A DNA stretch of 38,910 nucleotides. Source: a bacterium (GTDB lineage: Bacteria > Chlamydiota > Chlamydiia > Chlamydiales > SM23-39). A program made the position numbers and the translations under genes. Shown here piece after piece: positions 1 to 38,910 of this stretch (positions are counted from its first letter, which is position 1; the number at the start of each line of letters is the position of its first letter). The DNA is taken from positions 51,493 to 90,402 of the forward strand of contig JAJXYX010000031.1 in NCBI GenBank assembly GCA_021780355.1, given 5' to 3'. The notes under the pieces are model-generated. The model worked only from the letters and a program-made list of their open reading frames with translations, searched no databases and had not been told where the DNA came from.

Positions 1-1
1 A

Positions 2-772
2 GGGGGAACGGGCCGTACTGTTCTGACGACCTATGGCGTTATGCTCGGCGAAGGTTCTAACAATGTCAACGTGACAGCTGCCGGAACTGACGGCCAGGTG
101 TTAATCGGTTCATCAACAGGCGATCCAGCCTTTGGAACGATTACATCGCCCTTAGGTACCCTGACATTTGGAGTAGGGCATAACAGCCTCACTGCAGATT
201 TAGTCGTGCCAGTGATCGTAGGTTTCGGAGGAACAGGTCGAACCACTTTGACGACGTACGGTGTTGTACTTGGAGAAGGCGCGAACAATGTCAATGTGAC
301 AGCCGCAGGAACGGATGGTCAGGTCTTGATTGGTGGTACATCTATTGATCCTGCCTTTACTACCCTTGCTTCTAGCAGCGGCAGTATCCAGTTCTCCCCT
401 GGTCCTAATTCTTTAAGTATCGATGTTGTGGGCGGAGGTCTTCCTTGGATCTACACGACAACGAGCACTTACTTTACGAATAATACCGGGATTATTGCGA
501 ACAGCTCCACTCCGACTGTGGCTGTGCTGACCCTTCCTGAGACGGCTCCTCGCGGTTCTGTCATCAGGGTAAGCGGCATGGGAACTGGTGGATGGCAGAT
601 TGCTACAAGTCCGACTACGGCAGGCCAAGTGATTAACTTTGGCGATGTCGTATCAAGTAGCAGCACGCCTTTAGCGTCAACGGAAATAGGAGACGCTGTC
701 GAGCTTCTTTGCGTAACGGCGAATCAGACATGGTTTGTCTTGTCTGCTCAAGGCAATCTGACAGTTACTTAA
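2..772 (+). CDS. 3' end of a tail-fibre-like tandem-repeat protein (5' truncated by window edge)
   Basis: The reading frame is open from base 2, so the start lies upstream of the window. It encodes two B-type repeats of the family that fills this locus (GGTGRT.LTTYGV.LGEG, then NVNVTAAGTDGQVLIG). A non-repeat C-terminal domain of about 115 residues follows from around base 430. That domain has an alternating hydrophobic pattern with the features 'VLTLPETAPRGSVIRVSG', 'GGWQIA', 'INFGD' and a final 'WFVLSAQGNLTVT'. A similar end is seen in the 554-aa protein at 22227-23891. I recognise this kind of C-terminal cap from phage and environmental tail-fibre-like proteins, but no enzymatic motif is visible. 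There is no signal peptide to judge because the N-terminus is missing. The gene is probably the last of a preceding transcription unit, since a strong terminator begins 18 bases after the stop. Confidence 0.85.
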   Translation, partial: GGTGRTVLTTYGVMLGEGSNNVNVTAAGTDGQVLIGSSTGDPAFGTITSPLGTLTFGVGHNSLTADLVVPVIVGFGGTGRTTLTTYGVVLGEGANNVNVTAAGTDGQVLIGGTSIDPAFTTLASSSGSIQFSPGPNSLSIDVVGGGLPWIYTTTSTYFTNNTGIIANSSTPTVAVLTLPETAPRGSVIRVSGMGTGGWQIATSPTTAGQVINFGDVVSSSSTPLASTEIGDAVELLCVTANQTWFVLSAQGNLTVT

Positions 773-790
773 AAAATAACTTCGATTGCG

Positions 791-827
791 CCCCGCTTTT
801 ATTTATTAAAATAGAAGCGGGGTTTTT
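791..827 (+). terminator. Rho-independent terminator
   Basis: A 12-bp stem (CCCCGCTTTTAT at 791-802 pairing with ATAGAAGCGGGG at 811-822, one G-U pair) is closed by an 8-base loop and followed by five T residues. It sits 18 bases after the stop of the upstream repeat gene and separates it from the 2511-aa gene. Confidence 0.85.
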
Positions 828-883
828 CTTTTATTTGAATGACTTTGTAATATTTCTTTTTTTTGGTTATATGTATTTTTTCG

Positions 884-901
884 ATTGTAGTTCTCTATAA
901 T
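884..901 (+). promoter_or_regulatory. Possible promoter element shared with 22165-22182
   Basis: The sequence ATTGTAGTTCTCTATAAT contains a perfect TATAAT (896-901) 26 bases before the GTG start at 928. The same block, with two C-to-T changes over its first 17 bases, recurs at 22165-22182 upstream of the 554-aa repeat gene. No good -35 box is visible at standard spacing, so the assignment rests on the -10 match and on recurrence in two otherwise unrelated leaders. Confidence 0.4.
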
Positions 902-927
902 TACATTTTTTTATATCAAGGTTTCTT

Positions 928-3900
928 GTGGCTGAATTTAATAATTCTTGGAATTACGGTTATATTTTAAATCAAGATGGTTTGCTTTTGATCGGAGCTT
1001 CAAGCGGTAGCCCTCAAGCTTCTTTTCTGACTTCTTCTTCAGGCACTCTCTCTTATACGTTCGGTCCAGGTTCGATCAATATTGATGTGAATCTCAGCAG
1101 TTCATTTTTTAATCCTATCCAAGTGGCCTACGGCGGAACTGGTTTGACTTTGTTGACAACGTATGGCGTTTTGCTCGGAGAAGGATCGAATAATATTCAT
1201 GTGACAGACCCTGGGACGAATGGGCAAACTTTAATTGCCTCTACGACGGGAGATCCGGCTTTTGCGACGATCACCTCTTCGGGCGGGACGGTCACATTTG
1301 CTTTTGGCCCCAATTCGCTCAATATCGAGGTAGGCGACTTTAATATAACATTTCCTGCTCTTTTATCCGTTAGTTCCGGAGGAACAGGTCAAACGGTTTT
1401 GACTCTTTACGGCGTGCTTTTAGGCGAAGGATCCAACCCCATTCATGTAACTGCTGCTGGGACGAATGGCCAGGTGCTCATTGCTTCAACAACAGGAGAT
1501 CCTCAATTTTCTACGATTACATCGACAGGCGGCACATTAACGTTTACATTTGGAGCCAGTTCGCTCAATATCGATGTCAACCTGTCTGGCAATAGTTTTT
1601 TCAATCCACTCCAGGTAGGCTATGGGGGAACGGGTCTTACTGTAATGACCGCTTATGGCGTGCTTCTCGGCGAAGGATCCAATAACGTGAATGTCACAGC
1701 GGCTGGAACCGACGGACAGCTCTTTCTCTCCTCTTCAACGGGAGATCCTCAATTCAATACTCTTTCATCCCCCTTAGGCACGTTGACGTTTAGCGCTGGC
1801 CACGGCAGTTTAGGAATCGATTTGAATATCCCTGTCGCCGTGACTTCTGGCGGTACAGGACAAACTATTTTGACAAGTTTTGGTGTGCTGATTGGCGAAG
1901 GCATCAACAGTGTGAACGTGACAGCTGCCGGAACGAATGGCCAAATGCTCCTTTCCGCTACAGGCGGAGATCCTGCTTTCACTACGGTGACTTCTGCTAG
2001 CGGGACGCTTACATTTACCTTTGGACCTAATTCTCTCAATATCGATGTAGCTTATTTTAGCAATACCTTTTTCAATCCTCTGCAGGTTAGCTATGGAGGA
2101 ACAGGTCGCACTGTGTTCACAGTTTCCGGAGTTTTGCTCGGTGAAGGAATTGATCCCATTAATGCAACAGCTGCTGGAACCGACGGCCAGGTCTTACTAG
2201 GTTCTTCAACAGGAGACCCTCAATTTAATACTCTTACTTCGTCGCTCGGCTCGCTAACTTTTAGCGTGGACCATAATAGTTTAAATATCGATCTGAATGT
2301 TCCGGTCTCTGTGGGATTTGGAGGAACGGGTCGTACGCTTTTGACGACCTATGGGGTTATGCTTGGCGAAGGTTCTAACAATGTGAATGTGACAGAAGCC
2401 GGAACCAATGGTCAGGTGCTTCTTGGATCCTCGACTGGCGATCCTCAATTTTCGACGATCACTTCGACGGGCGGCACGATCACCTTTACCTTTGGAGTGC
2501 ATTCGTTAAATCTTGAAGTGAATTTGTATGGCAGCTCGTTCTTTAATCCTTTGCAAGTCACAAGCGGCGGCACTGGTCGCACAGCACTTACAACTTTTGG
2601 CGTGCTTTTAGGAGAAGGTTCGAATCCAATCAATGCAACGGCTGCAGGAACGGATGGACAGCTCTTGATCGGATCTTCCACTGGTGATCCGAAATTCAAT
2701 ACTCTGACATCGTCTCTCGGCACTTTGACGTTTAGCGTATCGCATGGTGGTTTGAATATCGATCTAGTCGTCCCTGTCGCTGTGGGATTTGGCGGCACGG
2801 GAAGGACGCTTCTGACCGCCTATGGCATCTTGATAGGCGAAGGTTCGAATGGGGTCAATGTGACTGCGGCTGGCACAAATGGCCAAGTCCTCATTGCTTC
2901 ATCGACTGGAGATCCCAAATTCGCTACCATGACCTCGACGGGAGGCACGATCACGTTTACATGGGGCGTCAATTCTTTAAATCTTGAAGTGAATCTTTCC
3001 AGCTATTCATTTTTCAATCCGTTGCAAGTGAGTTACGGAGGAACAGGCCGCACTGTGCTTACTTCATTTGGCGTTTTGCTTGGCGAAGGATCGAACCAAA
3101 TCAACGCTACGGCAGCCGGAACCGATGGACAGATGCTCATCGGGTCATCGACGGGGGATCCTAAATTTTCCACCATGACCTCATCTTTGGGCACGCTGAT
3201 ATTCAGCGCGAGCCATAATGGTTTAAATATCGATTTAAATATTCCTGTCGCAGTGGGGTTTGGCGGAATAGGTCGCACAGCGCTCACAGCTTTTGGCGTT
3301 TTGCTTGGCGAAGGATCGAATCGAATCAATGTGACCGCGGCTGGAACGAATGGTCAAGTTTTTATCGCCTCGAGTACGGGAGATCCTAAATTTTCTACGA
3401 TCACCTCGACGGGAGGTACCCTTACTTTCGTCTCGGGGGTCAATTCGTTAAATATTGATTTAAATATTTTTGGACACACGTTTTTTAATCCTTTGCAGGT
3501 AAGCTACGGAGGGACAGGGCGCACTCTCTTGACGACTTTTGGCGTACTCATCGGCGAAGGCTCGAATGGGGTCAATGTAACGGCGGCTGGAACGAATGGA
3601 CAAGTCCTTATCGCCTCGACGACGGGCGATCCCAAATTTTTTACGATCACGTCGAGTAATCAAACGCTCACATTTGGCTGGGGGGCCAATTCGTTAAATA
3701 TTGATGTAGTAAACACTTCCGGTTTGGCCTTTCAAGGCAATAGCGGACTCGCCTCTCCCTCCGGAGGCGTATTAAATCTTTTGGGCTCTTCGCCGATTAC
3801 GACGACAGGATCTGGAGCTACGGTAACGGTCCAATTAAACGTTGTGCCCGTTGGCAATGGCGGCACAGGATTGACGGTGTTGACCACTTTTGGCGTTTTG

Positions 3901-6900
3901 CTTGGCGAAGGGTCGAATAATGTCAACGTCACAGCTCCTGGAACCAACGGACAGCTTTTACTCGCCTCGACGACGGGAGATCCCAAATTTGCTACGATTA
4001 GCTCGACTGGAAATACCGTAACGTTTTCGTTCGGTCCTAATTCCTTAAATCTTGAGGCCTTGCCTAGCATTCCTATTCCTCTGCCTTTGTCTCTTGGAGG
4101 CACTGGCCGTACGGTGATGACGACGTTTGGCGTGCTGATTGGCGAAGGATCCAATGGTCTCAACGTCACAGCGCCCGGTACAAATGGTCAAGTGCTCATC
4201 GCGTCTTCGACAGGAGATCCAAAATTTGCCACGATTACTTCAACGGGGGGCACTCTCACCTTTACGGTTGGGGTCAACTCGTTGAACATGGATATCAACC
4301 TGTATAACAATACCTTTTTGAATCCGCTTCAAGTGGGCAATGGTGGTACTGGACGTACGCTGCTGACGACGTTTGGCGTTTTGCTTGGCGAAGGATCGAA
4401 TAATATCAATGTGACGGCGCCAGGCACGAATGGGCAAATTCTTTTAGCTTCGACGACTGGGGATCCAAAATTTGCGATCCTCACTTCGACCGGAGGAACG
4501 GTCACTTTTATGGTCGGGCCTAATTCGCTCAATATTGAAGTGAATATTTTCACCAATACGTTTTTCAATCCTTTGCAAGTGGCCAACGGAGGTACGGGAA
4601 GAACGGTGCTGACGACCTATGGAGTGCTGCTTGGCGAAGGGTCTAATAACGTGAATGTAACCGCGGCGGGAACGAGCGGCCAGGTGTTGATTGCGTCTTC
4701 GACAGGAGATCCTAAATTTTCGACAATCACCTCGACGGGAGGAACTCTTGCTTTAAGTGTCGGCTTCAACTCGCTGAATATCGATGTGAACATCGCTGGC
4801 AGTACGTTTTTCAATCCTTTGCAGGTGGGCAACGGCGGTACGGGAAGAACTGTGTTGACGACCTTTGGCGTTTTGCTTGGCGAGGGGTCGAACGGCGTCA
4901 ACGTAACGGCGGCGGGAACAAATGGGCAAGTATTGATTGGCTCGACGACAGGAGATCCCAAATTTGCCTCGATCACCTCGACGGGAGGAACTCTTGCTTT
5001 AACCGCCGGCTTTAACTCGCTGAATATCGATGTGAACATCGATGGCAGTACGTTTTTCAATCCTTTGCAGGTAGGCAACGGCGGTACAGGGAGAACTTTG
5101 CTGACAACCTATGGCGTGCTGATCGGCGAGGGGTCGAACGGCGTCAATGTCACAGCGGCGGGAACGAATGGGCAAGTACTCATCGGTTCAACGACAGGCG
5201 ATCCTAGTTTTTCAACGATTACTTCGACAGGCGGCACTCTGACGTTTACGTTCGGTTCCAACTCGCTCAATATCGATGTCAATTTTACGGGCAGTACTTT
5301 CTTTAATCCCTTGCAAGTCAGCAACGGGGGGACTGGCAATACGGTCTTGACGACGTTTGGTGTACTCATCGGCGAAGGATCGAATAATGTAAATGTGACG
5401 GCGGCTGGAACGAATGGACAGATATTGATCGCCTCGACGACAGGAGATCCTAGTTTTTCGACGATCTCTTCGACTGGCGGCTCGCTCCTCTTTACATCAG
5501 GGCCTAACTCGCTCAATATCGACGTGAATCTAGCTGGCAACACATTTTTCAATCCGCTTCTCGTGGGCAATGGCGGCACTGGCTGTACGATATTGACTAC
5601 GTTCGGGGTGCTTTTGGGCGAAGGTTCGAACAATATCAACGTGACGGCAGCTGGAACCGATGGGCAAGTCTTGATGGGTTCTTCGACAGGAGATCCTCAG
5701 TTCAGTACGATCACATCTTCTTTGGGCTCCTTAGCTTTTACGGCAGGTCATGGCAGTTTAAATATCGATATCAATGGGGCTTTGAACCCTGAATTCGGGG
5801 GAACTAATCGGACGATTCTTACAGCTTTTGGCATTCTTTTGGGAGAAGGATCTAATGGTGTGAATGTCACAGCGGCGGGTACGAATGGCCAGGTGCTCAT
5901 CGCCTCGACAACTGGGGATCCTCAATTTGCGACGATTTCTTCTACGGGAGGAACGATTATTTTTTCTTCTGGCCCGAATTCGCTGAACCTCGATGTCAAC
6001 ATTGCCGCCAGCACATTCTTTAATCCTCTCCAAGTGGGCAATGGCGGGACGGGGCGCACGCTCTTGACAGCCTACGGCGTACTCATCGGCGAAGGTTCGA
6101 AGAACATCAATGTCACGGCGGCTGGCACGAATGGCCAGGTGCTTGTGGCTTCGACAACGGGTGATCCCAAATTTGCTACGATCACCTCGACGGGCAATAC
6201 GATGGTTTTCACCGCGGGATTCAACTCGCTCAATATCGATGTGAACCTTGCCGCCAGTACGTTTTTTAATCCTGTCCAAGTGGGCAATGGAGGTACGGGA
6301 CAAACGCTTTTGACGACATATGGCGTGCTCATCGGCGAAGGATCGAATAGCGTGCATGTCACAGCGGCGGGTACGAATGGCCAGGTGCTCATCGCCTCGA
6401 CAACTGGGGATCCTCAATTTGCGACGATTTCTTCTACGGGAGGAACGGTCCTTTTGGCTTTTGGTCCGAATTCGCTCAATATCGACGTGAATCTAACCGG
6501 AAGCAGCTTTTTTAATCCTTTGCAAGTCGGCAACGGAGGCACTGGCAATACGATTTTGACCACCTTTGGCGTACTGGTGGGCGAAGGCTCTAATAGCATT
6601 CGTGCGACCACGGCCGGTACCAATGGTCAGGTGCTGCTCGCAGCGACAAATGCAAATCCTGCCTTTGGAACGATCACCTCTTCGGGCAATACCGTGACTT
6701 TTTCTTTCGGGCCCAATTCGCTGAACATAGAATCTATCGATATTGATTTTGCTTTTGTGAATCTCGGCGGAACGGGACGTACAGTTTTGACCACTTTTGG
6801 TGTTCTCCTTGGCGAAGGATCGAACAATGTGAACGTGACAGCGGCAGGAACGAACGGTCAAGTCTTGCTCGCAGCGACGGGAGCCGATCCGAAATTTTCA

Positions 6901-8463
6901 ACGATCACCTCTACGGGAAGTACGATTGCCTTGACTGTGGGACCCAACTCGCTCAATATCGATGTCAACCTTTCGGGCAGCACCATTTTCAATCCCGTGC
7001 AGGTGTTTAATGGAGGCACTGGACAAACTGTTCTCACAACATTCGGCGTGCTGATCGGGGAAGGTTCGAATGATGTGAATGTGACGGCAGCCGGAACGAA
7101 TGGACAAATGCTTCTCGCAGCCACAGGCTCCAATCCGGCGTTCGCAACGATTACGTCTACGGGCAATACGGTCACGTTTACCTTCGGAGCCAATTCGTTA
7201 AATATTGATGTTTTGCCGACAGCGAACGTAGTGCCAGTAGGAACTGGAGGCACGGGCCGTACGATTCTCACGACCTATGGCGTACTTCTCGGCGAAGGCT
7301 CAAACAACGTTAATGTCACCGCAGCCGGCACCGACGGGCAGGTATTGATCGGTTCCTCGACGGGAGATCCTCAATTTAGCACTATCACGTCCGCTTTAGG
7401 ATCTTTGCTATTGACGGGAGGCCATAACAGTTTAAACATTGATCTCAATGGCGCTGTGAATGTGGAGTTTGGCGGGACGAATCGAACGGTTTTGACGACG
7501 TTTGGCGTTTTGGTTGGCGAAGGGTCGAATAGCGTGAATGTAACGGCTGCAGGGACGAATGGCCAGGTTCTGCTCGCGGCAACAGGAGCTGATCCCAGAT
7601 TCGGAACGATCACTTCGAGTGCGGGTACGCTTTCCTTTACGTTTGGAGCCAACTCCATCAATATTCAAGTCAATTTAGCCGGAGTGATCATTCCTTCTGG
7701 AAGCGGCGGCACTGGACGGACAATTTTGACGACCTTTGGCGTGTTGATTGGCGAAGGCTCTAATAATGTCAACGTCACGGCAGCGGGAACGAATGGTCAA
7801 GTGTTGATTGCAGCGACGGGCGCTGATCCTAAATTTTCTACAATTACTTCGGCGGGCGGAACCCTTACATTTACCTTTGGGGTCAATTCGCTGAATATGG
7901 AAACGTCCTTTACCACCAGTACGTTCCTTAATCCTCTGCAAGTGTCTTATGGAGGAACTGGGCGTACGATTTTGACCACGTTTGGTGTGCTCATCGGCGA
8001 AGGGTCGAACCGTGTGAACGTGACGGCAGCAGGAACGAACGGGCAAATGCTAATCGGCTCGACGGGCGCGGATCCTAGATTTGCGACGATCACCTCTTCT
8101 GGAGGGACTGTTCTTTTTACAGCAGGTGCGAATTCCCTCAATCTCGAGACTTCTACGGCAGCGGCGTCTTATAGCATAATCCGGGTGACCGCCGGCACGA
8201 CGGCCATCACTTCAAGTTTTGCTTATTATTCCGTCGATTCCAGCGGAGGTACGGTGACGCTCAATTTCCCAAGCAGCCTCACTTCGAATTATTTTTGGAC
8301 TGTCAAAGATAGTACAGGTTACTCATTCATCAACCCGATCATCATAACAACGTCCGGAGGAACGCTGACGTTTGATGGAGAGACGTTATTTAACTTAATC
8401 AATCCATATGGCGCTCTAAATATTATTTATAACAGTAATAGCTCGGCTTATGAGATTTTTTAA
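928..8463 (+). CDS. Giant tandem-repeat, tail-fibre-like protein 1 (2511 aa, 29 repeats)
   Basis: The start is GTG at 928 with AAGG at 918-921. The protein has an N-terminal cap (residues 1-68, 'FNNSWNYGYILNQDGLLLIG') shared with three other genes here, 29 repeats (residues 69 to about 2410) and a C-terminal domain of about 100 residues ('FWTVKDSTGYSF', 'GTLTFDGETLFNL', final 'YEIF'). A-type repeats are 82 aa and carry GTNGQ, FGPNSLNIDV and FFNPLQV. B-type repeats are 75 aa and carry GTDGQ, SSTGDP.FNT, a GH dipeptide and LNIDLN..V.VGF. B-type units occupy positions 3, 5, 7, 9, 19 and 26. Repeat 11 carries an extra segment (about 3706-3860). There is no signal peptide, membrane segment, cysteine-rich region or catalytic motif. 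The composition (G, T, N, S, V, L; few K/R) fits a beta-rich fibre. It probably acts as a structural fibre or adhesin, which is inference from resemblance to phage tail fibres. Three propeller genes follow at 11-29 base spacing, suggesting one operon. Confidence 0.9.
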   Translation: MAEFNNSWNYGYILNQDGLLLIGASSGSPQASFLTSSSGTLSYTFGPGSINIDVNLSSSFFNPIQVAYGGTGLTLLTTYGVLLGEGSNNIHVTDPGTNGQTLIASTTGDPAFATITSSGGTVTFAFGPNSLNIEVGDFNITFPALLSVSSGGTGQTVLTLYGVLLGEGSNPIHVTAAGTNGQVLIASTTGDPQFSTITSTGGTLTFTFGASSLNIDVNLSGNSFFNPLQVGYGGTGLTVMTAYGVLLGEGSNNVNVTAAGTDGQLFLSSSTGDPQFNTLSSPLGTLTFSAGHGSLGIDLNIPVAVTSGGTGQTILTSFGVLIGEGINSVNVTAAGTNGQMLLSATGGDPAFTTVTSASGTLTFTFGPNSLNIDVAYFSNTFFNPLQVSYGGTGRTVFTVSGVLLGEGIDPINATAAGTDGQVLLGSSTGDPQFNTLTSSLGSLTFSVDHNSLNIDLNVPVSVGFGGTGRTLLTTYGVMLGEGSNNVNVTEAGTNGQVLLGSSTGDPQFSTITSTGGTITFTFGVHSLNLEVNLYGSSFFNPLQVTSGGTGRTALTTFGVLLGEGSNPINATAAGTDGQLLIGSSTGDPKFNTLTSSLGTLTFSVSHGGLNIDLVVPVAVGFGGTGRTLLTAYGILIGEGSNGVNVTAAGTNGQVLIASSTGDPKFATMTSTGGTITFTWGVNSLNLEVNLSSYSFFNPLQVSYGGTGRTVLTSFGVLLGEGSNQINATAAGTDGQMLIGSSTGDPKFSTMTSSLGTLIFSASHNGLNIDLNIPVAVGFGGIGRTALTAFGVLLGEGSNRINVTAAGTNGQVFIASSTGDPKFSTITSTGGTLTFVSGVNSLNIDLNIFGHTFFNPLQVSYGGTGRTLLTTFGVLIGEGSNGVNVTAAGTNGQVLIASTTGDPKFFTITSSNQTLTFGWGANSLNIDVVNTSGLAFQGNSGLASPSGGVLNLLGSSPITTTGSGATVTVQLNVVPVGNGGTGLTVLTTFGVLLGEGSNNVNVTAPGTNGQLLLASTTGDPKFATISSTGNTVTFSFGPNSLNLEALPSIPIPLPLSLGGTGRTVMTTFGVLIGEGSNGLNVTAPGTNGQVLIASSTGDPKFATITSTGGTLTFTVGVNSLNMDINLYNNTFLNPLQVGNGGTGRTLLTTFGVLLGEGSNNINVTAPGTNGQILLASTTGDPKFAILTSTGGTVTFMVGPNSLNIEVNIFTNTFFNPLQVANGGTGRTVLTTYGVLLGEGSNNVNVTAAGTSGQVLIASSTGDPKFSTITSTGGTLALSVGFNSLNIDVNIAGSTFFNPLQVGNGGTGRTVLTTFGVLLGEGSNGVNVTAAGTNGQVLIGSTTGDPKFASITSTGGTLALTAGFNSLNIDVNIDGSTFFNPLQVGNGGTGRTLLTTYGVLIGEGSNGVNVTAAGTNGQVLIGSTTGDPSFSTITSTGGTLTFTFGSNSLNIDVNFTGSTFFNPLQVSNGGTGNTVLTTFGVLIGEGSNNVNVTAAGTNGQILIASTTGDPSFSTISSTGGSLLFTSGPNSLNIDVNLAGNTFFNPLLVGNGGTGCTILTTFGVLLGEGSNNINVTAAGTDGQVLMGSSTGDPQFSTITSSLGSLAFTAGHGSLNIDINGALNPEFGGTNRTILTAFGILLGEGSNGVNVTAAGTNGQVLIASTTGDPQFATISSTGGTIIFSSGPNSLNLDVNIAASTFFNPLQVGNGGTGRTLLTAYGVLIGEGSKNINVTAAGTNGQVLVASTTGDPKFATITSTGNTMVFTAGFNSLNIDVNLAASTFFNPVQVGNGGTGQTLLTTYGVLIGEGSNSVHVTAAGTNGQVLIASTTGDPQFATISSTGGTVLLAFGPNSLNIDVNLTGSSFFNPLQVGNGGTGNTILTTFGVLVGEGSNSIRATTAGTNGQVLLAATNANPAFGTITSSGNTVTFSFGPNSLNIESIDIDFAFVNLGGTGRTVLTTFGVLLGEGSNNVNVTAAGTNGQVLLAATGADPKFSTITSTGSTIALTVGPNSLNIDVNLSGSTIFNPVQVFNGGTGQTVLTTFGVLIGEGSNDVNVTAAGTNGQMLLAATGSNPAFATITSTGNTVTFTFGANSLNIDVLPTANVVPVGTGGTGRTILTTYGVLLGEGSNNVNVTAAGTDGQVLIGSSTGDPQFSTITSALGSLLLTGGHNSLNIDLNGAVNVEFGGTNRTVLTTFGVLVGEGSNSVNVTAAGTNGQVLLAATGADPRFGTITSSAGTLSFTFGANSINIQVNLAGVIIPSGSGGTGRTILTTFGVLIGEGSNNVNVTAAGTNGQVLIAATGADPKFSTITSAGGTLTFTFGVNSLNMETSFTTSTFLNPLQVSYGGTGRTILTTFGVLIGEGSNRVNVTAAGTNGQMLIGSTGADPRFATITSSGGTVLFTAGANSLNLETSTAAASYSIIRVTAGTTAITSSFAYYSVDSSGGTVTLNFPSSLTSNYFWTVKDSTGYSFINPIIITTSGGTLTFDGETLFNLINPYGALNIIYNSNSSAYEIF
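1132..8157 (+). repeat. In-frame array of 29 repeats (246-bp and 225-bp units) in giant protein 1
   Basis: Each unit starts with the GGTG codons and runs to the next one. A-type units are 246 bp (82 codons) and B-type units 225 bp (75 codons); repeat 11 is longer. Units 2-9 alternate A and B, making a 471-bp higher-order unit; most later units are A-type. Nucleotide identity between units is moderate, with many synonymous differences, so the array is old compared with those at 22407 and 24730. Confidence 0.9.
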
Positions 8464-8492
8464 ATGAATTTTTTCGGATAAGGTTTTTGTAT

Positions 8493-10424
8493 ATGGCTTA
8501 TAATAGCGGCAGTTTTAGTTTATTTTCTCAAACTGGGTTCACGACGAGTACGCAAATTTATGGCCAATTGATTAAGCCGAAGATTTCGCCTCCAGCTGGG
8601 GTGCAGTATACCAACGTTTATGCTAGTTTTTTAGCTCCCTCGGTGCAAAATCGTGCAATTAAAAATGTCTATGGGCTCTCTGTCGGATTGACGATGAACG
8701 CTGCTAGCAAAAGAGTGGGCAATGCGTATTCCTTATTTATCCAGCCCCCTTCTGTTTCCTCGGGTACATTGACCAACGTGTACTCCCTGTATGTGACTGA
8801 TCCTGTCAATAGCGGCGGTTCAGCTTTTGGCCAGCAGTTGTATTCTGCTTATATCGGAGGGGCTACGGGGATCGGGACGGCATCTCCGAAGAATGCTTTA
8901 GATGTAGCAGGTCCTGTGGCGGTAGGGACCTATGCTGGAGTGATTCAATCTCCAGGCAATAGCGGGATGCTCGTCAGCGGCGGCGTCGCAGTAGGGACAA
9001 CGACCCCGACTTATCAATTCGATGTTGAGGGGTTGATCAATACGCTTGAAATCTTGGCTCCAGCTACAACGATCAATAACCAATCTATGTATCTTGCGCA
9101 AGGGACTGATCAGGGCTACGGCGTGGGTCTCCCTGGTACCAATTTGACGTTGAGCACCACCAACACCCTTGCATTCGACACGGCTGCAAATGTGATTGCC
9201 TCGAGCAAAGGTTTTTCTGGGGGTATTTTTGATGGCCGCTATATTTACATGGTGCCGTACAATAATGGAGCTTACTATGGTCAAATTACAAGATATGATA
9301 CGTTTGGTAATTTTTCCTCCTCTTCTAGTTATGCTGTATTTAACACAAGTGTTTTGAATGCTAATGACATTGGATTTTCGACTGCTAGTTTCGATGGCAG
9401 GTATGTGTATTTTATGTCTTATACAAACGGATCAGTTTTTACATCCCGGATCATAAGATATGATACGACGCAATACTTTACAGTGACATTTAGCTACAGC
9501 ACATTTGCTGTGGGGGCCCAGGGTGTAGTTGGGGATAAAAGAGGATATAAGAGTTCCTTTTTTGATGGGAAATATGTGTATTTTATTGCAGAGGGCCTTG
9601 AAGGGATTACCTATTTTGGCACCATTTTGCGATATGATATCTCGCAACCTTTTACGAGTGCGTCGAGTTATGTTGTGTTCGATACGACATTGGTCAACGT
9701 CAACAGTCGGGGTTTTTTCGGCGCAGCTTATGATGGCCAATATCTGTATTTGGCTCCTTACCTTCAAAGCTCTGGAGTCCCTTCCGGCCTCGTTACGCAG
9801 TTTGATACGACTCAATCTTTTTCAGTCTCTACGAGTTATCGTACATTCGATTTGACTTTAGTCAATTCTAATTGCGTAGGGTTTCAAGGAGCTGTTTTTG
9901 ATGGGAGATTTATCTACTTTTGCAATTCGAGTTTTAATTATTTAACCAGATACGACACATTTGCTTCCTTTTCCTCGAGTTCCAGTTATCAAGTCATGAA
10001 CATAGGCGTTGCCAATTCCTGGGGCGGGGGGTTTGATGGAAGATACCTCTATTTGGTAGGTCCCAGTTTGATTACCCGCTATGACTCGAGTCTTCCTTTT
10101 ACCTATGGAACAAGCTATAGCTCATTGACAATTACAAATAGCTTTTCTAGAGGAACTTGTTTTGATGGAGCCAATATGTATTTCTTTTCAGGAGCGACAA
10201 GCTCGGGAATCGTGACTAAAATGCCGGCTAATCCCGGGCCTCCTGCAACAGCTCTTGCTATTGGTTATTCCGTAGGCAACTTTACTGTGACGGGGAATTT
10301 GTCTTTGATAGGAAATACAGATGTTGTAGCGACGAGCGGAAGCGGCACATTGTGTCCTACCTTAAGTTCTGGTTTTTTAGTAGTGAATATCAATGGAACG
10401 AATCAACGTATTCCTTATTTTTAG
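8493..10424 (+). CDS. Seven-blade propeller, tail-fibre-like protein A (643 aa)
   Basis: ATG at 8493 is chosen because both paralogs start the same way (M-A/G-Y-N) and AAGG lies at 8480-8483; a TTG two codons upstream has no support. Residues 1-240 contain spaced 'NVY.L.V' strands and two 'GIGT..P...LDV.G' type motifs (GIGTASPKNALDVAG and a second, weaker copy). These motifs are common in phage tail-fibre and related trimeric proteins. From residue 246 to about 600 there are exactly seven blades with the core FDGRYIY, usually followed by a 'RYDT' strand and 'SSSSYAVF', spaced about 45-55 residues apart. This pattern fits a seven-bladed beta-propeller. The protein ends 'LVVNINGTNQRIPYF', a tail also seen in paralog C. 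No signal peptide is present. It may be a receptor-binding or adhesive head associated with the giant fibre encoded just upstream; that role is inferred from context only. Confidence 0.85.
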   Translation: MAYNSGSFSLFSQTGFTTSTQIYGQLIKPKISPPAGVQYTNVYASFLAPSVQNRAIKNVYGLSVGLTMNAASKRVGNAYSLFIQPPSVSSGTLTNVYSLYVTDPVNSGGSAFGQQLYSAYIGGATGIGTASPKNALDVAGPVAVGTYAGVIQSPGNSGMLVSGGVAVGTTTPTYQFDVEGLINTLEILAPATTINNQSMYLAQGTDQGYGVGLPGTNLTLSTTNTLAFDTAANVIASSKGFSGGIFDGRYIYMVPYNNGAYYGQITRYDTFGNFSSSSSYAVFNTSVLNANDIGFSTASFDGRYVYFMSYTNGSVFTSRIIRYDTTQYFTVTFSYSTFAVGAQGVVGDKRGYKSSFFDGKYVYFIAEGLEGITYFGTILRYDISQPFTSASSYVVFDTTLVNVNSRGFFGAAYDGQYLYLAPYLQSSGVPSGLVTQFDTTQSFSVSTSYRTFDLTLVNSNCVGFQGAVFDGRFIYFCNSSFNYLTRYDTFASFSSSSSYQVMNIGVANSWGGGFDGRYLYLVGPSLITRYDSSLPFTYGTSYSSLTITNSFSRGTCFDGANMYFFSGATSSGIVTKMPANPGPPATALAIGYSVGNFTVTGNLSLIGNTDVVATSGSGTLCPTLSSGFLVVNINGTNQRIPYF

Positions 10425-10435
10425 GGTTTTTATCT

Positions 10436-12457
10436 ATGGGTTATAATGCAAACGGTCTATCCCTGTTTAACCAAAATTCTTCGGCTGCGAATCTTTATGT
10501 TACGCACAATAATACGGTGTTTTATAGACCGCAGGCTGCTTTTGGGTGGACCTCAGCTTACGGTCAATCGATCTCTCCGCTTTTATTGACGACTTCCGCA
10601 GGGACAGTTTCTTTTGCTTATGGGCAAAAGATTTTCGGTTCGATCAGCTCAAGTTCTACGATTTCCAATGTTTATGGGCTCAATGCCAGTGTGAATATCA
10701 CAGGAGGAACTGTTTCGAGCGTTTATAGTTTATATGTTACTGCTCCAACGCAAACGGCAGGATCGATTGCTAATAATTATACAGCTTACTTTGGATTGCC
10801 CACGGTAGGTGCAAACCAAGGCGGCGTGGGCATGGGGACTACGACGCCAACGAACGCTTTAGATGTTTATGGCGGTATGTCCTTGGGCAGTTTTGCAGGG
10901 TCCCAAACGATCTCTTTTGGCATCGTCGCTGTCGGCGGCCTTGTGGCGACCACTCCTTACATGGGAGTGGGAACTCCTCATCCTACTTTTTATACAGACA
11001 TTCAAGGGACGATGCAAGCTGGTGCGGCTTATGGATGGATGCCGATGGGGATCCAACAAAAAGGCACGCTATCTCAAGGATGGAATTCTTTGGGCGGAGG
11101 CACTGTTGGCAATAGTAAACAGATCACTACTCTTTCGGTGTCTATTTATACTCCGCAGCTCATACAACCATTTGGTATTAGCTTCGGAAATAACTGGAGT
11201 TCAGCTGGATTTGATGGGCGATATGTTTATTATGCTCCTTCGCAACTTTTAAATGATACTTATCCAGGTAATTTTATTAGATATGACACCACATTACCTT
11301 TTACCGTCTCGACTAGCTATTCTTATTTTAATATGACGATCGTGAACAGCAATTGCACGAACATTTTTGGCGGTTGTTTTGACGGCAGATATATTTATAT
11401 GTGCACGTATGATACGTCTTTTTTAGTCGCTAACTATCTTTTTATAAGGTATGATACATGGTCTACCTTTAATCAAGTTTCTAGTTATTCTACTTTTGAT
11501 GTCAGGCTAGTCAATAGCAGTTTGAATATATTGATTTCTCCCATATTTGAAGGTTCTTACATTTATTTTGGATCTCTTTTAGCTACCGCAGTGGTTCGCT
11601 ATTCCATCGATTCCCCTTTTACATCCTCATCCAGTTATCAAGTTTTTTATGTTTCTAGTCTTGTGTCGGGCATGCAAAACGTTCAGACTCTAGGTTGCGA
11701 TGGGAGATACCTTTATATAACAGGACAAGGGAGTCATACGAGCAATTTTATTGTTTCGTATGATATAACAAAGGATTTTAGTTCGCTTTCTAGTTATTCT
11801 AGTTTTAGTCTTTTTAATATAAATGGGTTTTATGCTGATTTGTTTCAGGGGATGGCTTTTGATGGAAGATTTATGTATTTTGCTCCTTTAGGTAATTATT
11901 TGGGTTTTTTCAGCGGCCAGCTTTTGAGATATGATACAACCCTTCCATTTACCTCTTCGACAAGCTATGCATTTGTTGATATGCAAGGTTATCAAGGATA
12001 TAATAATACAGGTTGGCGAGGGATTTTTTTTGATGGCAGATATATATATGTTATCCCCTCTGACAACGGCTTAGCATTAGGATTGGGTGTTCTGGCGCAA
12101 TATGATACACTATTACCCTTTAGCATCACCATAGGGTTTACTTTTTTACAGTTTCCTGCAGTAAATAGTAATTTGATCTCTTTTTCAGGGGCTGTTTATG
12201 ATGGGAACTACGTTTATTTGCCGCCTAATTTTTATCAATGGATCATTCGTATTGATGCCTATCGAGGCTATCCATTATCTAGCTTATTTGCTTCGAATCA
12301 GGCATCGAATGGTTTTACTTTAGCCACGGGCATTACCAATCCGACGTTCTCGCCTACCGTGTCGGCGGGGACGATACAAATCCCGTCTCTTCCTGTTGGT
12401 TATATCATTTTGCAGTCAGCGCCGTATGTATTTCGTAAAATTCCTTATTACAATTAA
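10436..12457 (+). CDS. Seven-blade propeller, tail-fibre-like protein B (673 aa)
   Basis: The frame is open further upstream, but ATG at 10436 is preferred. It has TTAGGG at 10420-10425 overlapping the previous stop, and it gives the N-terminus 'MGYNANGLSLFNQNS' that matches the two paralogs. The N-terminal region (1-250) carries 'NVYGLNASVNI', 'SVYSLYVTAP' and a 'GMGTTTPTNALDVYG' motif. Seven propeller blades begin near residue 259 (FDGRYVYYAP) and end near 588 (YDGNYVYLPP). The third blade has FEGSYIY and the fourth CDGRYLY in place of the consensus. The last residues are 'FRKIPYYN', so the 'NGT' part of the C-terminal tail is lost but the KIP.Y end is kept. There is no signal peptide. Blades of A, B and C have diverged strongly outside the core motif, so the three may bind different ligands; that is inference. 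Confidence 0.85.
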   Translation: MGYNANGLSLFNQNSSAANLYVTHNNTVFYRPQAAFGWTSAYGQSISPLLLTTSAGTVSFAYGQKIFGSISSSSTISNVYGLNASVNITGGTVSSVYSLYVTAPTQTAGSIANNYTAYFGLPTVGANQGGVGMGTTTPTNALDVYGGMSLGSFAGSQTISFGIVAVGGLVATTPYMGVGTPHPTFYTDIQGTMQAGAAYGWMPMGIQQKGTLSQGWNSLGGGTVGNSKQITTLSVSIYTPQLIQPFGISFGNNWSSAGFDGRYVYYAPSQLLNDTYPGNFIRYDTTLPFTVSTSYSYFNMTIVNSNCTNIFGGCFDGRYIYMCTYDTSFLVANYLFIRYDTWSTFNQVSSYSTFDVRLVNSSLNILISPIFEGSYIYFGSLLATAVVRYSIDSPFTSSSSYQVFYVSSLVSGMQNVQTLGCDGRYLYITGQGSHTSNFIVSYDITKDFSSLSSYSSFSLFNINGFYADLFQGMAFDGRFMYFAPLGNYLGFFSGQLLRYDTTLPFTSSTSYAFVDMQGYQGYNNTGWRGIFFDGRYIYVIPSDNGLALGLGVLAQYDTLLPFSITIGFTFLQFPAVNSNLISFSGAVYDGNYVYLPPNFYQWIIRIDAYRGYPLSSLFASNQASNGFTLATGITNPTFSPTVSAGTIQIPSLPVGYIILQSAPYVFRKIPYYN

Positions 12458-12471
12458 ATAGTTGGTACGTT

Positions 12472-14412
12472 ATGGCATATAATGCAGGAGTTTCTACTTT
12501 ATTTAATAAACCAGTGAATACGAATTCGGCTTATGCTGACAGCATAAACCCAACATTTTCGTTTTCTGGCAGTATTAATTCTTTGTTTGGTACGTATATT
12601 GATCCCATTATTAATATCAATTCGACAGGATCGATTGTTAATTTATACTGTCAATCTGTGACTCCAACCATCAACATAGGCTCTGGAACGATTACTCAAT
12701 TGAATGCTGTCAATGTCATCGGCCCTCAGGCTTTAGCTGGGAATATCTCAAATGCCTATTCTTTATATGTCAATCCCTTTAGCGGTTCAGGAACTGTTTT
12801 GAATAATTTCACGGCGTATTTTGAAGGATCGGTCGGAATTGGCACGACCACTCCGGTGAGCGCTTTAGATGTGGCGGGAACGATGTCTGTGGGCACTTAC
12901 GCTGGAGCGATTACCTCGACGGTTTCTCAATTCGTAATTTCTGGCGCTTTGGGGATCGCTACGGCTACCCCCTCTTATCTCGTGGATGTGAATGGTATTG
13001 CTGCTGCTAGACAAATGTTCTCGCCGCAAACAACGCGTGTCAGTCAAATGGCTCAGCTCGCTTCAGGATTTGATCAGAATATCGGCGGGGGGATGCCCGG
13101 CATGAATAAAGGGATTGGTACGTTTTCATGTTCCATTTTCAGTGTTCAAACGAGTTTTCCCAGTTTGAGCGGCGGTTTTGGAAATAGGACTTATGATGGG
13201 CGATATGTTTACTTAGCTTCTGGAAATTCGGCGATTTTGACTAGATATGATACGTTTCTTCCCTTTAGTAGCAGCGTTAGCTATCAGACATTTGATGTGA
13301 GCCGTCTCATAGGTGCGTCCGTGGCTGCTGGTTCAGCGCTGGGATTTGATGGGATGTTTGTTTATCAACAAGTAGGTGTGATTTATTTTATAAAATATAA
13401 TACGTCGCTCTCTTTTACAAACACGAATAGTTATCAGGTTTTTAATTTAACGGCTTTGAATGCGAGCGTTTCAAATGCTTATGGTACATATTTTGATGGA
13501 ACTTATCTTTATATTTCTCCAAGAGGTACACCACCTTCATTGATCCGTTATAATATAAACCTCCCTTTTAGCTTATCTTCTAGTTATCAGGTATTTTTGA
13601 ATCCCCCTAGTTCCATAGGAATTCGTGGGAATAATGGGTATGGGGGAGGAACTTTTGACGGGCGATATATGTATTTTGTCCCTCAAAGCACAGCGACTGG
13701 AGCTGTTTATAATGCTATCCGTTATGATACATTTGCGACGTTCGCTGTATCTGCAAGCTATACTACCTTTAATTTGGTCTCGCTCGGAGGCAATACTCCT
13801 GTGGAGATGAACGGATTAGTATTTACCGGTAGGTATGTCTATTTTTGTCCCTTTAATGCTACAACCATTCCTGGACAATTGATACAGTATGATACAACCC
13901 TTCCTTTTACTTCTGCTTCTAGTTATGCGATTTTTAATATAACCCCCTATTATACGAGTGGAGCGTCCCCTATAGGGACTGTCTTTGATGGACGTTTTCT
14001 GTATCTTCTGATGTGGAATACGCAGACGCTAGTCCGTTATGACACCCTTCTTCCTTTTACTGCATCTACAAGCTATCTGTTTGCCAATTTAAGTCAAATT
14101 TTGTCGGCGTATACCTTTAGTGTCGGTGGAACGTTTGACGGACGTTATCTCTATCAGGCGGCTGGCTCTGCCGGGGTGTTGGTTCGTATAGATACCTACT
14201 GCGGTCCTCAAGCTACGTATCTCAATGCCTTTTCTGCTCCTCAAGGATTAACTCTCCTCAATGGAGGGAGTTTTAGTTTAGTCAATACCTCTACTTCGGG
14301 AAGCGCGATCAGCGGGACGGCGACTGTAAGCGCGGTGCCTTCGCAGGTCGCTAATTATTTAGTTGTAAATATTAACGGAACCTCTAGAAAAATTCCTTTT
14401 TATAACATGTAA
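12472..14412 (+). CDS. Seven-blade propeller, tail-fibre-like protein C (646 aa)
   Basis: This is the third tandem paralog, beginning 14 bases after B with ATG at 12472. The N-terminal region contains 'AVNVIGPQ', 'NAYSLYVNPF', 'GIGTTTPVSALDVAG' and a second, weaker copy 'GIATATPSYLVDVNG'. Seven blades run from residue 241 (YDGRYVYLAS) to about 600, the last core being FDGRYLYQAA near residue 555. One blade has FTGRYVYF and another FDGMFVYQ. The protein ends 'LVVNINGTSRKIPFYNM', almost the same as protein A. No signal peptide, transmembrane helix or catalytic motif is visible. It is the last gene of the giant-1 transcription unit, and an A/U-rich hairpin lies 8 bases after its stop. Confidence 0.85.
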   Translation: MAYNAGVSTLFNKPVNTNSAYADSINPTFSFSGSINSLFGTYIDPIININSTGSIVNLYCQSVTPTINIGSGTITQLNAVNVIGPQALAGNISNAYSLYVNPFSGSGTVLNNFTAYFEGSVGIGTTTPVSALDVAGTMSVGTYAGAITSTVSQFVISGALGIATATPSYLVDVNGIAAARQMFSPQTTRVSQMAQLASGFDQNIGGGMPGMNKGIGTFSCSIFSVQTSFPSLSGGFGNRTYDGRYVYLASGNSAILTRYDTFLPFSSSVSYQTFDVSRLIGASVAAGSALGFDGMFVYQQVGVIYFIKYNTSLSFTNTNSYQVFNLTALNASVSNAYGTYFDGTYLYISPRGTPPSLIRYNINLPFSLSSSYQVFLNPPSSIGIRGNNGYGGGTFDGRYMYFVPQSTATGAVYNAIRYDTFATFAVSASYTTFNLVSLGGNTPVEMNGLVFTGRYVYFCPFNATTIPGQLIQYDTTLPFTSASSYAIFNITPYYTSGASPIGTVFDGRFLYLLMWNTQTLVRYDTLLPFTASTSYLFANLSQILSAYTFSVGGTFDGRYLYQAAGSAGVLVRIDTYCGPQATYLNAFSAPQGLTLLNGGSFSLVNTSTSGSAISGTATVSAVPSQVANYLVVNINGTSRKIPFYNM

Positions 14413-14419
14413 TATAGAA

Positions 14420-14443
14420 AACTAAAAAACAGCTTTTTTAGTT
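14420..14443 (+). terminator. Weak terminator-like hairpin
   Basis: A perfect 10-bp stem AACTAAAAAA / TTTTTTAGTT with a CAGC loop follows the stop of propeller protein C. It has few G-C pairs and no separate U tract beyond the stem, so it may act poorly or only attenuate transcription. Confidence 0.4.
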
Positions 14444-14519
14444 ATATGGATTCTTGGTTTTATTTATGAATGTTTTGTGATATCTGTTTTTTTAATATTG
14501 TTTTGTCTTAAGGGTGTTT

Positions 14520-17500
14520 GTGCCTAATTTTAATAATTCCTGGAACTACGTTTATATTTTAAATCAAAACGGTTTGCTGCTGATTGGGGATTCTAGTTCG
14601 AATCCACAAGCTGCATTTTTGACTTCAACGGGAGCTACCCTCACTTATTCTTTGAGTCCTGGGGCGATCGACATGGAGATTAATGGTTCGGGGGGATTTT
14701 TTGGCCCTCTCCAAGTTCTTTATGGCGGCATAGGAAGGACATTTTTAACGACTTTTGGCGTCCTTTTAGGTGAAGGTTCCAATCGAGTTCATGTAACGGC
14801 TGCAGGGACCCATGGCCAGCTGCTCATTGCATCGACAACAGGCGATCCCATTTTTGCGACGCTGACATCCAGCCGAGGCTCTTTACTGATTACTGCCGGC
14901 CCCAATTCGCTCAATATTGAGGTTTCTTCATCTAATTTCACATTTCCTACGTTTTGGTCTGTTCCTATCGGCGGCACAGGGCGTACGGCGCTCACAGCTT
15001 ATGGCGTCCTCTTAGGGGAAGGGAGCAATAGCGTGCATGTCACAGCTCCTGGAACCAATGGCCAGCTTTTTTTAGGAGCGACAGCGGCGGACCCTGCTTT
15101 TCAATCAATCTCTTCGACGGGAGGCACTCTCGTTTTTACGAGAGGAAATAACACTTTAAATATCGATCTGAATGTTTCTAACATTGCGCTTTTCAACCCC
15201 TTGCAAGTCATTTATGGCGGTACGGGACGTACGATTTTGACTACTAATGGCGTGCTCCTTGGCGAAGGATCGAACCGTGTTCATGTAACGCCTTTCGGAA
15301 CGGATGGCCAGGTGCTTTTGGGTTCCTCGACTGGAGACCCTATCTTCAACACGATCGTCTCTTCTTTAGGTGCGCTCGTTTGGTCGGCAGGCCCTAATAG
15401 TTTAGGTGTAGATCTGAACATTCCTATTCCTATTCAATGGGGCGGTACGAGCCAAACGACCCTTACGACCTTTGGAGTTCTCATTGGCGAAGGTTCAAAT
15501 TCTCTTGATGTCACAGCCCCTGGAACCGATGGCCAAGTGCTTCTTGCTGCAACGGGCTCGGATCCTGCTTTTGCAACGATTACTTCGACAGGGGCTACCG
15601 TATTGATCACGCCAGGTCCTAACTCGCTGAACCTAGAGGCAGATTTTTATGGCACAACCTATTTTAATCCTTTGCTAGTAGGCAATGGAGGAACAGGACA
15701 ACAAGTTCTCTCTCCATCTGGCGTTTTACTCGGTGAAGGTTCTAACTCGATCAATGTCACAGCTCAGGGAACAGACGGTCAATTGTTGATCGGCTCGTCC
15801 ACGGGAGATCCTGCCTTTTCGACAGTGACTTCCTTTTTAGGAACATTGAGTTTTGCTTTTAGCCCCGGCAGTTTAGCGATAGATGTGAATGGTCCTTTAA
15901 TCCTTCCTTTCGGAGGCACTGCCGAGACTGTGCTGACGAGATTTGGCGTTTTACTCGGCGAAGGTTCAAATGGCGTTCAAGCGACAGCTTCGGGAACTAG
16001 CGGCCAGCTTCTGATCGCGTCTTCGACAGGAGATCCTCTTTTTGCCTCGATCACATCTTTAGCGAATACTTTAACGTTTACGTTCGGTCCCCATTCGCTC
16101 AATATCGAGGTGAATCTTTCGGAAACCACCTTGTGGAATCCTCTTCCTGTCAACAAGGGAGGTTTGGGGCAAACGGTCTTGACTGTATATGGCGTTTTGC
16201 TTGGAGAAGGATCGAGCCAGATCCACGTCGCCGCCGCTGGGACGGATGGTCAGCTCTTTTTGGGTTCGTCGACAGGAGATCCTCAATTTAATACAGTCAC
16301 ATCTTCGTTAGGAGCGTTAGCATTTTCTGCGGGTCACGGCAGTTTAAATGCAGATCTTAGAGTTCCTGTGCTTACGAGGTTCGGCGGATCTGGCGCCACG
16401 TTATTCACAACCTATGGCGTCCTCCTCGGCGAAGGGTCGAATGGCGTCCATGTAACGGCTCCAGGAACGAATGGTCAAATGCTCATCGGTTCGACGACAG
16501 GCGATCCGAGTTTTTCCTCTTTAACCTCTGTGAACCGTACCATCACGTTTACTTTTGGAGTTAACTCTCTCAATGTGGAAGCGAATGTGTATGGCCATAC
16601 GTTTTTTAATCCTTTGCAGGTGAGTTTTGGCGGTACGGGAGAAACTCTTTTAACCCTCTACGGTGTCTTGCTAGGGTCTGGATCTAAAGGAGTCAATGTC
16701 ACGGCCTTTGGTACAGACGGTCAGCTTTTTATCGGTTCCTCTACAGGCTCTCCTCAATTTAATACGTTGACATCTTCTTTATCGACGATTTTGTTGGCTC
16801 CTGGCCACAGCAGTTTAAATCTCGATCTCAATGGGGTTTTACCTATCAATTGGGGCGGAACCGCCCGGACTTTGTTGACAGCTTTTGGGGTGCTTTTTGG
16901 GGAAGGTTCTAGTAGTGTGAATGCTGCGGCTCCGGGGACAAGTGGGCAAACGCTCATCGCTTCGACAGGCAGCGATCCAAAATGGATGAATATCACCTCA
17001 ACGGGCGGGACCTTGACGTTTACCTATGGAGTAGGATCGCTGAATATGGAGGCGATTTTTACGCCGAGCACGTTTTTTAATCCTTTGCTTGTCGGCAATG
17101 GAGGAACTGGTCTTACGCTTCTTACTCTCTATGGCGTCCTTTTAGGCGAGGGATCGAATAATATTGGTCAGACGGCTGCTGGTACAAATGGCCAGGTGCT
17201 GATGGCTGCGACAGGGGCTAATCCAAAATTTTCGACGATATCTTCTAGCAAACAAACGCTAGTTTTTATGCCAGGGCCCAATTTTTTGAATATGGATGTG
17301 GTGAGCACTCCGACATCGTTTCAAACGAATAGCGGTACCGCCTCGCCTCTAGGAGGTTTGCTGAATCTATTTAGCAGCTCGCCGCTTTCAACGGCGGGCT
17401 CAGCCTCTACACTCACGATCCAGCTGGGCGTAGCTCCTGCGGCCAATGGCGGCACAGGATTGACTCTTCTCACAAGATATGGAGTGCTCATTGGGGAGGG

Positions 17501-20500
17501 ATCTAATGCTCTGCATGTCACAGCGGCGGGGACAAATGGTCAAGCGCTGATCGCGTCTTCGACAGGAGATCCTAAGTTCATCACCATTACATCGGTAGGC
17601 CAAACGCTGAGTTTCACGTGGGGGGCTAATTCTTTAAACATTGAAACCTCGACAACTTTCCCTCTCTCTGTGAGCACAGGCAGTACCGGCCGGACCGTTT
17701 TTACTACGTTTGGCGTTCTCATTGGCGAGGGGAGCAATAGCATCAACGTGACGGCCGCTGGAACGAATGGCCAGTTACTCGTCGCCTCGACGACAGGGGA
17801 TCCTGCCTTTGCTACGATCACCTCTTCCGGCGGTACACTGACCTTTGTGCTTGGCGTCAATTCCTTAAGGATTACAGATCTTCCTTTTTCGAGTTTGGGA
17901 TTTTTTAATCCTTTGCAAGCCAGTTTCGGCGGCACAGGACGAACCCTCCTTACTAGGTTTGGCGTGCTCATCGGCGAAGGGTCGAATGCAGTCGATGTCA
18001 CAGCGCCTGGAACCCATGGCCAGATGCTCATTGCGTCTACGACCGGTGATCCTCAATTTGCTACCATTACATCTATAGGGGGGACCATTACCTTTACGAC
18101 AGGTCCCAATGCCCTAGCTATGAATGTGAATTTCGGCACTGCGATATTTAATCCTTTGCAAGTGGGAAGCGGCGGTACAGGGAAAACGGTGTTGACCGTT
18201 TTTGGCGTGCTGATCGGCGAGGGGTCCAATAATCTCAATGTCACCGCTCGAGGAACGCATGGTCAAACGTTGATAGCCTCCACAACGGGAGACCCGATAT
18301 TTGCCACGATCACATCGACAGGAAATACGATTACTTTTAGATTTGGCCCCAACTCTTTAAATATCGATGTGGTCAATTTATTTACTGGCACATATTTTAA
18401 TCCTTTGCAAGTCGTTAACGGGGGAACGGGGCGAACTCTTCTCACGACCTTTGGTGTGCTGATCGGAAAAGGTTCCAATAATATCAATGTCGCCGCTCGA
18501 GGAACTCATGGTCAAACCCTCCTTGCATCTACGACTGGCGATCCCAAATTCGCTAGCATTACATCGACCGGAAACACTCTCACTTTTAGATTTGGCCCCA
18601 ATTCTTTAAATGTCAATGTGATCAATTTATTTACCGGTACTTACTTTAATCCTCTCAGCGTGAGCAATGGCGGAACGAGGAGAACTCTTCTCACAACGTT
18701 TGGCGTTCTCCTTGGAGAAGGCTCGAATGCAGTCAACGTCACGGCGAGAGGGACACATGGCCAAGTGCTGATTGCTTCGACAACCGGAGATCCTAAATTT
18801 TCTACGATCACGTCTACGGGAGGTACTCTTACCTTTAGATTCGGCCCGAATTCTTTGAACATCGATGCAACAGCCCTGTTTAATAAAACTTTTTTCAATC
18901 CGTTGCAAGTGAATACGGGGGGGGCAGGACGAACCTTGCTGACAACATATGGCGTGCTCCTTGGAGAAGGCTCGAATCAAGTCAATGTCACGGCGAAAGG
19001 GACGCACGGCCAAGTGCTGATTGCCTCGACAACCGGAGATCCTAAATTTTCTACGATTACGTCTACGGGAGGCACTCTTACTTTTACATTCGGCCCCAAT
19101 TCGCTCAATATCACTACAAATATTTATAATCATACGTTTTTTAATCCTTTAAGGGTTGTCACGGGAGGAACTGGCCGCACGGTTCTCACGGCTTTTGGAG
19201 TGTTATTGGGAGAGGGGTCCAATCAAATTCGGGTGACAGCCGCGGGGACGAATGGCCAATTGTTGATCGGCTCATCAACGGGCGATCCGAAATTCAATAC
19301 CATCACATCTTCTTTAGCTACCTTGACCTTTACTATTTCTCCAGGCGGTTCAGGAATCAATATCGATGTGAATGGCGCTCTTCGCGTGGCTTTTGGGGGA
19401 ACGGGGCAGACCATCCTTACAACCTTTGGCGTGCTGATCGGCGAGGGATCGAGAAATGTGAATGTAACCGCCGCGGGCACGCATGGTCAGTTGCTGATTG
19501 CGGCAACAGGCGCAGATCCTCAGTTTTCAACTCTTACGTACACGGGAGTTACGTTAACCTTTCAATTCGGTCCTAATTCTTTAAACATCGATGTGATCAA
19601 CTTATTTAATGGGACATATTTTAACCCATTGCAAGTCGTCAATGGAGGCACAGGGCGAACGATTTTTACAGCCCGAAGAGTCCTTCTTGGCGAAGGATCT
19701 AATGCGCTCAATACTACGCTTGCGGCAACTCACGGTCAAGTGCTGATCGGGTCTACGACCGGCGATCCAACATTTACTACGATCACCTCGACGGGCAATA
19801 CGCTGACATTTAAATTCGGTCCGAATTCTCTAGATATCGAGACGACGATTTTTGCGAGCACATTTTTTAAACCCTTGCTAGTGGGCAATGGAGGAACAGG
19901 CCGAACCTTGCTCACAACCTTTGGCGTTCTTTTGGGTGAAGGATCCAATAATATCAATGTCACAGCTCGAGGAACCCGCGGCCAAGTGCTGATCGCGTCT
20001 ACGACTGGCGATCCTAAATTTTCCACCATCACTTCGACCGGCGGTACGTTGACTTTTGTGTTTGGCCCTAACGCCTTGAATGTCGATTGGACGCTCACGA
20101 ACTATTCGTTCTTCAAGCCTTTGCAAGTCAGTTATGGAGGCACGGGACGGACGATTTTGACGACCTTTGGCGTGCTGATCGGCGAAGGATCGAGCAATAT
20201 CAATGTTACAGCCGCGGGGACAAATGGCCAAGTGCTGATTGCTTCAACGACCGGCGATCCGAAGTTTGTCAACCTCACCTCTGTCGGGGGCACATTTACC
20301 TTCACATTTGGCGCCAATACGTTGAATATTGAAAGAGTTGAACTTGAGCTATACTCGGTAGATGAGGGGGGAACTAACCGCACTGTTTTGACAACCTTTG
20401 GCGTGCTGCTGGGCGAAGGATCAAACAGTGTCAACGTAACGGCGCCAGGAACGAACGGTCAACTTCTGATTGCCTCCACGACGGGAGATCCTGTATTTAA

Positions 20501-22067
20501 AACGATCACATCGACTGGAAATACGATTACCTTTTCTTTTGGCCCTAATTCTATCATTCTTAGTTCCAATGTTTTTACCAGCACGTTTTTTAATCCTTTG
20601 CTTGTCGGCAATGGAGGTACAGGACTAACCCTTTTGACAACGTTTGGTGTGCTGATTGGCGAAGGATCGAATAATCTTCATGTGACAGCAGCCGGAACAA
20701 ACGGCCAAGTGTTGCTGGCAGGAACGGGCGTCGATCCCAGATGGGGAACAATCACTTCTTCTGGAGGAACTTTAACCTTTGCTTTTGGAGCGCGCTCATT
20801 AAATATTGATGCGGTTCGAACCACGCTTCTTCCTATTCTCCGTGGAGGGACCAACCGTACCCTGCTGACAGCTTATGGCGTGCTCTTAGGAGAAGGCTCG
20901 AATGCAATCAATGTGACGGCGCCAGGAACTGATGGGCAGGTACTTATTGGCTCTTCAACCGGCGATCCGAAATTTAGCACGATCACCTCCTCTCAAGCGA
21001 CTTTATCCTTCACCTATGGCCATCATAGCCTAAATGTTGATCTCAATGGAATTCTGAACATCCAATGGGGCGGCACGAATCGGACGGTTCTGACTACATA
21101 CGGTGTTTTGCTAGGAGAAGGATCGAATAGTATTCAAGTAACAGCTCCCGGAACTAGCGGCCAACTATTGATTGCAGCCACAGGCGCTAATCCTGCCTTT
21201 GCGACGATCACCACTTCACTTTCTGCTCAAGGCAACGGGCTGAGTTTTACCTTTGGCCCAAACTCCTTGAATATGGATGTTTTCATTTCAGCTGCTAAAG
21301 TTAATGCTGGCGGCACAGGTAGGACTTTATTAACCACTTATGGTGTTTTAATAGGCGAAGGATCTAATCCTATCAACGCCACTGCGGCTGGGACAAACGG
21401 CCAGCTGCTCATCGGGGGCACAGCCGGCGATCCTGTTTTTGCCACTGTTACCTCGACAGGAAGTTCGATAGCCTTTACGCCTGGCGCCAATTCTCTGGAT
21501 ATTGCTGTGAATTTTTCAGGCGCTGCATTTTTTAACCCATTGATTATCAGTAATGGAGGGACAGGGGGTACTCTTCTGACGAGCTATGGCGTGCTGCTGG
21601 GAGAAGGGTCGAATCCTATCAACGTCACTGCAGCGGGCACAAACGGCCAATTGCTTTTGAGTGCAACGGGAGCCGATTCAAAGTTTGCGACGCTGACTTC
21701 GACAGGAGGCTCGTTTGTTTTTGCTTTTGGCCCGAATGGATTAAATATTGATACTTTCACTGGAGCCGCTAGTTATACGATCCTTAATATAAGCGCCGGA
21801 ACGACAGCAATTACAGCTAACTATGCATATTATTCGATTGATTCGAGCGGTGGTACCGTGACCTTGAATTTCCCTAATCCTCTTTCTTCGAGTAAATTTT
21901 GGACGATCAAAGATCGTACGGGTTATTCTTCTGTGTATCCTATTATTCTGACAACCGTTTTAGGAACGGTGACATTTGATGGAGAAACGGCTTTTAATTT
22001 AAATGTTCCTTTCGGTTCTTTGAATGTTTCTTATGATACTCTTACTTCGCGCTATGAGTTGTTCTAA
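14520..22067 (+). CDS. Giant tandem-repeat, tail-fibre-like protein 2 (2515 aa, 29 repeats)
   Basis: GTG at 14520 is preferred over the GTG at 14514. AAGGG at 14510-14514 then has a normal spacing, and the N-terminus (VPNFNNSWNYVYILNQNG) aligns with giant protein 1. The architecture copies protein 1: a cap at residues 1-68, 29 repeats, and a C-terminal domain from about residue 2414 ('FWTIKDRTGYSS', 'TVTFDGETAFNL', final 'YELF'). B-type units again occupy positions 3, 5, 7, 9, 19 and 26. The inserted segment in repeat 11 begins at residue 926 in both proteins. Differences include a block of repeats (about 14-18 and 20-22) with GTHGQ and basic loops (ARGTHGQ), and small expansions in repeats 19 and 27. 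There is no signal peptide or catalytic motif. It is probably a structural fibre or adhesin. It stands alone, with 107 bases upstream and 159 bases downstream free of genes. Confidence 0.9.
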   Translation: MPNFNNSWNYVYILNQNGLLLIGDSSSNPQAAFLTSTGATLTYSLSPGAIDMEINGSGGFFGPLQVLYGGIGRTFLTTFGVLLGEGSNRVHVTAAGTHGQLLIASTTGDPIFATLTSSRGSLLITAGPNSLNIEVSSSNFTFPTFWSVPIGGTGRTALTAYGVLLGEGSNSVHVTAPGTNGQLFLGATAADPAFQSISSTGGTLVFTRGNNTLNIDLNVSNIALFNPLQVIYGGTGRTILTTNGVLLGEGSNRVHVTPFGTDGQVLLGSSTGDPIFNTIVSSLGALVWSAGPNSLGVDLNIPIPIQWGGTSQTTLTTFGVLIGEGSNSLDVTAPGTDGQVLLAATGSDPAFATITSTGATVLITPGPNSLNLEADFYGTTYFNPLLVGNGGTGQQVLSPSGVLLGEGSNSINVTAQGTDGQLLIGSSTGDPAFSTVTSFLGTLSFAFSPGSLAIDVNGPLILPFGGTAETVLTRFGVLLGEGSNGVQATASGTSGQLLIASSTGDPLFASITSLANTLTFTFGPHSLNIEVNLSETTLWNPLPVNKGGLGQTVLTVYGVLLGEGSSQIHVAAAGTDGQLFLGSSTGDPQFNTVTSSLGALAFSAGHGSLNADLRVPVLTRFGGSGATLFTTYGVLLGEGSNGVHVTAPGTNGQMLIGSTTGDPSFSSLTSVNRTITFTFGVNSLNVEANVYGHTFFNPLQVSFGGTGETLLTLYGVLLGSGSKGVNVTAFGTDGQLFIGSSTGSPQFNTLTSSLSTILLAPGHSSLNLDLNGVLPINWGGTARTLLTAFGVLFGEGSSSVNAAAPGTSGQTLIASTGSDPKWMNITSTGGTLTFTYGVGSLNMEAIFTPSTFFNPLLVGNGGTGLTLLTLYGVLLGEGSNNIGQTAAGTNGQVLMAATGANPKFSTISSSKQTLVFMPGPNFLNMDVVSTPTSFQTNSGTASPLGGLLNLFSSSPLSTAGSASTLTIQLGVAPAANGGTGLTLLTRYGVLIGEGSNALHVTAAGTNGQALIASSTGDPKFITITSVGQTLSFTWGANSLNIETSTTFPLSVSTGSTGRTVFTTFGVLIGEGSNSINVTAAGTNGQLLVASTTGDPAFATITSSGGTLTFVLGVNSLRITDLPFSSLGFFNPLQASFGGTGRTLLTRFGVLIGEGSNAVDVTAPGTHGQMLIASTTGDPQFATITSIGGTITFTTGPNALAMNVNFGTAIFNPLQVGSGGTGKTVLTVFGVLIGEGSNNLNVTARGTHGQTLIASTTGDPIFATITSTGNTITFRFGPNSLNIDVVNLFTGTYFNPLQVVNGGTGRTLLTTFGVLIGKGSNNINVAARGTHGQTLLASTTGDPKFASITSTGNTLTFRFGPNSLNVNVINLFTGTYFNPLSVSNGGTRRTLLTTFGVLLGEGSNAVNVTARGTHGQVLIASTTGDPKFSTITSTGGTLTFRFGPNSLNIDATALFNKTFFNPLQVNTGGAGRTLLTTYGVLLGEGSNQVNVTAKGTHGQVLIASTTGDPKFSTITSTGGTLTFTFGPNSLNITTNIYNHTFFNPLRVVTGGTGRTVLTAFGVLLGEGSNQIRVTAAGTNGQLLIGSSTGDPKFNTITSSLATLTFTISPGGSGINIDVNGALRVAFGGTGQTILTTFGVLIGEGSRNVNVTAAGTHGQLLIAATGADPQFSTLTYTGVTLTFQFGPNSLNIDVINLFNGTYFNPLQVVNGGTGRTIFTARRVLLGEGSNALNTTLAATHGQVLIGSTTGDPTFTTITSTGNTLTFKFGPNSLDIETTIFASTFFKPLLVGNGGTGRTLLTTFGVLLGEGSNNINVTARGTRGQVLIASTTGDPKFSTITSTGGTLTFVFGPNALNVDWTLTNYSFFKPLQVSYGGTGRTILTTFGVLIGEGSSNINVTAAGTNGQVLIASTTGDPKFVNLTSVGGTFTFTFGANTLNIERVELELYSVDEGGTNRTVLTTFGVLLGEGSNSVNVTAPGTNGQLLIASTTGDPVFKTITSTGNTITFSFGPNSIILSSNVFTSTFFNPLLVGNGGTGLTLLTTFGVLIGEGSNNLHVTAAGTNGQVLLAGTGVDPRWGTITSSGGTLTFAFGARSLNIDAVRTTLLPILRGGTNRTLLTAYGVLLGEGSNAINVTAPGTDGQVLIGSSTGDPKFSTITSSQATLSFTYGHHSLNVDLNGILNIQWGGTNRTVLTTYGVLLGEGSNSIQVTAPGTSGQLLIAATGANPAFATITTSLSAQGNGLSFTFGPNSLNMDVFISAAKVNAGGTGRTLLTTYGVLIGEGSNPINATAAGTNGQLLIGGTAGDPVFATVTSTGSSIAFTPGANSLDIAVNFSGAAFFNPLIISNGGTGGTLLTSYGVLLGEGSNPINVTAAGTNGQLLLSATGADSKFATLTSTGGSFVFAFGPNGLNIDTFTGAASYTILNISAGTTAITANYAYYSIDSSGGTVTLNFPNPLSSSKFWTIKDRTGYSSVYPIILTTVLGTVTFDGETAFNLNVPFGSLNVSYDTLTSRYELF
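14724..21758 (+). repeat. In-frame array of 29 repeats in giant protein 2
   Basis: The units have the same design as in giant protein 1 (mostly 246 bp, with 225-bp B-type units at the same ordinal positions), but nucleotide identity between neighbouring units is lower. A subgroup, units 15-18, shares 'FRFGPNSLN' or related endings and GTHGQ, showing local expansion after the array was formed. Confidence 0.85.
18917..18924 (+). repeat. G8 homopolymer inside giant gene 2
   Basis: Eight consecutive G residues encode the start of repeat 18 (residues 1466-1469), where the usual GGTG reads GGAG. A tract of this length inside a coding region can slip during replication. A one-base change would truncate the protein at about 58 percent of its length. 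Confidence 0.9.
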
Positions 22068-22099
22068 TTTTTTTATTGTTACGTCAAAATTTATACAAC

Positions 22100-22123
22100 A
22101 ACGCTAGGTGCAGTGGTTTTTTT
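22100..22123 (+). terminator. Possible weak terminator after giant gene 2
   Basis: An imperfect short stem (AACGCT pairing with AGTGGTT, with a G bulge and a G-U pair) and a six-base loop lead directly into seven T residues. The T run is good but the stem is poor. Confidence 0.3.
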
Positions 22124-22164
22124 ATTTATATATAATGTTAATTGGTTTTTTTGATATTTCTTCT

Positions 22165-22182
22165 ATTGTAGTTTTTTATAAA
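22165..22182 (+). promoter_or_regulatory. Possible promoter element shared with 884-901
   Basis: ATTGTAGTTTTTTATAAA matches the block upstream of giant gene 1. The TATAAA lies 44 bases before the ATG of the 554-aa repeat gene. A TTGATA at 22151-22156 could be a -35 box, but the 20-base spacer is too long for a standard promoter. Confidence 0.35.
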
Positions 22183-22226
22183 AAAATCTAAATTTTATTA
22201 TTCTGACATTTTTGGTGACGTTTTTT

Positions 22227-23891
22227 ATGTTAAATAATTCGTGGAATTATCGTTCTATTTTGAATCAAAATGGTCAAGTTTTAGTTGGTTCTTCTACCGG
22301 AAACCCTTTGGCTGCTTTTTTAACTTCTTCAAGTGGAACTCTTTCTTATTTATTTGGTCCAGGTTTTATTAATATCGATATAAATGGACCAATCTCTGTA
22401 GGTTTTGGCGGCACTGGTCGCACGATACTCACAACCTATGGCGTGCTCCTTGGAGAGGGCTCAAATAACGTCAATGTGACGGCAGCTGGCACTGACGGCC
22501 AAATTTTGATTGGCTCCTCCACCGGCGATCCGAATTTTAATACAATGACTTCCGTTTTAGGCACTCTGACTTTTAGTGCGGGCCATGGCAGTCTGAATAT
22601 AGATCTAAACGCCCCAGTGACTGTTGGATTTGGCGGCACCGGTCTCACGATACTCACGACCTATGGCGTGCTCCTTGGAGAGGGATCAAATAACGTCAAT
22701 GTAACAGCAGCTGGAACAGACGGTCAGTTGTTGATTGCTTCGACAACCGGCGATCCCAGATTTGCAACCGTTACATCCTCTGGTAATACGGTAGCGTTTA
22801 CCTTTGGGCCAAACTCTCTCAATATCGAAATGAATGCTCCTGGTTTTACCTTTGTCAACCCATGGCCAGTTATTAACGGCGGCACAGGCCGCACAGCGCT
22901 TACAGCTTTTGGAGTCCTTCTTGGAGAAGGATCAAATAACGTCAATGTGACGGCAGCTGGAACTGACGGCCAAATTTTGATTGGCTCCTCCACCGGCGAT
23001 CCGAATTTTAATACAATGACTTCCGTTTTAGGTACTCTGACTTTTAGTGCGGGCCACGGCAGTCTGAATATAGATCTAAACGCCCCAGTGACTGTTGGAT
23101 TTGGCGGCACCGGTCTCACGATACTCACGACCTATGGCGTACTCCTCGGCGAAGGATCGAATAACATCAATGTAACAGAAGCTGGAACAGACGGTCAGTT
23201 GTTCATTGCTTCGACAACCGGCGATCCCAGATTTGCAACCGTTACATCCTCTGGTAATACGGTAGCGTTTACCTTTGGGCCAAACTCTCTCAATATCGAA
23301 ATGAATGCTCCTGGTTTTACCTTTGTCAACCCATGGCCAGTTATTAACGGTGGCACAGGCCGCACCGCGCTTACAGCTTTTGGAGTCCTTCTTGGAGAGG
23401 GCTCAAATAACGTCAATGTGACGGCAGCTGGAACTGATGGCCAAGTCTTGATTGGCTCCTCTACCGGCGATCCTGCTTTTTCGACTATTACATCGAGTGG
23501 AGGAACGATTACCTTTGCATTCGGTCCTAACTCGGTGAATCTTGAAGTGACAAACCCTTCTGGAATGAGTTGGTCTACGATTTCAACTAGCACTACTTTA
23601 CAAGGCGGTAATGGATATATTTGCGTAGGAGGTGGGGCTTTAACTTTTGCTCTTCCCCCAGCACCTGTTATTGGAACAGGTGTGACTTTAGCTTTATCAG
23701 GCGCTTCAAGCTGGTCGATTGTTCTATCTGGAACGCAAGTGATTCGATTTGGTTATTTAACGACAACCACAGGGACCGGTGGCATCTTGCAAAGCTCTCT
23801 TCAAGGAGATGTAGTTTTTCTTGTCTGTACCGATTCTGTATTATCACAATGGATGGTTATATATAATATTGGAACTTTAAAGTTTTATTGA
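22227..23891 (+). CDS. Short tail-fibre-like repeat protein (554 aa, 5 repeats)
   Basis: ATG at 22227 is preferred over the upstream TTG: GGTGA at 22214-22218 is well placed, and the N-terminus MLNNSWNYRSILNQNG then aligns with the family cap. The cap covers residues 1-60. Five repeats follow in the order B, A, B, A and a final partial unit, with starts at residues 61, 136, 218, 293 and 375. A-type units here end 'NAPGFTFVNPWPVIN' rather than FFNPLQV. The C-terminal domain from about residue 440 ('GVTLALSGASSWSIVLSG', 'IRFG', 'QWMVIYNIGTLKFY') resembles the end of the truncated protein at 2-772, not the ends of the giants. There is no signal peptide. The gene appears to be transcribed alone, between 159-base and 412-base intergenic stretches. 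Confidence 0.88.
   Translation: MLNNSWNYRSILNQNGQVLVGSSTGNPLAAFLTSSSGTLSYLFGPGFINIDINGPISVGFGGTGRTILTTYGVLLGEGSNNVNVTAAGTDGQILIGSSTGDPNFNTMTSVLGTLTFSAGHGSLNIDLNAPVTVGFGGTGLTILTTYGVLLGEGSNNVNVTAAGTDGQLLIASTTGDPRFATVTSSGNTVAFTFGPNSLNIEMNAPGFTFVNPWPVINGGTGRTALTAFGVLLGEGSNNVNVTAAGTDGQILIGSSTGDPNFNTMTSVLGTLTFSAGHGSLNIDLNAPVTVGFGGTGLTILTTYGVLLGEGSNNINVTEAGTDGQLFIASTTGDPRFATVTSSGNTVAFTFGPNSLNIEMNAPGFTFVNPWPVINGGTGRTALTAFGVLLGEGSNNVNVTAAGTDGQVLIGSSTGDPAFSTITSSGGTITFAFGPNSVNLEVTNPSGMSWSTISTSTTLQGGNGYICVGGGALTFALPPAPVIGTGVTLALSGASSWSIVLSGTQVIRFGYLTTTTGTGGILQSSLQGDVVFLVCTDSVLSQWMVIYNIGTLKFY
22407..23348 (+). repeat. Near-identical 471-bp tandem duplication
   Basis: Bases 22407-22877 and 22878-23348 are two copies of a B+A repeat pair. 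Long stretches are identical (for example around 22501 and 22972, exactly 471 bases apart), with only scattered differences such as a T/C in the GH codons and a cluster near the start of the A unit. This indicates a recent duplication or gene conversion. Confidence 0.9.
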
Positions 23892-24303
23892 ATAAGTTTT
23901 ACGTCGATAACATTCAATCTTTCCTTTGTAATAATTCAATTTTCAACTATTTTATCGTGTCCATATAATCTCAGAATGGTAAACGAAATAAAATATTTCA
24001 AAAATTAAACCTTCAAAAATGTGTAGCTCCTTTCAGTTAAATTACTATATATCCTAGATTTCTTGGGAGTTGCTCTTAGTCGTTTTTTGTTAATATCTTT
24101 TGTTATTGTGTTCATTTCTGTTTATTTAAATCTTTAGCCTTTATTTCTGTTTTGATATTTATGGTTTTTGGTGGTTTTTTTTATTTTTAAGGTTTTGTTT
24201 TTACTTTTGTTTCTGTGGTGTTGGTTTGATTTACGTTCTCTTGTTTAGTTGTATTTTTTTTAAGTTTTAGATAAACCTCACATTTTACTTGGTAGTACAT
24301 TTT
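23892..24303 (+). other. 412-bp AT-rich, T-skewed intergenic leader
   Basis: No open frame of note is present. The second half (about 24070-24260) is very rich in T and G on the plus strand and poor in A and C. A possible -10 (TATATAT near 24045-24055) is visible, without a convincing -35. No strong terminator hairpin follows the stop at 23891. The region probably holds the promoter of the 917-aa gene and a long T-rich untranslated leader. Confidence 0.5.
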
Positions 24304-27057
24304 ATGCTAAATAATACGTGGAATTATCGTTCTGTTTTAAATCAAAGTGGATTACTTTTGATTGGTTCGTCTTCTTCTAATCCTCAAGCTGGATTTTTAA
24401 CTTCATCAAACGGGACGCTTTCCTATTTATTTGGATCAGGTTCGATCAATATTGATTTGAACATTCCTGTGACTGTGGGATTTGGAGGAACAGGCCGAAC
24501 GATATTGACTGTATATGGAGTAGTTCTTGGCGAGGGCTCGAACTCCGTCAACGTAACAGCTCCAGGAACAAACGGTCAGTTGTTAGTTGCTTCGACAACT
24601 GGCGATCCAAAATTTTCAACCGTTACATCCTCTGGCAACACGGTAACGTTTACCTTTGGACCAAACTCTCTCAATATTGAAGTAAGCGCCCCTGGCTTTA
24701 CTTTCGCCAACCCATGGCCTGTTATCAATGGTGGCACAGGTCGCACAGCACTTACAGCTTTTGGTGTTTTGCTAGGCGAAGGATCGAATAACGTCAATGT
24801 GACGGCAGCTGGAACTGACGGCCAAGTTTTGATTGGCTCTTCTACCGGAGATCCGAAATTTAATACGGTGACCTCTGCTTTAGGCACATTAACCTTTAGC
24901 GTAGGCCACGGAACGTTAAGCGTAGATCTGAATGTTCCTGTCACTGTTGGATTTGGAGGCACAGGCCGCACGATTCTTACGACCTATGGCGTTCTTTTGG
25001 GCGAAGGGTCGAATAACATCAACGTAACGGATCCTGGAACAAATGGTCAGTTGTTAATTGCTTCGACGACTGGCGATCCAAAATTTGTAACCGTTACATC
25101 TTCTGGCAACACGGTAACATTTACCTTTGGACCAAACTCCCTCAATATCGAAGTGAGCGCCCCTGGCTTTACCTTTGCCAACCCATGGCCAGTCAGCAAT
25201 GGCGGCACAGGCCGCACAGCACTTACAGCTTTTGGCGTTTTGCTTGGCGAGGGATCGAATAACGTCAATGTGACGGCAGCGGGAACTGATGGCCAAGTTT
25301 TGATTGGCTCTTCTACCGGCGATCCGAAATTTAATACGGTGACCTCTGCTTTAGGCACACTAACCTTTAGCGTAGGTCATGGCAGTTTAAACATAGATCT
25401 GAACATTCCCGTCACTGTTGGATTTGGAGGTACAGGCCGCACAATTCTTACGACCTATGGCGTTCTTCTGGGCGAGGGATCGAACAACATCAATGTGACA
25501 GCTCCAGGAACGAATGGCCAAGTCTTAATCGCCTCGACGACCGGCGATCCGAAATTTACGACCATCACATCTTCTAGTAACACGGTAACATTTACCTTTG
25601 GACCAAACTCCCTCAATATCGAAGTAAGCGCTCCTGGCTTTACCTTTGCTAACCCATGGCCAGTCAGCAATGGCGGCACCGGGCGCACAGCGCTTACAGC
25701 TTTTGGCGTTTTGCTAGGCGAAGGATCGAATAACGTCAATGTGACGGCAGCGGGAACTGACGGCCAAGTTCTGATTGGCTCTTCTACCGGCGATCCGAAA
25801 TTTAATACGGTGACCTCTGCTTTGGGTACATTAACCTTTAGCGTAGGTCATGGCAGTTTAAACGTAGATCTGAATGTTCCTGTCACTGTTGGATTTGGAG
25901 GTACAGGCCGCACGATTCTTACGACCTACGGGGTACTTCTTGGCGAGGGATCGAACAACATCAACGTCACAGCTCCTGGAACGAATGGCCAAGTCTTGAT
26001 CGCCTCGACGACCGGTGATCCCAAATTTACGACCATCACATCCTCTGGTAACACGGTAACATTTACCTTTGGACCAAACTCCCTCAATATCGAAGTGAGC
26101 GCCCCTGGCTTTACCTTTGCCAACCCATGGCCGGTCATCAATGGTGGCACAGGTCGTACAGCGCTTACAGCCTTTGGCGTTTTGCTAGGCGAAGGATCGA
26201 ATAACGTCAATGTGACGGCTCCTGGAACAAACGGTCAGTTGTTAATTGCTTCGACGACCGGCGACCCGAAATTTGTAACCGTTACATCTTCTAGTAACAC
26301 GGTAACATTTACCTTTGGCCCCAACTCTCTCAATATCGAAGTAAGCGCCCCTGGCTTTACCTTTGCTAACCCATGGCCAGTCAGCAATGGCGGCACCGGG
26401 CGCACAGCGCTTACAGCTTTTGGCGTTTTGCTAGGCGAAGGATCGAATAACGTCAACGTAACGGCAGCTGGAACTGATGGCCAAGTGCTGATCGGCTCTT
26501 CGACCGGCGATCCGAAATTTAATACGATCACCTCTTCATTGGGTTCTTTAACGTTTGCATTTGGCCACGGAAGTTTGAATATCGATTTGAATGCTCCTGT
26601 TTCTATTGCCAATGGCGGTACGAATGCGACAACATTTGGATCCACGATCAGTAGTGTTATCTATTTTAATGGAACCTCTTTGGTACCGTTAAGTCCAGGA
26701 AGCTCAGGTCAGGTGCTACAATCTCAAGGAACGGGTGTAGCTCCTGTTTTTGGCGCTGCTACGCCCCTTTTACCGATTACCTTTGTCACGAGTGGAACTT
26801 CTTATGCTGTATCATCTACAGATTATTTTCTTTCTGTTAGTTCTGATATCGCTCGAACGATTACTCTGGCCGCCACGACGACGACAGGTCGTGTTGTTGT
26901 TGTAAAAGATCGGACGGGGAATGCTCAAAGTAATAATATTACTGTTCAAGCTACAAGTGGAACTGTAACTATTGATGGTGGTCCGACGTATAAAATTAAT
27001 GTAAATTATGCGTCAATTCAGCTTTTATTTGACGGGACGGTATATCAAATATTCTAG
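24304..27057 (+). CDS. Tail-fibre-like repeat protein with homogeneous repeats (917 aa, 9 repeats)
   Basis: ATG at 24304 is preferred over the TTG at 24289, since it gives the family N-terminus MLNNTWNYRSVLNQSG and has GGTAG upstream. The cap is residues 1-60. Nine repeats start at residues 61, 143, 218, 300, 375, 457, 532, 614 and 696 in the order A, B, A, B, A, B, A, A, B. Repeat 8 is a hybrid with a B-like head and an A-like body. After a degenerate GGTN segment (771 to about 835) comes the C-terminal domain ('VVVKDRTGNAQSNNITV', 'GTVTIDGGPTYKI', final 'YQIF'), the same class as in the two giants. No signal peptide or enzyme motif is present. The stop codon overlaps the AGGAG of the next gene, so it heads an operon with three jelly-roll-like paralogs, a 59-aa protein and a lipoprotein. 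Confidence 0.88.
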   Translation: MLNNTWNYRSVLNQSGLLLIGSSSSNPQAGFLTSSNGTLSYLFGSGSINIDLNIPVTVGFGGTGRTILTVYGVVLGEGSNSVNVTAPGTNGQLLVASTTGDPKFSTVTSSGNTVTFTFGPNSLNIEVSAPGFTFANPWPVINGGTGRTALTAFGVLLGEGSNNVNVTAAGTDGQVLIGSSTGDPKFNTVTSALGTLTFSVGHGTLSVDLNVPVTVGFGGTGRTILTTYGVLLGEGSNNINVTDPGTNGQLLIASTTGDPKFVTVTSSGNTVTFTFGPNSLNIEVSAPGFTFANPWPVSNGGTGRTALTAFGVLLGEGSNNVNVTAAGTDGQVLIGSSTGDPKFNTVTSALGTLTFSVGHGSLNIDLNIPVTVGFGGTGRTILTTYGVLLGEGSNNINVTAPGTNGQVLIASTTGDPKFTTITSSSNTVTFTFGPNSLNIEVSAPGFTFANPWPVSNGGTGRTALTAFGVLLGEGSNNVNVTAAGTDGQVLIGSSTGDPKFNTVTSALGTLTFSVGHGSLNVDLNVPVTVGFGGTGRTILTTYGVLLGEGSNNINVTAPGTNGQVLIASTTGDPKFTTITSSGNTVTFTFGPNSLNIEVSAPGFTFANPWPVINGGTGRTALTAFGVLLGEGSNNVNVTAPGTNGQLLIASTTGDPKFVTVTSSSNTVTFTFGPNSLNIEVSAPGFTFANPWPVSNGGTGRTALTAFGVLLGEGSNNVNVTAAGTDGQVLIGSSTGDPKFNTITSSLGSLTFAFGHGSLNIDLNAPVSIANGGTNATTFGSTISSVIYFNGTSLVPLSPGSSGQVLQSQGTGVAPVFGAATPLLPITFVTSGTSYAVSSTDYFLSVSSDIARTITLAATTTTGRVVVVKDRTGNAQSNNITVQATSGTVTIDGGPTYKINVNYASIQLLFDGTVYQIF
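24730..26142 (+). repeat. Three near-identical 471-bp B+A tandem repeats
   Basis: Copies start at 24730, 25201 and 25672. A fourth copy begins at 26143 but changes to A-type sequence after about 75 bases. Sequence is highly conserved at the nucleotide level, including third codon positions, so these copies are recent or are kept alike by gene conversion. Confidence 0.9.
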
Positions 27058-27066
27058 GAGTGCTTT

Positions 27067-28275
27067 ATGGCCTATGGTGGACAACCTCAAACATTGAATA
27101 CAGCTGCTTTCGGCGAAGTATTGATTGCGGAGCCGACTGGAGAAATTCAATTAGAATTTCCTGTGAATTTAAGTCCTGAGCTAGTGAATGTAACGGTAGC
27201 CAGTTCTGGAACTGTGATCTCTTCTCCTCCTTTTGCTGTGCTCTCTACGGGGATATCTGCCACTGGATCAGCTGCTTTTCTATCTCAAGATCGGCTTCAT
27301 TACCGAAATGGCGAAGGAAGCATGGTTCTATTTACCGCGGTCTTTAATGCGGGAGTCGATGGTAGTCAGCAATATGTAGGATTTGGCGATGCATTCAACG
27401 GTTTTTTCTTTGGATGGAATGGAAGTACCTTTGGGATTTTATTTCGCTCCTCTGTTTATGGCGCGAACGTTTCAAGCATCACAACGGTAGATACTTGGAT
27501 TTATCAAACGTCATGGAATGGGGATCCATTTAATGGAACAGGCAGCTCGGGGGTGACGTTAGATCCGACAAAGGGAAATGTTTATAAAATTCAAATACAA
27601 TGGTTAGGGTTTGGGGTTCTTAATTTTTTTATAGAAAATCCGAATACAGGAACGTTGCTTCAGGTGCACCAGATCAAGTATCCGAATACGTTTACGAATA
27701 CTTCAGTTTTGAATCCCAATTTGCCTATTGGGGCTACGATTAAAAATACGACCAATACTACTAATTTAACGATGAAAGTGCCTTGTATGGCCGCTTTTAC
27801 TGAAGGGCTGATTTATGCGAATAATATTCGCTATTCAGCCGCCGGAACAAATAATGGTTTTGTATCTGATAATCTGGTTTTAAGTATCCAAAATATTTAT
27901 ACATTCAATGGAGTTGCCAACCAAAAAGCTGTTTTACCTGATTTTGTCTCGCTCTGGAGCAATAACAATACCAATCCTGTTATGTACCGATTTTCATTGA
28001 ATCCGGTGTTATCAACTTCTTCTTATCTTTTGGTCAGTGCGGGAACAAGTGTCGTCCAATACTATAGTCCAGGTAATACTCGTGTGACGCTTTCCCGTCA
28101 AAGCAACACAAGATCGATTGTTTATATGACCCAGGGAATTACAGGACAGGTAAATCTTTCTTTAGAATCTTTTGGCATTGTTTTAAATCCAGGTGATGTT
28201 TTGGCGATTTCCGTTACGAGCATTACAGCGGTAACGAGCGTTTTTAGTAGTTTAAGTTGGACAGAAGAATTTTAA
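27067..28275 (+). CDS. Virus/phage-like structural or lectin-like protein, paralog 1 (402 aa)
   Basis: ATG at 27067 follows AGGAG at 27056-27060, which overlaps the upstream stop. Conserved blocks shared with the next two genes are an N-terminal 'LNTAAFGEVLIAEPTGEIQL', a central 'FNGFFFGWNGSTFGILFR', then 'WNGDPFNGTGSSGVTLDP', 'GNVYKIQIQWLGFG', 'FFIENPNTG' and a C-terminal 'LNPGDVLAISV' with a final 'SWTEEF'. I recognise the central block (W..DPFNGTG..G.TLDPTKGNVY.IQ.QWLGFG..NFFIE) from proteins of phages and large DNA viruses. No function has been named with confidence there. The strand pattern suggests one or two beta-sandwich (jelly-roll) domains. It has no signal peptide and no catalytic motif. 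As part of the 917-aa fibre operon it may be a fibre-tip or receptor-binding component, which is inference. Confidence 0.8.
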   Translation: MAYGGQPQTLNTAAFGEVLIAEPTGEIQLEFPVNLSPELVNVTVASSGTVISSPPFAVLSTGISATGSAAFLSQDRLHYRNGEGSMVLFTAVFNAGVDGSQQYVGFGDAFNGFFFGWNGSTFGILFRSSVYGANVSSITTVDTWIYQTSWNGDPFNGTGSSGVTLDPTKGNVYKIQIQWLGFGVLNFFIENPNTGTLLQVHQIKYPNTFTNTSVLNPNLPIGATIKNTTNTTNLTMKVPCMAAFTEGLIYANNIRYSAAGTNNGFVSDNLVLSIQNIYTFNGVANQKAVLPDFVSLWSNNNTNPVMYRFSLNPVLSTSSYLLVSAGTSVVQYYSPGNTRVTLSRQSNTRSIVYMTQGITGQVNLSLESFGIVLNPGDVLAISVTSITAVTSVFSSLSWTEEF

Positions 28276-28297
28276 CCGTATGCAATAAGAGGTTTAG

Positions 28298-29452
28298 ATG
28301 AGCATTCAGCCGCAAACGTTAAATCAAAGTGCCTTTGGCGAGGTGATGTGCGCCGAAGTGTCGGGCGTTATTCAGCTGCAGTTTCCTTATAATTTAAATC
28401 CAGAGTTAGTCTTGCCATCGGTTACAGGATCGGGGACTGTTACCTCTTCTCCTCCCTTTGCACTGATTTCGGTACCTGCGTCCGCTAGCTCGTCAGGATC
28501 TTTTCAGAGCCTTAATAAATTGCATTATAGGCCAGGACAAGGGGCTGTTGTGTTATTTACCTCTGTGTTTAATAGCGGGATTGCCAACAGCAAGCAATAT
28601 GTGGGAGCGGGAAATAGCTTAAATGGCTTTTTCTTTGGATGGAATGGGAGTACTTTCGGGATTTTGTATAGGAATAATGCTGTCGATACTTGGATTTATC
28701 AAGCTTCTTGGAATCAAGATCCTTTTAATGGGACAGGAGAGTCAGGAGTGACGTTAGATCCTACCAAGGGCAATGTCTATAAAATTCAATTTCAATGGCT
28801 CGGCTTTGGGGCAATTAATTTCTTTATCGAGAATGGCAATACAGGCCAGTTTACTTTAGTACATCAGATTCAATATACAAATGCAAATGTAAACACTTCT
28901 CTAACGAATCCAACTTTACCCTTATTGGCTTGGGCCGAAAGCACCGGCGCCGCTTCGTTGGTGCAGCTTAAAGTGCCGAGTATGGCAGCCATGATCGAAG
29001 GAGTTGTTTTTAACGACAATAGCCGGTACGCAGTGGTAGGGGCTCGATCAATTCAGGCGAACGTAACAACGCTTGTCTTAACCATTTTAAATAACTTAAC
29101 GTACAACGGTAATCCGAATTCTAAAGTAGTGCAGCCTAATTTTATTTCCATGGCTAACACTGGAACGAACAATGTCATATATACCTATATGTTAAACCCT
29201 TCGGTTTCTGCGACTTTTTTTCCAGTGAATACGAGCACAGGGTCGAGTATTACCTCTTTTGCAGTTGGGAGTTCCGTTTCAACTGTAGGAAGAACGATTT
29301 TAACTCAGTATATAGGAGCTAATTCTTATGACAATGTGTTTATCGATTTTATTAATTTAAATCTTAATCCCGGAGACACTTTAGGTGTGACGGCGCTAAG
29401 CTCTACGACAGCGACGGTGAGCGTGAGCTTTAGTTGGGTGGAACAATTTTGA
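28298..29452 (+). CDS. Virus/phage-like structural or lectin-like protein, paralog 2 (384 aa)
   Basis: ATG at 28298 is preceded by AGAGG at 28288-28292. The protein has the same block order as its neighbours ('LNQSAFGEVMCAEVSG', 'FFFGWNGSTFGILYRN', 'WNQDPFNGTGESGVTLDP', 'IQFQWLGFGAINFFIENG', 'LNPGDTLGVTAL', final 'FSWVEQF'). It lacks about 13 residues between the 'GILYR' strand and the 'VDTWIYQ' strand, so one loop is shorter than in paralogs 1 and 3. The C-terminal third (from about residue 230) is much less conserved among the three than the central part. That is what one expects if the C-terminal domain binds different partners. It has no signal peptide and lies 22 bases downstream of paralog 1 in the same operon. 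Confidence 0.8.
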   Translation: MSIQPQTLNQSAFGEVMCAEVSGVIQLQFPYNLNPELVLPSVTGSGTVTSSPPFALISVPASASSSGSFQSLNKLHYRPGQGAVVLFTSVFNSGIANSKQYVGAGNSLNGFFFGWNGSTFGILYRNNAVDTWIYQASWNQDPFNGTGESGVTLDPTKGNVYKIQFQWLGFGAINFFIENGNTGQFTLVHQIQYTNANVNTSLTNPTLPLLAWAESTGAASLVQLKVPSMAAMIEGVVFNDNSRYAVVGARSIQANVTTLVLTILNNLTYNGNPNSKVVQPNFISMANTGTNNVIYTYMLNPSVSATFFPVNTSTGSSITSFAVGSSVSTVGRTILTQYIGANSYDNVFIDFINLNLNPGDTLGVTALSSTTATVSVSFSWVEQF

Positions 29453-29459
29453 GGTTTTT

Positions 29460-30662
29460 GTGGCTTATCTTGGTCAGAGACAAAATCTAAATACGAGTGC
29501 ATTTGGAGAGTTTTTGGTCGCTCAGCCCAACGGCGAGACCCAATTGCAGTTTCCGTATAACTTGAATCCTGAGCTTGTTTCTGTGACAACCGCTAGCTCA
29601 GGCACTGTCATTTCTTCTCCTCCTTTCGCTGTTGTATCTACCGGGCTCTCTCCTACAGGATCTGCTTTTTTTCAAAGTAACAGTTCGTCTCATTATCGAA
29701 CGGGAGAAGGGGTTTCTGTTGTTTTTACCTCTATCTTCACCAGCGGTACAGCGGGAAGTGTTCAATATGTTGGGCTTGGTGATAGTCAAAATGGTTTTTT
29801 TTTCGGGTATAACGGGGATGTTTTTGGAATTTTATACCGTCAAGCAACTTATGGAGTCACGGTAACGCAAGTTAATGTAAGCGATACGTGGATCCCTCAA
29901 GTGTCTTGGAATCAAGATCCATTTAATGGAACTGGCGTATCTGGCGTGGTTCTAGATCCTACCAAGGGAAATGTTTATAAAATCCAAATGCAATGGCTAG
30001 GCTTTGGAGATATTAATTTTTTTATAGAAAATCCAAATAATGGGCGGTTGACTTTTGTTCATAAAATTTTGTATCCAAATTTAAATACAAATACCTCTGT
30101 ATTGAATTCCTCTTTACCCTTGCGGGCTGCAGCGAGCAACTCGACGAACACCAAGAATATGGTCGTTAAAGTTCCTTCGATGGCTATGTTTATTGAGGGA
30201 CCGATTTATCAAAATGATATTATTTATTCTATTTCTAATAGTGGTAATGGAGATGTGTCAAATATTGTCAGTTTGCTGGCAATAAGAAATGTAACGACAT
30301 TTAATAATATAGTGAACGCTAAGGTTGTTGTGTTATCGGCGATCTCTATGAGTGTGGTTGGAGGAAACTCTACTAGAGCTATTCAATTTTATCTTATTTT
30401 AAATCCAACGAATGCATTTACTTACGTTAGCGTGAATGCCAACCAAAGTTGCGTCCAATATGATAATACAAGTACAGCGACAATTGTCGGAGGCAGGACT
30501 CTTTTTGTATTTTATATAGAAGGACAAGGAGAACAGAATATAGATTTAACTTCATATGATATATATTTAAATCCAGGAGATGTCTTAAGCGTAGCCAGGA
30601 TAGGAATTAATGCTGGAGCTCGAACTGCTAATACTAATCTTACATGGGTTGAGAGATTTTAA
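29460..30662 (+). CDS. Virus/phage-like structural or lectin-like protein, paralog 3 (400 aa)
   Basis: GTG at 29460 is used. GAGG at 29451-29454 overlaps the TGA of paralog 2 and gives the conserved start M-A-Y-x-G-Q. Shared blocks are 'LNTSAFGEFLVAQPNGETQL', 'NGFFFGYNGDVFGILYR', 'WNQDPFNGTGVSGVVLDP', 'IQMQWLGFGDINFFIENP', 'LNPGDVLSVARI' and a final 'LTWVERF'. A run of nine T residues at 29795-29803 encodes the FFF of 'NGFFFGY'. The other paralogs have a shorter run there, so this copy could be prone to frameshift. It has no signal peptide or catalytic motif. It is followed after 19 bases by a 59-aa gene with a strong AGGAG. Confidence 0.8.
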   Translation: MAYLGQRQNLNTSAFGEFLVAQPNGETQLQFPYNLNPELVSVTTASSGTVISSPPFAVVSTGLSPTGSAFFQSNSSSHYRTGEGVSVVFTSIFTSGTAGSVQYVGLGDSQNGFFFGYNGDVFGILYRQATYGVTVTQVNVSDTWIPQVSWNQDPFNGTGVSGVVLDPTKGNVYKIQMQWLGFGDINFFIENPNNGRLTFVHKILYPNLNTNTSVLNSSLPLRAAASNSTNTKNMVVKVPSMAMFIEGPIYQNDIIYSISNSGNGDVSNIVSLLAIRNVTTFNNIVNAKVVVLSAISMSVVGGNSTRAIQFYLILNPTNAFTYVSVNANQSCVQYDNTSTATIVGGRTLFVFYIEGQGEQNIDLTSYDIYLNPGDVLSVARIGINAGARTANTNLTWVERF

Positions 30663-30681
30663 TTAAAAATAGGAGTGTTCT

Positions 30682-30861
30682 ATGCGCAAAAGAAGAGTGA
30701 TTGTGATCGACGAGAAAATGGAAAGAGCGTTAACGACTCTTTGCGACGTGGCAATGAAGTTTGCCGGCATGCATATGGCGACGATTGTCGCGGATATTGC
30801 GAATGCGATCAACGATGAAGATCAGTTTTTAGAGGATGATCTGGAAGATGAGGATTGGTAA
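30682..30861 (+). CDS. Small acidic-tailed protein (59 aa), unknown function
   Basis: ATG at 30682 has an ideal AGGAG at 30671-30675. The product begins basic (MRKRRVIVIDEKMERAL), has a possible amphipathic helix with several Met and Ala residues (residues 12-44), and ends in a strongly acidic tail (NDEDQFLEDDLEDEDW). Its stop TAA overlaps the ATG of the lipoprotein gene (TAATG), so the two are translationally coupled. I do not recognise the family. The helix plus acidic tail would suit a small chaperone or a DNA- or protein-binding factor, but nothing in the sequence proves this. It is the first gene after the fibre operon whose product is not beta-rich. Confidence 0.7.
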   Translation: MRKRRVIVIDEKMERALTTLCDVAMKFAGMHMATIVADIANAINDEDQFLEDDLEDEDW

Positions 30862-31052
30862 TGAATAAAATCATCATAAAATCTATTTTTTTATTTTTTG
30901 TTTTTTCAATTTTTTCTCTGCAAGGGTGTACCCTTTTTTGTTTGTTTCGGCCAGAAAATAAATTCGAAGAAATTTTAGAACAGTTTGTCGAGGAAGAAAT
31001 GGGAGCCTTGTCCGAGGAGAACGTCAAAAAAACAGCTCCTTCAGGCTCTTAA
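30861..31052 (+). CDS. Small lipoprotein (63 aa)
   Basis: ATG at 30861 overlaps the preceding stop by one base. The frame is also open from a TTG six bases upstream, which is less likely. The N-terminus has a Lys-containing n-region, a Phe/Ile-rich hydrophobic core (residues 8-20) and a lipobox-like LQGC with Cys23 as the probable lipidation site. The mature part would be only about 41 residues: a short 'CTLFCLF' segment, an acidic helix (EEILEQFVEEEMGALSEEN) and a short tail. It is the only product in the fibre locus with an export signal. Its role is unknown. The family might be an envelope anchor or a small lysis-type lipoprotein, but it lacks the Pro-rich body of Rz1-type spanins. Confidence 0.7.
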   Translation: MNKIIIKSIFLFFVFSIFSLQGCTLFCLFRPENKFEEILEQFVEEEMGALSEENVKKTAPSGS

Positions 31053-31053
31053 C

Positions 31054-31089
31054 AAAAGGACTGATCTATTGGTAAGATCAGTCCCTTTT
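31054..31089. terminator. Bidirectional terminator between convergent genes
   Basis: AAAAGGACTGATCT (31054-31067) pairs with AGATCAGTCCCTTTT (31075-31089) with one bulged C and a 7-base loop. A-rich and T-rich ends on either side let it act on both strands. It lies just after the lipoprotein stop and overlaps the stop of the minus-strand glycosyltransferase gene. Confidence 0.85.
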
Positions 31090-31942
31090 ACGGGGCAAAA
31101 AAGTTCTTTTGTGTATCAGAAGTCGTTCTGTCCCTGCCGTGGACGAGTCCGCATCGCAAGTTATAAATTTGGATTCCGGGGATAAAGTTGATCTCTTCGT
31201 CTATATTCCTGAATAAACCAAACTCTTTAAAATAATTTAATATTTTTGTTATCGCTTGATTTTTATAAATAACAGAATGTAATTGCCATCTTCCGCCAAT
31301 TTTAAAAAACTCATTTCCAAGCGGCGAGTGTTGCATAAGGTGGGTAAAAACTGCTCGATCAGGGCGTAAATGGATTGAGGTGTGTCCGTAAGGTTTAAAG
31401 TGCATGTCGTCATCTGTATGCAGCATATCCCAATGGGCCAATTGATCGAGTTGTTCGATATAGTTACTTAAAAGATGCGGATCTCGCGCAAGAGTGAAAT
31501 CGTCTTCCAATATCCAAATTGTTTCATGTCCTTTATCTAAAGCATCTTGAAGACAAGAAAGATGACTTAACGTACATCCAATGGCTCCCGCACTGACACT
31601 TCGATGGACACAGGTTTTTCCATAAGAAGAAGCGTTTAAAGGTTCCCCTTGGTCTAGTTGGTCGGAAGCTAAACGAAAAAACACCTGTCTATCAAAAGTA
31701 AAATCCATGGGATGGTCGAATTTCATTCCGATATCATTGAATGCTTCTTGCGTTAAAGACCATCCATAGATGGCTGGTAGTCTTTGAACGGTTATGTCAA
31801 AAGATTGTAACTGTTCTATGCACCTTTTTAGCTTTTCAGGACGTTGATCTAAATTGATTAGATAAATCGCGTCAATTCCAGGAATGGACTGATGATTTTT
31901 AGAGTCTTTTATTTTTACTAGATGTTTTTCAATATTTGCCAT
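31088..31942 (-). CDS. Glycosyltransferase family 25 protein (LPS-type)
   Basis: The 284-aa product has the marks of family 25 glycosyltransferases. There is an N-terminal 'AIYLINLDQRPEKLKRC' (residues 25-41) for nucleotide-sugar binding. 'SAGAIGCTLSHLSCLQDAL' (117-135) follows, and then 'TIWILEDDFTLARD' (141-154) with the acidic EDD that replaces DxD for metal binding. Family members transfer galactose or glucose to lipooligosaccharide or to proteins in the cytoplasm or at the inner membrane. Length fits the family (about 250-290). No signal peptide is present. The start ATG at 31942 has no clear Shine-Dalgarno sequence. It is divergently arranged with the transaldolase gene across 76 AT-rich bases. 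It could modify LPS or, speculatively, the neighbouring fibre proteins. Confidence 0.85.
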   Translation of the reverse strand: MANIEKHLVKIKDSKNHQSIPGIDAIYLINLDQRPEKLKRCIEQLQSFDITVQRLPAIYGWSLTQEAFNDIGMKFDHPMDFTFDRQVFFRLASDQLDQGEPLNASSYGKTCVHRSVSAGAIGCTLSHLSCLQDALDKGHETIWILEDDFTLARDPHLLSNYIEQLDQLAHWDMLHTDDDMHFKPYGHTSIHLRPDRAVFTHLMQHSPLGNEFFKIGGRWQLHSVIYKNQAITKILNYFKEFGLFRNIDEEINFIPGIQIYNLRCGLVHGRDRTTSDTQKNFFAP

Positions 31943-32018
31943 GATTCGTATTCATTGATTTTTTTGCATTTATTTGGCATTTATAACAAACAGAACTTTT
32001 TTATAATAAAGGCTTATT

Positions 32019-32699
32019 GTGAAAATATTTTTAGATTCTGCAAATTTAAATGAATTAGAAAATTGTCTAAAACGAGGAATCGTCCGAGGGATTACTACGA
32101 ATCCATCGATTATTAGCAAAGAGCCGAAAACGAATTTCGTCAAGCACATCCAAAAAATGGCAGATCTTTGCAAAAACTATAATCAGATTTTGCCCCTTAG
32201 CGTAGAGATTTTCACACCAAATGCCTCTGAGATGTACGCTCAGGCTTCCGAGCTGCTTCAAACAATCGATTACAAAAACATCAATATCAAAATTCCTATC
32301 GGCTGGGGGGAATTAGAAGTGATTTATCGTCTGAGCCGTGAAGGTATTCCAGTGAATTGCACATGTCTTTTCAATGAAGCGCAGTGTATGCTAGCTGCCA
32401 ATGCAGGAGCGAAGTATGTCTCAATCTTTATGGGACGTCTAAAAGACATTGGAGCCGATCCTCTCCCGATTATCTCTAATGTCCGCGAGCTTTTAGAAAA
32501 AACAAATTCTCAAGCTGAAATCATCGTTGGTAGCATTCGTCATGCTAGGGATATTTCCGATGCACAGCAAGCAGGAGCTCATATCGTGACGGCCAACATG
32601 AAGTTTTTTGAAACCATGGCTATTCATCCCCAAACAACTAAATCCGTGGATGGCTTTTTAGAAGATTTCAAACAGTGGCTCTCGCCCATTAAGGTCTGA
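32019..32699 (+). CDS. Small transaldolase / fructose-6-phosphate aldolase family enzyme
   Basis: The 226-aa product starts with GTG at 32019 behind AAAGG (32008-32012). It matches the short transaldolase family (TalC/FSA): 'KIFLDSANL' with Asp6, 'GITTNPSIISK' (24-34), the Schiff-base lysine Lys91 in 'NIKIP', 'NCTCLFNEAQ' (113-122), 'AKYVSIFMGRLKDIGAD' (131-147) and 'IVGSIRH'. The enzyme would work in the cytoplasm on sugar phosphates, either transferring dihydroxyacetone between sedoheptulose-7-phosphate and glyceraldehyde-3-phosphate or cleaving fructose-6-phosphate. The residue in the 'VSIFMGR' strand is Phe137. In known enzymes Tyr at this place goes with aldolase activity and Phe with transaldolase, so transaldolase is the better guess. 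It is a single gene, convergent with the SWIM-domain gene. Confidence 0.88.
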   Translation: MKIFLDSANLNELENCLKRGIVRGITTNPSIISKEPKTNFVKHIQKMADLCKNYNQILPLSVEIFTPNASEMYAQASELLQTIDYKNINIKIPIGWGELEVIYRLSREGIPVNCTCLFNEAQCMLAANAGAKYVSIFMGRLKDIGADPLPIISNVRELLEKTNSQAEIIVGSIRHARDISDAQQAGAHIVTANMKFFETMAIHPQTTKSVDGFLEDFKQWLSPIKV

Positions 32700-32701
32700 A
32701 T

Positions 32702-32733
32702 GGAGAAAGGATCCGCACATTGTTCCTTTCTTC
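32702..32733. terminator. Possible terminator between convergent genes
   Basis: GGAGAAAGGA and TCCTTTCTTC form a 10-bp stem with one G-U pair and a 12-base loop just after the transaldolase stop. There is no clean U tract, so strength is uncertain. Confidence 0.45.
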
Positions 32734-32780
32734 ATTCTTAAGGGGTGTTGACTCATCAGTTCCTAATTTCTGGACTTGTT

Positions 32781-33560
32781 TCATTTCTTTTTTTCGGTAT
32801 GTTTTTTATTTATTGCTTGCTTTGTTTTCACCTCTTTTACGGATAGATCAGCTCCTGGATCCATTTCAATACCAAAGAGAGCTGAAAGGTCGTTTTCAGC
32901 AAGAGCGTCTGGAGATTCCGGCGCGATGAGGGAGCTTCCTTTTCCTGCAGAGGCAATCAACTCCAGTTGGTCCACGTTTCTTAAGGTAAAGAGCCATTCA
33001 GGTTTGGTATCTAAAGAGGCTCCAATACCGTATAAAACAGCAGCGATATGCTTGCACATGCCAGCGTAATCCGGACAAGAACAGCTCATTTTGATTTCTT
33101 TAGGTTTTGGAAAAAGGCCAGATTCTTTTTCAGTGAGCAGAGTCATGACCCCTTTGGAAAATTTTCCTTGCAATAGCTCAATGAGCGAATCAATTTTTCC
33201 TGAACAGGCTTGAACCAAACTTTGCCATTTATTTTCTATCATGGTTTGAATATCAATGCTGATTTCGTAAAGATCTGATCCCATGACTTTTGCTTTGATT
33301 TGTCCCTTGGTGATCTGTAAGTCGATTACAGACCCATTGCGAACATAGGTACGGCCCCTGGGGAGCCGATTTTCAAAATCGCTAAAACTCTCTAGATGAT
33401 CGCACCAAGCCTTCCCCCAAAATGTCTGGGCGATTTTTTTTCCTTCGATGACAATAGGGTTTAGTTTTTGTCCTTTTTTGGCCAATTTTTCAACTAGCTT
33501 TTTCGCTTTTGCTTTTCTTTCTGCAACAGGCACATAAGGCGCCCATCCACCGTATCTCAT
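32781..33560 (-). CDS. SWIM zinc-finger protein (259 aa), partner of the SNF2 helicase
   Basis: The diagnostic feature is the SWIM motif CxCx6CxH at residues 160-171 ('CSCPDYAGMCKH'), followed by 'IAAVLYGIG'. The N-terminal part has 'RYGGWAPYVPVAERK' and 'FWGKAWCDHLE', typical of bacterial SWIM proteins found next to SNF2-type helicases, and a basic segment at 14-32. The C-terminus is Lys-rich. The SWIM finger is thought to bind DNA or protein. Together with the upstream SNF2 gene (10 bases away, same strand) it probably forms a two-gene unit for chromatin-like DNA remodelling or repair. The start ATG at 33560 lies close to the upstream stop, which supports co-transcription. Confidence 0.85.
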   Translation of the reverse strand: MRYGGWAPYVPVAERKAKAKKLVEKLAKKGQKLNPIVIEGKKIAQTFWGKAWCDHLESFSDFENRLPRGRTYVRNGSVIDLQITKGQIKAKVMGSDLYEISIDIQTMIENKWQSLVQACSGKIDSLIELLQGKFSKGVMTLLTEKESGLFPKPKEIKMSCSCPDYAGMCKHIAAVLYGIGASLDTKPEWLFTLRNVDQLELIASAGKGSSLIAPESPDALAENDLSALFGIEMDPGADLSVKEVKTKQAINKKHTEKKK

Positions 33561-33570
33561 AGTTATTCCT

Positions 33571-36285
33571 TTATGTAATGACTCGCTGAATGTCTAGCGA
33601 AACGAGTTGTAATAATTGTTCGTTATTCATTTCTGTGAGGGAAATTTCCCCCTCCCCCTCCAGCAATTCTTGCGAAAGAGCTTTTTTCGAAGAGATCATG
33701 GCATCAATTTTTTCTTCAATAGTTCCCAAGCACATAAATTTATGGACAAGGACAGGATTTTTTTGTCCAATTCTGTACGCACGGTCTGTGGCTTGATTTT
33801 CTACGGCAGGATTCCACCAGCGATCGAAATGGATGACGTGGGAGGCTCTTGTCAAGGTAAGTCCTGTGCCCCCGGCTTTAAGAGACAAAACAAAAAAAGG
33901 AGCGCCGCGAGGTTCTTGGAACTTCGTGACTAGTTCACTTCGTTGGGCAATGGGCGTGTCTCCATGAAGCATCAATCCTTCTTGGCCAAAAATTTGATGT
34001 AAAAAGTGAGACAGATGGGGGATGATTTCTCGAAATTGTGTAAAAATTAAGACTTTTTCCTGTTTTTCCGAAATTTCCTCGCAAATTTCACGCAGACGCA
34101 TCCATTTGCCGCTTGATTTTTCAGCGTATTCCCCATACCCGAGGCATTGTGCTGGATGATTACAAATTTGCTTGAGTTTCATAAGCGATGAGAGAATAAG
34201 GCCTCGTCGATGAATCCCTTCTGTTTTTTCTAATTGCTCGGCCAGCTCTTTGATTGTCTCGCTGTACAAGCGAATTTGTTCTTTGCTGAGCGTACAATGC
34301 GCGTGCATTTCTGTTTTATCGGGAAGATCTGTGATGATTTTCTTATCGCTTTTGAGTCTTCGTAAAATATAGGGCTGGGTTAAAGAGCGCAAAACTTCAA
34401 TATGATTAGGCCTTTTCGTAAAACTTGCAAAAATTTTGCTGGACCCCAAAAGACCTGGAGAGGTGAAATCAAAAAGAGACCATAAATCGCCAAGCCGATT
34501 TTCAACAGGCGTTCCAGTTAAGGCAAACCGCACTTCCGAGTGAATCGTTTTAACAGCTCTCGTTTGTTTAGCTCCTGGATTTTTAATCGCTTGGGCCTCA
34601 TCCAAAATGAGTACATCCCACTGCGTTGTTTGCAGCCAATCCAAGCGCGCTACAAACGAGTAGGTCGTCAAGACAAGATCTACGTCCTTGAGGCCGCCTT
34701 GCGCGCAGTCATTGAAGGAAGGATGGGCTACATAAATACGAAGAGAGGGGGCGAATTTGGCAGATTCAGAAAGCCAATTGCCTAAAAGAGAAGCGGGGAC
34801 AATCAATAAGTGAGGTTTTTTAGAAACGGCTCGATGTCGAATTAAGAGAAGAAAGGACAACACTTGGATCGTTTTTCCTAAACCCATGTCATCTGCCAAA
34901 CAGCCGCCCAATTTTAATTGATAAAGCAGCCAAAGCCATTGAACTCCTTTGTTCTGGTAGGATCTTAATTTGGCCTTAAGATGTGTCTCTAAAATAGGAT
35001 CGACTTCTTCCCTCGGTTGTTTAAGTTGATCCAAAACGCTTTTAAGCCACTGGCCTGCTTTAACAGAAGACCATTCTGCCGAAACATCTGTTTCAACTTC
35101 TTCTGTCATTTTTGCGCCGCCGCTAGCTAATAGGCGAAGCCCCTCTGCCATGGAAATCCCGTGCCGAGCTCCTTTTTTAAGATGTTCCCATTTTGATAAG
35201 ACAGCATTTAATTGATCTCGGTCAATTTCGACCCATTGTCCTTTGATCTTGATAAAATTCCCAGAAGTAGCCTGGATCTCTTGCCACTCGGCCATGGTAA
35301 GCTTTTCCCCATTTCCAAGAGCCAAACTGACATGAAAATCCATGAGAGCATTGAGTCCTAGTTGAGAAGTAGGTTGATCCCCTAAATGAACATGAACTTT
35401 AAGTCTTGGGCGTGAGGACGAGCTCCACCAATTGGGAACTCGAACTACGATTCCGCTAGCTTCCATAGTCGGGATCTCTTGCAAAAAGCGATGCGCTTCA
35501 TGAACACTCCAAGGCAGCGCCTGAAAAACAGCTCCAGAATCAACAAGTTCTTTAATAAAGGGACAGGTCTCAGCGGCCCTTTGTACGGGTTTTAGTAGAG
35601 CCAGCAAAGCTTCTCTATGACTTTCTCCTGCGTAATCGAGCAAAGCCCGTTTTAAAGGCAAATGCTGCGCAGCAGATTGGAGAGACAATTGCGTAGTGTA
35701 TGTTGCAAGAAAAGCAAAAGGGCGAGCTTCATCCCGTTTGTTTTCTGCCAAATGAAAACATACTCTTCCAACCAAATTCCATTGGGGATCATATTGTTGT
35801 AAATATTGCTGTAAAGAACCTGGAAAAGCTTTTAGTTCATCTCTAAAAGCCTGTTCTAAACGAACCCACAAATTGAAAAAGACTTCAGGAGTTAAATAAT
35901 CGGCCCCCTTCATAAAAGGCGCTCTTTGAATCATCTCCAGGAGGGCTTCTTCCGAAGGGGGGGCTAGGGAAGGTAGATCTTCTAATGGACCTAATTTACA
36001 AGCTTGAATGACAAGCCCTCTAGCAAAATCTCGCCAAAATTGCACGTGAGTTGGCAAAGTGCCCATAGCCAACATACCCAGATGTAAAATAGCAAGAGGT
36101 TCAGGCTTATCGATAAAAGACTGAACAGTTTTAAAAGGAAGAAGGTGTTCTTCAGAGGAAAAGCTGAAATAAAGCCTCCCATCAGGAGAAAGGCATAAAT
36201 CAACAAAGCTATCTATCATGAAACCAACATATTTTCTTAAAAAGGTAGTTATCATAACAAGATTAGATTTTAAAGAAAATAACAT
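33571..36285 (-). CDS. SNF2-family DNA helicase/translocase (up to 904 aa)
   Basis: The C-terminal half has the full SNF2 motor: motif I 'LADDMGLGKTIQ' (residues 463-474 of the longest frame), motif II 'DEAQAIKNP' (562-570), motif III 'FALTGTPVENRLGDLW' (587-602), motif IV 'KVLIFTQFREI', and motifs V-VI 'SLKAGGTGLTLTRASHV' and 'ENQATDRAYRIGQ' (801-841). The N-terminal 440 residues are a family-specific region without a recognised fold. Such proteins use ATP to move along or remodel DNA; the cellular role in bacteria is poorly known, with RapA-like transcription recycling one option. The true start is uncertain: ATGs at 36285, 36255 and 36219 all lack a clear Shine-Dalgarno, and the last gives 'MIDSFVDLCLSPDGRLYF', a plausible N-terminus. 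It is upstream of, and likely co-transcribed with, the SWIM gene. Confidence 0.9.
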   Translation of the reverse strand: MLFSLKSNLVMITTFLRKYVGFMIDSFVDLCLSPDGRLYFSFSSEEHLLPFKTVQSFIDKPEPLAILHLGMLAMGTLPTHVQFWRDFARGLVIQACKLGPLEDLPSLAPPSEEALLEMIQRAPFMKGADYLTPEVFFNLWVRLEQAFRDELKAFPGSLQQYLQQYDPQWNLVGRVCFHLAENKRDEARPFAFLATYTTQLSLQSAAQHLPLKRALLDYAGESHREALLALLKPVQRAAETCPFIKELVDSGAVFQALPWSVHEAHRFLQEIPTMEASGIVVRVPNWWSSSSRPRLKVHVHLGDQPTSQLGLNALMDFHVSLALGNGEKLTMAEWQEIQATSGNFIKIKGQWVEIDRDQLNAVLSKWEHLKKGARHGISMAEGLRLLASGGAKMTEEVETDVSAEWSSVKAGQWLKSVLDQLKQPREEVDPILETHLKAKLRSYQNKGVQWLWLLYQLKLGGCLADDMGLGKTIQVLSFLLLIRHRAVSKKPHLLIVPASLLGNWLSESAKFAPSLRIYVAHPSFNDCAQGGLKDVDLVLTTYSFVARLDWLQTTQWDVLILDEAQAIKNPGAKQTRAVKTIHSEVRFALTGTPVENRLGDLWSLFDFTSPGLLGSSKIFASFTKRPNHIEVLRSLTQPYILRRLKSDKKIITDLPDKTEMHAHCTLSKEQIRLYSETIKELAEQLEKTEGIHRRGLILSSLMKLKQICNHPAQCLGYGEYAEKSSGKWMRLREICEEISEKQEKVLIFTQFREIIPHLSHFLHQIFGQEGLMLHGDTPIAQRSELVTKFQEPRGAPFFVLSLKAGGTGLTLTRASHVIHFDRWWNPAVENQATDRAYRIGQKNPVLVHKFMCLGTIEEKIDAMISSKKALSQELLEGEGEISLTEMNNEQLLQLVSLDIQRVIT

Positions 36286-36367
36286 TTGAACAACTGGTTT
36301 GCTGCATTGGCAGCTGACCTCATCTACCGATCGTGAATCAAAAAGAGATAAGGTAGAAAAATACTCA

Positions 36368-36395
36368 TTGCCTGCAAGGAAGTCCTCGATATAAT
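36368..36395 (+). promoter_or_regulatory. Candidate sigma-70-type promoter
   Basis: TTGCCT (36368-36373), a 16-base spacer and a perfect TATAAT (36390-36395) predict a start of transcription near 36402. That is the first base of the inverted repeat described next. Confidence 0.55.
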
Positions 36396-36402
36396 ATACG
36401 GA

Positions 36403-36519
36403 CAGCGATTCCCGCTAAGACATTTTCTCGAGAGAAAAGTCCAGATGGAATTAGCGAACTTTTTTTCGAATCATCATTATCTAGCAATGACTTAGGATCG
36501 TTTTCAGCGGGAATCGCTG
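36403..36519 (+). ncRNA. Candidate structured RNA or leader closed by a 14-bp inverted repeat
   Basis: CAGCGATTCCCGCT (36403-36416) is perfectly complementary to AGCGGGAATCGCTG (36506-36519), with 89 bases between. The predicted promoter starts transcription next to the left arm, so the two ends of a 117-base RNA would pair. An internal hairpin is visible at 36420-36440 (TTTTCT-CGAG-AGAAAA, plus AC/GT with a bulge). The copy ATATACGGA flanks both sides in direct orientation. No U-rich terminator follows, so it may be the 5' leader of the aminotransferase gene at 36556 rather than a free RNA. It could also be a small mobile or imperfect insertion sequence remnant. Confidence 0.4.
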
Positions 36520-36555
36520 ATATACGGAAATAATGGTTTTTAATGTGGGGTAAAA

Positions 36556-37419
36556 ATGGGAACTTTTCACTATGTAAATGGAGCCTTTGTCCCGGAAGAG
36601 AAGGCCTATGTAAGCGCTCTTGATTTAAGCGTACTGAGAGGCTATGGCGTCTTTGACTATGTGCAAGTTTATCAAGGTAGAGCCTTTCACTTGCAGGATC
36701 ATTTAGAGCGTTTAAAATGGTCTGCTGAACAAGTCGAACTCTCTTTACCTATGGGTCTTGCAGAATTGGATCAATTAGTTCAACAGCTGCTCGCCAAAAA
36801 TCCATCCATCGATGCCGGTGTCCGCTTGATTGTCACAGGAGGTCCTAGTGGTCAAGATCAACTCCTTCCTGATGCTGGATCTCATCTAATTTTATTGTTT
36901 CATCCTTATACTCCCCCTCCTGAAAAATATTACACTCATGGAATGAAAGCTGTCACGACCAACCTTCTGAGAATTATTCCTTCCGTTAAAACAACGAATT
37001 ATATGCCCGCTATTTTTGCGATGAATAAAGCAAAACAGCGTGGATTCGATGACGCGATTTATCTAAGTGACCGACAAGAGCTTTTAGAAGGAACCATTTC
37101 TAATGTTTTTTTCTTTAAAGACGGAAAAATCATCACTTCTGATTCCAATAGCATAGTCAAAGGAGTGACTCGGTCGATTCTCCTTCGGCTCGCCGAGCCC
37201 CATTTCCCTATAGAATATCGTTCTTTGCCGCTTTCGGAAGTCTCTTCTTGCCAAGAGGCCTTTTTATGCTCAAGTCGCAAAGAAGTGGCGCCCTTGGTGC
37301 AAATCGATGACATTGTGATCGGGACAGGTAAACCGGGGCCCTCTTCGGCTAAGCTGCGCTCCTTATTTCAAGACTATGTAGCAAACTACTTTGCCAAAAC
37401 CCTTCAGCCGGTTTGTTAA
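36556..37419 (+). CDS. Class IV (fold-type IV) PLP-dependent aminotransferase
   Basis: The 287-aa product starts at ATG 36556 behind TGGGG. It shows the fold-type IV signature: 'VLRGYGVFDYVQVYQGR' (26-42), 'LQDHLERLKWSA' (46-57), the PLP lysine Lys145 in 'SVKTTNYM', 'DDAIYLSDRQELLEGTISNV' (165-184) with Glu178, and 'GVTRSILLRLA' for cofactor phosphate binding. Length fits the family. Members include branched-chain amino acid aminotransferase, D-amino acid aminotransferase and aminodeoxychorismate lyase. The substrate cannot be read safely from these motifs, and the single-gene context gives no help. A 150-base leader with a strong inverted repeat precedes it, so expression may be controlled at the RNA level. 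Confidence 0.88.
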   Translation: MGTFHYVNGAFVPEEKAYVSALDLSVLRGYGVFDYVQVYQGRAFHLQDHLERLKWSAEQVELSLPMGLAELDQLVQQLLAKNPSIDAGVRLIVTGGPSGQDQLLPDAGSHLILLFHPYTPPPEKYYTHGMKAVTTNLLRIIPSVKTTNYMPAIFAMNKAKQRGFDDAIYLSDRQELLEGTISNVFFFKDGKIITSDSNSIVKGVTRSILLRLAEPHFPIEYRSLPLSEVSSCQEAFLCSSRKEVAPLVQIDDIVIGTGKPGPSSAKLRSLFQDYVANYFAKTLQPVC

Positions 37420-37486
37420 AAAAAGTAAATCATTTTTTGCCCTAACCCTCTCTTTTTTAGAGCTTTATCTAACCTTCTGCACATTT

Positions 37487-37539
37487 TGAGTGATTTTACT
37501 CAGTATATTGAGTAAAATCACTCATAACAGTGAGTGAGT
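37487..37539 (+). promoter_or_regulatory. Operator-like array of TGAGT/ACTCA half-sites at 11-bp spacing
   Basis: Half-sites lie at 37487 (TGAGT), 37498 (ACTCA), 37509 (TGAGT), 37520 (ACTCA) and 37531 (TGAGT), alternating in orientation at exactly 11-bp steps; an extra TGAGT overlaps at 37535. The first four form a perfect 16-bp inverted repeat with a 6-base centre. The array ends 6 bases before the ATG of the ATPase gene and overlaps a possible GTG start at 37534. It resembles a cooperative repressor site on one face of the helix. As RNA it would form a stable hairpin near the ribosome binding site. Confidence 0.65.
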
Positions 37540-37545
37540 AGATTG

Positions 37546-38757
37546 ATGAAAAAAAGACCCGTCTTTCGCGAGATCGTTGAACGTTTACAACAACCTCGAA
37601 AATTTATTCAGGTTCTTTTAGGGCCTAGGCAGGTGGGCAAAACAACATTAGCCCTTCAAGCGGCAGAAGAAATCCATCAACCAAGCCATTATGCCTCAGC
37701 GGATTTAGCCTCACTGCAAGATTTATCCTGGCTGGTTCAGCAATGGGAAATAGCAAGACTCAAAGTCGACTCCACCCATGGAGCGTTATTTGTCATCGAT
37801 GAGATACAAAAAATCCCTAATTGGTCTGAAGTGGTGAAAGCTTTATGGGATGAAGACACAAGAAAAAAAATCAATCTTTCGGTGATGATCTTAGGCTCTT
37901 CTCCTTGGTTAGTGCAAAAAAGTCTTTTTGAAAGTTTGGCTGGTCGCTTTGAAATCATCCCGATCACTCACTGGTCTTATCCAGAAATGAAAGAGATTTT
38001 TGGTTTGTCTTTAGATGAATACATTTACTTTGGAGGCTACCCGGGATCAGCTTCGCTCATTGACAAAGAAGATCCTACTCGCTGGATGAATTATATTAGT
38101 GATTCTCTCATTGAAACAACGATATCGAGAGACATTTTATTGATGACCCAAGTGAATAAGCCTGTTTTACTTCGCAGATTGTTTCAATTGAGCTGCCAAT
38201 ATTCTGGACAAATTCTTTCCTATTCCAAAATGTTAGGGCCTTTACAAGATGCAGGCAATACGACAACATTAGCTCACTATCTAGATCTTCTATCGGGAGC
38301 AGGGTTATTATGCGGATTGCAAAAATTTGCAAATCAACCGGTTCGACAAAAAAATTCGAGTCCCAAATTAATGGTGTATAATACCGCTCTCATGAGCGCA
38401 CAAACAGGAAAAACATTTAAAGAGGCCAGATCCGATTCAGCTTATTGGGGACGGCTTGTCGAATCGGCAGTCGGCGCCCATCTTTTAAATCAGATCCGCT
38501 CCTCGCGGTCAGAGCTTTTTTATTGGAGGGAAAAAGATCAGGAAGTGGATTTTGTCGTTCACGATAAAAAACATCTCATTGCCCTAGAGGTAAAATCGGG
38601 ATCAGAATTTTTTAGACGCTCTGGCATGGATCTATTTTCGTCTGAATTTAAACCTCAAAAATGCTTGCTTATCGGAAGAGAGGGCGTTTCTTTAGAAGAA
38701 TTTCTACAAGCGTCGCTTTCCAAGTTGTTTTCTTTGTCTCGACTTTGCAACTTTTAA
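37546..38757 (+). CDS. AAA ATPase with DUF4143 (AAA_14 family), 403 aa
   Basis: ATG at 37546 is chosen; a GTG four codons upstream lies inside the half-site array. Residues 26-34 form a Walker A (GPRQVGKTT) and 81-90 a Walker B (LFVIDEIQKI). The middle has 'YPEMKEIFGLSLDEYIYFGG' and a winged-helix-like 'LARYL'-type region ('SYSKMLGPLQDAGNTTTLAHYL' in part). The C-terminal DUF4143 part has 'LVESAVGAHLLNQI', 'YWREKDQEVDFVV' and 'LIALEVKSGS', an E-VDFV...EVKS pattern like PD-(D/E)XK nuclease folds. The family is widespread in bacteria and archaea, and its role is unknown. There is no signal peptide or membrane segment. Nothing links it to the fibre genes. Confidence 0.88.
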   Translation: MKKRPVFREIVERLQQPRKFIQVLLGPRQVGKTTLALQAAEEIHQPSHYASADLASLQDLSWLVQQWEIARLKVDSTHGALFVIDEIQKIPNWSEVVKALWDEDTRKKINLSVMILGSSPWLVQKSLFESLAGRFEIIPITHWSYPEMKEIFGLSLDEYIYFGGYPGSASLIDKEDPTRWMNYISDSLIETTISRDILLMTQVNKPVLLRRLFQLSCQYSGQILSYSKMLGPLQDAGNTTTLAHYLDLLSGAGLLCGLQKFANQPVRQKNSSPKLMVYNTALMSAQTGKTFKEARSDSAYWGRLVESAVGAHLLNQIRSSRSELFYWREKDQEVDFVVHDKKHLIALEVKSGSEFFRRSGMDLFSSEFKPQKCLLIGREGVSLEEFLQASLSKLFSLSRLCNF

Positions 38758-38766
38758 TTGCCTAGC

Positions 38767-38910
38767 TCAAGCCGCCCGCAGCGCCCGCTTTACTATGACC
38801 TCGGCCCATTCCGCCATGTCAGGTGTAATATTTCCCCAGGAAGGGGTGATTTTTGCCTTCCCTGGAATTAAATTTCCCTGCCAAATCGCCATCCGCACGG
38901 CCCTCAGCAT
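38767..38910 (-). CDS. 3' end of an unidentified GC-rich gene (truncated by window edge)
   Basis: The minus strand is open from the window edge to a TGA at 38767-38769, giving at least 47 residues with a final part 'GNITPDMAEWAEVIVKRAL'. An ATG at the very edge could be internal. The base composition is clearly richer in G and C than the neighbouring genes, which hints at horizontally acquired DNA or a different functional class. I do not recognise the product, and with so little sequence it could also be a chance open frame. Confidence 0.35.
   Translation of the reverse strand: MLRAVRMAIWQGNLIPGKAKITPSWGNITPDMAEWAEVIVKRALRAA

What the first reader, a model, noticed from the sequence alone, without database searches (positions are those of the whole stretch)
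928..22067. Two 2.5-kilo-residue proteins colinear repeat by repeat through 29 repeats
Giant proteins 1 (2511 aa) and 2 (2515 aa) both have a 68-residue cap, 29 repeats and a C-terminal domain of about 100 residues. Short B-type repeats sit at the same positions (3, 5, 7, 9, 19, 26). Non-canonical linkers occur at matching positions (1, 12, 23, 25, 27). The repeat-11 insertion begins at residue 926 in both. Tandem arrays normally gain and lose units freely. Keeping exact register after so much sequence divergence implies strong selection on fibre length or on position-specific contacts, perhaps a heteromeric fibre with two matched strands.
Basis: seen in the sequence. Interest (0 to 1): 0.85.

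Follow-up and report, generated by a model that had tools for sequence, protein, structure and literature searches.

The report
Twin giant repeat fibres, register frozen
A Chlamydia-related bacterium carries two giant phage-tail-fibre-like proteins that still have the same 29 repeat units in the same order of unit types, although their DNA has otherwise diverged past the point where silent sites remember a common ancestor.

Summary
Genes g1 (928-8463, 2511 aa) and g2 (14520-22067, 2515 aa) each have 29 units whose lengths agree within 2 residues at every position. Short B units sit at 3, 5, 7, 9, 19 and 26 in both, and the insertion is in unit 11 of both. The assembly is sound here: the longest exact repeat is 92 bp.
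The stronger reading fails its own test. Units of one type are no more similar at the same position than at other positions (A units p = 0.11). Silent sites are saturated with no positional memory (0.662 v 0.666). The tree groups units by type and by local within-gene patches, not by position. What is conserved is unit number and type order.
This is not unique: three ~1500-residue paralogues upstream (k1-k3) all have 13 full units with the insertion in unit 7.
Best explanation: both descend from one 29-unit, probably homotrimeric, tail-fibre-like protein. Count stayed locked because units became too different for unequal crossing-over, probably helped by selection on fibre length. A matched heteromeric fibre is unsupported.
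Host: Chlamydiota. The array lies beside chlamydial-plasmid genes; no phage tail was found.

The parts
928..8463 (+). g1: giant fibre-like protein, 2511 aa: 68-aa cap, 29 units, gp10-like C-terminal domain
   Evidence: ORF and unit parse; C-terminal profile to T4 gp10 residues 48-138, E 5e-5
14520..22067 (+). g2: giant fibre-like protein, 2515 aa, colinear with g1 unit by unit in length and type
   Evidence: start choice
3541..3891 (+). g1 unit 11 with ~35-40 aa insertion (same kind of insertion as in unit 7 of k1-k3)
17133..17480 (+). g2 unit 11 with the matching insertion
5864..5955 (+). g1 unit 20 side of a 92-bp identical tract shared with unit 22 (gene conversion inside g1)
6356..6447 (+). 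g1 unit 22 side of the same tract
8493..10424 (+). p1: fibre-type N-terminal part plus predicted 7-bladed beta-propeller
   Evidence: TM normalised to target up to 0.72
10436..12457 (+). p2: paralogue of p1
12472..14412 (+). p3: paralogue of p1
2..772 (+). s0 (3' part; the rest lies beyond a scaffold gap): short array with a different C-terminal domain, which Rhabdochlamydia plasmid proteins share
22227..23891 (+). s1: 5-unit array with recent AB-dimer duplication (units 1/3 and 2/4 96% identical DNA)
24304..27057 (+). s2: 9-unit array with recent duplications, C-terminal domain of the g type
27067..30662 (+). v1-v3: three paralogues similar to myovirus virion structural proteins
790..823 (+). 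terminator-like hairpin between s0 and g1
   Evidence: 1 found, 0.3 expected

Best explanation
g1 and g2 are old duplicates of one gene that already had 29 units with the present order of unit types. Since the split, the unit sequences have turned over through saturating substitution plus patches of gene conversion between units of the same gene, while unit count and type order stayed fixed. Count is locked mainly because the units are too different at DNA level to misalign and cross over unequally; purifying selection on the fold, and probably on total fibre length, removes the rest. Each protein most likely makes its own homotrimeric beta-rich fibre, built like a phage tail fibre: cap, rod of 82/75-residue units, and a C-terminal domain related to T4 gp10. 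It is made by an intracellular chlamydial symbiont as an orphan adhesin-like fibre rather than as part of a phage tail. Shown: register, saturation, lack of position memory, one conversion tract, gp10 similarity, plasmid-type neighbours, phage relatives of the unit. Inferred: trimer, rod, exposure on the cell or in the host, role in attachment.
For: Register. All 12 B units of both genes form one clade, 98/89, so the type order predates the split. No unit-level position memory. A 92-bp identical island between g1 units 20 and 22, flanked by much lower identity, and the same extra residue in a VxNLFxGTYFNPL linker in g2 units 15, 16 and 20, show conversion without change of count. Within g1 and g2 the median longest shared DNA stretch is 10-11 bp and the best unit pair is 85% identical, while s1, s2 and k4 have unit pairs at 91-96% and unequal counts. 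k1-k3 repeat the pattern: 13 units, insertion always in unit 7, saturated synonymous sites. C-terminal domain to T4 gp10, E 5e-5. The unit occurs in phage contigs next to tail-fibre genes and once per protein on Rhabdochlamydia plasmids.
Against: No structure supports the trimer: the three-unit model is unusable (pLDDT 45, pTM 0.19) and the unit profile has no significant solved relative (best E 0.13). There is only one genome, so no orthologue shows whether 29 is kept between species (4 of 234 Chlamydiota genomes have the unit at all). Gene conversion shows that recombination does act in these arrays, so locking by divergence alone may not suffice.
Confidence: 0.62

Rival explanations
1. Stabilising selection on exact fibre length (a ruler) is the main cause: paralogous fibres must reach equally far, so any unit gain or loss is purged, in g1/g2 (29) and in k1-k3 (13).
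For: Five arrays in two size classes show no net unit change after saturation although recombination acts in g1 and neighbours in the same cluster do change count.
Against: Low DNA identity between units predicts the same result without selection on length. Small arrays of similar build (s1 with 5 units, s2 with 9) are not length-matched.
Confidence: 0.35
2. Heteromeric fibre: g1 and g2 chains lie side by side with unit n touching unit n, so position-specific contacts hold the register. For k1-k3 the counterpart would be a heterotrimer.
For: Exact length and type register; matched sets of 2 and 3 length-equal paralogues.
Against: No same-position similarity within a unit type (for k1-k3 z -0.7 to 0.5); no correlation of charge or hydropathy. 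Known phage fibres of this kind are homotrimers (own knowledge).
Confidence: 0.1
3. The two genes are a recent duplicate that has not had time to change unit number.
For: Equal count and shared C-terminal domain (63% identity).
Against: pS 0.71, dS about 2.2 and beyond reliable estimation; four-fold sites 0.662 different against 0.705 for random pairing; longest exact g1-g2 match 26 bp.
Confidence: 0.02
4. The genes are tail-fibre genes of a resident prophage or contractile injection system, and unit number follows from the virion geometry.
For: v1-v3 resemble myovirus virion structural proteins; gp10-like domain; units in phage fibre modules.
Against: No tail sheath and no baseplate J protein in the 97%-complete genome; no phage head, packaging or tail-tube gene recognised among the large ORFs of the contig that were scanned.
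Confidence: 0.08
5. Assembly or collapse artefact created equal arrays.
For: Two scaffold gaps lie in nearby repeat arrays.
Against: g1 and g2 contain only one exact repeat of 40 bp or more (92 bp) and share no exact stretch above 26 bp, so reads of normal length place units uniquely.
Confidence: 0.02

Closest known systems
Phage tail-fibre / virion proteins with GGTG...GVLLGxGT...GTxGQVL units (IMG/VR contigs L049-L073)
   Same: Same unit sequence at 38-59% identity, same MATNNxIN start in some, located in fibre modules
   Different: Phage proteins have one or two recognised units, not 29; g1/g2 are not linked to a recognisable tail or head module
T4 baseplate wedge protein gp10 (homotrimer), N-terminal region 48-138
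   Same: C-terminal domain of g1/g2/s2 matches at E 5e-5
   Different: In gp10 the domain lies near the N-terminus of a baseplate protein; here it ends a giant repeat rod
Rhabdochlamydia plasmid proteins WP_194845910.1 (L037) and WP_215216387.1 (L038), annotated hypothetical
   Same: One copy of the same unit (about 45-55% identity) and the C-terminal domain type of s0/s1/k4; plasmid backbone shared with this contig (AAA_25 ATPase 52% identical; outer membrane protein and ParA)
   Different: 280 aa with one unit, no array
Repeat proteins with conserved units (PMC5120217)
   Same: Units diverge after duplication and are then kept
   Different: That work finds each unit conserved by position between species; here only type and length are, between paralogues

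Membership tests
Phage tail-fibre-like protein | Sequence unit shared with phage fibre/virion proteins | tested here: met
   25 viral loci encode the unit; proteins carrying the unit or lying next to it match tail-fibre families
Phage tail-fibre-like protein | C-terminal domain of a known tail/baseplate protein | tested here: met
   T4 gp10, E 5e-5
Phage tail-fibre-like protein | Homotrimeric beta rod | tested here: inconclusive
   Monomer model pLDDT 45; multimer prediction not available
Phage tail-fibre-like protein | Encoded with a phage tail or contractile system | tested here: not met
   No sheath, no baseplate J in the genome
Chlamydial plasmid protein Pgp3 | Recognisable similarity to solved Pgp3 or its family profile | tested here: not met
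   Cap and unit profiles find no such chain in the PDB; no such Pfam hit for g1 or the Rhabdochlamydia proteins
Trimeric autotransporter adhesin | YadA-like membrane anchor and stalk repeats | tested here: not met
   No Pfam family in g1; C-terminus is gp10-like
Trimeric autotransporter adhesin | Sec signal peptide | not tested
   By eye the N-terminus (MAEFNNSWNYGYILNQDG) has no signal-like segment; no predictor was run

The most novel reading that the evidence does not exclude
An intracellular bacterium builds length-matched sets of giant phage-derived fibres (two of 29 units, three of 13 units), in which unit number is under selection as a molecular ruler or for co-assembly of different chains, while unit sequences are free to turn over and to be converted.
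Probability: 0.25. Interest if true: 0.72.

Novelty: new variant of a known kind. Interest (0 to 1): 0.52.

Why it matters
It separates two things usually conserved together in repeat proteins: number and order of units on one side, sequence identity of each unit on the other. Here the first survives past synonymous saturation while the second is lost, in two independent sets of paralogues, next to arrays that do change count. That makes the locus a natural test of whether array length is held by selection or only by loss of recombination. It also shows a chlamydial symbiont carrying about 130 tail-fibre units in one cluster linked to plasmid-type genes, a scale found in no other of 234 Chlamydiota genomes searched.

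Tried and rejected
1) Same-position orthology of units: tested by identity ranks, shared-rare-residue permutations, tree, four-fold sites; rejected for A units. Only the six B linkers gave a nominal signal (p 0.005 among six block tests). 3) Charge or hydropathy matching between the genes: none. 4) AlphaFold on three units with 71 rows: useless, not searched further. 5) Unit or cap against the PDB: no significant relative. 6) N-glycosylation-like N-x-S/T in each unit: 25 of 29 in g1 but 14 of 29 in g2, so not a shared constraint. 7) Whole g1 as query in genome contigs: nothing; the unit alignment worked. 8) Synteny of flanking genes in relatives through the SNF2 gene: only 35-42% identity, paralogue-level hits, not informative. 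9) Papers on chlamydial fibre repeats: none found in the open library.

Full report
What is there. The window is C42:51493-90402 of a 1.96-Mb draft genome. The contig ends at the window's right edge. Among 234 genomes of the same phylum, only four carry the repeat unit. Two of these hold contigs of the same lengths as the Candidatus Rhabdochlamydia plasmids NZ_CP075586 and NZ_CP075588, and they are placed in the same order as the window's genome, so the host is a chlamydia of that wider group.

g1 (928-8463) and g2 (14520-22067) each have a cap, 29 units and a C-terminal domain, with unit lengths equal within two residues at every position. The summed length difference is 14 residues, while 200,000 permutations never went below 26. 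B units (75-77 aa) are at 3, 5, 7, 9, 19 and 26 in both, and the long unit is number 11. There are 13 small indel runs and no whole-unit change.

It is not an assembly effect. The two 100-base gaps on the contig lie in the arrays k4 and s0, whose units are near-identical. g1 and g2 hold a single exact repeat over 40 bp (92 bp), and the longest exact g1-g2 match is 26 bp.

The sequence does not keep position. For units of the common type, same-position identity is 0.677 against 0.673 for other positions; the permutation p is 0.11 with a score that rewards rare shared residues. Four-fold sites differ at 0.662 for same-position pairs, 0.666 for others, 0.637 within g1 and 0.668 within g2. The tree puts all 12 B units of both genes in one clade (98/89), so the order of types is ancestral; the A units are largely unresolved, with small within-gene groups such as g1 18/20/22 and g2 15/16/20.

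Why the count is stable. Unequal crossing-over needs long identical stretches (own knowledge). Between units of g1 or g2 the median longest shared stretch is 10-11 bp, so count would be expected to be stable once units had diverged. Yet recombination still occurs: a 92-bp identical island joins g1 units 20 and 22, flanked by much lower identity, and a one-residue linker insertion has spread among g2 units 15, 16 and 20. In the same cluster s1, s2 and k4 show unit pairs at 91-96% DNA identity, i.e. recent duplication, and different counts. So count changes happen at this locus, but not in the five big arrays. That is the best argument for selection on length; it is suggestive, not decisive.

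A second colinear set. k1, k2 and k3 (contig 21752-35281, outside the window) are 1491, about 1494 and 1500 aa, each with 13 full units plus a degenerate one, and a 124-125-aa unit always in seventh place. Their aa identity is 52-55% with saturated synonymous sites, and again there is no same-position signal. The finding is therefore a property of the cluster, not of one pair.

What the proteins are. The C-terminal domain of g1/g2 matches T4 gp10 residues 48-138 (E 5e-5). The unit is found in viral contigs within fibre modules. p1-p3 between g1 and g2 have a fibre-like N-terminal part and a predicted seven-bladed propeller. v1-v3 resemble cyanomyovirus virion proteins. The genome has no sheath or baseplate J protein but has a FHIPEP-family export gate protein, the type III secretion family. 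Upstream lie chlamydial-plasmid-type genes: an AAA_25 ATPase 52% identical to the Rhabdochlamydia plasmid one, an outer membrane protein of the same family, ParA and UPF0137. I read these as phage-derived fibres taken over by a plasmid-linked element of an intracellular bacterium; secretion route and target are inference.

If the rise per residue is like that of T4 long tail fibres (own knowledge, roughly 0.055-0.07 nm per residue), 2511 residues would give about 140-170 nm. This is an estimate only.

Verdict.

Noticed in passing
G000:C42:21752-35281 (L010:1752-15281): Three consecutive ~1500-aa paralogues (k1-k3) with 13 full units, the insertion always in unit 7, and a glycine-rich C-terminus (Gly_rich_2 in k1): a second length-matched set.
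   Followed up: yes
G000:C42:46241-50495 (L011), partly behind an N gap: k4: another array with near-identical units; a 100-N scaffold gap sits inside it, so its unit count is unknown.
   Followed up: partly
window:8493-14412 and window:27067-30662: Paralogues also come in threes here (p1-p3, v1-v3), like k1-k3; whether the triplets mean heterotrimers or simple tandem duplication is open.
   Followed up: no
G000:C42:40465-45960 (L011:465-5960): Chlamydial-plasmid-type genes (AAA_25 ATPase, Legionella_OMP, ParA, UPF0137) next to the array, in an order like that of Rhabdochlamydia plasmids: integrated plasmid or large plasmid.
   Followed up: partly
G000:C42:213-17045 and 35777-40066; window:31088-31942: Many glycosyltransferases (GT25, GT11, GT2) and sugar-nucleotide genes with heptose-type family hits (below curated cut-offs) flank the fibre cluster; the related MAG ZJ1.bin9 (L044) also has a GT25-like gene beside its array. 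Possible glycan partner of the fibres.
   Followed up: partly
L037:1647-4248 and 6436-7284, L038:21304-22245: Rhabdochlamydia plasmids carry runs of ~280-aa paralogues; the four of this type that were scanned have a K1-lyase_C domain (Pfam PF24146), another phage-fibre-type module, annotated hypothetical.
   Followed up: no
window:37534-38757: AAA ATPase matching a PADLOC candidate defence model (PDC-S01, E 4e-175).
   Followed up: no

Follow-up and report, generated by a model that had tools for sequence, protein, structure and literature searches.

Array and ATPase gene in the window

Near the downstream end of the window, which is the whole analysed stretch of 38,910 nucleotides from a chlamydial contig (JAJXYX010000031.1), lies a gene encoding an ATPase with AAA_14 and DUF4143 domains, preceded by an array of short half-sites. 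The upstream neighbour of the array is an aminotransferase gene (36556-37419), and downstream of the ATPase gene the contig runs 153 bp more. Elsewhere the window contains four long open reading frames at 928-8463, 14514-22067, 22212-23891 and 24289-27057 (2511, 2517, 559 and 922 aa). They coincide with tandem repeats whose periods are about 246, 249 or 471 bp (units of about 82 aa), and we regard them as a repeat-protein cluster. The array consists of the following elements:

37487-37491, + strand: half-site 1, TGAGT (sequence; shuffle test)
37498-37502, - strand: half-site 2, ACTCA (sequence; shuffle test)
37509-37513, + strand: half-site 3, TGAGT (sequence; shuffle test)
37520-37524, - strand: half-site 4, ACTCA (sequence; shuffle test)
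37531-37535, + strand: half-site 5, TGAGT (sequence; shuffle test)
37484-37527, no strand: near-perfect inverted repeat of 22+22 nt that holds half-sites 1-4 (91% complementary, no spacer)

An earlier note on this DNA had claimed five alternating TGAGT/ACTCA half-sites with an exact 11-bp period, and all of them lie where it had placed them (37487-37535). An extra TGAGT at 37535 is out of register with the array. The claim that this order is far from chance held as well: within the window, alternation at 11 bp persists for up to five half-sites, whereas the longest run in 200 Markov shuffles comprised one (195 shuffles) or two (5 shuffles). When any 5-mer and its reverse complement were allowed at periods of 8 to 14 bp, the array was still the maximum of the window (5), with at most 3 in 40 shuffles. 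A chance origin of the array is ruled out by these shuffles together with the control blocks from the loci of relatives described below.

The end of the array is separated from the ATG at 37546 by 10 bp, and the alignable N-terminus of the relatives starts at that ATG. The GTG at 37534, given as the start in the list of open reading frames, falls inside half-site 5. The following features were assigned to the gene and its product:

37546-38757, + strand: AAA_14-DUF4143 ATPase gene, 403 aa, PADLOC PDC-S01 (profile matches; start from the alignment)
37621-37647, + strand: Walker A region, residues 26-34, GPRQVGKTT (conserved in two alignments of relatives)
38161-38376, + strand: winged helix-turn-helix, residues 206-277 (AlphaFold2 model)
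38260-38298, + strand: recognition helix, residues 239-251, TTTLAHYLDLLSG (AlphaFold2 model)
38512-38595, + strand: C-terminal PD-(D/E)XK-like motif, E333, D335, E348 and K350 (conservation; strands in the model)

Both Pfam matches are above their cut-offs (DUF4143 99.3 bits, AAA_14 80.4 bits). The residues G26, R28, G31, K32, D85 and E86 are invariant among 93 sequences and E333, D335, E348 and K350 are conserved in at least 90% of them, values which refer to motif conservation only. An AlphaFold2 model built from the 93 sequences reached a mean pLDDT of 93.7 and superseded a model from 11 sequences, in which the winged helix was poor. After the ATPase core it places helices at 206-218, 226-230 and 239-251, followed by the strands of a winged helix, for which sequence-specific DNA binding is predicted. 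The nearest solved structures in VIA-align are the archaeal ATPases 2qen (Z 17.6, rmsd 3.1, 261 residues aligned) and 2fna (Z 17.3, rmsd 3.4, 262 aligned), both of which we take to be members of PF01637, followed by CED-4 and p97 with Z values of about 15.7. Foldseek listed ORC and Orc1/Cdc6 chains first by E-value (2qby_A: E 4.1e-7, TM 0.33-0.36), with TM-scores of only 0.30-0.36. A sequence search of solved structures gave weak matches, mostly to general AAA+ proteins. Like 2qen and 2fna, the ATPase of the window is modelled as an AAA+ core followed by a winged helix, a likeness that is weak for Orc1/Cdc6 (2qby); unlike PF01637-type ATPases and Orc1/Cdc6, it carries in addition a C-terminal nuclease-like domain.

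With PDC-S01 the protein shares an end-to-end PADLOC match (PDLC04791, E=4e-175, protein residues 1-395 on profile positions 1-394 of 395) as well as the Pfam pair AAA_14 and DUF4143. In the accessible text of the describing paper, PDC-S01 is an ATPase fused to a member of the PD-(D/E)XK superfamily and takes fourth place by frequency among the defences of all prokaryotes in one survey; its defence role is a prediction there, and the system is a candidate only (PMC12988326). In contrast to PDC-S01 as described in that text, the gene of the window has a promoter-embedded array, which is the new element.

Conservation of the array among relatives

The genomes of 84,980 species were searched with a profile made from an alignment of 11 close relatives (80 loci kept, 93 relatives). 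Together with the window and 14 loci from an earlier search of relatives this gave 95 protein-selected loci, from which we removed 9 duplicates, 6 loci whose best match lacked the N-terminus (L032, L034, L145, L151, L152 and L155) and one with less than 45% identity (L033). The resulting 79 genes encode proteins 48.6-70.1% identical to that of the window (tblastn). At least two half-sites in 11-bp alternation were present within 150 bp upstream of 68 of the 79 genes (the window's included) and at least three upstream of 58. Other spacings were virtually absent from the same genes (8-10 and 12-14 bp, 0/79; 15 bp, 1/79), and among random blocks of the same loci only 1 of 1365 contained an array (0 of 1557 in an earlier draw). 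In all 68 genes counted, the array lies on the side of the gene start. Absence of the array from close homologues, which the earlier note had named as evidence against its reading, is thus not what we found.

The 11 failing genes are L022, L131, L132, L135 and seven with altered half-sites (L096, L100, L113, L123, L154, L157 and L161). The middle half-site is changed in L131, L132 and L135. In L022 the array itself is normal, but another stretch, with two strong hairpins, lies between it and the ATPase gene (some 150 bp ahead of the start of the gene). In two further loci, L025 (identical to L099) and L029 (identical to L110), the last half-site shares bases with an in-frame ATG; translation there may start without a leader or may be masked by bound protein.

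When upstream regions were compared pairwise among 69 genes, 1604 of 2346 gene pairs matched between -90 and 0 and 1 of 2346 between -260 and -170; this comparison and the consensus given below (71 genes) belong to an earlier set than the count of 79. Conservation is accordingly limited to the array and does not extend to the DNA further upstream. The far-upstream control applies to the subfamily of the window, and for other DUF4143 subfamilies it is less certain that the upstream region as a whole is not simply shared by descent.

The array accompanies the ATPase gene in many bacterial phyla, and relatives of the gene are present on plasmids. Clustering by phylum prevails in the protein tree (21 changes for 18 groups, with a shuffled mean of 38.6 and a possible minimum of 17), with some interleaving (e.g. 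3 changes for Chlamydiota and 5 for Verrucomicrobiota). Because of this pattern we consider the association of array and gene to be ancient and to have been maintained by vertical inheritance, by transfer or by the two together.

Within the window's own genome of 1.96 Mb, the three-site pattern occurs without mismatch at three places, all within this array. If up to two mismatches are allowed, one place is found beyond the array, and the reversed pattern yields five, so that only exact three-site matches are meaningful. For the single 16-bp palindrome, four other places in the genome match with 1 or 2 mismatches (none for the backwards control), and all four fall within open reading frames. 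The genome-wide search that the earlier note had suggested therefore ended with one array in 1.96 Mb, which means that no regulon is visible, and a regulon was rejected as an explanation.

In Chlamydiota, the phylum of the window, a 22-bp pattern with at most one mismatch was detected in 44 of 232 genomes. Of the array loci fetched from the phylum, 17 of 38 have no adjoining gene of the subfamily, with about 1.5-2 kb examined on each side and less at contig ends. The array of L053, which lies inside an open reading frame, is probably due to chance, and near that of L077 there is a DUF4143 gene of another subfamily (27% identity). Some arrays are accompanied by scraps of the gene: L052 keeps its first 10 codons, L061 a C-terminal piece, L087 a decayed N-terminus and L083 perhaps a scrap as well (weak match). 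The loci L082 and L085, from two related genomes, have both neighbours and the array in common, and the ATPase gene is present in L082 only. In L085 it is cleanly missing, and the array ends 7 bp before the ATG of the next gene, which it may now serve as promoter. Arrays situated between unrelated genes without a member of the window's subfamily were observed in L083 (2011-2054), L085 (1998-2041), L061, L063, L064, L065, L068, L070, L072 and L073.

Arrays standing alone, the pair L082/L085 and the plasmid-borne relatives could all be taken as signs of a mobile gene which homes to the array, or cuts at it, by means of its PD-(D/E)XK-like domain. Against such a recombination or nuclease target speak the position of the array at the gene start in the 68 genes counted and the consensus promoter that it carries. 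Furthermore, the scraps at L052 and L061 and the decayed N-terminus at L087 point to loss of the gene rather than to empty targets, and we consider this explanation very unlikely. Because of these scraps and the clean absence in L085 compared to L082, many of the gene-less arrays may be leftovers of gene loss.

Overlap with the consensus promoter and a proposed mode of action

The consensus of 50 arrays reads TTga.tTTactcA.tataTTGAGTAAAaTTACTCAatatatTGAGTAAatT. It is opened by TTGA, and a TAAAAT follows 17 bp after the hexamer starting with TTGA. This consensus places a promoter inside the array, with half-sites over the -35 and -10 elements and the region just past -10. The pattern TTG[AC]..TAnn[AT]T with a spacing of 16-18 was present in the last 100 bp upstream of 39 of the 79 genes compared to 33 of 1365 control blocks. 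The corresponding elements of the window are:

37490-37495, + strand: -35-like hexamer GTGATT, degenerate (TTGATT or TTGACT in many relatives; sequence versus relatives)
37513-37518, + strand: -10-like hexamer TAAAAT, spaced 17 bp from the -35-like hexamer (sequence; conserved in relatives)

The first base of this TAAAAT is the last base of half-site 3. In the window's own copy, a promoter was called neither by a consensus scanner nor by our own pattern.

Half-sites that cover -35, -10 and the region just beyond usually block the polymerase. This layout in the consensus argues against an activator site at which binding of the ATPase would raise its own expression, an idea we hold to be most improbable, even if an activating ATPase bound at these sites would be indistinguishable at the level of sequence. 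Since the window has only a degenerate -35-like hexamer and yielded no promoter call, the preference for repression over activation rests on the layout in the relatives.

An action of the array as RNA, i.e. as a hairpin in the 5' leader governing translation or termination, was also considered. The transcribed strand of the array has a strong predicted hairpin (-29.5 kcal/mol, z -6.55), and the - strand carries a predicted terminator-like stem (37537-37518). Any palindrome folds, though, whatever its purpose, and a strict alternating 11-bp period is the signature of a DNA face rather than something an RNA needs. Moreover, much of the array would be untranscribed because the consensus array starts at -35 and spans -10. 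No Rfam family reached its gathering score in the window, so that a known RNA element was rejected, and we judge a function as RNA to be highly improbable.

The preferred reading is that the array constitutes a promoter-embedded operator, read by the winged helix of the ATPase itself for autorepression, to which we assign a probability of about three in four. As far as sequence evidence reaches, it is probably an operator recognised by the product of the gene that it precedes. In the mechanism we propose, one winged helix would grip each half-site. Because of the 11-bp spacing and the alternating orientation, the subunits would line up along the same DNA face and touch each other through the repeating dyad, and such contacts would make binding cooperative. 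The bound ATPase would cover the promoter and the gene start and thereby repress its own gene (negative autoregulation), until the nucleotide state or an invader signal lifts the repression. Binding, cooperativity, repression and its relief are steps that we infer. Among known systems, autoregulated type II toxin-antitoxin operons offer a likeness, in which one of the encoded proteins acts as repressor at the promoter/operator (PMC7730913, accessible text), as would be the case here. Unlike in those operons, ATPase, winged helix and nuclease-like domain are all contained in one gene.

Proposed recognition by the winged helix and subfamily-specific elements

We compared seven relatives with altered operators to 77 canonical genes over about 380 protein columns, the class 'altered' having been defined after the sequences were seen; one of the seven, the alphaproteobacterial L113, has TGAAC sites. 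Ranked by departure from the consensus, the top three columns were residues 239 (p 1.7e-5), 226 (3e-5) and 235 (2e-3), all of which lie in the modelled winged helix; residue 239 is the first of the recognition helix. By a second measure (residues absent or single among the canonical genes), residue 356, outside the winged helix, came first and 239 second. With a sister pair collapsed (6 versus 74, 381 columns), 239 ranked first, 226 second and 280, again outside the winged helix, third. The altered label requires five changes on the protein tree, at least four of them forced by well-supported branches, and L096 and L100 may share one. Among divergence-matched random sets, 2 of 300 reached the same best p value, and in 70 of 300 the top column was in the winged helix as well, so that position in this domain alone is weak evidence; it is the strength of the association, not its position, which random sets rarely reach.

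There are exceptions. L123 combines altered half-sites (TGCGT/ACGCA) with an unchanged helix start NTTT. Of four plasmid copies looked at, that of Thermus oshimai (L248) combines a changed palindrome with the helix start NTVT, which also occurs in canonical genes, and that of Bacteroides finegoldii (L249) has partly changed half-sites with NTTT. A broken copy from B. finegoldii (L251) has other sites and the helix start NVTT as in L154, and the copy from Collinsella aerofaciens (L250) is canonical, its four half-sites being in register.

The genome of the window has 13 DUF4143 matches. Among the 11 of these genes with readable upstream regions (the window's included), no pair shares an upstream element (top pair score 12, cut-off 14), on which ground a common trans-acting regulator of all DUF4143 genes was rejected. 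For 115 DUF4143 genes from the relatives and the own genome, upstream elements were common to 198 of 455 between-genome pairs with at least 50% protein identity and to 9 of 5922 pairs below 50%; within one genome, 1 of 178 pairs shared an element. Sharing of elements correlated with protein identity (Mantel r 0.62, 0 of 2000 permutations), and since it follows protein identity and not the genome, one common trans-acting repressor is argued against. An upstream palindrome exceeded all 30 shuffles in 59 of the 115 genes and at least 27 in 78, with shuffling as the only control. In other genomes, several DUF4143 subfamilies keep elements of their own: GAAGTTGAACTTC-like elements pair with helices such as SSHTVKEWI and GACTATTTTGCA-6-TGCAAAATAGTC-like elements with SPNTVKKYI, as TGAGT arrays do with NTTTLAHYL. 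In the wider DUF4143 set, the AAA domain predicted the sharing of operators just as well as the winged helix did (AUC 0.928 for both, 42-75% identity).

These data also bear on the array as an origin-like or iteron element where an Orc1/Cdc6-like ATPase starts replication. Replication initiators bind repeats, and the predicted fold resembles archaeal AAA+/winged-helix ATPases and, weakly, Orc1/Cdc6. The structure 2qby is titled as Cdc6/Orc1 initiators on origin DNA; the sites of Orc1 are origins, though, whereas the repeats of the window would belong to a promoter. With the array inside the core promoter in the consensus, and 13 DUF4143 matches in one genome without a common element among those with readable upstream regions, a role in replication appears extremely improbable.

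Promoter arrays of half-sites are classic targets of small helix-turn-helix repressors. The earlier note had proposed cooperative binding of such a small repressor, or autoregulation. Cooperative binding and autoregulation fit well with an array of strict period which overlaps the consensus promoter, stays with the gene in many phyla, has no second copy in the genome and varies, with exceptions, with residues of the winged helix. The separate small repressor found no support: in a pairwise comparison of the loci (flanks of up to 2.5 kb), no other neighbouring gene family recurred widely. A repressor encoded elsewhere, binding the array and controlling the ATPase gene, would agree with the result that the wider family test does not single out the winged helix of the ATPase. 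The columns most tied to altered half-sites belong, however, to this very domain. Moreover, many separate subfamily-specific repressors would be needed, because the array tracks the ATPase gene across many phyla, is single in the genome and is unshared by the readable paralogues. We therefore regard a separate repressor as quite unlikely.

A different extension of self-recognition would make the array part of defence. The ATPase, with its Orc/STAND-like fold, would rest on its own promoter as an inactive DNA-bound oligomer, and a phage signal would change its nucleotide state, releasing the nuclease-bearing enzyme and derepressing the gene. We consider this possible but unlikely; if it were true, a genome with many DUF4143 paralogues would have a set of sensors insulated from one another, since the recognition helix of each would tie it to an operator code of its own. 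In Thermus thermophilus, TT_P0211 (AAA 14, DUF4143) was 6.6-fold upregulated in an Argonaute-bearing strain with a plasmid compared to that strain without it (PMC4406477, accessible text). The transcript of a family member is thus responsive to conditions, by whatever route.

Autoregulation through a palindromic operator is well known as a kind. In the literature found by the family names DUF4143 and PDC-S01, as far as its accessible text goes, no operator or regulation of these ATPases is described, which agrees with the earlier remark that such an array is rarely reported for this family; an operator in the form of a subfamily-specific half-site code is likewise undescribed there. PDC-S01 is abundant, yet a description of its mechanism or ligand was not found in the same literature. 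An 11-bp half-site code that stays fixed between proteins only about half identical, and differs in other DUF4143 subfamilies, is a candidate DNA ligand for the ATPase and points to the residues that should read it. It would also explain how many paralogues can exist in one cell without cross-talk. Members of the ATPase family can be found or classified by means of the array, through which the regulation of the family also becomes testable.

Two loci show further arrangements of such elements. In L072 (1501-1600), a locus lacking a neighbouring ATPase gene of the window's subfamily, a TGAGT palindrome is followed within about 100 bp by a GAAGTTCAACTTC element of another DUF4143 subfamily. In L164, 60 bp ahead of the gene, a larger palindrome (GGGTTAAAT...ATTTAACCC) encloses TGAGC/ACTCA half-sites, and the loop ahead of the recognition helix is lengthened.
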